This document shows positions 1 to 64,000 of a stretch of 64,000 bases of DNA, piece by piece. The translations under genes and the position numbers were made by a program. Below the pieces are notes generated by a model. It had not been told where the DNA came from, ran no database searches, and saw only the letters and a program-made list of their open reading frames with translations. This DNA is from Tragulus kanchil (taxonomy: Eukaryota; Chordata; Mammalia; Artiodactyla; Tragulidae), in NCBI GenBank assembly GCA_022376925.1, contig JAIOJX010000004.1, positions 124,211,123 to 124,275,122 of the forward strand, read 5' to 3'. How positions within the stretch are numbered: position 1 is the first letter of the stretch; every line of letters begins with the position of its first letter.

Positions 1-899
1 GACTTTAAACTGGACCAATCATCCATTTGCATCTCAGTGTACTTGCTAAGGAAGCTAAGGGCTTATTTAATTTTCATGTTTTCTTTACTTTGGTTCAAAA
101 CTAACACCCACATTCCTTTAGTCAGTCCCTTACATAAAATGATAATGGACTTTCCACTTGGTCCTTCCACCCAGATGCTAAGTGTGCTAAGCGCATATTT
201 TATTTTTACCCTTTGAACAGTAGCTTGTTAAAATCTGAATATGAGACTTGAAGAAACCTGACTTGGCTCAGGTCCTCAAGGAGGTGGTTAAAAGATACAG
301 CTTTGATTGAATGTATGTGGTGTATCAATGCACCATTGCAACTTGGATATACTTTGAATAACGCTTAAGATTTATTGAGTGTTCATAACGAGCCAAAAGT
401 TTTGCATGAATTACCTCATGTAATCTGTACAACACTTCTGAGCATTATAAGCAATTTTAATGTGCAGATAAGGACGTAGGCTTATGAAAGTTACGAAACG
501 TACCTTAGATTAATCAAAGGGATTACCAGCTGCATGTTTGCATCTGCTGAGTAATCTCTGGGGTTCTGGGGCTCCAGTGTCAGAAGAGCCTGAACAATGC
601 AGACTTGGATGACCCGGGTGGGAAGAAGGTATGTTGACACTGAGTCCTAGAGGCCGAATTCTAGTCTACCCTTCTTCACTAGGGATAATTTTGATCTGCG
701 CTCCTGGCAGATGGCTCCTGGCAGGTTCTCAGAGCAAACTTATTCTCACAAGCAGAGATGGGTGTGGAGAGAGGAGACTGAGAAATGGAAGACGTGGGAG
801 CGCTGTCTAGGCCGGGGAAAGGGGAAGAGAGGTGAGGGGTTCACCTTTTGTAGCCCACCCAGCTGCCAGACACACACGAAAGAGCAACAAGCTCCCTGA
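1..899. other. Upstream flank without recognisable gene
   Basis: AT-rich to moderate-GC DNA 5' of the OXCT1 promoter. I see no convincing exon, RNA gene or clear young repeat here. The short open frame at 711-899 has no recognisable domain and runs into the GC-rich promoter, so it is not called. The GC content rises from about 780 onward as the CpG island begins. Confidence 0.5.
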
Positions 900-936
900 C
901 CTTGGCAAAGACAGAGCCCCGGGACCGCTCAAAGCC

Positions 937-944
937 GATTGGCT
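937..944 (-). promoter_or_regulatory. Inverted CCAAT box (NF-Y type)
   Basis: GATTGGCT on the + strand reads AGCCAATC on the - strand, a full NF-Y-type core. It lies about 300 bases before the OXCT1 ATG inside the CpG island. NF-Y sites work in either orientation. Function is inferred from motif and position only. Confidence 0.5.
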
Positions 945-1104
945 GCAGAGGCCAGTGCGCGCACCACGTCGGTGTGAAGCACGCCCGGCTGGGTGAAGTA
1001 TCCGACCGCTGCCTGGCTGGGACCTTCGCCGCGATCCGCCCCTCCCATCGCGGGCCCCTCCCAGCCTCGCTTCGTCCGCCAGATCCCCGGCGCCGGAGGA
1101 GCCA

Positions 1105-1112
1105 GGACGTCA
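1105..1112 (+). promoter_or_regulatory. CRE-like site
   Basis: GGACGTCA matches 7 of 8 positions of the palindromic cAMP response element TGACGTCA. It lies 134 bases upstream of the start codon. CREB/ATF binding would fit a ketone-metabolism gene, but this is motif-level inference. Confidence 0.4.
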
Positions 1113-1245
1113 TCGGAGCGCTATCGAGCCTCCAGCCCGCCCCCCGAGTGCTTTCCTTTTCCTCCCGTCCCGTGACGCGGCGGCCCGGCCGCGCCGGCAG
1201 ACACACTCCCACGCGCGCTCCAGTCCGACCTGCGCCCACGCGACC

Positions 1246-1323
1246 ATGGCGGCTCTCACCCGCCTCTCCTCCGGCCTGCGGCTCTGCGCCTCCGCCCGCC
1301 GTTCGGAGGGCGTCTGGTCCAAG
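1246..1323 (+). CDS. OXCT1: OXCT1 exon 1 coding part: start codon and transit peptide
   Basis: Begins at an ATG in a strong Kozak setting (A at -3, G at +4) and encodes 26 residues starting MAALTRLSSGLRLCASARRS. The segment is rich in Ala, Ser, Leu and Arg and has no acidic residue until Glu21, typical of a mitochondrial targeting presequence. It ends in AAG before a GTAAAG donor at 1324, phase 0. The ATGGCGGC around the start also resembles a YY1 site, common at such promoters. Known SCOT starts are of the form MAAL..LSSGLRLCASAR, so the start choice is firm. Confidence 0.96.
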
Positions 1324-2672
1324 GTAAAGTGCGGGTGAAGTGCAAGGCCGCGCCCGGAAGAACGTGAACGAAAGCCCGAGGGGTGCCCGCGTTTTCTGGT
1401 CTGCCGGAACCCACTCTGCAGCCCCCGGAGCCGGCATCGGGACGCGCCGACGCCTCCTTGCCTGGCTGCTCCTCCGCACGCCCTTCTCGGCTCGGTTCTG
1501 CACCTGCTCCCCCGTTGGGGCGAGACGAGGCACAGAAGCGCGCGGAGAGGCTGACAACGGCCGGGAGGACGCCCGGCAGCGCCGCCGCGCCCTTCGGGGC
1601 TCGTTCACATCCTCCCGGGCCCGCGTCTCCGCTTCTGGGGCGGTCTGCTGGGAAGGGGCTCTGGAGTCCTCAAGGGGACGGGGAGGGTTCTCCGGCTTAA
1701 GGAGGGCAAGGGGCGACGGCTTCAGGGGGTAGGTTTGCACTTCTGTTTGGGGATCTCGGGGCGGAGGCCCCTCTACTGGCCCAGAACTCAGGGCTGGGCT
1801 AGCCAGCGTTCGCCGCCAAGGGGATAGATTGCCGCGCTCCACCTTCTCCGCTTGGGTCTACGCCGCACATCGGCGGTGGGAAGGGGAACCCGGACTGGAG
1901 CGCTTGCCGGGCCGTTTATCTCGTTACGCGGAGGAGCCTCTGGAGGTCTGGCGGTGCGTAAGATGCCGGCTTTTAGCACGGGCGTTCCATTCTTCAGAGG
2001 CTCCTCGGGATTTCCTTTTTCAGAGCCTTTTGCAAACCTTCTCCGTCCTCACTGCAAACTCTTCACAAAGTGTAGTATCCCGAGGCCTTCGCGCCGCGAT
2101 TTTAGGCTGATGTGTGGGTTTTGTTTTGTTTTTTTTTCGCCCCGTGCTTTGTCCCCGCCTGTAAGCCCACGTCCCCGTGGGCTTTCCATCCGGAGTCCTC
2201 GGACAAGACCGGATCGCCGAGTCCACGAGAGTGCTTTACCTCGGCCACCTCCATCGCCATGGTAACCTCTTTCTTGGAAGAGACAAGGAACAGTGAGGTT
2301 TTTGAGTAATAGTTCTGAACTTGAAAGCATGCCTTGACCACTTGCCTACTCACGAGAAACTCCTGCCCTGCCCCGTTGCCCTTTCATTTTACTCGCATCC
2401 ACTCTGAGAGCGGTGAACGCAGAAGGGCCGCCCAGCCCCGTAGGTAAGTGCTAGAGCCTAATTCGATCTGGAATGGTTTACATATAAAGACCTCTTAGGA
2501 AGCATTTTGATAACTGCAGGTATCTTTGGATTTGTAAAACATTGTCTGAAGAGAACTCGACCTTCAGTCAGATTGCTGTGGGCCCTGAAACAAATGCAAA
2601 TCAGGACACAGTGACTTCCTTGGGCCAAGGTTGATAACATTTCTTCTTTTGGCAGCTGCTTAGTTGTTGTGA

Positions 2673-2870
2673 ATGTGTGCTCAGTCTTGTTTGACTCTTT
2701 GTGACCCCATAGACTGTATGTAGCCCGCCAGGGTCCTCTGTCCGTGGAATTTTCCAAGCAAGAATCTTGGAGTGGGTTGCCTACTCCCGGGGATCTTCTC
2801 CATCCATGGTTCAAACCCTCCTCTCGCATTGGCAGGCGGATTCTTTACCACTGCACCACCTGGGAAGCCC
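2673..2870 (-). mobile_element. Bov-tA SINE
   Basis: Antisense tRNA-derived ruminant SINE: + strand shows the CTCAGTC...TGACTCTTTGTGACC body and ends in CACCTGGGAAGCCC, the complement of the tRNA-like GGGCTTCCC head. The tail segment of the Bov-A unit is at the left. In intron 1. Confidence 0.85.
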
Positions 2871-5800
2871 CGTTAGTTACTTATTTGCATAAGTGTAATA
2901 TACTTATTTTCTTCAGTGTATTATGAAACTATTCCCAAAGCACAGCAAACCTCTTCTTAGATGGCCAAGTTACAAATTAGGGCTTTTTCTGTATCTCTTC
3001 TCTTCTTCCGAATTTGTTGATCGTAGATCCAACTCCTCTTTCCCTGTGTTCCTCCAGGGCATGGCACTGGGGCTTTTATGCTTACCTCTTAAATCCTCAC
3101 CTCCTAGTTGTGTACTTGTTTAACTTTTTGAATGTGCATACATCATCTTCATAACCGGATGAAATTTGCAGAGAACATATTGTATGCCTTATTCTTTCTC
3201 TCTCTCAACATTACACACTACCCTGCACAACACAGTTCCTGTATGGATGAGAAAAGACTGTGGGCAGACTTACAGAGTAACTGAGTAACTGAGAATTTTT
3301 CTACAAAACATAACCAACAACTAAAATTGTTACAGCAGTGTTACAGCAGATGCTCGGCTCACGGGAGGAGACAAGCTACACATGTCGGAGGATCAGAAAA
3401 TATTGGGTTTTTTTCACACCTGCTCCGGCACAGGGAGTCACCTGCAAAGACTGAGAAACCTGCTGGGGTTTTGCAAATCTTAAATACACACCTGTTCTTG
3501 GGTGGAGTAAGGCTTAGATGCAAATGAGGTGATTTGGGGGATTCTTAGGGGAGCCAATCAAGGATGAGAATGGGTTGTTCTCAGTCAGGTCCGCAATTTA
3601 AACTACTTTCTTTTGATGCCATCCTCTGGGGGTTAGAAATGGCGGTTCCCTGATGCAATAAGCAAGCGGTGTTCCAGAAGCCAAAATGTGAAATGGAACA
3701 TTACATGGAAGACTTTCTTTGCTGAGTTTTCCTTCTCAAAATGAAGTTCTTTTCGTTCTTGTTTCTGATAAACATGTCTTTGAAATCTGACTGTGCGTCT
3801 GAATTACCTGGAGATTTTATCAAATACATTGCTGTATTCATCCCCAGAGTTTCCCATTTGGTAAGTCCTGGCAGGAGCTCAATTCTTTGCATTAATTAGC
3901 TCCTGGGTGATAATGCTGCTGGTCTGGGGACTGCAGTTTGAGAGCTGGTGGGTGCCATTGACTTTGACCAAAACAGACTACCTGAAGGTATCCTTCCTCC
4001 ATGACTGTTTTGGAGAGTGTATTTAATACTCCATGTCACTAAGCACTTCAAGTCTTTCTGACAAATAAACCAGCCACAAAGTGGCTTTTTTCTCCCTTGT
4101 TTTGGTTAACAGCACCAGTATCCATCCAGAGTATAAGCTTGAAATTTGGAACCATTCTCTCCTCTCCTCCTTTCTTCAACTTCCAGCTGATCACCAGTGT
4201 CATGTGTAATAAATCTGCAGTCATTTAGTGACTGTTATCCTTGTAAGTTTCATCAGAGCAGAAACTATGCCTACGGAGTTTTTTTGTTTGTTTTTAATGC
4301 TATAGTTTCAGTATTTAGTATATTCGGTACAAAATATTTTGGATATTTGGATATTTTAGAACAAACAGAAGAATGAATGAAAGAATGATGCCTACCACTT
4401 TCCTGACTCGGGCTTTTGACATCTCTGTTTCAAAAAAAACCTTTGCTGTCCTTTCCTCACTGAAGGATGAAGTTGAAGCTCTGCAGTGTGGTCTTAAGGC
4501 CTTTTACAACTCGCCTCTGTCTCCCTTTCCAGCCTGATCTTCATGAGCTTCTCTCCCCAGGCGTGATCCTGCATGCCCTTGAACACTGTCTTTCCACATC
4601 TTGGTGCCTTTGCTCAGGCAGCTCCCCCTTTCTGGAATGCTCACCCTCATTAGTGTTTTAATTCTTGGCACACACTCCGTGCTTTTCTGATCTGCTAGGC
4701 AGAATGCATTGCGCATTCATCTGTGATCCTTCAGAGTGCTTCAGGGCATCCCTCCAAAACTGAAATAGGACATGGAAGTTCCCTAGACAACAAAGTATGC
4801 TGCCCCGTGTCAGCAACTCCTGTGAGTTCCTTGTGATTCATCCGTGTCCTAAGTGAGTGATCAGTAATGTTAGTGACAGTGTTCATCTTTGGTCAACACT
4901 GGTCCAGTGTAGATACCTAAAGCATTTCAGCACATGTCATTACCTCTTCTTGGCAGTAATGCTGTGTTCTCCTTGCAAGACTGTGTGTGTATCCACCTGC
5001 GTGTTAACTGCCCTTTCCTTCTACTGGGGTTCTCTGAACCACTCTCCAGGTGACCTCTCCTCCCCACTTCTGTTTATTCAACTTTGAGACTGAACTGGGC
5101 AATGTCAATATTTCTGTGTCCTGATTGATTCAACTATAAGGTGACAAGGTAGATTGCATGTGGGTGTACAGTTCGTATCATTAAGATAAGATTTGTTTAA
5201 GAATAAAAAAGGGAGTATGCTTTGTGAATTTTCCCTCAAAGATCTTTAAAATGAAGTGCATTTTCAATTTCACCAAGGTCTGAAATGTTGAATGACAGGA
5301 AAAAGAGAAATTTAGGTGAAAGTGGTAGAAGTGGTTAGAAAGGGAGGAGTTCTGGATTGAGAAGTCATGTGACAAAGCAGGCTCCACAGTGGAATCTGAC
5401 CTCAAGAATTAAGTGTAAGAATTTGAAGATGAGGACAAAGGGGGAACTTGGAGAGGGTTTTAAAAGGAGAAATAGATTTCATAGAAAGCGATTTTGTACT
5501 GCAAGAAGTTTATTTCTTAACTTCAATATGTACTTCAATATGAATCAATATCAATATGTACTTCAACTTCAATATGATTCAATATGAATCATTATTATTT
5601 CTCTGCTACTACTGATAGTAGTAGCAGAAACTGGTAACAATAGTAAGAGGTGGAATTTTGCAGCATATAGGAGAGTAGAAAAGCAAAACAAAATATATGT
5701 TAATGTAAAGGAAGACTTCAGTGGAAAAAACATTACTCCTAGAAGTCTTAGCTGTCAAAGCCGTGCAGTTCATTACTCTTCATTCTTTTAGGTAACTTCT

Positions 5801-6671
5801 TCAAGCTTGAAGGTTATTTTTATTTATTTACCTATTTATTTTTGTAGCAGATGATGCCTGGGTTCTTTCACATCATTGTTTTAGAATTTAAAATATTTTA
5901 GAAGGTAGAGCAGTGCAGAGCTTTCAATTCAGTTAATTTAGGAACAGAGGTAGGTGTTACTAGAGACACCCTGCTCCTCGCCTTCCTGCCAGTTCTTGGG
6001 AGGTGTTGCGTGGGTGTTTCTTGACTGCCAGAGGCAGGGAGCCTGGGAAGGGATAGTGGACAGGGAGGAAGGGCCTCAAGAACAGACGCAAAGACTTTCT
6101 TTGAGGTGTTGCCTTCTGGGCTCTGAGCAGCTCTCTGGGCTTCAAGCCTTGAAGATCCACAGCAAACTTTATGTGGAAACTGGCATACTTCCTCTTCGCC
6201 CCCCTTTATGGCTGGATTGCCCAATAATCTTTGGATCGTTTCGCTGGCAACTTGATTGCAATACAAATAATTACACTGAAGTCATCTTAAGGCTAGGGCT
6301 CATTGTTTTCAAACCCCTCAACAAAGATTGCATGGATGAATTGACTCCAGCATGGATCATGTTAAATTCTTTGTAAAATCAGAAATGTGTGTGTGCGTGT
6401 GTGCATGTGGGGAGGCTAGAGTGGAAGGTTAACAATGAAAACTTAACTCCCGACCAATTACAAGTTAATCCTACTGCCCTGGTGGGGAATGGAGAGAAGG
6501 TTGCCTTTCCCAAATGAAACTCATATTCCCTGGATATCTTCTGTAAGTCAGGCTCACAGCTAAGTGCTTCTTTGCTTTATAACAATAATATATCATTGTT
6601 TAATCCTTACTAAATCTTTGGGAAACAGTGATCATTGTTTATATCATCCATTTTTTAAAAAAAAAATCTTG
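2871..6671. other. Intron 1 DNA without recognised gene
   Basis: AT-rich intron. Several short open frames (for example at 5954-6376 + and 5898-6266 -) show no domain and overlap on both strands, so none is called. The only clear local feature is a small CAATATGA-type repeat patch at 5519-5592. A (GT)-rich stretch lies near 6388-6410. Confidence 0.5.
5519..5592. repeat. Minisatellite-like TTCAATATG repeat patch
   Basis: Imperfect reiterations of TTCAATATG(A/T) and AATCAATATC units over about 74 bases. Low-order tandem repeat in intron 1. Confidence 0.6.
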
Positions 6672-7440
6672 ATAAGAAGTGTATTATTACATGATACAAT
6701 TAGATTTCTAATTATATGGAAATCATTGACAGGGATTTACTTTTTTTTGAAATTTTTAAAAAATGATCATCTGTTTGTAAACTTAATGTCAGCACTCCGC
6801 TGGCCCCTTCCCCCAAAAAGAGGACCAGATGTTAAGTAATTTTCTCCCTTTCATACTTTTACTGGCATTTGAAACAAGGATATTTTTGACTCTGAGATTA
6901 CTTAAGCATGGCCTATTACGTTACAGTATTTGTTTCTTTGTCAGTAGATATCAAATCTTATAATAAGTAGATAATAAATATAAACAAATACTGTTAAGTG
7001 AACACACCCATGCTGAGTACCTATAAATTCTTTATTATCTTGAGTCCTCACATTCTCTGAAGATACTAATTAGTTTATTGCTTTTAAACTTTTGGTTTTC
7101 TGGGTAAATGTGAAACACTTATTTTTTTTCCAATATACTTCTGAGATATTTGGGAGGAATGTGGGGCAAACTTCTCAATAATTTCTTTTTTTTTAACAGT
7201 CAAAATCTTATGTATTTATTTATGGATTTATTCATTTTACATAGCCTTGAACTTCAGGTCTCCAGAGGTAAGTACATTCATTCAGTAAATATTTACTGAT
7301 TACCTATGACTTTGCTAGGCATTAGTGGAGAAATGTGAGAATATAAAGATGACAGTTATATTCTCTGTTCTTAAGACATTTATAACTGAGCTGAAGACAC
7401 ATAAATGCACACAAATACATTTTATTGCTATGCAACAACT

Positions 7441-7560
7441 ATGCTAAGTTGCTTTAGTTGTATCAGACTGTGTGGCCCCATGGACTGCGGCCTGCCAGGC
7501 TACTGTCCATGGGATTTCTCAGGCAACAATACTGGACTGAGTTGCCATGCCCTTCTCCAA
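7441..7560 (-). mobile_element. Bov-tA/Bov-A SINE fragment
   Basis: Carries the body CTAAGTTGCTTTAG...GGCCCCATGGACTG and GCCATGCCCTTCTCCA, but lacks the tRNA-like head. Second copy at 8547-8666 through duplication 1. Confidence 0.75.
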
Positions 7561-7576
7561 GTAATTTTGTTGTTAA

Positions 7577-7762
7577 GAAAAGAAAAAAAAAGATTTATTT
7601 ATGTATTTGACTGCACTGGGTCCTAATTGTGGCACTTGGGATCTTTGATCTTCACTGCAACATGCAAACTTTTAGTTGCGGCAAGTGGGATTTAGTTCGC
7701 TGAGTGCAGGCCCTCTTCGTTGAGAGCTCAGAGTCTTAGCCCGTGAACCACCAGGGAAGTCC
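7577..7762 (-). mobile_element. CHR-like tRNA SINE, truncated
   Basis: Antisense: A-rich tail region and AGATTTATTTATG at the left, ending in AACCACCAGGGAAGTCC, the complement of the tRNA-like head. Copy at 8683-8868 through duplication 1. Confidence 0.75.
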
Positions 7763-8915
7763 ACCTTTTTCATGACTCATAAGAAGTGTATTATTACATG
7801 ATACAATTAGATTTCTAATTATATGGAAATCATTGACAGGGATTTACTTTTTTTTGAAATTTTTAAAAAATGATCATCTGTTTGTAAACTTAATGTCAGC
7901 ACTCCGCTGGCCCTTCCCCCAAAAAGAGGACCAGATGTTAAGTAATTTTCTCCCTTTCATACTTTTACTGGCATTTGAAACAAGGATATTTTTGACTCTG
8001 AGATTACTTAAGCATGGCCTATTACGTTACAGTATTTGTTTCTTTGTCAGTAGATATCAAATCTTATAATAAGTAGATAATAAATATAAACAAATACTGT
8101 TAAGTGAACACACCCATGCTGAGTACCTATAAATTCTTTATTATCTTGAGTCCTCACATTCTCTGAAGATACTAATTAGTTTATTGCTTTTAAACTTTTG
8201 GTTTTCTGGGTAAATGTGAAACACTTATTTTTTTTCCAATATACTTCTGAGATATTTGGGAGGAATGTGGGGCAAACTTCTCAATAATTTCTTTTTTTTT
8301 AACAGTCAAAATCTTATGTATTTATTTATGGATTTATTCATTTTACATAGCCTTGAACTTCAGGTCTCCAGAGGTAAGTACATTCATTCAGTAAATATTT
8401 ACTGATTACCTATGACTTTGCTAGGCATTAGTGGAGAAATGTGAGAATATAAAGATGACAGTTATATTCTCTGTTCTTAAGACATTTATAACTGAGCTGA
8501 AGACACATAAATGCACACAAATACATTTTATTGCTATGCAACAACTATGCTAAGTTGCTTTAGTTGTATCAGACTGTGTGGCCCCATGGACTGCGGCCTG
8601 CCAGGCTACTGTCCATGGGATTTCTCAGGCAACAATACTGGACTGAGTTGCCATGCCCTTCTCCAAGTAATTTTGTTGTTAAGAAAAGAAAAAAAAAGAT
8701 TTATTTATGTATTTGACTGCACTGGGTCCTAATTGTGGCACTTGGGATCTTTGATCTTCACTGCAACATGCAAACTTTTAGTTGCGGCAAGTGGGATTTA
8801 GTTCGCTGAGTGCAGGCCCTCTTCGTTGAGAGCTCAGAGTCTTAGCCCGTGAACCACCAGGGAAGTCCACTTCTCAGTTATTTATGACTGTTTGTAATGA
8901 ATGATAGTGTTCTTG

Positions 8916-9310
8916 GGATTCTCTTGGCAAAAATACTGGAATGGTTTGCCATTTGAATTGTGGTGCTGGAGAAGCCTCTTGAGAGTTCCTTGGACAGCAA
9001 GGAGATCAAACCAGTCAAACCTAAGGAAAATCAACCTTGAGTATTCATTGGAAGGACTGATGCTGAAGCTCCAGTACTTTGGCCACCTGATGCAAAGAGC
9101 CAACTCATTGGAAAATACCCGCTGATGCTGGGAACAGTTGAAGTTGAAAGAAGAGGGCAGCAGAAAATGAGCTGGTGGGATGACATCACTGATTTAATGG
9201 ACATGGACTTGGTTGGATTCTGGAAGATGATCAAGGATAAGGAGACCTGGCATGTTATAGTCCATGGGGTTGCAAAGAGTTGGACAGGAGTTAGTGACTG
9301 AACAACAAAA
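8916..9310 (+). mobile_element. ART2A-type element (Bov-A plus BovB 3' end)
   Basis: Contains GGTGCTGGAGAAGCCTCTTG, CCAGTACTTTGGCCACCTGA and ends with GTCCATGGGGTTGCAAAGAG then GACTGAACAACAA, the usual end of the BovB 3' tail shared with ART2A. Confidence 0.85.
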
Positions 9311-9516
9311 ATGAATGATGGCACTGATTATCAGCTGAAAGAAAGGAGTGGAATTCCTTACAGGACTGTGCTGTTTGCATTTGTTTCTCCTCAAGAAGCT
9401 GAAATGCCTCTCTGGGTCTATAGGAGTAAAGAGCTTTCTTTTGACTTCTCTGCTGGAATCATGTTTCTCAGTCTATGGATAAGTAAGTTAGGACAACCTT
9501 AACCCTCAAACTCTTT

Positions 9517-9855
9517 TTTTTTTTTTTTTTTTAAAGATTTATTTATTTATTTATTTATTTTGGGCGGGAGTCGGGTTGGGGAGGGAGGGGAGCAGGTGGG
9601 CCACTTCTATTGGTCTTTCATTTCTCTAATTTCATCCATCTTTGTTCTTTGGCTCCTGTGGGCCTCCCATCGCGGTGGCGTCTGTCGTCGCAGAGCGCCA
9701 GCTCTGGACACGTGCGCTCCAGAGCTCTGGCTCGGTAATTGGACACATCGGTCCAGCTGCTCCGTGGCACATGGGATCTTCCCAGGCCAGGGATCGAACC
9801 GGCGCTCCTTGCACTGCAAGGCGGTGTCCTTACCCACTGTACCACCAGGGAAGCC
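9517..9855 (-). mobile_element. Young CHR-like tRNA SINE
   Basis: Antisense copy: T-run, TTTATTTATT repeats, a GGGCGGGAGTCGGGTTGGGG stretch, and the tRNA-like end ACCACCAGGGAAGCC. Flanked by a CAAACTCTTT direct repeat (9507-9516 and 9862-9871). Closely resembles the copies at 13656, 23551, 30285, 34001, 34559 and 51510. Confidence 0.85.
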
Positions 9856-9871
9856 CTCAGACAAACTCTTT

Positions 9872-10197
9872 AACTTTCTTCCTCCTCCTGCTAAGGCCCT
9901 GACTCGTCATTGAATATAAGGACAATAGCATTCTTCCAGAAAAAGTAAGAAACTCATCAAGGTTCATTGTATATAAGTAATAAAATAGAAGTAGTAAGAG
10001 ATTGAGGGTTTTTATAAAGCACAAAGAGGAGCGTATTGTGGTAGAGGGGCCCTGGGCTAGAAGGCCAAACCTGGGATCTGGTATTACTCTAATGGTGTTG
10101 GATAAATTACAAGACCCTTATATCTTCAGAAACTTCACCTGTAAAATGAGTTGGTTGGATTAGATACCTGTGTATTTTTCTCTTCTCTGTTTTCTAG
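9872..10197. other. Intron 1 DNA, nothing recognised
   Basis: Short AT-rich stretch between two SINEs; I see no gene, RNA or clear repeat in it. Confidence 0.4.
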
Positions 10198-10383
10198 GTG
10201 TGTGTGCATGCTCGGTCATGCCTGACTCTTTGTGACCCCATGGACTGTAGCCCACCATGGGATTCTGTCCATGGGATTCTCCAGGCAATGGAGTGGGTTG
10301 CCATTTGCTTCTCTAGGGTTATTCCCTACTCAGGAGTTGAATCTGCGTCTCTTATGTCTCCACTGCATCACCTGGGAAGGCCC
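10198..10383 (-). mobile_element. Bov-tA SINE
   Basis: GTGTGTGCATGCTCGGTC, GACTCTTTGTGACCCCATGG and a terminal CATCACCTGGGAAGGCC mark an antisense Bov-tA copy. Confidence 0.8.
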
Positions 10384-10575
10384 TTTTTTCTAAGAGATAT
10401 CCTCAACTTCATTTTACAATATGTCTGTTGACCTATTTATTGACTATCAAGTTTGTAAATTATAATATTAAAAACATATTTATGTGTATATGTGTGTTAA
10501 GATAGAATCAAGTAACCCCCTGCTACTTGAGGCTAGAACAGAGGAGGAAGCTCTTGGTGGTTCAAGTTTTTCCTT

Positions 10576-12726
10576 CCCATCCAAACCTCTGCTTATTTCC
10601 CCTGTGTTTGGGCAATGTGCTAGAGTATACCATGCTCCTCGTCTGACCTTGACCAAGGCTGCAGTGTAAAGGGACATAGGTATTTGGGCAACCTATACCT
10701 TTGCAGATCTCACTGGATTTTCAGTATAGTTCTCTTAAATCTCCTTTTGTATTAATTGACATTTTCTATGAAAGGAGTTTTTGGAGGAAGAACAAAATGA
10801 TAGAGCTCACTTATGCTGTTACTTTAACCCCCTCGGGTTCTCTGCCTGGGAGGCTCTGATTGGCACAGGTGTGAGCTTACAGTGATGGCTGCTCAAGGAG
10901 CAGTGTCTCAGGAGTCTGGTGACATTCTCTCTACTCCTTTTTAATGCATGCTCAGTCGTGACCGACTCTTTGAGACCTCGGTGGACTGTCGCCCACAAGG
11001 CTCCCCTCTCCATGGGATTCTCCAAGCGAGAATACTGGAATGGGTTGCCATTTCCTCCTCCAGGGGGTCTTCCCGACCCATAGATTGAATCCACATCTCC
11101 TGCATCTCCTATTTGGCAGGTGGATTCTTCACCAGTGGGCCACCTGGAAAGACCTGCCTTTTTATATTTGACTATATAGTGAGAATAAAGGAGAGGTGAT
11201 GTTAAGTATTAGTGATTGATTGCAACACAATTGACTTTATCATTTTTCCTTCCCATATTATGGGTGAAGTGTAAAGAGGGAAGCAGTTTAAACCTGATGG
11301 TGAATTCTCTCCGGATAGCCTGATTTGCACCGGAGAGTCCACTATGGTGAGACTGGCCATGCCCCGCTTGCAGATAACAGTTTCCTACTTTTCTCTGGTA
11401 TCCATAAGCTCTGGGCCCCAGAAGGGAATGGGGTTTTTTTTGTGTGCTTTTCTTTACTTGTCCCTTCAGGGGATATTCTTTGATACCCAAGATTGGGTCA
11501 GGGCCCAAATCTGCAGTATTTATAGTGTTGAGAGCAACAGTTGTATCTTAATACTTACTAGGTGGAATAAATAGCACAGTACTTGGCGCATAGTAGGTTC
11601 TCAGGAAATAGTTACTGGTTGTATTTCTATCAAAAATATTTATAGTGTTGAAAGATGATTTTTTTTCTTTCCCATCCAAACCTCTGCTTATTTCCCTGTG
11701 TTTGGGCAATGTGCTAGAGTATACCATGCTCCTCGTCTGACCTTGACCAAGGCTGCAGTGTAAAGGGACATAGGTATTTGGGCAACCTATACCTTTGCAG
11801 ATCTCACTGGATTTTCAGTATAGTTCTCTTAAATCTCCTTTTGTATTAATTGACATTTTCTATGAAAGGAGTTTTTGGAGGAAGAACAAAATGATAGAGC
11901 TCACTTATGCTGTTACTTTAACCCCCTCGGGTTCTCTGCCTGGGAGGCTCTGATTGGCACAGGTGTGAGCTTACAGTGATGGCTGCTCAAGGAGCAGTGT
12001 CTCAGGAGTCTGGTGACATTCTCTCTACTCCTTTTTAATGCATGCTCAGTCGTGACCGACTCTTTGAGACCTCGGTGGACTGTCGCCCACAAGGCTCCTC
12101 TCTCCATGGGATTCTCCAAGCGAGAATACTGGAGTGGATTGCCATTTCCTCCTCCAGGGGGTCTTCCCGACCCATAGATTGAATCCACATCTCCTGCATC
12201 TCCTATTTGGCAGGTGGATTCTTCACCAGTGGGCCACCTGGAAAGACCTGCCTTTTTATATTTGACTATATAGTGAGAATAAAGGAGAGGTGATGTTAAG
12301 TATTAGTGATTGATTGCAACACAATTGACTTTATCATTTTTCCTTCCCATATTATGGGTGAAGTGTAAAGAGGGAAGCAGTTTAAACCTGATGGTGAATT
12401 CTCTCCGGATAGCCTGATTTGCACCGGAGAGTCCACTATGGTGAGACTGGCCATGCCCCGCTTGCAGATAACAGTTTCCTACTTTTCTCTGGTATCCATA
12501 AGCTCTGGGCCCCAGAAGGGAATGGGGTTTTTTTTGTGTGCTTTTCTTTACTTGTCCCTTCAGGGGATATTCTTTGATACCCAAGATTGGGTCAGGGCCC
12601 AAATCTGCAGTATTTATAGTGTTGAGAGCAACAGTTGTATCTTAATACTTACTAGGTGGAATAAATAGCACAGTACTTGGCGCATAGTAGGTTCTCAGGA
12701 AATAGTTACTGGTTGTATTTCTATCA
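10576..12726 (+). repeat. Direct duplication 2 (about 1.06 kb x 2)
   Basis: Unit A 10576-11632 and unit B 11671-12726, separated by 38 bases that partly repeat local TATAGTGTTG sequence (compare 11521). Differences: CCCC to CCC near 10600, CCCC to CTC in the SINE, and two substitutions (GGAATGGGTT against GGAGTGGATT), so the copies could be two haplotypes. No exon. Confidence 0.9.
10944..11155 (-). mobile_element. Bov-tA SINE
   Basis: AATGCATGCTCAGTCGTGAC body and GGGCCACCTGGAAAGACC end. Second copy at 12038-12249 through duplication 2; the few base differences between the two lie in this SINE. Confidence 0.8.
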
Positions 12727-12918
12727 GAAATTGATGTATGGTTAAAAAAAATAAATTAATGCTTGATGACACTGATATGAATTTGAGTCTCAGCATACAG
12801 GCTTATTATTTCACTCTTTATCAGGGCCCCAAATGATACAGAGCTTTCCTATATAGTAGAAGATATTGACCATAAGGGGATTCTGGTGGTAATCTGTAGA
12901 TAGAGTATGTCCATCTTA

Positions 12919-14391
12919 CTCTTTTTTTTTTTTTGGTTGTTGTTAAATATTTATTTGTATATTTGGCTGCTCCAGGTCTTAGTTGCAGCATGCAATATTT
13001 TTTTTCTTATTTATTTTTATTGATGAATACTTGATTTACAGTGTTGTTAATTCCTGTTATACAGAACAGTAATTCAGTTATACATACATACATATATATA
13101 TATATATACACACATTTTTTAATATTCTTTTCTATTATGGTTTATCATGGGAGTTTTTAGATTGGAGGATAATTACAATGTTGTGTTAGTTTCTGCTGTA
13201 CAACAAAGTGAATTAGCTGTAAGTATGCATATATCTGCTCCCTCTTGAACTTCTCTCTCACCCCTCTAGGTCATCACAGAGCACTGTGCTGAGATCTCTG
13301 TGTTACACAGCAGCTTCCCGCTAGCCCTCTCTTTTACACATGGTGGTGTGTATATGTCAGTACTACGCTCTCAGTTTGTCCTGCCTGCTCCTTTTCCTCC
13401 TGTGTCCCCAGGTCTGTTCTCTGCATCTGTGTCTCTATTCCTACCTTGAAATGAGGTTCATCAATACTATTTTTCTTGATTCCATGATGATGATGATGAT
13501 GATGTCTTAGTCACTAAGTTGTGTCTAACTCTTGCGACCCCATGGTCTGTAGCCCTCATCGGTCCATGGGGTTCTCTAGGCAACGGTGCAGAAGTGGGTT
13601 GCCATTCCCTTCTCCAGGGGCTTTTCCCCACCCAAGGATTGAATCTGAGTCTCCTTCTCTCGTTTTTTTTTTTTAAAGATTTATTTATTTATTTATTTTG
13701 GTGGGGGTGGGGTGGGGAGGGAGGAGAGCAGGCGGGCCACTTCTATTGGTCTTTCATTTGTCCATTTTCATCCGTCTTTGTTCTTTGGCCCATGTGGGCC
13801 TCCCATTGCGGTGGCCTCTGTTGTCGCAGAGCGCCGGCTCTGGGCGCATGCGCCCCAGAGCTCCGGCTTGGTAATTGGACACATCGGTCCAGCCGCTCCA
13901 CGGCACGTGGGATCTTCCCAGGCCAGGGGTCGAACCGGCGCCCCTTGTACTGCAAGGCGGTGTCCTTACCCACTGGACCACCAGGGAAGCCCCTGAGTCT
14001 CCTCTGTACGCAGTTTGTTTACCAACTGAGCTACAAGGGAAACCCATATATAGGTGTTAATATTTGTTTTTCTCTCTTTTTTTCACTGTATATGACAGAC
14101 TCTATGTTCGTCCACATCACTACAAATGACCCTGTTTCATTCCTTTTTATGGCTGAGTACTATTCCATTGTACATATGTACCATATCTTCTTTATCCATT
14201 CACCCGTTGGTGGATATCTAGGTTGCTAACATGTTCTGGCTATTGTAAATAGTGGCATGCAGCATCTTTAGTTGCAGCACATGAACTCTAGTTGCAATAT
14301 GTGGGATGTAGTTCCCTAACGAGGGATTGAACCTGGGTCCCCTGCATTGGGAGCCCAGGGTCTCAGCCACTGGACCATCAGGGGAGTCCCT
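12919..14391 (-). mobile_element. Nested repeat stack: SINE in SINE in L1 in SINE
   Basis: The outer layer is an antisense CHR-like SINE split into about 12919-12991 and 14266-14391 (end ACCATCAGGGGAGTCCC). Inside it lies an antisense L1 3' end, about 12992-13483 and 14046-14265 (ATTCCATTGTACATATGTACC). That L1 is split by an antisense Bov-tA (13484-13655, 13993-14045, with a (GAT)n tail). The Bov-tA is split by a young CHR-like SINE at 13656-13992, flanked by CTGAGTCTCCT repeats. The order gives relative ages. Confidence 0.75.
13656..13992 (-). mobile_element. Young CHR-like tRNA SINE inside Bov-tA
   Basis: Antisense full-length copy with T-run, TTTATTTATT tail complement and ACCACCAGGGAAGCC end. 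Target-site repeats CTGAGTCTCCT at 13645-13655 and 13993-14003 are exact. Confidence 0.85.
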
Positions 14392-14555
14392 GGCCAGCTT
14401 CCTCTTAAGATGAACTACTTACAGCCCCACTGTTTCAAAGATGAGCTGGTGAAATTATCCTTGTATATATAAAAATTGAATACATTGCTGTACATGCAAA
14501 GTAAACACAAGTTTCCAAATACTTGTTCACTTAAAAATGTTTTTTAATGTTTTAG

Positions 14556-14664
14556 GGGTGTGTTTGCTACTTTTCAACTAGCACACGTCACCATACCAAG
14601 TTTTATACAGACCCAGTGGAAGCGGTAAAAGACATCCCTGATGGTGCGACAGTGCTGGTTGGTG
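14556..14664 (+). CDS. OXCT1: OXCT1 exon 2: end of transit peptide and mature N-terminus
   Basis: A TTTTAG acceptor ends at 14555 and a GTGAGT donor starts at 14665; 109 bases, entering in phase 0 and leaving after the first base of codon 63. It encodes Gly27 to Gly62. The stretch [17 protein letters not shown] begins at Thr40, which corresponds to the mature N-terminus known for pig SCOT (39-residue presequence). The exon ends inside CoA-transferase signature 1 ([16 protein letters not shown], residues 55-70). Intron 1, before it, is 13.2 kb in this assembly, inflated by two duplications. Confidence 0.96.
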
Positions 14665-15658
14665 GTGAGTAACAGTATCGTTTTCCTTTTGTTTGTAGCA
14701 AAGCATGGAAATCACAATGGCACATTGATTAGAAACACTAATTATCTTATTACTTAGTTAATAAATGCCAGTTATTAGAAATACCAATTGTTTTATTATT
14801 TAGTTATTGATTCATTATCTTATTTCAATTAGTTTATGATATATTATCTATTTTTTATTATAGTACCCCTTCCTGAGTGTTTAGCAGAGTTTAGCACCTT
14901 ATAGTTTACCTTTTCTTTCCTTTTGTATTTCTTTTCCTATTATTTTGAAAAACCAGTGCTTTAAATGGAGATATCTTATTAGTAGCTTTGAAAAATCCCT
15001 GGATCTTTGGGCATTCTGCTTAACTCGAAACATTTGCCCTGATCTCAGCAGCCCACACCGGCCATTCCTTTTGTTCCTCCTCATTTTACCAGCTAGGGAG
15101 CACATAGATAGGCATCTGTTAGTGAGCCTCACAAGTTCTGTTGCTTCCTTTTGTTTAGAATGCCTTTTAGCACCACTGTCTCATACTCATTAAACTTGCT
15201 ACCCGATTCTTACACATTTCTTTGGATTTCTAGGCTTTGGTCACAAACATCAAGACTGATTTTTAGGGCTGTTTTTTATTCATTTCTTCCTTCAACTCAG
15301 TCATTGAATCTTAGACCCAATACCATTTGAGGAATTGTCTGGAAAGAAATCAAGGTCCTTGGCTTAGGCTTCTAGATCTACAGAATCTCCTCAGGCATGT
15401 AAAACAAACGTGCTTGAGAAAACAATGGGTAAAGGATCAGTTTAAAAGTTGGAAAATAATAGACATGTAGTTAAGTGCAAGAGGAGCAATGTACAGCCAT
15501 GCTAACATGTTACACTTGGCTTAGTACTCATGAATCAAGGACTTGGCAGTGTTGTGTAGTGCTATATAATGATGTAAAACATTTGGAGACAGCTATGTGA
15601 CCATTTGTTTTATTTCTTTTTTTTGAGGTTAATTTGCTCTTTTATTTGCCAGTAGAAC
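14665..15658. other. Intron 2 DNA, nothing recognised
   Basis: AT-rich intron with short shadow frames on both strands (for example 14945-15193 + against 14899-15132 -). No gene, RNA or confident repeat seen. Confidence 0.45.
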
Positions 15659-16330
15659 TTCACCAGAGTGACCTGCAAACTTTTTTTGATCTAAAAAACA
15701 TATTTTACATCACATTCCAACACACACAGGTATATAATATGTATGCAATATATAAGTGAAACAAAAGTTTTGCCAAAAATGTCTGTCCCGAGTGTTAATT
15801 CTTTTTCCTTTTTTTTGGTTTGTTTTAGGTTTACAATAAAATTGACAGGAAGGTACAGAAATTCCCCATATACTCCCTCCTCACACATGCATAACCATTA
15901 TCAACAGAGCGGTGCATTTTTTTTTTTTTTTAAACTAAGGATGAACTACATTGACACATCATAATCACCAAAGTCCAGAGTTCACCTTAGGGTTCACGTT
16001 AATGAAGTGAATGGTGTTGTACATCCTGTGGGTTTGGACAAAAGTATAATGACATGTATCTATCATTTTAATATCATACAAAGTATTTCACTGCTCATGA
16101 AAACTTCTGTACTCTGTGTATTCATCTCCCCCCGCCCCTCAAATTCCTGGCAACCATTGATCTTTTTTACTGTGTATGACCATTTATTAAGTTGGTGAGC
16201 AATATCTCTTGCATTTTTGCACAGTTAAGTCTAATAATGTGCTGGTATATTTTTCTTTTTCCTAAAAAGAATAACCCATACATTTCCCTGAAAGAAAATT
16301 ACCTTCTACACAAATTATTTATCATTTTGA

Positions 16331-16432
<102 letters not shown>

Positions 16433-17432
16433 TGAGTGTGAGTTTCAAACAACTGACTTGAAAGAAGTGATAATCCTCCATAAGATTGAAATGAAGTCCC
16501 TCAGTGAAACGAAAGATCTCATTGACCCGAGCATTAAGCTCAAGGATCAGAAGATAGAGTTTAAGACTCCATGATTCCACTTCAAGGGGCACAGGTTTGA
16601 TCACTGGTCAGTGAACCAAGATTCCATGGGGAAAAAGTATGTTCAAATTGAGTCCTTCATTTTAAATTTTATTCATTTATTTATTTTGTTATTGGCTGTG
16701 CTAGGTCTTCATTGTTGCACAAGCTTTTCTAGTTGATCTAAAAACATGATTTTTTACATTTACACATTCACCAGAGTGACCTGCAAACTTTTGATCTAAA
16801 AACATATTTTACATCACATTCCAACACACAGGTATATAATATGTATGCAATATATAAGTGAAACAAAAGTTTTGCCAAAAATGTCTGTCCCGAGTGTTAA
16901 TTCTTTTTCCTTTTTTTTGGTTTGTTTTAGGTTTACAATAAAATTGACAGGAAGGTACAGAAATTCCCCATATACTCCCTCCTCACACATGCATAACCAT
17001 TATCAACAGAGCGGTGCATTTTTTTTTTTTTTTAAACTAAGGATGAACTACATTGACACATCATAATCACCAAAGTCCAGAGTTCACCTTAGGGTTCACG
17101 TTAATGAAGTGAATGGTGTTGTACATCCTGTGGGTTTGGACAAAAGTATAATGACATGTATCTATCATTTTAATATCATACAAAGTATTTCACTGCTCAT
17201 GAAAACTTCTGTACTCTGTGTATTCATCTCCCCCCGCCCCTCAAATTCCTGGCAACCATTGATCTTTTTTACTGTGTATGACCATTTATTAAGTTGGTGA
17301 GCAATATCTCTTGCATTTTTGCACAGTTAAGTCTAATAATGTGCTGGTATATTTTTCTTTTTCCTAAAAAGAATAACCCATACATTTCCCTGAAAGAAAA
17401 TTACCTTCTACACAAATTATTTATCATTTTGA

Positions 17433-17534
<102 letters not shown>

Positions 17535-17773
17535 TGAGTGTGAGTTTCAAACAACTGACTTGAAAGAAGTGATAATCCTCCATAAGATTGAAATGAAGTC
17601 CCTCAGTGAAACGAAAGATCTCATTGACCCGAGCATTAAGCTCAAGGATCAGAAGATAGAGTTTAAGACTCCATGATTCCACTTCAAGGGGCACAGGTTT
17701 GATCACTGGTCAGTGAACCAAGATTCCATGGGGGGAAAAAAAAGTATGTTCAAATTGAGTCCTTCATTTTAAA

Positions 17774-18059
17774 TTTTATTCATTTATTTATTTTGTTATT
17801 GGCTGTGCTAGGTCTTCATTGTTGCACAAGCTTTTCTCTAGTTGTGGCGAGATGGGGCTACTCTCTAGTGGAGGAGACTGGCTTTAGGGCATGTGGGCTT
17901 CGGTAGTTCCGGCTCCCGGGCTCCAGTGCACAGGCTCTGTAGTTGTGGTGTATGGGTTTACTTGCTCTGAGGCATATGGGATCGTCCAAATCAGGGATCA
18001 AACCACTCCTGCATTGGCAGGAGAATTCTTTACCAGTGGGCAACCAGGGAAGCCCCACT
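17774..18059 (-). mobile_element. CHR-like tRNA SINE (older)
   Basis: Antisense; TTTATTTATTTTG at left, AACCAGGGAAGCCCC at right, with TTCATTTTAAA direct repeats at 17763-17773 and 18060-18070. Its left end is also present, truncated, at the end of duplication 3 unit A (about 16671-16735). Confidence 0.75.
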
Positions 18060-18345
18060 TTCATTTTAAAATTTAGAGAGATTCCTTTGTGTTGTACATT
18101 ATTGTAGATCTTTATTTTACAAAGGCAGATGGCCATCCATTTGAAATCTGTTTCTTTTGTTTTGGTAATGCTCTTACCCTAGAGGATACATGAAGAATAT
18201 CATCAATCATGAAAAATGTTGCTGGTCTTGGTAGAAGGAGGAAGGTATGCAGCCAGCATTAAGACTGTAGGCTTGCATATCAAAATGGTCAGCAATGAGC
18301 CATAAAATTTTAATGATGAATGGCCTGCATATTAAGATATAGTTA

Positions 18346-18617
18346 GGGCTTCCCTGGTGATCCTATGGGTAAAGAGTCTGCCTTGCACTGCCAAGGGCAC
18401 TGGTTCGATCCCTGACACAGGAAGATCCCATATACTGTGGAGCAGCTGGACCGGTGTGTCCTATTGCGAGCCAGCGCTCTGGAGTGCATGCGTCCAGAGC
18501 CAGTGCTCTGCAACGAGAGAGGCCACTGCAATGGAGGCCCACATAGGCCAGGGAATTAAGATGGATGAAAATAAACAAATGAAGGACCAATGAAAGAGGC
18601 CAAAATTAAAAAAAAAA
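18346..18617 (+). mobile_element. CHR-like tRNA SINE
   Basis: Sense copy: GGGCTTCCCTGGTGATCC head, GGTTCGATCCCTGAC B-box-like segment, ending in an A-run after AGGCCAAAATT. An AAGATATA-type repeat flanks it (about 18333 and 18617). Confidence 0.8.
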
Positions 18618-18802
18618 GATATATTTAGTTATTAAGGGAAAGGTCATTTTAATACACAGTGTTAAATTGTCAGCTCTTCTAACAATGAAAGATTTCAAAG
18701 ATCTTAAAAATTAAAGAAATGAACTGATTTGGCAGTTTAGTCAATTATAAATGCAATTTAGAAGAAATAGTACAGATTATTTAGGCAACAAAACTAATCT
18801 AC

Positions 18803-20130
18803 GTTGTTGTTGTTCAGTTGCTCAGTCGTGTTGGACTTTTTTCAACCCCATGGACTGCAGCACGCCATGCTTCCCCGTCCTTCCCTGTCTCCCAGAGTGT
18901 GCATAAACTCATGCCCATTGACTCAGTGATGTCATGTAACCTTCTCTTCTGTCACCCCCTTCTCCTGCCCCTCAGTCTTTCCCAGAATCAGAGTCTTTTC
19001 CAATGAGTCAACTGTATGCATTAGGTGGCCAAAGTATGGGACTTTAGCTACAGCATTAGTCCTTCCAGTGATTATTCAGGGTTGATTTCCATTAAGATTG
19101 ACTGGTTTAATCTCCTTGCAGTTCAAGGGACTCCCAAGAGTCTCCTCCAGCACCACAGTTCAAAACCATCAATTCTTTGGTACTCAGCCTTCTTTATGGT
19201 CTCACTCTCATACATGACTACAGGAAAAACCATAGCTTTGACTGCATGGGGCTTGTTGGCAAAGTCATGTCTACTTCTGAGTACTCTGTATACGTTTGTC
19301 ATAGCTTTTCTTCCAAGGAGCAAGTGTGTTTTAATTTCATGGCTGCAGTCACTGCCCACAGTGATTTTTGAGCCCAAGAAAGCAGTTATATGTTACTGTT
19401 TCCATTGTTCGCCCATCTCTTTGCCATGAAATGATGGAACTGGATGCCATGATCTTTGGTTTTTTTTTTTTTTTTAAGAAATGCATTTTATTTATTTATT
19501 TTTGGCTATCCTGGGTTTTCACTGCTGCTGCAGGCTCATCTCTAGTTGCAGGCAGTGGGGGCTACTCTAGTTAAGGTGAACAGACTTCTTATTGTGGTGA
19601 CTTCTCTTGTTGGGGAACTTGGGCTCTAGGGCTCACAGGCTTCAGTAGTTGTGGCACACGGGCTCAATAGTTGCGACTCTGAGGCTCTAGAGCACACGTT
19701 CAAGAGTTGTGGCTCACAGGCTTAGTTGTTCCACAGCATGTGGGATCTTCCTGGATCAGGGATCGAACCCGTGTCTCCTGCATTGGCAGGTGAACTCTTT
19801 ACCACTGAGCTACCAGGGAAACCCGATCTTAGTTTTTTGAATGTTGAGTTTTAAGCCAGCTTTTTTACTCTCCTCTTTCTCCTTCATCAAGAAGCTCTTT
19901 GGTTCCTCTTAGCTTTTGGTCATTGGAGTGGTATCATCTGCATATCTGAGATTGTTGATATTTCTTCCAGCAATCTTGATTCCAGCTTGTGCTTTATCAA
20001 GACTGGCATTTTGCATGATGTACTCTGTATAGAAGTTAAATAATCAAGATGATAATATACAGCTTTGACATACTCCCGATTTTGAAACAGTCCATTGTTT
20101 CATGTCCAGTTCTAACTGTTGCTTCTTGCT
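18803..20130 (-). mobile_element. BovB LINE, antisense, 3' part
   Basis: Antisense BovB: GTTGTTGTTCAGTTGCTCAG 3' tail, TTAGGTGGCCAAAGTATG, TTTAATTTCATGGCTGCAGT, then TTTTTGAATGTTGAGTTTTA. An antisense CHR-like SINE (19457-19823) interrupts it. The right part is repeated in duplication 4. Confidence 0.85.
19457..19823 (-). mobile_element. CHR-like tRNA SINE (older, long form)
   Basis: Antisense, T-run left, CTACCAGGGAAACCC right, inserted at GATCTT in BovB. Most of it recurs at 20695-20998 through duplication 4. Confidence 0.75.
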
Positions 20131-21858
20131 CATTTTTCTCTTTTTTGACTTTATGCTATATTTTTATTTGGAAGGTTGTCCACTTCTCAGGGTATCCACA
20201 TTTTTGCCCATCTTAACAGGAGCACATCCAATTAGAGTACTGTTCTAGCCTTCATTGGTCTTGTTCCTTTCTGAATTCCTTTAGAGATGGTTAGCTTTTC
20301 TTTGTGTACTGAGTTGCATGTATTATCTCTGATGTATACTATAGGCTGATGCTGTTACTAACATGCTTATTCTGCAGTCTCAGAGTCATTGATACTTGAA
20401 GCTGGATGGGATTGTGGAGACCATCTGTTCCAGTGCCTTCATTTAACAGGGAAAACTGCTCTGTAAATAGGGAAGTAACTTGTTCACGATCACTTGATAT
20501 TTCTGAAACACATCCTGTGCCCTTTGAGCTGACTTAATGTTTATTAAAAATGCTTTTGATTATCAGTACTTAGTTGGGTTTTCCTGATAGGTCAGTGCTT
20601 ATGAGAGTGGTATAGATCAGTGTAAATTCTTGATTTAGAGTAAGTACTGATAACCTACTTCTCTGAACTCAAGAACACTTAGCACACTGCTGCTGCAGGC
20701 TCATCTCTAGTTGCAGGCAGTGGGGGCTACTCTAGTTAAGGTGAACAGACTTCTTATTGTGGTGACTTCTCTTGTTGGGGAACTTGGGCTCTAGGGCTCA
20801 CAGGCTTCAGTAGTTGTGGCACACGGGCTCAATAGTTGCGACTCTGAGGCTCTAGAGCACACGTTCAAGAGTTGTGGCTCACAGGCTTAGTTGTTCCACA
20901 GCATGTGGGATCTTCCTGGATCAGGGATCGAACCCGTGTCTCCTGCATTGGCAGGTGAACTCTTTACCACTGAGCTACCAGGGAAACCCGATCTTAGTTT
21001 TTTGAATGTTGAGTTTTAAGCCAGCTTTTTTACTCTCCTCTTTCTCCTTCATCAAGAAGCTCTTTGGTTCCTCTTAGCTTTTGGTCATTGGAGTGGTATC
21101 ATCTGCATATCTGAGATTGTTGATATTTCTTCCAGCAATCTTGATTCCAGCTTGTGCTTTATCAAGACTGGCATTTTGCATGATGTACTCTGTATAGAAG
21201 TTAAATAATCAAGATGATAATATACAGCTTTGACATACTCCCGATTTTGAAACAGTCCATTGTTTCATGTCCAGTTCTAACTGTTGCTTCTTGCTCATTT
21301 TTCTCTTTTTTGACTTTATGCTATATTTTTATTTGGAAGGTTGTCCACTTCTCAGGGTATCCACATTTTTGCCCATCTTAACAGGAGCACATCCAATTAG
21401 AGTACTGTTCTAGCCTTCATTGGTCTTGTTCCTTTCTGAATTCCTTTAGAGATGGTTAGCTTTTCTTTGTGTACTGAGTTGCATGTATTATCTCTGATGT
21501 ATACTATAGGCTGATGCTGTTACTAACATGCTTATTCTGCAGTCTCAGAGTCATTGATACTTGAAGCTGGATGGGATTGTGGAGACCATCTGTTCCAGTG
21601 CCTTCATTTAACAGGGAAAACTGCTCTGTAAATAGGGAAGTAACTTGTTCACGATCACTTGATATTTCTGAAACACATCCTGTGCCCTTTGAGCTGACTT
21701 AATGTTTATTAAAAATGCTTTTGATTATCAGTACTTAGTTGGGTTTTCCTGATAGGTCAGTGCTTATGACGAGTGGTATAGATCAGTGTAAATTCTTGAT
21801 TTAGAGTAAGTACTGATAACCTACTTCTCTGAACTCAAAGAAAACACTTAGCACACCT
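19520..21858 (+). repeat. Direct duplication 4 (about 1.17 kb x 2)
   Basis: Unit A 19520-20694 abuts unit B 20695-21858 with no spacer. Identity is close to complete; differences I noted are GAGAGTGG against GACGAGTGG and AAGAACACTT against AAAGAAAACACTT near the end. It begins inside a SINE and ends in unique intron DNA, so it is not a transposon boundary. No exon. Confidence 0.92.
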
Positions 21859-22049
21859 TTATTGGCAGTTGATTCTTTTAATTAGAGGTGTTTTAAGTCC
21901 TTGAAGTCTATAGGGATGAGGACTTTGTTTTGATCATTAGAAATGAGGACAACTTAACATGTCTTTATTTGAGAACCAAACGTGTGAGTTGTTGGGTAAA
22001 GGGAGAGGACATGAAATCAGAAGTAAAAACTATCACCAATATGTACAGT

Positions 22050-22380
22050 CTAAAAAAATGATACAGATGAACTTACTTATAAAATAGAAATAGACTCACA
22101 GATAACAAACTTTTGGTTACCAAAGGGGAAACAAGGTTGGGGGAGGGGATAAATTATGAGTTTGAGATTAACACAAGCACACTACTGTATTATTAATAAA
22201 ATAGATAAATAGCAAGGACCTACTATATAGCACAGGGAACTATATTCAATATCTTGTAATACCCTGTAATGGAAAAGAATCTGAAAAAGAATGTATATAT
22301 AACCAAATCACTTTGCTGTACACTCTGAAACTAATACAACATTGTAAATCAATTATATTTCATTTTTTTTAAAGGAAGTA
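22050..22380 (+). mobile_element. L1 3' end
   Basis: Artiodactyl L1 3' terminus: CTATATAGCACAGGGAACTA, CAATATCTTGTAATACCCTG, TCACTTTGCTGTACACTCTG and AACATTGTAAATCAATTATA, then a T/A-rich tail. Strongly 5' truncated. Confidence 0.8.
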
Positions 22381-22763
22381 ATGAGTATTTTCACCTTTAG
22401 AAAAGGACTCCACCCTAATAAGTTCTGCCTGAATTGGAAGTCTTTTCAAAGCTCAGAACTCCTGATTGTCTGCTTTTTTTTATTTGTTTGCATTTAATGA
22501 CACTAAGACCTGTTGGCCTGAGGTACCACTTTGCTATGGAGTATTGACTATTAATCTTGATAAGACAAACCCTCCCTTAGGGTCAACGCGATGAATTCAT
22601 ACTTTGATATGGATTAATTAAAAAGGCAAGAAAATCGCAGGTGTCCCTCTGATTTTGGAAGACTTTAACATACGAATTACTATGAATGAATGTTTCACAA
22701 TAAGCTATGTATCAGGTAATTAAATCTTAGAGCCAAGAGAAGACTAGGTGTGCTCTATTAGTC

Positions 22764-22871
22764 ATTTCCATTTCCTCAGGACAAGGTTATTTTAGATTAC
22801 AGTTCTTGAAGGTGTGGATTTCCATTTCCTCAGGACAAGGTTATTTTAGATTACAGTTCTTGAAGGTGTGG
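22764..22871 (+). repeat. 54-base tandem duplication
   Basis: A 54-base unit starting ATTTCCATTTCCTCAGGACA occurs twice in a row (22764-22817, 22818-22871) without a difference. Small, unlike the 1.1-kb class. Confidence 0.9.
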
Positions 22872-23254
22872 ATTTAGACAATTCCAAGGGCAGCCCCAGT
22901 TCCTTGCAGAAGACTAATAGATACTGTCTAGTAATATATACAGCAGTCCCCCTGTTAGGCATGGTTTTGCTTTATGTGGTTTCAGATACGTAGTTTCAGC
23001 CTTGGTCTGGAAATATTAAATGGAAAATTCCAGAAATAAACAATTCATCAGTTTTAAATTACAGGCTATTTTAAGTAGCGTGATGAAATCTCACGCTCTC
23101 CTGCTGTGTCCTGCCCTGGACGAGAATCATCCCTTTGTCCAGCATATTCACTGATTAACGTCTCTCAGTAGCTGCCTCGGGTATTGGATCCACTCGGTTG
23201 TCATCACTGTTGCGGCTTACGGTGCTTGTGTTCGAGGAACGCTTCTTTTACTTA

Positions 23255-23550
23255 ATGGCCTCCAAATGCAAGAGAAGTGATGCTGGTAATTCAGATATGC
23301 CGAAGAGAAGCCGTAAAGTGCTTCCTTTAAGTGTAAAGGTGAATGTTCTCGACTTAAGAAGGAAAGAAAAAAGTCATATGTTGAGATTGCTAAGATCCAT
23401 GGTGAGAATGAATCTTCAACCTGAAATTGTGAAGAAGGAAAAAGAAATTTGTACTAGTTTTCTTGCCATATCTCAAACTGCGAAAGTTACAACCATGGTG
23501 CACAATGAGTGCCCAGCTAAGCTGAAAAAGGCATTAAAATTTGTACAGCA
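23255..23550 (+). pseudogene. Tigger transposase N-terminus, broken
   Basis: Starts MASKCKRSDAGNSDMPKRSR, the N-terminal DNA-binding (CENP-B-like) region of Tigger transposases, with VLPLSVKVNVLDLRRKEKS following. About 98 residues remain, with a small in-frame loss in the helix-turn-helix part, before a SINE insertion ends the frame at 23551. The DDE catalytic domain is absent, so it is dead. Confidence 0.8.
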
Positions 23551-23876
23551 GGGCTTCCCCTGGTGGTCCAGTGGGTAAGGACACCGCCTTGCAGTGCAAG
23601 GGGCGCTGGTTCGATCCCTGGCCTGGGAAGATCCCACGTGCCGCGGAGTGGTTGGACTGATGTGTCCAATCACCGAGCCGGAGCTCTGGAGCCAGAGCTC
23701 TGGAACGCGTGTGCCCAGAGCGGATGCTGTGTGACAACAGACACCACCGCGATGGGAGGCCGGCAGGAGCCAAAGAACAAAGACGGATGAAAATAGAGAA
23801 ATGAAAGACCAATAGAAGTGGCCCGCCCGCTCCCCTCCCTCCCCAACCCGACCCCCGCCCCCCCCCAAAAAAAAAA
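23551..23876 (+). mobile_element. Young CHR-like tRNA SINE
   Basis: Sense copy with GGGCTTCCCCTGGTGGTCC head, GGTTCGATCCCTGGCCTGGG, and GACCAATAGAAGTGGCCCGC near the 3' end. Near-exact target repeats TTGTACAGCA / TTGTCCAGCA at 23541-23550 and 23877-23886. It carries an extra short GAGCTCTGGA(G/A)C repeat. Confidence 0.85.
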
Positions 23877-24048
23877 TTGTCCAGCAACATATTTTGAGAG
23901 GCCCCATTCATATAGCTTTCATTATAATGTGTTATTATAATTATTCTACTTTATAATTAGTTATTATTGTTAATATTTTACTATGCCTAATTTATAAGTG
24001 AAACTTAATCATAGATATGCATGTATAAGAAAAGAAGATACATCTGTA

Positions 24049-24184
24049 TTGTTGTTGTTTAGTTGCTAAGTTGTATCTGACTCTTTTGCGACCCCATGGA
24101 CTGTAGCCTGCCAGGCTCCTCTGTCCATGGAATTTTCTAGGCAGAAATACTTCAGTGGGTTGCCATTCCTTTCTCCAGGGGATT
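24049..24184 (-). mobile_element. Bov-tA SINE fragment
   Basis: GTTGTTGTTTAGTTGCTAAG tail, GCGACCCCATGGACTGTAGC and TTGCCATTCCTTTCTCC; the tRNA-like half is missing. Confidence 0.75.
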
Positions 24185-24295
24185 GTACATAGCATCTATA
24201 GCGTTAGTACTGTCTTGGAATGTATCCTTGGGTAAGGGAAGATGCTTGAATGTCCCCCTGCATGAGATTACAGTGCTGTTAGTTGTATATTATCT

Positions 24296-25032
24296 TGTTT
24301 TATTGCATTTTGCTTTATTGCATTTCGGGCTTGCCTGGTGGCCCAGGTGGTAAGTAGTCCTCCTGCAGTGTAGGAGACCTGGATTGGATCCCTGGGTCGA
24401 AAAGATCCCCTGAAGAAGGGAAAGGCTACCTACTCCAGTATCCTTGCCTAGAGAATTCCATGACTCGTCCATGGGTTGCAAAGAGTGGAACACAACTGAG
24501 AGACTTTCACTTACTCACTTACTGCATTTCACAGACATTTCATTTTTTACAGATTGAAGGTTTGTGGCAATCCTGCATTGAGCAAGTCTGGTGGCTCCAT
24601 TTTCCCAATAATATTTGCTCACTTCATGTCTCTTTCACCTTTTTATAATTTCTGTAATATTTCAGACTTTTTCATTATTATTATATTTGTTATGCTGATC
24701 AGTGATCAGTGATCTTTGATATTAGTATTACAAAAAAATTATGACTCCCTGAAGGTTCCGATAATGGTTAGCATATTTTAATAAGAGTATTTTAATCACT
24801 ATAACTTTTATTTGTTTTTTTTAAATTAATTTTTATTGGAGATTAGTTGCTTTATAGTACTGTTAATACATTTTTTAAATTAAGGTATATACATTATTTT
24901 AGGCATAACATTATTGCACACTTAACAGACTACAGTATAGTATAAACATTTATATGTACTGGAATACCAAAAAATTTGCAGGACTTGCTTTATTGCAGTG
25001 TTGCTTTTTTGTGGTGGTCTGGTGAGGTATGC
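24296..25032 (+). mobile_element. Tigger1-derived element, internally deleted
   Basis: The left end has TTATTGCATTTTGCTTTATT, and after a SINE the sequence resumes ACAGATTGAAGGTTTGTGGC and TGATCAGTGATCTTTGAT. The right end has ACTACAGTATAGTATAAAC and ends GGTGGTCTGGTGAGGTATGCC, matching Tigger1 ends as I know them. The transposase body is missing. An AT-rich L1-like scrap sits at about 24815-24870. Confidence 0.75.
24327..24522 (+). mobile_element. Bov-tA SINE in Tigger1 remnant
   Basis: Sense copy, GGGCTTGCCTGGTGGCCC head to GAACACAACTGAGAGACTTT; target repeat TGCATTTC at 24319-24326 and 24523-24530. Confidence 0.85.
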
Positions 25033-25363
25033 CTATCGTACTGTATGACTCAGATATAGGAATTCTCTGGGGGCCCAGAAATAGTTTCTGCCTCTCAGTA
25101 AAATTTCTGGTTTTGCATCAGTGATTTTGAACTCAGAGATAAAGACAAATGGCTCCTTTGCTGTACCTTCTTATTTGTCAAGATAGCTACAGCTCTGAGA
25201 ACTCTAAAGGACGCAGTGGGAAGATATTGGCCACCCTGGCTGATTATAAGCATTCTTCCAAGATTTGGTTATTTGGTTTGGGAAGGGCTAACCACTTCCT
25301 GGGGTTTGCATTTGGATTTCCTGCTCAGCCCCTGCAAGATTTCACTTATCACATATAACTAAG

Positions 25364-25562
25364 TCACTTCGGTTGTTTCCAACTCTTTGGGATCCTATGG
25401 ACTGTATCATAGCAGGCTGCTTTGTCCATGGGATTCTCTAGGCAAGAATACTGGAGTGGGTTTCCATGCCTTCCTCCAGGGGATCTTCCTGACCCAGCAA
25501 TCAGATCCTGTGTCTCTCATGTCTCCTGTGTCAGTAGGCAGTTTCTTTACCACCAGTGCCCT
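25364..25562 (-). mobile_element. Bov-tA SINE
   Basis: AAGTCACTTCGGTTGTTTCC, GGATCCTATGGACTG and TACTGGAGTGGGTTTCCATG mark an antisense copy; the head at the right is degraded. Confidence 0.75.
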
Positions 25563-25683
25563 GGCCCTTTTCACTTTTTTATCATTAGTGTCTGATAGGC
25601 AGAAGATAAGGGATACAGGTTTTAGATAAGGTGTACATGTTTACTGAGTTGGAAAGTGTATGGCAGGAAATGCATTCCTTTTT

Positions 25684-26014
25684 AAAATATCTATTTACCT
25701 ATTTTATTATTATTATTATTTTGGCTGTGGTGGGTCTTCATGGCTGCACGAGGGCTTTCTCTAGTTGCAGCCAGTGGAGGCTGCTCTTCCTTGTAGTGTG
25801 TGGGCTTCTCATTGCAGTGCCTTGCCTTGTTGCAGAGCACAGGCTGGAGGCAGGCTTCAGTCGTGGCTCTCAGGCTCTAGAGCGCTGGCTCAGCAGCTGT
25901 GGAGCTGGGGCTTAGTTGCTCTGTGGCATGTGGGATCTTCCTGGACCAGGGATTTAACCCGTGTCTCTCACATTGCAAGACGGATTCTTAGCCACTGGAC
26001 CACCAGGGAAGCTA
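25684..26014 (-). mobile_element. CHR-like tRNA SINE (older)
   Basis: Antisense: TTATTATTATTATTTTGGCT at left, GGTGGGTCTTCATGGCTGCA body, GGACCACCAGGGAAGC at right. Confidence 0.75.
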
Positions 26015-27245
26015 GGAAAGACACTCTTACTATAAGCTGTCCAACAGCATTTTTTTGTGGCATAAACACTATGTACCTGATAAGGTAGTAACCTGAGCTG
26101 AGCATTTTCTGCTCTGCTTGGTTGCTGTGCCAGCTTGCTAGTCCAGAAATAAAGTATCGGCTAAATGGACATGCTGTCCAGAGCCAAGATCAACAAATAC
26201 AGAGAGGTTATCTCCAAACAGAGATAAGTTCAAATGTGTAATGGGTTGAATAACCACATAGAATCAATGAAAGTGTGGTTAGAAAAGTTCCTAATCAGTG
26301 AATGACCAAATATATTCTGTTTTATGGTATGGACCTCTGAAATTGGAGGGAGTTTCAGAAAGCGAATGGGATATATTCATGTATTATTTTACTATTAAAA
26401 TCACTTTATTTAGACAGGGCTCCAGAGGATGTCAGTGGTGTTCTCATATTGGATAATTGAGCGAATTTATCAAAGAGATACTTTTTAAAGGAACAGTCAG
26501 GACTGAGGGAAGGCAACATGAGTACTGAAGAACCCTCAGGTTGAGGAGAGCTGTTACCACCGTCCTGGCCCTGATGGGAAAAGGGAATGGGGGCTGTTAG
26601 GACCCAGAAGAAAGCCTTATGTAGAGGGTTATCCAGTGTGCTGCAGCCTGCCATGGAGAGAACCAAGGGAATAGAAGTCCTGACACCTTCCTCCCCTCAC
26701 CCCTATCCTCCTTCAGGATCAAGGCGGGTGAGGGGAGAATAGGGTATGTCTTCAGTTGTCTGGACCGGTCAGAAGTGGATGGATCCAATCAAGCCAGACA
26801 GCGGGGGCCCCATGATTGAGTCTACACAGGCCAGGCACCCCAGGCCTAGGGGAGACTGGAGATTGGAGAATGGATCTGGTGGAACACATGACAAAAGCAT
26901 GAAGCCTTAATGCTTTTCATTTTTATTACAGAAAAGCGAGTAAGGAGGGGAAAGGTGAAATCAAGCAATAAGCTTATTTGACAGATGTCAACAAATGTTT
27001 ATGTAGAACCTTATCTGGAGGAAGACTTTCTGAGAAGGGTGGAAAGGCCAGTGGAAGGGCCCTCATGCTGGATGCCTGGTGTATTTGAGGGACCGTAAGG
27101 AGGAAGAGAAGTAAGCAAAAAGGAGAATGAGAAGAGTGGGGTCAGAGGTAGGAAGGGGCATTCCAGCCCACCCCCAGGGGCCACTCTAGAGACCTTTGCC
27201 TTTACTCCGAATAGATACACACCCTGCAGGGTTTTGAGCAGAGCA
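26015..27245. other. Intron 3 DNA, possible old repeat at right
   Basis: No gene seen. From about 26990 to 27360 the sequence (GTTTTGAGCAGAGCAGTGAC and neighbours) looks like an old mammalian interspersed repeat that I cannot name; a related antisense or sense stretch may lie near 38550-38980. Confidence 0.35.
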
Positions 27246-27611
27246 GTGACACGATCTGACATGTTGTATGTTATGCTTGTAGTTTGGGCTGTCATTTTGT
27301 GAGTAGGTTGTAGTGGACAGGAAGAGAATCAGGAAGGTTACTGCAGTATTCTGGTAAGATATGGTGCCAGTTCCAGACAGCAAGTGAGAAATGCTCAGAT
27401 TTTGGGTGGATTCTAAATGCAGTCAGGATTTTCCAGCAGAGCTGACTTGGAACCCATGTGTCAGGGATCACTCTATGAGCTTTGTTCTGAAGATTTGTAG
27501 GATGGGACTGCCATCAGATGAGATGGAGAAGGCTACAGGTGGAACTGAATTGAGGGAAATAGAATTGTTTACCTAAGGAACTAGGAAATTGTTTAGTATC
27601 TGTATGTATCT

Positions 27612-27730
27612 GTGCGTGCTCAGGCGTGCTCAGGTGTGTCCAACTCTTGCGACGCGATGGACTGTAGCCTTCGAGGCTCATCTGTCCATGGGATTTTTCA
27701 GGCAGGAATACTGGAGTAGATTGTCATTTA
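27612..27730 (-). mobile_element. Bov-tA SINE fragment (inverted-repeat arm 1)
   Basis: Antisense body with GTGCTCAGGTGTGTCCAACT and GCGACGCGATGGACTGTAGC; head missing. Copy at 28724-28842. Confidence 0.75.
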
Positions 27731-27896
27731 GGAGAAGATAAAAAACAAAGAAACAGAAACGATTGTTATGTTTTCCAAGAGACTCTTTAGTGATTTGGAG
27801 CCTTCTAGTGGTCACATATATTGTTAATCAAATTCCCACCTTTCAAAACTGCACTCTTGAAATTACTTGGAATTTAGGCTTTAGTTTTCTTTTGAA

Positions 27897-28105
27897 GGGC
27901 TTCCCGGGTAGCTTAGTGGTAAACAGTCCAGCTGCCAGTGCAGGAGATGCAGGAGACTTGAGTTTGATCCCTGGGTCCGGAAGATCCCCGGAGAAGGGAA
28001 TGGCAACCCATTCTACTATTCACTGGAAAATTCCGTGCACAGAGGGGCCTGGAAGGCTACAGTCCATCGGGTCGCAAGAGTCGGACACACCTGAGCACGC
28101 ACAGA
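27897..28105 (+). mobile_element. Bov-tA SINE (inverted-repeat arm 2)
   Basis: Sense, full length: GGGCTTCCCGGGTAGCTTAG head to CGGACACACCTGAGCACGC. Copy at 29009-29217. Confidence 0.85.
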
Positions 28106-29422
28106 TACATAGAGGCATTAAACAATTTCCTAGTTCTTTAGGTTAACAATTCTGTTCCTCTCAATTCAGCTCCATGAACTGAGTTCATGGGGTTGCAAAA
28201 GAATCAAACATGACTCAAGTTTGTTTTGAACTCCCCAGTTTCTTTTGAACCAAGTAAGAATAGAATTTCCAGGTTTTTTTGTCTGTGTTTTGTGACTTGT
28301 GGGATTTTAGTCCCTCAGGTGGCACAGGGAAGAGATTTGCCTTTACTCCAAAGGAAGGTGACACGATCTGACATGTTGTATGTTATGCTTGTAGTTTGGG
28401 CTGTCATTTTGTGAGTAGGTTGTAGTGGACAGGAAGAGAATCAGGAAGGTTACTGCAGTATTCTGGTAAGATATGGTGCCAGTTCCAGACAGCAAGTGAG
28501 AAATGCTCAGATTTTGGGTGGATTCTAAATGCAGTCAGGATTTTCCAGCAGAGCTGACTTGGAACCCATGTGTCAGGGATCACTCTATGAGCTTTGTTCT
28601 GAAGATTTGTAGGATGGGACTGCCATCAGATGAGATGGAGAAGGCTACAGGTGGAACTGAATTGAGGGAAATAGAATTGTTTACCTAAGGAACTAGGAAA
28701 TTGTTTAGTATCTGTATGTATCTGTGCGTGCTCAGGCGTGCTCAGGTGTGTCCAACTCTTGCGACGCGATGGACTGTAGCCTTCGAGGCTCATCTGTCCA
28801 TGGGATTTTTCAGGCAGGAATACTGGAGTAGATTGTCATTTAGGAGAAGATAAAAAACAAAGAAACAGAAACGATTGTTATGTTTTCCAAGAGACTCTTT
28901 AGTGATTTGGAGCCTTCTAGTGGTCACATATATTGTTAATCAAATTCCCACCTTTCAAAACTGCACTCTTGAAATTACTTGGAATTTAGGCTTTAGTTTT
29001 CTTTTGAAGGGCTTCCCGGGTAGCTTAGTGGTAAACAGTCCAGCTGCCAGTGCAGGAGATGCAGGAGACTTGAGTTTGATCCCTGGGTCCGGAAGATCCC
29101 CGGAGAAGGGAATGGCAACCCATTCTACTATTCACTGGAAAATTCCGTGCACAGAGGGGCCTGGAAGGCTACAGTCCATCGGGTCGCAAGAGTCGGACAC
29201 ACCTGAGCACGCACAGATACATAGAGGCATTAAACAATTTCCTAGTTCTTTAGGTTAACAATTCTGTTCCTCTCAATTCAGCTCCATGAACTGAGTTCAT
29301 GGGGTTGCAAAAGAATCAAACATGACTCAAGTTTGTTTTGAACTCCCCAGTTTCTTTTGAACCAAGTAAGAATAGAATTTCCAGGTTTTTTTGTCTGTGT
29401 TTTGTGACTTGTGGGATTTTAG

Positions 29423-29496
29423 TCCCCTGACCAGGCATTGAACTCTGGCCACCACAAAGTGCTGAGTCCTAACCACTGGACATCAGGGAACTCTCC
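29423..29496 (-). mobile_element. CHR-like SINE end fragment
   Basis: CCTGACCAGGCATTGAACTC and CTAACCACTGGACATCAGGG are the complement of a tRNA-like SINE head; about 74 bases remain. Confidence 0.6.
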
Positions 29497-30107
<611 letters not shown>

Positions 30108-30284
30108 TAGGAATTTCTTCATTTAAGAGAGGTAAAGTAGAATGCTCTTTTGGCAAACCAGGGAGACTTGTTTATAAGTCACACCTCTTGATTTCTAGAG
30201 GACTAATATTTTATTGCTATGCACTATAAAAGGAGGTATTTCTAGTAAAAACATTCAGGCTTCAGGATAAAAGGTTAAGTTTGG

Positions 30285-30610
30285 GGCTTCCCTGGTGGTC
30301 CAGTGGGTAGGGACACTGCCTTGCAGTGCAAGGGGCGCTGGTTCGATCCCTGGCCTGGGAAGATCCCACGTGCTGCGGACCGGCTGGACGAATGTGTCCA
30401 ATTACTGAGCCGGAGCTCTGGAGCGCACGCGCCCAGAGCTGGTGCTCTGCGACAACAGAGGCCACTGCGATGGGAGGCCCACACGGGCCAAAGAACAAAG
30501 ATGGATGAAAACGGATAAATGAAAGACCAATAGAAGTGGCCCGCCCATCCCCTCCCTCCTCAACCTGCCCCTCGCCATAAATAAATAAATAAATATTAAA
30601 AAAAAAAAAA
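30285..30610 (+). mobile_element. Young CHR-like tRNA SINE
   Basis: Sense copy with a perfect 16-base target repeat, AAAAGGTTAAGTTTGG, at 30269-30284 and 30611-30626. Ends in (AAAT)n and an A-run. It sits 255 bases after exon 4. Confidence 0.9.
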
Positions 30611-30954
30611 AAAAGGTTAAGTTTGGTACTAGAATGTGTAGTTCACTGGAGCATACAAAAGAACTCGCTGAAATGTTTGAAGATTGTCTTAAAAGTCAAT
30701 TCCTACTAATCATACAATTAGTAATTTATGGAGAATCTGGTCTTGCTGAGACATACCAGGAAACTGAAGCCCGTGCAAGGGCGTAAAACTGACTGCATCA
30801 CAGACTCAGTGCTGGGGTCAGAGCCCAGGTCTCCAGGAAACTGAAGCCATTGCAAAGGAAGCGATGGCTCCAGTTAATTTAGCAAGTTTCCACTCAGTTT
30901 ATCCACCATCCCCAATCCTATCCAGGTGAAGTGTTTGTTATTAAGGAACCTTTT

Positions 30955-31093
30955 TTTAAATCATTTTATTTAGTTATTTGGCTATGTTGGACTTTTACTT
31001 GCAGCATGTGACCTCTAGTTCTCTGACCAGGGATCGAACCCTGGCCCTCTGTGGTGGGAGCAGAGTCTTAGCCACTGGGCCACCAGGGAAGTT
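30955..31093 (-). mobile_element. CHR-like SINE, truncated
   Basis: TTTAGTTATTTGGCTATGTT to GGGCCACCAGGGAAGTT, antisense. Copy at 31998-32136. Confidence 0.7.
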
Positions 31094-33039
31094 GGAGGAA
31101 CCTTTTTGAAGCCATATTATTAGTGAAACAAGGGCCTGCAGGCTTGAATGCAGTCCTCTTCTTCCATTTTGACACTGTTTGTCTTCATCTCAGAAACAGC
31201 CCATGGCTCTGCTTTATTTTTGTCCACAGAATGTGTTCTTTCTCCCAACTTCATCAAATTGGTAGCAGTGTAATGTAGCAGGATGTTAAAATTTTCAGCC
31301 GTTAAATCCCTGCATGTGTTTATTTGGAGAGAGCAGGTATGGGAGAACTGTTCTACCTGTTTTTCAACTGTTCTGCCCGATCATTCGATAGTGTTGGCAC
31401 CTGTGCCTACTCCAGCATTGCACTATGCTTGGTCTTTATCCAATTTTCACATAAAGGTTTTTGAAATAACAAAAGGTGTAGGTCTTCACCGCTAGTTGCT
31501 GCTTTTATAAAACACCACAGATTAGGTGACTTAGAGAAGAGAAAATAATTTCTCACTGTTACGGTGGCTGAAAAGTACAGGACCAAGGGACAGGCTGCTG
31601 TGGTTCTCGGCAGAGGGGAGGAGGGGGAGGAGAGAGCGAGTGAACACGAGAGCAAGAGTGCAGGAGCGCCGGCGTGCACCTGCTGGTGAGTGCCCCAGGG
31701 TCTCCTCTCTGATCAGGGCCCAGTGCTGTGATCTCACGGAATCTTACTGAGCTCTGTAAAGGCCCACGTCTAAGTACAGTCACACTGGGGTGAGGGCTTC
31801 AGCATAAGCATTTGGGTGAGAGGACGTACGTTCATCTGTTGCGTGCACTTTTCATCTTTACATTATAAACTGAGGTAACGTAGCCTTTCAGTTTTGGAGC
31901 TACTGAAAAATAACTTCTCAATTACCTCTTAAATATTTTATATTATGCCTTGTTTTGTCAGAGGGTATATACATGGGAAAGGAACTTCCTTCATATTTTT
32001 AAATCATTTTATTTAGTTATTTGGCTATGTTGGACTTTTACTTGCAGCATGTGACCTCTAGTTCTCTGACCAGGGATCGAACCCTGGCCCTCTGTGGTGG
32101 GAGCAGAGTCTTAGCCACTGGGCCACCAGGGAAGTTGGAGGAACCTTTTTGAAGCCATATTATTAGTGAAACAAGGGCCTGCAGGCTTGAATGCAGTCCT
32201 CTTCTTCCATTTTGACACTGTTTGTCTTCATCTCAGAAACAGCCCATGGCTCTGCTTTATTTTTGTCCACAGAATGTGTTCTTTCTCCCAACTTCATCAA
32301 ATTGGTAGCAGTGTAATGTAGCAGGATGTTAAAATTTTCAGCCGTTAAATCCCTGCATGTGTTTATTTGGAGAGAGCAGGTATGGGAGAACTGTTCTACC
32401 TGTTTTTCAACTGTTCTGCCCGATCATTCGATAGTGTTGGCACCTGTGCCTACTCCAGCATTGCACTATGCTTGGTCTTTATCCAATTTTCACATAAAGG
32501 TTTTGAAATAACAAAAGGTGTAGGTCTTCACCGCTAGTTGCTGCTTTTATAAAACACCACAGATTAGGTGACTTAGAGAAGAGAAAATAATTTCTCACTG
32601 TTACGGTGGCTGAAAAGTACAGGACCAAGGGACAGGCTGCTGTGGTTCTCGGCAGAGGGGAGGAGGGGGAGGAGAGAGCGAGTGAACACGAGAGCAAGAG
32701 TGCAGGAGCGCCGGCGTGCACCTGCTGGTGAGTGCCCCAGGGTCTCCTCTCTGATCAGGGCCCAGTGCTGTGATCTCACGGAATCTTACTGAGCTCTGTA
32801 AAGGCCCACGTCTAAGTACAGTCACACTGGGGTGAGGGCTTCAGCATAAGCATTTGGGTGAGAGGACGTACGTTCATCTGTTGCGTGCACTTTTCATCTT
32901 TACATTATAAACTGAGGTAACGTAGCCTTTCAGTTTTGGAGCTACTGAAAAATAACTTCTCAATTACCTCTTAAATATTTTATATTATGCCTTGTTTTGT
33001 CAGAGGGTATATACATGGGAAAGGAACTTCCTTCATATT
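30955..33039 (+). repeat. Direct duplication 6 (about 1.04 kb x 2)
   Basis: Unit A 30955-31997 abuts unit B 31998-33039. The difference I noted is TTTTTGAAATAAC against TTTTGAAATAAC, which changes the offset from 1043 to 1042. Each unit starts with an antisense CHR-like SINE end. No exon. Confidence 0.92.
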
Positions 33040-33536
33040 TCTTTCACATTTTTTTTTTTTAGCTGAAAGAAGTTTGTCTTTCCTGCCCTGGCTTAGTGGC
33101 CCATGAGTCAGCATTGGCTCTGGGCACTGCGAGCCAGCGAGGAAGTGCTGTGAAGGGTAGGGATTATGGGGTCCCCAGGGTGTGTGTGGAACAGGGCTTG
33201 ATGGTACCTGCAGGGGGCATGACTGCAGAAGTAATCTACTTTCAAGCCTTTGCCTAGTTGGACAGAGAAGGTGTAAAGTATTCAGGAAGCATAGGCTTAA
33301 AGAGTATTTTCAAGTAGGGGTGTTATTAGGGTTGTTTGGATTATTTGACTTTGTGAATGCTACTAACTTTAAATACCCACAGAGGAGAGTCACGTCTGTC
33401 ATTAGACAGAGCAGAGAACGAGGCATCGCAAAGGTTTCCAGTTACGTCATGGGTTCATTCTTCCTAAAATATCCTGTCTACTTCAGGTGACTAGCGTCTG
33501 GAAGCCCAGCTGTTTGTCCCTTCTTTGAATTTAGTA
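33040..33536. other. Intron 4 DNA, nothing recognised
   Basis: No gene or clear repeat seen; the open frame at 33182-33490 shows no domain. Confidence 0.4.
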
Positions 33537-33614
33537 TTGGACTGGCCAAAAAGTTCGTCTGGAGTTTTCCATTAAATGTTAGAAAAAACCTAAATGTACT
33601 TTTTGGCCAGCTGA
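33537..33614. mobile_element. Mariner-type MITE, 78 bases
   Basis: Starts TTGGACTGGCCAAAAAGTTC and ends ACTTTTTGGCCAGCTGA: terminal inverted repeats that almost fill the element, flanked by TA at both ends (33535-33536, 33615-33616). Matches the short palindromic mariner derivative common in ruminants. Confidence 0.8.
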
Positions 33615-34000
33615 TATGTCTACATGCCCCAGTTTTTATAAGTAGACAATTGTTTTCAAGTTGGGACAATATTTAGCTCACAATCGTTAATATCTAAACC
33701 TGTTCTCACTGCTGGCTAGCCAGGCAGTTATCTAGTGTGAATATAACTAACTAGACCATAACAAGAGGTTCCACATTAGGGGTTGTGCCAGGGAATGTTC
33801 AGGGTCAGAGGATTCTCCTGGGCAAACAAGGTGAAAGACGGGTGGTGGTGGGAGACAAGCTGGGGAAGGTAGGATTGAAGTCACCAGTCCATAAAAGGGA
33901 AATAAAGTGATCAGAAGAAGATACAAACAAACTCTGCACACAGATGTTCCTACTCTGAAACAAGATTTGAATTTCTCTTGACTTTTTAAAAAGCAGTTTG

Positions 34001-34340
34001 GGGCTTCCCCTGGTGGTCCAGTGGGTAAGGACACCGCCTTGCAGTGCAAGGGGCGCCGGTTCGAGCCCTGGCCTGGGAAGATCCCACGTGCCGCGGAGCG
34101 GCTGGACTGATGTGTCCAATTACCGAGCCAGAGCTCTGGAGCGCATGCGCCCAGAGCTGGTGCTCTACAACAACAGATGCCACCGCAATGGGAGGCCCAC
34201 AGGAGCCAAAGAACAAAGACTGATGAACACAGAGAAACGAAAGACCAAAAAGAAGTGGCCCGCCTGCTCCCTTCCCTCCCCAACCCGACCGCCGCCCAAA
34301 ATAAATAAATAAATAAATCTTTAAAAAAAAAAAAAAAAAA
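34001..34340 (+). mobile_element. Young CHR-like tRNA SINE
   Basis: Sense full-length copy, target repeat AAAAAGCAGTTTG exact at 33988-34000 and 34341-34353. Tail (AAAT)n then about 23 A. Forms an inverted pair with the SINE at 34559-34892. Confidence 0.9.
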
Positions 34341-34558
34341 AAAAAGCAGTTTGCCTGTATGTTGTCCTCCTTGTCCAGCTTAAATTTTTCCTCAGTTAGA
34401 TAATGTAGTGAATAAAATACTTAGGAGAAGGTTTAGAATAAACTCGAAATAAATTTGGGAATTTTGCATTGTTATTATTATATAATCATGATATTGTAAT
34501 TTATTGTAAGATTCAGGCTGTACCTACCTAAAACACAACACTTAATTGTGTGCTTTTT

Positions 34559-34892
34559 TTTTTTTAAATTTTATTTAATTTTTTTATTTTTGGGCGGGGG
34601 TCGGGTTGGGGAGGGTGGGGAGCGGGCGGGCCACTTCTATTGATCTTTTCATTTCTCCATTTTTTCATCCGTCTTTGTTCTTTGGCTCCTGTGGGCCTCC
34701 CATCGCGGTGGCGTCTGTCCTTGCAGAGCACCGGCTCTGGGCGCATGCGCTCCAAAGCTCCGGCTCGGTAATTGGACACATTGGTCCAGCCGCTCCGCAG
34801 CACGTGGGATCTTCCCACGTGCCAGGGCTCGAACCGGCGCCGCTTGCACTGCAAGGCGGTGTCTTTACCCACTGGACCACCAGGGGAAGCCC
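34559..34892 (-). mobile_element. Young CHR-like tRNA SINE
   Basis: Antisense full-length copy, target repeat AATTGTGTGCTTTTT exact at 34544-34558 and 34893-34907. Contains a small CCCACGTG echo near 34815. About 390 bases before exon 5. Confidence 0.9.
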
Positions 34893-35284
34893 AATTGTGT
34901 GCTTTTTAATGCATACAGTTACAGTTACCTACTTCAGATTTGGAAATTGCTTTGAAAATATTACAAACAGACTGTTGTGGAATGTGATGTCAAGAAACCA
35001 ATGGAGACTAAAACATGGAAGCTGAGAGCACACATATACAAATAAGCAAATAAGCGTATACAAATAAGAATGAAGGATTACAAACACAGAGGTGGTTGTC
35101 TGGAGAGACAAGAATTGTTTTACACTGACCTTCTAGCCTGCGGTGTCAGTGAGGTACACTGACATGCACTGCTAGGGGTGGTTTAGCTGAATAGACCCCT
35201 CGAAAACAGGGACTGTGCCAATAAGTGTTTGCGTCCGCAGACAGAAGTGTGCTTAATGACCTTGGGTTGTTTGCTTCCTTGTAG

Positions 35285-35854
<570 letters not shown>

Positions 35855-37525
35855 AGATAGGCACAATAAAGGATAGAAACAATATGGAGCTAACAGAAGC
35901 AGAAGATCTTAAGAAGAGGTGGAGAGAATTCACAGAAGAACTATATAAAAAAAATCTTAATGAGCCGGATGACCATGATGGTGTGATCATTCACCTCGAG
36001 CCAGACATCTTAGAGTGCAAAGTCAAGAGAACCCTAGGAAGCATTACTATAAACAAAGCTAGTGGAGGTGATGGAATTTCACCCGAGCTATTTCAGATAT
36101 TAAAAGATGATGCTGTTACAGTGTTGCACTCAATTGGCCAGCACATTTGGAAAGCTCAGCAGTGGCCTCAGAACTGGAAAGGATCAGTTTTCATTCCAAT
36201 GCCAAAGAAAAGCAATACCAAAGAATATTCAAATTACTGCACCATTGCACTCATTTCACATGCTAGCAAAGTAATGCTTAAAATCCTCCAAGCTATGCTT
36301 TAACAGTATATAAACGAAGAATTTCCAAATATACAAATTGGATTTAGAAAAGGCAGAGGAACCAGAGATCAAATTGCCAACATCCATTGGATCATAGAAA
36401 GAGCAAGGGAATTCCAGAAAAAATGTCTACTTCTGCTTCATTGACCATTCTGAAGCCTTTGACTGTGTGGATCACAACAAACTGGAAAATTCTGAAAGAG
36501 ATGGGAATATCAGACCATCTTGCTGGTCTCCTGTGAAACCTGTATGCAGGACAAGAAGCAACAGTGAGAACTGAACATGGAACAACAGACTAGTTCCAAA
36601 TTAGGAAAGGAGTGCTTTAAGGCTGTATATTGTCACCTTGCTTATTTAATTTATATGCAGAGTACATCAGGTGCAATGCAAGTCTGGATGAAGCACAAGC
36701 TGGCATCAAGATTGCCAGGAGAAATACCAATAACCTCAGGTGTGCAGATGACACCACCTTTATGGCAGAAAGGGAAGAGGAACTAAAGAGCCTCTCGATG
36801 ACGGTGAAAGAGAAGAGTGAAAAAGCTGGCTTAAAGCTCAACATTCACAAAATGAAGATCATGGCATCTCATCCCATCACTTTATAGCAAATAAGTGGGC
36901 AAACAATGGGAACAGTGACAGACTTTATTTCTTGGACTCCAAAATCACTGTGGACATTGACTGTAGCCTTGAAATTAAAAGACGCTTGCTCCTTCGAGGA
37001 AAACCTATGACAAACGTAGACCATGTATTCAAAAGCAGAGACATCAATTTGCCAGCAAATTGATGATGCATGATCAAAGCTGTGGTTTTCCTAGTAGTCA
37101 TATATGGATGTAAGAGTTGGACCATGAAGAAGGCTGAGCGCCAAAGAATTGATGCCTTTGAACTGTGTTGTTGGATAAGGTTCTTAAGAGTCCCCTGGAC
37201 TGCAAGGAGATCAAACTAGTCAATCCTAAAGGAAGTCAACCCTACATACTCATTCAAGGAACTGATGTTGAAGCTGGAGCTCCAGTACTTTGGCCACCTG
37301 ATGTGAAGAGACACCTCACTGGGAAAGAGCTTGATGCTGGGAAAAATAGAGGCTAAAGGAGAAGGGGACGGCAGAGGACGAGCTGGTTGGATGGCATTGC
37401 TGAGTTAATGGACATGAGCTTGAGCAGGCTCTGGGAGATGGTGAAGGATAGGGAAGCCTGGCATGCTGCAGTCCATGGGGTTGCAAACAGTTGGACACGA
37501 CTGAGTGACTGAATGAACTGAATAG
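35855..37525 (+). mobile_element. BovB LINE, 5'-truncated, sense
   Basis: Runs from the end of the endonuclease/RT linker through reverse transcriptase to the ART2A-like 3' tail (CAGTCCATGGGGTTGCAAAC, GACACGACTGAGTGACTGAA). About 1.67 kb of an element of some 3.2 kb. Multiple stops and frameshifts make it inactive. Its left boundary is approximate. Confidence 0.9.
35884..36303 (+). pseudogene. BovB reverse transcriptase fragment, broken
   Basis: A 139-codon open stretch: RWREFTEELYKKNLNEPDDH at the start, then INKASGGDGISPELF (the RT N-terminal A-P-G-x-D-G-I-P/S-like motif, here ASGGDGIS) and WKGSVFIPMPKKSN, the RT fingers region of RTE elements. A stop follows ILQAML. Further RT pieces occur in other frames (36630-36887, with CADDTTFMAE, the catalytic A-D-D form of the YADD box). 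Not host coding. Confidence 0.85.
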
Positions 37526-39155
37526 AATTAAGTTCTGAGTTTCTGAGTTTTATCCTTCATTTTGTACCTGGTCACATTTGAGCTTTAGACTGAATAACTT
37601 AGTTTCATTTTAAGTTCCAGATAGGATGGAGTATCTTTATACTAGGTAAACTTTACTCATGTATTTGGAAAGAACAGAACTCTAGATACAGATGTTTAAA
37701 ATACTCAGGTTTGAGCCAGTATGTCATACGCAGGCCAATATGTCATTGCTATATTTTTGATATCTTTCCCTTTTTCCTGCCCAAATGGCTCATGGGAGTT
37801 AACGAAGTTCTCAGGAATGCTGAAGCTTATCTCTAGGAAAGTGAGAACCTCATAAATCAAGGGTTCTTATCACCTTTTTGCATATAGGGATGTTAACTCT
37901 GCACCTCAGGGTTTTGAGGGAAGATAAAGGTCATTGCCCATTTCCCCCTGCCGTCCAGCGTTTGTCTCCAGCGTTGCTTCCATCTGGAGGTTTATTTTTC
38001 TGCTTAGGGTGACCTACATTGACTCAAAGATTTTGTTAACATTTTTCATATTCTATCTTGCTTCTTTCTTCATTACCTAATTAGGTTTAAAAAGTTTTTG
38101 CAAAGTAAAAAACTTTGCAAAAGGAACCCAATTGTTCTTTACTGTCTGATCCACCAGGGAAGCCTTAGGAACCTAATTATTAAGTTGGATCTTAGTACAG
38201 ATCAAGATGCCCAGCAGAATCAGGTGAATGCTTTGAGAGCTTGCTAGAAGTTACAGTGGTAACTCATTCTGTGAAAACATGGGATAGACTAGAATTTGTC
38301 CTGAATGCCTGAGTTCATTTCAGCCTGGAGTCAGGTGTAGGAATCTAGCAGATTTGTAATTTTTTCTGAATTCCGAGGAATACAGCAAATAATGTCTAAA
38401 AATGATTCTTGTTAGCGCTTTATTTTGTTTGATTATCGATGGAAGAGGAAACAAGTGAATTCCTTGGATTCGTGATAGTTGTTGAGGTCTTTCTGTTTGC
38501 CAAGCACTGGCTGAAGTGTGGTGGAAAAGGGGGTCCTCTAAACCCTGTAGAGGGGAACTGACAAGGAATGAAGAGACAAGCATATACTGGCAAAAATCAA
38601 CTAGAGCAAAGGCAGAGAGGGTGATAAGTGCCCAGGCTGGGTTAGGCAAACCTCTCTGAGGAGGTGATAATCGGAAGAGACCTGAATAAGACAGGAGAAG
38701 GAGCCAAGTGAAGATTATAGGCTGTGCTCTAGTCAGAAGGAAGAGAAAGGTCCCATGCAGGCTTGCCCCATGTGTGGAACAGCAGGGCAGTGAAACTGGA
38801 ACAGAGTGAGCGAAACAGAGTGTGGTAGGATTGGAGGCTGAATAGAGGCAGGAGCCAGGCCACCTGAGATGGGACTTCACTGAGTGTGGTGAGAGGATGA
38901 GAGTCATGAATAGAGGTGGAAGAGTGATCAGATCTGAGCTACATTTTGGACAGATCACTGTGGCTGTTGGGTAGTGAGGTTTTTTTTTTTTTTGCTGGTG
39001 ACCCAGGAGCAGAAGCAGTGAGTGGGACAAGCGGCAGTTGCATTAATATTAATCCATTTGGGAGTAGAAGGTAGTTTAGACTCAGGTGGTCTAACAGAAA
39101 GTCTGTGAGAAGTGATTGCAGTTGGGAAGTATGATGAGAGTGGAGCCAACAGGAC
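37526..39155. other. Intron 5 DNA, possible old repeat
   Basis: No gene. 38135-38165 has a short SINE head complement (GATCCACCAGGGAAGCC). 38550-38980 resembles an old, widespread mammalian repeat (AGATCACTGTGGCTG-type wording) that I cannot name. The 236-codon antisense frame at 38320-39030 has no recognisable domain. Confidence 0.4.
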
Positions 39156-41450
39156 CTCCTGAGGAAGAAAAGAGGCGAATCAAGCCTGCTGCTTGTTGAG
39201 ATGGGCCAAGTGTGAGGGTTAGCGAGGAGCTCTGTCTGGACTTGGGGCGTTTGAGACATTCATTAACCTCCAAAGGGAGGTACTTGGTAGGCTTTAGCTC
39301 AGCTCGGGGTGGGTTGAGAGCTGGGGTAGGAACTTTGGGGCGTCAGAATGTGGTGTTTAAAACCATGGGACTCGATGAGCGACTAGAGCTGCTGTGCAGA
39401 GAACATCTCATTTGCGTTTAAGGGTTTAGAAAAGGCCAGACATTTAAAGGTGGAAAAGAGGAAAAGGAGCAGTGAGTAAAATTGGAAAGAATGTCCAGTG
39501 AGTGAAGGGGAAACCCAGGAGAGTCTGGTGACTTTGAAGATGGGAACTTTTTTTTTTCAATTAATTAATTAATTAATTAATTAATTTTAAAGTTTTTTTT
39601 TTTTTTTTTTAAACCTTTATTTTACTTTTAACTTTTACAGAGTTTTGTTGTTCACAGACATGTATGTTCCCAGATCAGTCTTATGCACATTCCTGGTCCC
39701 CTCCCCCCTCCCAAGCCCCCCATCCCACCCCTCCAGGCTGTCGCACCAAGCCCTTGTAGGAACTCCTATTCCTTTAGCGCAATGACAATAGCTATCTTTT
39801 TCACATATGATAGTATAGGTTTCCATGTTACTCCTTCTATGTCTCCCACCCACTATTCATTCCCCACAATGTCCATATGCAAAGATGGGAACTTTTATTT
39901 TATTATTTTTTTTAAACCTTTATTTTACTTTTAACTTTTACAGAGTTTTGTTGTTTACAGATATGTATGTTCTCAGATTAGTCACATGTATATCCCCCCC
40001 TTCCCTCCCCTCCCGACCATCACACAGCACCCCTGAAGGATCCCCTTTTCTCACAGAGCAATGACTAGAGCTGTTTTCTTCACTTATGATAGTACAGGCC
40101 TTCATGCTACTTCCTTTACGCCTCTCACCCACTGTTCCTTCCCCACAGTGTCCATATGTCCACTGTCCATGTCTGTCTTTCTGTCGCTTCACTGCATGTG
40201 CCATCATCACCATCCTACTAGATTCCATATATATGTGTTAATATACTGTATTTGTCCTTCTCTTTCTGACTGACTTCACTTTTTATGATACGTTCTAGAT
40301 CCAGCCACCTCATTAAGGTTACGCACTTTACAGCTCCTGAGGAAGAAAAGAGGCGAATCAAGCCTGCTGCTTGTTGAGATGGGCATTGGGGAGCGAGGAG
40401 CTCGCTGGGGGGTTAGGGATACTTGGTAGGCTTTAGCTCAGCTGGGTGGGTTGAGAGCTGGGGTAGGAACTTTGGGGCGTCAGAATGTGGTGTTTAAAAC
40501 CATGGGACTCGATGAGCGACTAGAGCTGCTGTGCAGAGAACATCTCATTTGCGTTTAAGGGTTTAGAAAAGGCCAGACATTTAAAGGTGGAAAAGAGGAA
40601 AAGGAGCAGTGAGTAAAATTGGAAAGAATGTCCAGTGAGTGAAGGGGAAACCCAGGAGAGTCTGGTGACTTTGAAGATGGGAACTTTTTTTTTTCAATTA
40701 ATTAATTAATTAATTAATTAATTTTAAAGTTTTTTTTTTTTTAAACCTTTATTTTACTTTTAACTTTTACAGAGTTTTGTTGTTCACAGACATGTATGTT
40801 CCCAGATCAGTCTTATGCACATTCCTGGTCCCTCCCCTCCCAAGCCCCCCATCCCACCCCTCCAGGCTGTCGCACCAAGCCCTTGTAGGAACTCCTATTC
40901 CTTTAGCGCAATGACAATAGCTATCTTTTTCACATATGATAGTATAGGTTTCCATGTTACTCCTTCTATGTCTCCCACCCACTATTCATTCCCCACAATG
41001 TCCATATGCAAAGATGGGAACTTTTATTTTATTATTTTTTTTAAACCTTTATTTTACTTTTAACTTTTACAGAGTTTTGTTGTTTACAGATATGTATGTT
41101 CTCAGATTAGTCACATGTATATCCCCCCCTTCCCTCCCCTCCCGACCATCACACAGCACCCCTGAAGGATCCCCTTTTCTCACAGAGCAATGACTAGAGC
41201 TGTTTTCTTCACTTATGATAGTACAGGCCTTCATGCTACTTCCTTTACGCCTCTCACCCACTGTTCCTTCCCCACAGTGTCCATATGTCCACTGTCCATG
41301 TCTGTCTTTCTGTCGCTTCACTGCATGTGCCATCATCACCATCCTACTAGATTCCATATATATGTGTTAATATACTGTATTTGTCCTTCTCTTTCTGACT
41401 GACTTCACTTTTTATGATACGTTCTAGATCCAGCCACCTCATTAAGGTTG
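39156..41450 (+). repeat. Direct duplication 7 (about 1.15 kb x 2)
   Basis: Unit A 39156-40320 and unit B 40334-41450. The first 90 bases of unit B after the shared start are corrupted (40384-40432 against 39204-39292, about 40 bases lost), the rest is nearly identical; offset falls from 1178 to 1129. Other differences are run lengths (CCCCTCCCCCCTCCC against CCCTCCCCTCCC; a T-run). No exon. Confidence 0.92.
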
Positions 41451-41694
41451 ATTCTTCTGCATTTCTCTTTACAGCTGTGTAGTATTCCATTGTATATATG
41501 TACCAGAGCTTTTGGATCCATTCGTTCGTTGATGGGCATCTAGGTTCCTTCCATGTTCTAGCTATTGTATAGAGAGCTGCAATGAACGTTGGGGTACAGG
41601 TGCTTCTTTCAGTTTTGATTTCGTCAGGGTATAAGCCTAAGAGTGGGATTGCTGGGTCATATGGTGCTTCTATTTTTAGTTTTTTAAGAAATCT
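39552..41694 (-). mobile_element. Two antisense L1 3' ends inserted at one site
   Basis: A first L1 end (39552-39883) and a second, longer one (39897-41694, inflated by duplication 7) both begin with T-runs and AAACCTTTATTTTACTTTTA. They diverge in the body. The 13-base GATGGGAACTTTT stands before (39539-39551), between (39884-39896) and after them (41695-41707). The right part, AGTATTCCATTGTATATATG to GGGATTGCTGGGTCATATGG, is the L1 3' UTR complement. Confidence 0.75.
39560..39588. repeat. (TTAA)n microsatellite
   Basis: About seven ATTA/TTAA repeats next to the L1 T-run; copy at about 40697-40725 through duplication 7. Confidence 0.75.
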
Positions 41695-41722
41695 GATGGG
41701 AACTTTTATAAAGCAGAGAGTG

Positions 41723-43890
41723 ATCAGCCGTGTGAAAAGGTAAAGGGGTTGGGTAACAGGTCTGGAAATTTACCGTTGGATTTAGAAATGTGGAGGACAT
41801 TGGTGAGCTTAAAGGGTTATTTTTCTAGAATAAAGAATTTTTCTGGAATGGTGAAAATTTGACTGAAGTAAAATTGAAGAAAGGACTGAAATGTGAGGAA
41901 GTGGAGACTGAAATGCTATTTCAAGTGAATATAATAGCTAGTTTGACAAAACCAATTTCTTCCCTGTGTTTAAGGTTTAGAATAGCTAACACTTAGCAAC
42001 TGCTGATGTCTAACCTCTTCAGGAAATTTTATTACTGGAACAGAAAAAAATGCGAATGTTTTTACTTTGCCCCCAGTTGGCATATATTTAGATGTGTATA
42101 TAGTTTTCTAGGTCTTCATGGAAAAGACTCACCAATCATCATTGGCGATGACTGAAATACATAAGACTTATAAAACTAATTGATGTGTAGCTTTCCTTCA
42201 TATCATTTATCTCAGTTCATATTAATATGATCCTCATTCATTGGTGATTCCCTCAGTTCACTAATCTTTTCTGAATGTGGTGTAATGTCTTTAAGAAAAC
42301 TGTTCTGTAAGAAATGGTTTCTGTTTTACTGTAAATCAAAACTACAATGAGGTATCACCTCATACTGTTCAGAATGGCCATCATCAAAAAGTCTACAAAT
42401 AATAAATACTGGAGAGAAGGTAGAGAAAAGGAAACCTATGCTGATGCTGGGAATAGCAATTGGTGCAGCCACAATGGAACATAGTATGGAAGTCCCTTAG
42501 AACACGACATAGAGTTACCATATGATCTAGGAGTCCCACTCCTGGGCATATATCTGGAAAAGACAAAAACTCCAGTTCATAAAGATATATGCACCCAATG
42601 TTTTATAGCAGTATTATTCAAAATAGTCAAAACACAGAAGTAACCTGAATGTCCATCAACAGGTGAATCATTACAGATGTAGTGCCTATATGCAGTGGAG
42701 TATTACTTTAGCCATAAAAATGAATGAAATAATTCCATTTGCAGCAACATGGATGGAACTAGAGGTTATCAGACTAAAGGAAGTAAGTCAGATGAAGACA
42801 AAATATCAGCCGTGTGAAAAGGTAAAGGGGTTGGGTAACAGGTCTGGAAATTTACCGTTGGATTTAGAAATGTGGAGGACATTGGTGAGCTTAAAGGGTT
42901 ATTTTTCTAGAATAAAGAATTTTTCTGGAATGGTGAAAATTTGACTGAAGTAAAATTGAAGAAAGGACTGAAATGTGAGGAAGTGGAGACTGAAATGCTA
43001 TTTCAAGTGAATATAATAGCTAGTTTGACAAAACCAATTTCTTCCCTGTGTTTAAGGTTTAGAATAGCTAACACTTAGCAACTGCTGATGTCTAACCTCT
43101 TCAGGAAATTTTATTACTGGAACAGAAAAAAATGCGAATTTTTTTACTTTGCCCCCAGTTGGCATATATTTAGATGTGTATATAGTTTTCTAGGTCTTCA
43201 TGGAAAAGACTCACCAATCATCATTGGCGATGACTGAAATACATAAGACTTATAAAACTAATTGATGTGTAGCTTTCCTTCATATCATTTATCTCAGTTC
43301 ATATTAATATGATCCTCATTCATTGGTGATTCCCTCAGTTCACTAATCTTTTCTGAATGTGGTGTAATGTCTTTAAGAAAACTGTTCTGTAAGAAATGGT
43401 TTCTGTTTTACTGTAAATCAAAACTACAATGAGGTATCACCTCATACTGTTCAGAATGGCCATCATCAAAAAGTCTACAAATAATAAATACTGGAGAGAA
43501 GGTAGAGAAAGGAAACCTATGCTGATGCTGGGAATAGCAATTGGTGCAGCCACAATGGAACATAGTATGGAAGTCCCTTAGAACACGACATAGAGTTACC
43601 ATATGATCTAGGAGTCCCACTCCTGGGCATATATCTGGAAAAGACAAAAACTCCAGTTCATAAAGATATATGCACCCAATGTTTTATAGCAGTATTATTC
43701 AAAATAGTCAAAACACAGAAGTAACCTGAATGTCCATCAACAGGTGAATCATTACAGATGTAGTGCCTATATGCAGTGGAGTATTACTTTAGCCATAAAA
43801 ATGAATGAAATAATTCCATTTGCAGCAACATGGATGGAACTAGAGGTTATCAGACTAAAGGAAGTAAGTCAGATGAAGACAAAATATCAT
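41723..43890 (+). repeat. Direct duplication 8 (about 1.08 kb x 2)
   Basis: Unit A 41723-42805 abuts unit B 42806-43890 at ATCAGCCGTG. Differences noted: AATGTTTTTAC against AATTTTTTTAC and AGAAAAGGAAACC against AGAAAGGAAACC. The last 111 bases (43780-43890) also start duplication 9, so that segment is present three times. Confidence 0.92.
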
Positions 43891-44164
43891 AAGATATCCC
43901 TTATATGTGTAATCTAAAATATTGATACCAATGAACTTATTTATAAAACAGAACTAGACTCACAGACAGAGAAAACAAACTTATGGTGATGAATGGGAAA
44001 AGCTGGGGAGAGGGATAAATTAGGTGTTTGGGATTGATATATATACACTATCATATAAAAATAGGTAAACAGCAAGGACTTACTGTATAGAACAGGGAAC
44101 TGTGTTACAGTATCTTGTAAGAACCTGTAATGAAAAAAAATCTGAAAAAAAAAATATGTATATG

Positions 44165-44527
44165 CACAGAAGAATTGATGCTTTCAAACTGTGGTGCTGG
44201 AGAAGACTCTTGAGTCCTTTGGATCACAAAATGATCAAACCAGTCAGTCCTAAAGGAAATCAACCTTGAATAGTCATTGGAAAGACTGACGCTGAAGCTC
44301 CAATATTTTGCCCACCTGATGCGGAGAGTCAACTCATTGGAAAAGATCCTGATGCTGGGAAAGATTGAGGCAGGAGCAGGAGGGGGTGACAGAGGGTGAG
44401 ATGGCATCACCGACTCAATGGACATGAGTTTGAGCAAACTCCGGGAGATAGGGAAGGACAGGGAAGCCTGGTGTGCTGCTGTCCGTGGGGTCACAGAGTC
44501 AGACATGACTGAGCAAATGAAAAAAAT
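44165..44527 (+). mobile_element. ART2A-type element in L1
   Basis: GAATTGATGCTTTCAAACTG start, GGTGCTGGAGAAGACTCTTG, CCACCTGATGCGGAGAGTC, and GGGGTCACAGAGTCAGACAT end. Copy at 45256-45618. Confidence 0.85.
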
Positions 44528-44540
44528 GTATGTGTATACG

Positions 44541-44561
44541 TGTGTGTGTGTGTGTGTGTGA
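44541..44561. repeat. (GT)n microsatellite
   Basis: About ten GT repeats in the L1 tail; copy at 45632-45652 with the same length. Confidence 0.85.
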
Positions 44562-45961
44562 ATCACTCTGATATACACCTGAAGCCAGGTCAATATTATT
44601 CGTTAATTGAAGTTCAATTTTTTAAAAAAAGTATTTCTTTTTTAAACCATTTTTTAAGAAAATAAAGTGTACCCAAGCTCTCTTGAGCTGTCTATAAAAT
44701 GCTTGCGGGTCTCCACTAGGCGGCGCAGTAGGAATGAGAATGGACTTCAGCCTTCAAATGGCTCCCATCCTGTGTGGTGACGGAGCTCGATATTGAGGTT
44801 GTTTCCTCTCTTTGTTTTTATTCCTAGAGCTAAATCCCCATGAAAAAAAAGAAACAGAATGCCACAGCATAGTATTACTTTAGCCATAAAAATGAATGAA
44901 ATAATTCCATTTGCAGCAACATGGATGGAACTAGAGGTTATCAGACTAAAGGAAGTAAGTCAGATGAAGACAAAATATCATAAGATATCCCTTATATGTG
45001 TAATCTAAAATATTGATACCAATGAACTTATTTATAAAACAGAACTAGACTCACAGACAGAGAAAACAAACTTATGGTGATGAATGGGAAAAGCTGGGGA
45101 GAGGGATAAATTAGGTGTTTGGGATTGATATATATACACTATCATATAAAAATAGGTAAACAGCAAGGACTTACTGTATAGAACAGGGAACTGTGTTACA
45201 GTATCTTGTAAGAACCTGTAATGAAAAAAAATCTGAAAAAAAAAATATGTATATGCACAGAAGAATTGATGCTTTCAAACTGTGGTGCTGGAGAAGACTC
45301 TTGAGTCCTTTGGATCACAAAATGATCAAACCAGTCAGTCCTAAAGGAAATCAACCTTGAATAGTCATTGGAAAGACTGACGCTGAAGCTCCAATATTTT
45401 GCCCACCTGATGCGGAGAGTCAACTCATTGGAAAAGATCCTGATGCTGGGAAAGATTGAGGCAGGAGCAGGAGGGGGTGACAGAGGGTGAGATGGCATCA
45501 CCGACTCAATGGACATGAGTTTGAGCAAACTCCGGGAGATAGGGAAGGACAGGGAAGCCTGGTGTGCTGCTGTCCGTGGGGTCACAGAGTCAGACATGAC
45601 TGAGCAAATGAAAAAAATGTATGTGTATACGTGTGTGTGTGTGTGTGTGTGAATCACTCTGATATACACCTGAAGCCAGGTCAATATTATTCGTTAATTG
45701 AAGTTCAATTTTTTAAAAAAAGTATTTCTTTTTTAAACCATTTTTTAAGAAAATAAAGTGTACCCAAGCTCTCTTGAGCTGTCTATAAAATGCTTGCGGG
45801 TCTCCACTAGGCGGCGCAGTAGGAATGAGAATGGACTTCAGCCTTCAAATGGCTCCCATCCTGTGTGGTGACGGAGCTCGATATTGAGGTTGTTTCCTCT
45901 CTTTGTTTTTATTCCTAGAGCTAAATCCCCATGAAAAAAAAGAAACAGAATGCCACAGCAT

Positions 45962-46392
45962 AGTTTTGCTTTGTGCTCTTTCTCTCCTCCCCTTCCATTT
46001 GGAGTAGAATTAAAAGTCAGTAAACACACAAATCAGTAATGACAGAAAAGAAAGTGTAATAGAATAAAATACAACAGTCTAAGTGGCATCAAAAACATGA
46101 CATACCTATGAGTAAACCTAGAAAATATATGCAAAGCTTTTTGGGGATGAAAATTATGAGACTATTGAAAGAGGTAGAAGAAGACTTTAAAAAATGTAAC
46201 CCTGTATAGTGCTCATGGGTAAGAAGATAAGGCTTATCAGTTCTCTCCAGACTAGTCTATACATTTTAGGAATCCCAAATAAAATCTCGACAGATGATTA
46301 TGCATTAATTAGACAAGAGGAATGTATTTTTATAACTATTTTAGTTATGAAAATAATGCATGCCCATTTCTTGCAACTATATGTTTTTTTTT
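45962..46392. other. Intron 5 DNA, nothing recognised
   Basis: AT-rich; some L1-like wording near 46080-46130 (GGCATCAAAAACATGACATA) but too short to call with confidence. Confidence 0.4.
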
Positions 46393-46404
46393 TCTAGAGT
46401 GGAG

Positions 46405-46617
46405 TGAAAGCGAACGAGTTAGCTCAGCTGGGTCTGACTCTTTGTGATCCCATGAACTGTAGCCCACGAGGCTCTTCTGTTTATGGAATTCTTTAGGCAA
46501 GAAAACTGGAGTGTGTTGCCATGCCTTTCCCCATGGGATCTTCCCAACCCAGGGATCAAACCCTGGTCTCCGGCATTGCAGGCAGTGTTCCTACTGCCTG
46601 AGCCACCAGAGAAGCCC
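46405..46617 (-). mobile_element. Bov-tA SINE
   Basis: Antisense full-length copy, TGACTCTTTGTGATCCCATG body and GAGCCACCAGAGAAGCCC end, flanked by CTAGAGTGGAGTGAAA / CTAGAGTGGAGGGAAA. Confidence 0.85.
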
Positions 46618-47090
46618 TAGAGTGGAGGGAAACAGGGACCTTAAATGGTCAATATATAACTTATTCACAGAAATAATCAGGTGAGTGCTAACACCCACAG
46701 TCTGTCACAAGCGCATAGGTATTCAGTTCCTCACAGTTACAAGCTCCCTAACCACCAGGCCTGTGCCCCTGCTGCTCTCTCAGTTTTCTCTTCACTGCTT
46801 TGAGTGAGCCCTGGTCCAGGTGTCCCCAGCCTCCAGGATCTAATGCCTACTGATCTGACGTGGAGCTGATGCAATCATAATAGAAATAAAGTGTACAATA
46901 AATAAAATGCCCTTGAATCAGCCCCAAACCACCCATTACCCCGTCCATGGAAAAATTGTCTTCCATGAAATCTAGTCTCTGGTTGGGGATTACTGGCCTG
47001 TGCTACTCATCTTTGAAGTTTCAGTTTAGATCTTCTCCTTCCTGCCCTGACTAGGCATGTAATCTCAATTATCTGCCCCTGTCAGGACAG

Positions 47091-47298
47091 CGGGCTCTTC
47101 CCACGTGGCTCAATGGTAAAAAGAACCTGCCTGCCAATGCAGGAGCCTCAGGCGATGCAGGTTTGATCCCTGGGTTGGGAAGATTCCCTGGAGTAGGAAA
47201 TGGCAACCCTCTCTGGTATTTTGCCTGGAGAGTTCCATGGACAGAGGAGCCTGGCGGGCTACAGTTCATGGGGTCACAGAGTCGAACACACACATCAG
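47091..47298 (+). mobile_element. Bov-tA SINE
   Basis: Sense: GGGCTCTTCCCACGTGGCTC head, GGTTTGATCCCTGGGTTGGG, ending GGTCACAGAGTCGAACACAC. About 80 bases before exon 6. Copy at about 48180-48383. Confidence 0.85.
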
Positions 47299-47309
47299 AG
47301 CAGGTATGA

Positions 47310-47486
<177 letters not shown>

Positions 47487-47623
47487 TAGTACAATTGTTT
47501 TAAAAAATGTTCAATGTAATGCCTTTCAACAAATTTATGTTTCCGAAGTTATGATTACAAAATGGATATCTTGATGTGTTTAGTATTCACAGTTTTATTT
47601 TAAAGATTGCTTAAAATCAAACC

Positions 47624-47648
47624 TGTGTGTGTGTGTGTGTGTGTGTAT
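47624..47648. repeat. (TG)n microsatellite in intron 6
   Basis: About 12 TG repeats just after exon 6; copy at 48709-48733. Confidence 0.85.
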
Positions 47649-48394
47649 AGATATGTGCAGATCCATTGCTATGTGGTCATGCACCAGAGGAATCTGTTCT
47701 GATTGGTTGGTGCCCATGGCGCACTGTTTGTTAAGTATCTGAATCTATTATAGCCTTGAATGTATAAGTCACATACACTTTATTCAACACCCACAGTCTG
47801 TCACAAGCGCATAGTTCGTCCTCACAGTTACAAGCTCTAACCACCAGGCCTGTGCCCTGCTGCTCTCTCAGTTTTCTCTTCACTGCTTTGAGTGAGCCCT
47901 GGTCCAGGTGTCCCCAGCCTCCAGGATCTAATGCCTACTGATCTGACGTGGAGCTGATGCAATCATAATAGAAATAAAGTGTACAATAAATAAAATGCCC
48001 TTGAATCAGCCCCAAACCACCCATTACCCCGTCCATGGAAAAATTGTCTTCCATGAAATCTAGTCTCTGGTTGGGGATTACTGGCCTGTGCTACTCATCT
48101 TTGAAGTTTCAGTTTAGATCTTCTCCTTCCTGCCCTGACTAGGCATGTAATCTCAATTATCTGCCCCTGTCAGGACAGCGGGCTCTTCCACGTGGCTCAA
48201 TGGTAAAAAGAACCTGCCTGCCAATGCAGGAGCCTCAGGCGATGCAGGTTTGATCCCTGGGTTGGGAAGATTCCTGGAGTAGGAAATGGCAACCTCTCTG
48301 GTATTTTGCCTGGAGAGTTCCATGGACAGAGGAGCCTGGCGGGCTACAGTTCATGGGGTCACAGAGTCGAACACACACATCAGAGCAGGTATGA

Positions 48395-48571
<177 letters not shown>

Positions 48572-48817
48572 TAGTACAATTGTTTTAAAAAATGTTCAAT
48601 GTAATGCCTTTCAACAAATTTATGTTTCCGAAGTTATGATTACAAAATGGATATCTTGATGTGTTTAGTATTCACAGTTTTATTTTAAAGATTGCTTAAA
48701 ATCAAACCTGTGTGTGTGTGTGTGTGTGTGTATAGATATGTGCAGATCCATTGCTATGTGGTCATGCACCAGAGGAATCTGTTCTGATTGGTTGGTGCCC
48801 ATGGCGCACTGTTTGTT

Positions 48818-50968
48818 AAGTATCTGAATCTATTATAGCCTTGAATGTATAAGTCACATACACTTTATTCTTGTCCTGTGCCCTTTAGTGGCTAAGACTA
48901 CAGTGTTGTGACACACTTAGAAAATGTGACAAAAGCACACAATTATATTTAATCTTGGCATTGTTATTTATATGCATTGTCTTAAAACACCTAAGTTAGT
49001 TTGATATTCTAGGGAAATATTGCTAATGGCCATTTAGTCAGTTCTTTTCCAAGCTTGTTGGTATCTACTAGGAAATGCTTATAAAGATGATGGTTGGAAA
49101 GTTGGTTGATGTTAATAATGCTTAGCTTTCATTTTCATTGTCTGGATAGCTACAGATATTAAGGCCATTTAATAGATTTCAGTGTCTTTTGATTTCCCCA
49201 GGCATACTAAATATGAAGTTTCAATATCTGGATTTAGGGATTATATAGTTGTTTTCTTGAAAATTATGCCACCTTTGAGTACACTCATAAAAGCTTTTCA
49301 AATGTTTACTCTTGAAGACTTTAGCTGTTAGGTTACAGAAATTATTTTCATTCTCATAATATTGTTCATTTCCTGCTTTTTGTTAGTGAGGTCTTTTTAA
49401 AATCTTTACCAGATGTAACTTTGGTAGGATCACAATTAAACGATTAATGATCACTCTTACGGTTTTGTTCATTTCTGAAGATTTTTTTTTTAATTTTGGC
49501 CTCTCTTATTGTTTTATTTATTTATTTTTATCCATCTTTATTCTTTGGCCTGTGCGGGCCTCCCATTGCAGTGGCCTATCTCGTTGCAGAGCACTGACTC
49601 TAGGCTCATGTGCTTCAGAGCACTGGCTCGTAATTGGGCACACCCGCCCAGCTGCTCTGCGCACGTGGGATCTTCCCGGGCCAGGAATTGAACCAGTGCC
49701 CCCTGCACTGCAAGGTAGACTCTTTACCCACTGGACCACCAGGGAAGCCCTGATTTCTGAAGGTCTTACATGACCTTAATACTATATCTGGTTTCTTGAA
49801 TTTAGCCTTTTTTTTTTTGGTGAGGCCACGGCACTTGGGATCCTAGTTCCCCGAATAGAAATCGAACCCATGCCTTGAATTTAGCCTTATTTTCGCTGCC
49901 AGGGCATGTTTAGTATCTGAATCTATTATAGCCTTGAATGTATAAGTCACATACACTTTATTCTTGTCCTGTGCCCTTTAGTGGCTAAGACTACAGTGTT
50001 GTGACACACTTAGAAAATGTGACAAAAGCACACAATTATATTTAATCTTGGCATTGTTATTTATATGCATTGTCTTAAAACACCTAAGTTAGTTTGATAT
50101 TCTAGGGAAATATTGCTAATGGCCATTTAGTCAGTTCTTTTCCAAGCTTGTTGGTATCTACTAGGAAATGCTTATAAAGATGATGGTTGGAAAGTTGGTT
50201 GATGTTAATAATGCTTAGCTTTCATTTTCATTGTCTGGATAGCTACAGATATTAAGGCCATTTAATAGATTTCAGTGTCTTTTGATTTCCCCAGGCATAC
50301 TAAATATGAAGTTTCAATATCTGGATTTAGGGATTATATAGTTGTTTTCTTGAAAATTATGCCACCTTTGAGTACACTCATAAAAGCTTTTCAAATGTTT
50401 ACTCTTGAAGACTTTAGCTGTTAGGTTACAGAAATTATTTTCATTCTCATAATATTGTTCATTTCCTGCTTTTTGTTAGTGAGGTCTTTTTAAAATCTTT
50501 ACCAGATGTAACTTTGGTAGGATCACAATTAAACGATTAATGATCACTCTTACGGTTTTGTTCATTTCTGAAGATTTTTTTTTTAATTTTGGCCTCTCTT
50601 ATTGTTTTATTTATTTATTTTTATCCATCTTTATTCTTTGGCCTGTGCGGGCCTCCCATTGCAGTGGCCTATCTCGTTGCAGAGCACTGACTCTAGGCTC
50701 ATGTGCTTCAGAGCACTGGCTCGTAATTGGGCACACCCGCCCAGCTGCTCTGCGGCACGTGGGATCTTCCCGGGCCAGGAATTGAACCAGTGCCCCCTGC
50801 ACTGCAAGGTAGACTCTTTACCCACTGGACCACCAGGGAAGCCCTGATTTCTGAAGGTCTTACATGACCTTAATACTATATCTGGTTTCTTGAATTTAGC
50901 CTTTTTTTTTTTGGTGAGGCCACGGCACTTGGGATCCTAGTTCCCCGAATAGAAATCGAACCCATGCC
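48818..50968 (+). repeat. Direct duplication 11 (about 1.06 kb x 2)
   Basis: Unit A 48818-49875 and unit B 49911-50968, offset 1093. The spacer 49876-49910 repeats TGAATTTAGCCT from just upstream (49797). Difference: CTGCGCACG against CTGCGGCACG, one lost G in unit A. The first 54 bases also end duplication 10, so they are present three times. No exon. Confidence 0.92.
49495..49752 (-). mobile_element. CHR-like tRNA SINE
   Basis: Antisense, TTTATTTATTTATTTTTATC left and GACCACCAGGGAAGCCC right. Copy at 50588-50846 (one base longer). Confidence 0.8.
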
Positions 50969-51018
50969 TCCTCCAGAAGAAGCTCTGAGTTTTTAACCAC
51001 TGGCCCATCAGAGAAGTT
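50889..51018 (-). mobile_element. CHR-like SINE, truncated
   Basis: T-run, GGCCACGGCACTTGGGATCC and CCACTGGCCCATCAGAGAAG. In unit A of duplication 11 only the left part survives (49808-49875), because the unit ends inside this SINE. Confidence 0.7.
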
Positions 51019-51509
51019 CCCTAACTTACCCAATTTTTGGTAGTATAACTGATTTCAGCAATTACAGAGGGCATTGTGCTTGTACTTTTATTTGACACCT
51101 TGGTATAATGTTTGCAAAGCTTTGGTTTTTTTTTTTAAAAGATTAATGAACTTATATAGTAGCAAGCAGAAATGAATTACTTAAAATATTTCCATGAATT
51201 TTTTTTGTCCTTTACTGCCTGTTATCTAAAGGCAGCACATGGGCTATTTCAAGCACAGACTTTATGCCTGTGGTTTCTGTTGAGTAGCCTTTGAGCTTTG
51301 ATGTGAAATGAGAGTGCTTGTCGCCAGTGGCCAGGTGGCCTAGATTCTTCACGTACTGACTTCTAGGCTGACCTTCACGTTTAGTGGGACAACTGTTACG
51401 GAGGTCTGTCTAGGCCATTGTTAGAGTGGGCGGGCCCTGCATGCCTGCACTTCAGGCCACTCCTATCCTTGGAGTTTGTTTTTTTTTTAATATCACCACA
51501 CATGACTGG
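51019..51509. other. Intron 6 DNA, nothing recognised
   Basis: No gene or clear repeat apart from T-runs near 51125 and 51480. Confidence 0.4.
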
Positions 51510-51831
51510 CTCTTTTTCTTTTTCTTGGGAGGGGGGGTGGGTTGGGGTGGGAGAGGGGCGGGTGGGCCACTTCAATCTGTTGGTCTTTGGTTTATATATT
51601 TTTATCCATCTTTTTTTTTGTTCTTTGGCCCATGTGGGCCTCCTATCGCAGTGGCCTCTGTTGTTGCAGAGCACCGGCTCTGGGCGCATGCGCTCCAGAG
51701 CTCTGGCTCAGTAATTGGACACATCGGTCCAGCTGCTCCGTGGCACGTGGGATCTTCCCAGGCCAGGGATTGAACTGGTGCCGCTTGCACTGCAAGGCGG
51801 TGTCCTTACCCACTGGACCACCAGGGAAGCT
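51510..51831 (-). mobile_element. Young CHR-like tRNA SINE
   Basis: Antisense copy: GGGTTGGGGTGGGAGAGGGG, TTCTTTGGCCCATGTGGGCC, GACCACCAGGGAAGC. Its right part is repeated at 52663-52921 through duplication 12. Confidence 0.8.
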
Positions 51832-53754
51832 CTCCTTGGAGTTTTTGATGCTGGGTGTTCGATGAAATCAACACAGTAGCCTGTGAAAGTGCACAGGGAT
51901 ATCCCTCTCTCAAGGGTAGGATGCACCTATCCTTGAATCCAAGTAAAAGAGACATTATTGTCACCAAAGGCTGGTAAGACACAGCTGTGAATTATTCCTT
52001 TTTACCAAAGAATTTTCTCTTATCAATTTACATTCTCAGAAACAAGACATTTCAATTTTTATTATTAAGAGGAAGTACATTAATTTAGGCACTTGGGGAT
52101 GCAGAAACATCAGCTAAATTGGTCCCTTCTTAAAGTTTTTATACCTCAGGGTCTGATGTGCGGGTTGTAGTTTAAAAAAATTCATTAGAATTTGGTTCTC
52201 CAGAATAATCTCTAAAGGTGACTCACAAATTACCCATGAACGTTTCAGTTAATTTCAGCAATAGGTTTCTCTTTAACAGAGAAAATAATTACTTTACCTC
52301 CCCAGATAAAGCACTTGCTACTTTTCTTAATATTTTAAGATGAACAGGTTCAGTGAAAATACTTAATTATGGAAACAAAGTGGCATCTCAGTTAAAAGAT
52401 AGAGAAATGAGTTTTAGCGTAGACTCATTAATACCCATTTTATTTTTCTGTATATAAGTATATGTTGAAAGTTAAAAATAGTTCTTTCTCTTAACATCAT
52501 AAAAAACTATATGATTGTATCAAGTGGCCATTGTATTGTTATGAAATAGTTACAGAACTTCTAGAAAATATGATACACTCTTTTAAAAAGATTCACAGGG
52601 TCTTAGTTTATAGAAATACTTTTAATTTGTAATTAAAAGCTGAGAGTGGCTTCTTATTTTTGCAATCTGTTGGTCTTTGGTTTATATATTTTTATCCATC
52701 TTTTTTTTTGTTCTTTGGCCCATGTGGGCCTCCTATCGCAGTGGCCTCTGTTGTTGCAGAGCACCGGCTCTGGGCGCATGCGCTCCAGAGCTCTGGCTCA
52801 GTAATTGGACACATCGGTCCAGCTGCTCCGTGGCACGTGGGATCTTCCCAGGCCAGGGATTGAACTGGTGCCGCTTGCACTGCAAGGCGGTGTCCTTACC
52901 CACTGGACCACCAGGGAAGCTCTCCTTGGAGTTTTTGATGCTGGGTGTTCGATGAAATCAACACAGTAGCCTGTGAAAGTGCACAGGGATATCCCTCTCT
53001 CAAGGGTAGGATGCACCTATCCTTGAATCCAAGTAAAAGAGACATTATTGTCACCAAAGGCTGGTAAGACACAGCTGTGAATTATTCCTTTTTACCAAAG
53101 AATTTTCTCTTATCAATTTACATTCTCAGAAACAAGACATTTCAATTTTTATTATTAAGAGGAAGTACATTAATTTAGGCACTTGGGGATGCAGAAACAT
53201 CAGCTAAATTGGTCCCTTCTTAAAGTTTTTATACCTCAGGGTCTGATGTGCGGGTTGTAGTTTAAAAAAATTCATTAGAATTTGGTTCTCCAGAATAATC
53301 TCTAAAGGTGACTCACAAATTACCCATGAACGTTTCAGTTAATTTCAGCAATAGGTTTCTCTTTAACAGAGAAAATAATTACTTTACCTCCCCAGATAAA
53401 GCACTTGCTACTTTTCTTAATATTTTAAGATGAACAGGTTCAGTGAAAATACTTAATTATGGAAACAAAGTGGCATCTCAGTTAAAAGATAGAGAAATGA
53501 GTTTTAGCGTAGACTCATTAATACCCATTTTATTTTTCTGTATATAAGTATATGTTGAAAGTTAAAAATAGTTCTTTCTCTTAACATCATAAAAAACTAT
53601 ATGATTGTATCAAGTGGCCATTGTATTGTTATGAAATAGTTACAGAACTTCTAGAAAATATGATACACTCTTTTAAAAAGATTCACAGGGTCTTAGTTTA
53701 TAGAAATACTTTTAATTTGTAATTAAAAGCTGAGAGTGACGCTTCTTATTTTTG
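51573..53754 (+). repeat. Direct duplication 12 (1090 bases x 2)
   Basis: Unit A 51573-52662 abuts unit B 52663-53754. The only difference I found is GAGTGGCTTC against GAGTGACGCTTC near the end. It begins inside a SINE and stops 42 bases before exon 7. Confidence 0.93.
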
Positions 53755-53791
53755 GCCTTCTTTCCCCACCTCCTTACTCCTTCACCCCTAA

Positions 53792-55978
<2,187 letters not shown>

Positions 55979-56622
55979 GTGGTACTTTTTGACACTGGCG
56001 GGATGGTTTATTTTGCAATGGCTTCTGTATATTTTCTATATTTAAAATGGATAATGTGGTTTAATCTAGCTGTAATTTTTTTTTTTTTTTATTGAATCTT
56101 CTTGATGACCTGTCCATTGCATACATCTGTAACAGTACTAGGAAAAAAATGCCTATATAACACAGCTTAAACTAGCTGGTAGTTTAACTCTGTATTGATT
56201 GTATGTATTTTTGTAAAACTGCCACAAGCCAGTATTCTTCTGAGTACCATGGGGCAATATGCTTTGTTCTGAGTGAGTTTCTGTCTTTTTTCCCTTCTTT
56301 GGTTGTCTAGTTCCTTTCAGCCAGTCTTACCTCTTCTGAGAGCAGGAAGTGACCCTCTAGTGTCTGAGAATTAGTGAAGATATTTGAAAAGAGGTTCTGT
56401 GTTGATAAAAGGAAGGAGAGAGAAAATTCTTTAATTGAGCCTGCAAATATGATAAAGGCTGCCCTCCCATATCCTAGAACTGGTATCTCTGATTCACAGC
56501 ATTCTGTCCTATTAGACACATAAGCATTTTAGGATTCCTTTCAGTATAGTGCTGCTGACTGCCATTCCTAATTCATAATATCTGCACTGACCAACATGCT
56601 CGCCACCAGCCACATGCAACTT
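55979..56622. other. Intron 7 DNA, nothing recognised
   Basis: AT-rich with a long T-run near 56078; no gene seen. Confidence 0.4.
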
Positions 56623-56778
56623 TAAAAATTTTAATTGTTGTTGTTGTTCAGTTGCTAAGTCATGTCCAACTCTTTGTGACCCTGTGGACTACAGCATGTC
56701 TAAAAATTTTAATTGTTGTTGTTGTTCAGTTGCTAAGTCATGTCCAACTCTTTGTGACCCTGTGGACTACAGCATGTC
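56623..56778 (+). repeat. 78-base tandem duplication
   Basis: A unit starting TAAAAATTTTAATTGTTGTT occurs twice (56623-56700, 56701-56778) without change. It spans the end of the BovB tail, including the GTTGTTGTTCAGTTGC motif and flanking bases. Confidence 0.9.
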
Positions 56779-57427
56779 AGGCTTCCCTATCTTTCACTGT
56801 CTCCCAGATTTGCTCATGCTTGTATCCATTGAGTCCAGCCATTTCATCCTCTGTCTCCCCCTTCTCTTCCTGTCTGCATTCTTTCCTAGCATCAGGATCT
56901 TTTCCGGTGAGTTAGCTCTTCATATCAGGTGGCCAAAGGATTGGAGCTTCAGTTTCAGCATTAGTCCATTCAAAGAATATTCAGGATTGATTTCCTCTAG
57001 GATTGACTGGTTTGATCTCCCTGTGGTCCAAGGGACTCTTGAATCTTCTCCCATATCGCAATTTGAAAGCGTCATTTCAGCACTCAGCCTTCTTTGTGGT
57101 CCAACTCTCACATCTGTGCATGATTACTGGGAAAACCACAGTTTTGACAATATGGACCTTTGTCAGCAAAGTGATGTCTCTGGTTTTGAATGCTCTGTCT
57201 AGCTGTCAAAGCTTTTCTTCAAAGGAGCAAGTGTCTTTTAATTTCATGGCTGCAGTCGCTGTCCTCATTGATTTTGGGGCCCAGTAAAATGATATCTGTC
57301 ACTATTTTTCCCATCTATTTGCCATGAAGTGATGGGACTGGAAGCCATGATATTCGTTTTTTGAATGCTCAGTTTTATGCCAGCCTTTTCACTTTCTTCT
57401 TTCACCTTCATCAAGAGCTTCTTTAGG

Positions 57428-57620
57428 GGGCTTCCTTGGTGGTCCAGTGGTTAAGAATTTGCCTTACAATGAAGGGGGTGCAAGTTCAGTCCCTGGCCAG
57501 GGAACTAAGATACGACATCCTGAGAGGAAACTGAGCCCATGGGAACCATTGAAAATCCAGGTGTGTTACAACTAAGACTCGGCACAGCCAAATAAATAAA
57601 TAAATATTTTAAAAAAAGAA
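57428..57620 (+). mobile_element. CHR-like tRNA SINE
   Basis: Sense: GGCTTCCTTGGTGGTCCAGT head, AAATAAATAAATAAATATTT tail. Inserted into antisense BovB. Copy at 58567-58759. Confidence 0.8.
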
Positions 57621-57627
57621 AAGCTTG

Positions 57628-57900
57628 GGCTTCCCTCGTGGTCCAGTGGGTAAGGACACCACCTTGTAGTTTAAGGAGCACCAGTTTGATCCCTGGCCTG
57701 GGAAGATCCCACGTGCTGCAGAGTGACTGGACGGACGTGTCCAACTACTGAGCCAGAGCTCTGGAGTGCATGTGCCCAGAGCTGGTGCTCTGCAGTGAGA
57801 GAGGCCACTGCAATGGGAGGCCCACACAGGCCAAAGAACAAAGATGGATGAAAATAGATAAATGAAAGACCAATAGAAGTGCCCCCTCCTCCAAAAAGAA
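57628..57900 (+). mobile_element. Young CHR-like tRNA SINE, 3'-truncated
   Basis: GGGCTTCCCTCGTGGTCCAG head to GACCAATAGAAGTGCCCCCT, placed directly after the preceding SINE's A-rich tail; a classic tail-on-tail insertion. Copy at 58767-59039. Confidence 0.8.
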
Positions 57901-59035
57901 GAGCTTTTTAAATTCCTCTTCCTTTGTGCCATTAAGTGATATCACTTGCGTATCTGATATTGTTGATATATCTCCTGGCAGTCTTGATTCCAACTTGTGA
58001 TTCATCCAGCCCAGCATTTCACATGATGTACTTTGCATAGAAGTTAAATAAGCAGTGTGACAGTATACAGCCTTGATGTACTTCTTTCCCTATTTGGAAC
58101 CAGTCCATTCAAAGAATATTCAGGATTGATTTCCTCTAGGATTGACTGGTTTGATCTCCCTGTGGTCCAAGGGACTCTTGAATCTTCTCCCATATCGCAA
58201 TTTGAAAGCGTCATTTCAGCACTCAGCCTTCTTTGTGGTCCAACTCTCACATCTGTGCATGATTACTGGGAAAACCACAGTTTTGACAATATGGACCTTT
58301 GTCAGCAAAGTGATGTCTCTGGTTTTGAATGCTCTGTCTAGCTGTCAAAGCTTTTCTTCAAAGGAGCAAGTGTCTTTTAATTTCATGGCTGCAGTCGCTG
58401 TCCTCATTGATTTTGGGGCCCAGTAAAATGATATCTGTCACTATTTTTCCCATCTATTTGCCATGAAGTGATGGGACTGGAAGCCATGATATTCGTTTTT
58501 TGAATGCTCAGTTTTATGCCAGCCTTTTCACTTTCTTCTTTCACCTTCATCAAGAGCTTCTTTAGGGGACTTCCTTGGTGGTCCAGTGGTTAAGAATTTG
58601 CCTTACAATGAAGGGGGTGCAAGTTCAGTCCCTGGCCAGGGAACTAAGATACGACATCCTGAGAGGAAACTGAGCCCATGGGAACCATTGAAAATCCAGG
58701 TGTGTTACAACTAAGACTCGGCACAGCCAAATAAATAAATAAATATTTTAAAAAAAGAAAAGCTTGGGCTTCCCTCGTGGTCCAGTGGGTAAGGACACCA
58801 CCTTGTAGTTTAAGGAGCACCAGTTTGATCCCTGGCCTGGGAAGATCCCACGTGCTGCAGAGTGACTGGACGGACGTGTCCAACTACTGAGCCAGAGCTC
58901 TGGAGTGCATGTGCCCAGAGCTGGTGCTCTGCAGTGAGAGAGGCCACTGCAATGGGAGGCCCACACAGGCCAAAGAACAAAGATGGATGAAAATAGATAA
59001 ATGAAAGACCAATAGAAGTGCCCCCTCCTCCAAAA

Positions 59036-61261
59036 AGAAGAGCTTTTTAAATTCCTCTTCCTTTGTGCCATTAAGTGATATCACTTGCGTATCTGATATT
59101 GTTGATATATCTCCTGGCAGTCTTGATTCCAACTTGTGATTCATCCAGCCCAGCATTTCACATGATGTACTTTGCATAGAAGTTAAATAAGCAGTGTGAC
59201 AGTATACAGCCTTGATGTACTTCTTTCCCTATTTGGAACCAGTCCATTATTCAATGTAAAGTTCTAACTGTTGCTTCTTGTCTTGCATACGAGTTTCTCA
59301 GGAGACAGATAGGTGTTTTGGTATTCCCGTGTCGTGAAGAATTTTTCACAGTTTGTTGTGATCCACACAGTCAAAGGCTTTAGCATGGTTAATGAAGCAG
59401 GAGTAGATGCTTTTCTGGAATTCTGTCTCTTTCTCTGTGATCCAGTGAGTATTGGCAATTTGATCTCTGGTGCCTTTACCTTTTCTAAATCCAGGTTGTA
59501 CATCTGAAAGTTCTCTGTTCAGGTACTGTTGAAACCTAGCTTGAAGGATTTTGAGTATTACTTAGCTAGCATGAGAAATAAGTGCAATTGTATGATGGTT
59601 GGAACATTCTTTGACATCACCCTTCTTTGGGATTGGAATGAAGGCTGAGTCTTTCCAGTCCTGTGGTCACTGCTGAGTTTTCCAAATTTGTTGGCATATT
59701 GAGTGCAGTACTTTAACAGCATCACCTTTTAATATTTGAAATAGCTCAACTGGAATTCCATCACCTCCACTATCTTTGTTCATAGTAATGCTTCCTAAGC
59801 CCACTTGACTTCACACTCCAGGATGTCTTGCTCTAGGTGAGGGACCACACCATCATGATTATCTGGGTAATTAAGACATTTTATGTATATTTCTTCTGTG
59901 TGTTCTTGCCACTTGTTCTTAATCTCTTCTGCTTCTGTTAGGTCCTTGCCATTTCTGTGCTTTATTTAAATTTAAAAACTTAACCAAAATAAATAAAGTG
60001 AAAATTCAGTTTCCCTTCACTGGCTCCATATATGAGTACTATGTAGGTCAACATAGATAAAAAAACATGGTCCTCACTAGAGAAAGCCTGTAGAACAGAG
60101 CCTAATTAGAAGGATCAAGATGAAATCCTGTTTGTAATTCTTATTTAGAAGAGCTTTTTAAATTCCTCTTCCTTTGTGCCATTAAGTGATATCACTTGCG
60201 TATCTGATATTGTTGATATATCTCCTGGCAGTCTTGATTCCAACTTGTGATTCATCCAGCCCAGCATTTCACATGATGTACTTTGCATAGAAGTTAAATA
60301 AGCAGTGTGACAGTATACAGCCTTGATGTACTTCTTTCCCTATTTGGAACCAGTCCATTATTCAATGTAAAGTTCTAACTGTTGCTTCTTGTCTTGCATA
60401 CGAGTTTCTCAGGAGACAGATAGGTGTTTTGGTATTCCCGTGTCGTGAAGAATTTTTCACAGTTTGTTGTGATCCACACAGTCAAAGGCTTTAGCATGGT
60501 TAATGAAGCAGGAGTAGATGCTTTTCTGGAATTCTGTCTCTTTCTCTGTGATCCAGTGAGTATTGGCAATTTGATCTCTGGTGCCTTTACCTTTTCTAAA
60601 TCCAGGTTGTACATCTGAAAGTTCTCTGTTCAGGTACTGTTGAAACCTAGCTTGAAGGATTTTGAGTATTACTTAGCTAGCATGAGAAATAAGTGCAATT
60701 GTATGATGGTTGGAACATTCTTTGACATCACCCTTCTTTGGGATTGGAATGAAGGCTGAGTCTTTCCAGTCCTGTGGTCACTGCTGAGTTTTCCAAATTT
60801 GTTGGCATATTGAGTGCAGTACTTTAACAGCATCACCTTTTAATATTTGAAATAGCTCAACTGGAATTCCATCACCTCCACTATCTTTGTTCATAGTAAT
60901 GCTTCCTAAGCCCACTTGACTTCACACTCCAGGATGTCTTGCTCTAGGTGAGGGACCACACCATCATGATTATCTGGGTAATTAAGACATTTTATGTATA
61001 TTTCTTCTGTGTGTTCTTGCCACTTGTTCTTAATCTCTTCTGCTTCTGTTAGGTCCTTGCCATTTCTGTGCTTTATTTAAATTTAAAAACTTAACCAAAA
61101 TAAATAAAGTGAAAATTCAGTTTCCCTTCACTGGCTCCATATATGAGTACTATGTAGGTCAACATAGATAAAAAAAAACATGGTCCTCACTAGAGAAAGC
61201 CTGTAGAACAGAGCCTAATTAGAAGGATCAAGATGAAATCCTGTTTGTAATTCTTATTTAG
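59036..61261 (+). repeat. Direct duplication 15 (1111 bases x 2)
   Basis: Unit A 59036-60146 abuts unit B 60147-61261. Difference noted: an A-run before CATGG, 7 against 9. Unit A covers antisense BovB RT sequence and 180 bases of unique DNA. Its first 206 bases and last 182 bases are shared with duplications 14 and 16. Confidence 0.93.
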
Positions 61262-63329
61262 GAATATAAGCAAAATGGCAGTTTAGACAGTAAATTATTA
61301 TAAGCCTACCCCCTCTGCATGCTTATAGTAGAACAGGTCCATATGCCTTTAGGTTGAATTGTAAGAACAGAGCTCTTGGAAGTGTGCAATACTTTGGAAT
61401 TGGGGATGCTGAATAGATTGCATGTTTTCTGATAATGAAAGATCTATTTAGGCTGTGAGTTTTGAATTAGTCTAGTGAGTGCCCTGGACGCCCAGCCCCT
61501 CCTCTGAGCTGTGTTCTTTGCACTCTGTTACCTGCATCAGCCTTCTTCTCTGTAATTATTTTCCTCCAGGTCTGTCCTGTTTTATTGTGGAGTGATCTTG
61601 GTGAGATGGAAGATTATGAACTGGTTTAATGGAGAGGGGTCCTCAGAGATCATAAACTACCTGCATATTTTCCTGCCTGTTAAATAGTAACAATAATAAT
61701 AGCTAACCAAGCATTTGTTATATATTATTCACTGATGTATTCTTTTTTCTTAACATGTATTTGAGCTGGGTCTTTGCTCTAGTTGCAGCGAGTGGGGGCT
61801 GTTCTCTAGTGGTGATATGCAGGCTTCTCAGCACGGCGGCTTCTCTTGTCAGGAGCACAGACTGTAGGTGTGCAGGCTTCCGTAGCTGTGGTGCGTGGGC
61901 TCAGCTGCCTGTGGCCTGTGGGCTTAGCTGCTCTGGAGCATGTGGGTTCTTCCCAGACGAGGAATTGAACCCATGTCCCATTCACTGGCAGGCAGACTCC
62001 TAACCCCTGGACCACTAAGGAGGTCCCACTTTTGTATTCTTTATGGATTTTTTTTTTTTTGGCAAATATTTACAATAGTCTAATGAGGTGGGAATGATTT
62101 TTATCCTTGTTTTACAGATGAGCGCTATAAAGTACAGAGAGGTTAGGTTGTATACTTATGTCACACAGCTAGGTGGAGCTAAGGTAGAACCAAAGAAGAG
62201 GTTTGTTTTTAATTTAAAACTTAACCAAAATAAATAAAGGGAAAATTCAGTTTCCCTTCACTGGCTCCATATATGAGTACTATGTAGGTCAACATAGATA
62301 AAAAAAAACATGGTCCTCACTAGAGAAAGCCTGTAGAACAGAGCCTAATTAGAAGGATCAAGATGAAATCCTGTTTGTAATTCTTATTTAGGAATATAAG
62401 CAAAATGGCAGTTTAGACAGTAAATTATTATAAGCCTACCCCCTCTGCATGCTTATAGTAGAACAGGTCCATATGCCTTTAGGTTGAATTGTAAGAACAG
62501 AGCTCTTGGAAGTGTGCAATACTTTGGAATTGGGGATGCTGAATAGATTGCATGTTTTCTGATAATGAAAGATCTATTTAGGCTGTGAGTTTTGAATTAG
62601 TCTAGTGAGTGCCCTGGACGCCCAGCCCTCCTCTGAGCTGTGTTCTTTGCACTCTGTTACCTGCATCAGCCTTCTTCTCTGTAATTATTTTCCTCCAGGT
62701 CTGTCCTGTTTTATTGTGGAGTGATCTTGGTGAGATGGAAGATTATGAACTGGTTTAATGGAGAGGGGTCCTCAGAGATCATAAACTACCTGCATATTTT
62801 CCTGCCTGTTAAATAGTAACAATAATAATAGCTAACCAAGCATTTGTTATATATTATTCACTGATGTATTCTTTTTTCTTAACATGTATTTGAGCTGGGT
62901 CTTTGCTCTAGTTGCAGCGAGTGGGGGCTGTTCTCTAGTGGTGATATGCAGGCTTCTCAGCACGGCGGCTTCTCTTGTCAGGAGCACAGACTGTAGGTGT
63001 GCAGGCTTCCGTAGCTGTGGTGCGTGGGCTCAGCTGCCTGTGGCCTGTGGGCTTAGCTGCTCTGGAGCATGTGGGTTCTTCCCAGACGAGGAATTGAACC
63101 CATGTCCCATTCACTGGCAGGCAGACTCCTAACCCCTGGACCACTAAGGAGGTCCCACTTTTGTATTCTTTATGGATTTTTTTTTTTTTTGGCAAATATT
63201 TACAATAGTCTAATGAGGTGGGAATGATTTTTATCCTTGTTTTACAGATGAGCGCTATAAAGTACAGAGAGGTTAGGTTGTATACTTATGTCACACAGCT
63301 AGGTGGAGCTAAGGTAGAACCAAAGAAGA
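61080..63329 (+). repeat. Direct duplication 16 (about 1.12 kb x 2)
   Basis: Unit A 61080-62199 and unit B 62211-63329 with an 11-base spacer. Offset 1131 falls to 1129 through run-length changes (TTAAAAACTT to TTAAAACTT, CAGCCCCTCC to CAGCCCTCC). One substitution, AAAGTGAAA against AAAGGGAAA. Confidence 0.93.
61750..62028 (-). mobile_element. CHR-like tRNA SINE (older)
   Basis: Antisense: TTTGAGCTGGGTCTTTGCTC left, TGGACCACTAAGGAGGTCCC right. Copy at 62879-63157. Confidence 0.75.
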
Positions 63330-64000
63330 ACTGATTCTGGATGTCTGTGCATTTCCCACTATGTTATGAAATACTCTCAAATCATCATTGGTGAATGATA
63401 TTTCAAAATCTTGAAAGATACTGAATTTCTGGAAGTAGTCCATTTCAATGTTAACTGTTAGAATCAAGCAGAGAGGGAGGTTGGGGCTGGTATGTTTCCT
63501 CTGTCCCCAGTTTTCTTGCTAGTTATTCCTCTGGGGATCTTTTTGCCTCCTCTACCACCTGCCTGCAAGAGTGCTTTGAGAAAAGAATCATCCGGTGGTT
63601 GGTAGCCCTGCGGATTGGTCCAGTCTTCCTTTTGGACTCTGATCATTCTGTTGTGGCACCTTCTCTGAGATGTGCGGCTTTTCATAGACTTCCCTGAGCA
63701 TGTTTATTGAATGTCTATTCTAGTTCTGCAGGAACTTAAAGCAGTGGGCACTTTAACAACAACTATACCCTACATTTCAGTTGAAGACTTTTTTTTTTAG
63801 AACTCTTAGCTCATCTCCTTTCTCTTAGAGATCAGGGCAAGGAGAACGTTTCAGCCACAGGATCTGGGTTAGAGCCTGTCTCCCTGAAGCTCCAGTCAGA
63901 TCCTGGTGCTGCATCTCTTGTCTTTCTCCCTGGTTACCCACGATAGTTGGAGTTTTAAAGGGGGTCAGTGGTGGAGGGTAGACGATTCCCTTGGATATCT
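63330..64000. other. Intron 7 DNA at window end, nothing recognised
   Basis: No SCOT exon, other gene or clear repeat seen; the antisense frame at 63464-63685 has no domain. Confidence 0.4.

Follow-up and report, generated by a model that had tools for sequence, protein, structure and literature searches.

Sixteen pairs of near-identical direct copies form a ladder of doubled blocks in the window, the whole 64,000-base stretch of DNA that was analyzed, and the sequence argues strongly that these blocks are false, with assembly overlaps left untrimmed being very probably their source rather than real DNA. The ladder is most likely not biology. All sixteen pairs were confirmed by self-comparison of the window (cut-offs: E 1e-20 and identity above 93%), with identities of 98.9-100% between the first copy (A) and the second copy (B). 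The pairs were as follows.

Pair 1, 6672-8870: A 6672-7764, 14-base insert, B 7779-8870.
Pair 2, 10567-12731: A 10567-11637, 24-base insert, B 11662-12731.
Pair 3, 15659-17837: A 15659-16730, 36-base insert, B 16767-17837; OXCT1 exon 3 doubled.
Pair 4, 19520-21838: A 19520-20672, 12-base insert, B 20685-21838.
Pair 5, 27246-29426: A 27246-28314, 43-base insert, B 28358-29426; copies 100% identical.
Pair 6, 30953-33040: A 30953-31998, B 31996-33040; insert-free.
Pair 7, 39156-41449: A 39156-40320, B 40334-41449; B matches poorly near its start.
Pair 8, 41723-43889: A 41723-42808, B 42805-43889; insert-free.
Pair 9, 43780-45964: A 43780-44873, B 44871-45964; copies 100% identical; 110-bp overlap with pair 8.
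Pair 10, 46690-48870: A 46690-47785, B 47786-48870; OXCT1 exon 6 doubled; deletions clustered near the start of B; 57-bp overlap with pair 11.
Pair 11, 48814-50969: A 48814-49875, 31-base insert, B 49907-50969.
Pair 12, 51573-53754: A 51573-52662, B 52663-53754; A lacks 2 bases close to its end.
Pair 13, 53815-55971: A 53815-54889, 6-base insert, B 54896-55971; starts within OXCT1 exon 7.
Pair 14, 56963-59248: A 56963-58109, B 58102-59248; 8 junction bases common to both.
Pair 15, 59036-61261: A 59036-60148, B 60147-61261; 213-bp overlap with pair 14.
Pair 16, 61086-63329: A 61086-62199, 16-base insert, B 62216-63329; 176-bp overlap with pair 15.

Units in the window were 1,046-1,165 bp long (median 1,091.5, n = 16), with offsets of 1,043-1,178 that sum to 17,721 of the 64,000 bases, and about 38% of the window's unique sequence was present twice. 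These values agree with the first-pass annotation, which had described sixteen pairs with units of 1.04-1.18 kb and offsets summing to about 17.7 kb, over a quarter of the window. The second units began at 7779, 11662, 16767, 20685, 28358, 31996, 40334, and 42805 (pairs 1-8) and at 44871, 47786, 49907, 52663, 54896, 58102, 60147, and 62216 (pairs 9-16), at most 10 bases from the starts given there, and the stretches that it had called clean (the first 6.6 kb and those at about 22-27 and 33-39 kb) were without 1.1-kb pairs. Its description of the copies as adjacent needs a small correction, since not every pair is strictly so: eight junctions had 6-43 extra bases, while seven were insert-free, and the junction of pair 7 had 13 extra bases, or 99 if the poorly matching start is excluded. 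Unit 7, the longest in the window, contains this poorly matching stretch and aligned in two pieces. The other self-comparison matches were overlaps of neighboring units, 78-bp matches (94.9%) within unit 7, and tandems of 54 bp and 78 bp. The 54-bp tandem falls inside one of the stretches called clean.

The doubling was found throughout the assembly that holds the window, which has 3.167 Gb in 32 contigs. Nineteen of 20 random 10-kb stretches (the first 20 of 60 positions drawn) showed doubling of about 1.1 kb, and 18 of the 20 included a complete unit. There were 48-49 junctions in the 197.5 kb of random stretches; the count of 49 includes one in stretch L081 that continues its neighbor, so 48 is an equally likely count. 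After units cut by stretch edges were dropped, 56 complete units were available, 16 from the window and 40 from the random stretches, with window unit 7 represented by its longer aligned piece only (39281-40320). Their aligned length was 1,008-1,182 bp and their mean offset 1,116 (sd 34). In all 56 the letters were continuous across the junction, with no N letters. The random stretches contained no direct repeat of at least 50 bp and at least 97% identity at a spacing below 950 or above 2,400 bp. Pieces between junctions (n = 37) ranged from 1,810 to 8,325 bp, the shortest being 1,810, 1,821, 1,992, and 2,047. Neighboring units overlapped 11 times in the full set. A rule that this overlap is always below 256 bp held for the four overlaps in the window and was abandoned because two of the 11 were 375 and 398 bp.

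Differences between the copies had a consistent polarity. Of 27 indels in the window 25, and of 69 in the random stretches 64, left bases missing either from copy 2 near its start or from copy 1 near its end. Places at which both copies differ in length simultaneously were skipped in the scoring. In the window, B had 19 of the 20 start-half deletions and A had 6 of the 7 end-half deletions (Fisher p 1.6e-4, or 0.010 when each unit half counts once). In the random set, B had 38 of 41 and A had 26 of 28 (p 1.7e-13, or 1.8e-7 when each unit half counts once and 2 ties are dropped); the first tenth of the units had 0 deletions in A versus 29 in B, and the last tenth 20 in A versus 0 in B. Random swaps of the copy labels did as well in 86 of 20,000 trials for the window and 0 of 20,000 for the random set. 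Without the three units that have inserts of more than 60 bases, the polarity was 21 of 23 in the window and 56 of 60 in the random set.

The same differences bear on whether the copies are two haplotypes placed side by side, a heterotype false duplication. The copies do have a few interior substitutions, such as the three in pair 2, but only 32 of 65 substitutions fell within the middle eight tenths of the 56 units (about 0.07%), although short-read polishing could mask allelic differences. A constant length and end-clustered deletions would also be unexpected of haplotype bubbles, and this explanation is very unlikely. Duplications in the sequenced molecules themselves, arising as a library or amplification artifact, are highly improbable on reasoning alone: variation from read to read would be voted out in the consensus, and the fixed length and the polarity at piece ends would be unaccounted for.

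Junction inserts resembled their flanks more than they resembled random places, with a combined p of 0.0013 for 8 window inserts and 3.6e-11 for 26 from the random set; four long or copy-derived ones were left out, of which L081 had two and L069 and the window one each. Only 2 of the 8 and 13 of the 26 reached p 0.05 individually, which counts against the artifact reading. Local alignment of nine window inserts gave p 0.0013. Wider insert sets, with p 7.5e-5 and 3e-4 (nine window inserts) and 1.5e-11 (29 random-set inserts), were set aside; some of these inserts belonged to the copies, as at pair 7. The 12-base insert of pair 4 was a shortened copy of the bases following B, and part of the 43-base insert of pair 5 was similar to sequence upstream of A. 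Many of the inserts look like degraded flanking sequence. The seven insert-free junctions of the window had 20 bases in common where 4.9 were expected (p 2.6e-5). This excess is as in microhomology-mediated real duplications and was counted against the artifact reading; a joiner that accepts a short chance match would give the same shared bases. Unequal crossing-over between flanking repeats was rejected, as homology between unit ends did not exceed background in any of the 16 window pairs (scores 17-41, against a 95th percentile of 44 for random pairs).

Real tandem duplications of about 1.1 kb, dispersed genome-wide by a replication or repair process, would account for copies that adjoin and are near-identical, and for insert-free window junctions that share bases above chance. 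However, the single length, the doubling in 19 of 20 random stretches, the indel polarity along the units, and the flank-like inserts all stand against them, and a real process gives no cause for bases to be missing close to where copy 2 begins and copy 1 ends. The gene content of the window adds to this. The gene is OXCT1, and three of its exons, all on the forward strand and flanked by AG and GT, are affected.

Exon 3, 16341-16431 (+): 91 bp; repeated in unit B of pair 3.
Exon 6, 47379-47485 (+): 107 bp; repeated in unit B of pair 10.
Exon 7, 53797-53857 (+): 61 bp; cut by the edge of pair 13.

In its second copy, at 54896, exon 7 is without its first 18 bases and its acceptor site; the first-pass annotation had said that unit edges disregard exon boundaries, and here one cuts an exon. 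Doubling of exons 3 and 6 would, given their lengths, break the frame. An enzyme gene with one exon cut and two frame-breaking exons doubled is a further point against real duplications, for which there is almost no probability left. A candidate match to the same locus elsewhere was rejected: the 15-base exon pattern matched 59 viral_contigs stretches, probably by chance.

Both the indel polarity and the flank-like inserts are expected from untrimmed joining, and with the doubling in 19 of 20 random stretches they support the interpretation first put forward, that overlaps between contigs or corrected reads were left untrimmed. Since the pieces joined can be as little as about 1.8-2.1 kb long, they are probably not whole contigs or reads but consensus segments that have a graph vertex in common. 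Neighboring consensus pieces overlapping by about 1.1 kb would have been joined end to end with the overlap untrimmed, leaving it present twice. Each junction would then be the end of one piece followed by the start of the next, and such pieces would be least accurate at their ends. The constant overlap may be a vertex that neighboring pieces share in a fuzzy-Bruijn-graph assembler, for example wtdbg or wtdbg2; deletion-rich reads, probably Nanopore, would turn 1,024 raw bases into about 1.05-1.15 kb after consensus, and merging of neighboring pieces at the shared vertex would have failed about once per 4 kb of assembly.

The shared vertex of about 1,024 bases in a wtdbg-type assembly of deletion-rich reads is favored as the source, with little more than even confidence. 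Passages describing wtdbg and wtdbg2 state that reads are cut into 1,024-bp segments (PMC10989838, PMC7506008), and vertices of this size could fit the overlap of about 1.1 kb; the shortest pieces here are near two such units in length. A higher deletion rate is given for Nanopore reads in part of PMC8590762; the mean offset of 1,116 over 56 units fits 1,024 raw bases only if the reads were deletion-rich. Leftover overlap is not described in the relevant passages of PMC10989838 and PMC7506008. The best period found for the piece lengths was no better than a jittered control (0.51), so no quantization by 256 bases, the wtdbg bin size, was detected in them. Jitter between read and consensus could mask such bins. 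Further points count against a wtdbg step: the two neighbor overlaps of 375 and 398 bp, the lack of a reason for merging to fail at 99.7% identity, and the adjustable node length, which is 1,536-2,560 in the portion of PMC11087460 consulted. According to a section of PMC8590762, human HG002 assembled from Nanopore reads with wtdbg2 came to 2.97 Gb with more collapses, so inflation like that of the present assembly is not usual for wtdbg2. The sika deer was assembled by wtdbg v1.2.8 from PacBio reads, according to a passage of PMC10372904, with no tie to the present genome.

Untrimmed overlaps from some other step, either an overlap assembler with a minimum of about 1 kb or a chunk-wise polisher with overlaps of about 1 kb, have an appreciable probability that falls short of even. 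Such a step would produce the same structure, and it gains from the absence of 256-base bins and from the published wtdbg2 Nanopore assembly not being inflated, as far as the excerpt of PMC8590762 goes. Fixed polishing chunks, however, would not yield pieces of 1,810 to 8,325 bp. Homopolymer-compressed k-mer overlap, of which graph assemblers with k = 1001 are an example, was rejected because the 16 window units varied more in length when compressed (CV 4.5%) than in plain letters (3.1%).

A literature search for this exact artifact brought up no description that was recognized, which is not proof of absence. Like the homotype false duplications of the VGP, the ladder would be assembly-made, with near-identical extra copies that are not two alleles; the criteria in the VGP passages are copies without heterozygous k-mers or with very low read depth (PMC9516828). 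Unlike those, it has one length that recurs about every 4 kb, and whereas the false duplicates in these passages are mostly separated by gaps, one of their primary characteristics (PMC9516828), 56 of 56 junctions here are gap-free. The "expansion" error of Inspector is similar in that target sequence is wrongly enlarged in the assembly, but in the portion of PMC8590762 that treats it 84.8% of structural errors are below 500 bp and expansions are tied to repeats, while complete units here measure 1.0-1.2 kb and lie much more densely.

Should the sample be typical, false extra sequence would make up about 27% of the 3.167-Gb assembly, and the de-duplicated span would be near 2.3 Gb, both values being extrapolated from 197.5 kb. 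With about 38% of the window's unique sequence doubled, false exons could enter gene models; for OXCT1 these would be two complete frame-breaking exons and one exon fragment. It is conceivable, though doubtful, that a long-read assembly route in wide use fails at the joining of consensus pieces, which would falsely double about a quarter of this chromosome-scale mammal assembly in steps of about 1.1 kb, and that other public assemblies produced in this way carry an unnoticed ladder. Were this true, those assemblies would also have falsely duplicated exons and genome sizes that are too large, detectable without reads through the end-deletion polarity, a simple check for which the assembly alone suffices. 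Anyone counting tandem duplications, copies of small RNAs, or repeats in the present assembly would get wrong numbers. A search of the assembly with unit 1 gave eight pairs 1.08-1.16 kb apart among 47 matches, the window's own pair aside, and two of the 5 let-7 matches had identical scores and lay 1,112 bp from each other.

Comparison of the window with itself recovered the sixteen adjacent direct pairs claimed in the first-pass annotation. The units were 1,046-1,165 bp long (n = 16), their two copies (copy 1 and copy 2) were 98.9-100% identical, and the offsets between copies (1,043-1,178) came to 17,721 bases in total. There were 6-43 extra bases at each of eight junctions between copy 1 and copy 2, seven junctions were insert-free, with 0-8 bases common at the junction, and the pair 7 junction had 13 extra bases, or 99 when its poorly matching start was excluded. 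At 22764-22875, in a stretch otherwise without 1.1-kb pairs, a 54-bp unit was repeated 2.1 times at 100% identity; this may be a true minisatellite or a minor consensus error. A 78-bp unit, far shorter than those of the pairs, was present exactly twice at 56623-56778 (100% identical).

The assembly comprises 3,167,203,957 bases in 32 contigs, and the window lies on a contig of 294 Mb. A search of the genome with unit 1 gave 47 matches: the two window copies and members of a repeat family, including eight pairs spaced 1.08-1.16 kb, some at other places on the window's contig and some on different contigs. Sixty random positions were drawn by a seeded script within those parts of 12 contigs that this search had revealed, and the first 20 were used as 10-kb stretches (the random set). 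Doubling at 1.1 kb was found in 19 of these 20 stretches, with at least one complete unit in 18; L068 had no doubling and L079 only one, cut by its edge. The 40 complete units of the random set were 1,008-1,182 bp long, with a median identity of 99.73%, and no direct repeats of at least 50 bp and at least 97% identity, spaced less than 950 or more than 2,400 bp apart, were found in these stretches (197.5 kb). The random set had 49 junctions in 197.5 kb of sequence, or 48 if one of those in L081 merely continues its neighbour, and the window had 16 in 64 kb; the window is therefore ordinary for this assembly. Excess letters made up approximately 27% of the sampled sequence.

If neighbouring consensus pieces P and Q had been joined with their overlap untrimmed, P would end with the overlap and Q would begin with it; if pieces are also least accurate at their ends, copy 2 should lack bases near its start (the start of Q) and copy 1 near its end (the end of P). 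This polarity can be tested without reads; it was first seen in the window, and the random stretches then served as its test. Among the window indels, 19 of the 20 in first halves of units were deletions in copy 2, and six of the seven in second halves were deletions in copy 1 (Fisher p = 1.6e-4; 0.010 when each unit half had a single vote). The corresponding counts in the random set were 38 of 41 and 26 of 28 (p = 1.7e-13; 1.8e-7 when each unit half had a single vote and two ties were dropped). Within the random set, the first tenth of units contained 29 deletions in copy 2 and none in copy 1, and the last tenth 20 in copy 1 and none in copy 2. When copy labels were swapped at random per unit, 86 of 20,000 window trials reached the observed agreement, and none of 20,000 random-set trials did; removal of the three units having inserts of more than 60 bases made little difference (agreement 21 of 23 and 56 of 60). 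Substitutions were also clustered at the ends: across all 56 complete units, the two outermost tenths held 33 of 65. A real tandem duplication offers no reason for end-clustered differences. The polarity of indels at the ends of pieces and the genome-wide doubling both support the earlier interpretation as an assembly artefact, most likely one of the whole assembly, not of the window alone, and no biological feature.

Junction inserts were compared, by anchored alignment, with what follows copy 2 or precedes copy 1, relative to random places. Eight window inserts gave a combined p of 0.0013 and 26 random-set inserts one of 3.6e-11, with two and 13, respectively, individually at p ≤ 0.05; preceding versions of the test gave stronger figures but took in stretches belonging to a copy. 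The clearest window case was the pair 4 insert, a shortened form of the bases after copy 2. Some inserts matched neither flank. Because the inserts as a set resemble flanks, piece ends seem to extend slightly past the overlap in poor quality. The seven insert-free window junctions (31996-60148) had 20 common bases in total versus approximately 4.9 expected, perhaps reflecting a joiner that accepted short chance matches; only five of the 40 random-set junctions were insert-free, with eight common bases in total.

These results fit consensus pieces joined with the overlap untrimmed. Piece lengths ranged from 1,810 to 8,325 bp (15 of 37 below 2.45 kb), and the overlap was near-constant at 1.1 kb (mean offset 1,116, sd 34). 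The consensus program of wtdbg2 joins adjacent edges at a common vertex. According to published descriptions, wtdbg2 divides reads into 1,024-bp segments, which serve as the vertices of its graph (PMC10989838, PMC7506008), consensus is done by a second program (PMC12037172), and Nanopore reads tend to miss bases (PMC8590762). If reads miss bases, consensus would lengthen a common vertex beyond its 1,024 raw bases. We consider a wtdbg-type vertex overlap the likeliest single source of the doubling, with slightly more belief than doubt. Counting against it, 256-base quantisation was not found in the piece lengths, overlaps of neighbouring units reached 398 bp, node length is adjustable (PMC11087460), and a human wtdbg2 Nanopore assembly is given as 2.97 Gb, without inflation, in PMC8590762. 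Nor does this source give a reason for merge failure at such high identity; if wtdbg is the source, the failure would have to be tied to one version or setting.

Protein-to-window matching with a human OXCT1 protein placed exons 1 to 7 of OXCT1 on the + strand, at 82-97% identity, the cut exon 7 copy excepted. The translation of exon 5 (52 residues) matched solved succinyl-CoA:3-ketoacid CoA transferases (best E 1.1e-28).

Selected features of the window
OXCT1 exon 3, 91 bp, +, within a unit and present twice
OXCT1 exon 6, 107 bp, +, within a unit and present twice
OXCT1 exon 7, 61 bp, +, whole at 53797-53857, fragment at 54896-54938
23159-23575, +, open frame of 139 codons, which we take to resemble the beginning of a Tigger-type transposase remnant
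35845-36300, +, open frame of 152 codons, presumably resembling a LINE reverse-transcriptase fragment

The start of unit 13 cuts exon 7: the first 18 bases and the splice acceptor are missing from the second copy of this exon, and an annotation pipeline could report this fragment as a false exon. A let-7 search of the genome gave five matches. Two with equal scores, 1,112 bp apart (G000:C7:143219007-143220194), are probably one microRNA gene and its false second copy. Another pair, 852 bp apart with unequal scores, provided a natural control and is presumably a real let-7 cluster.
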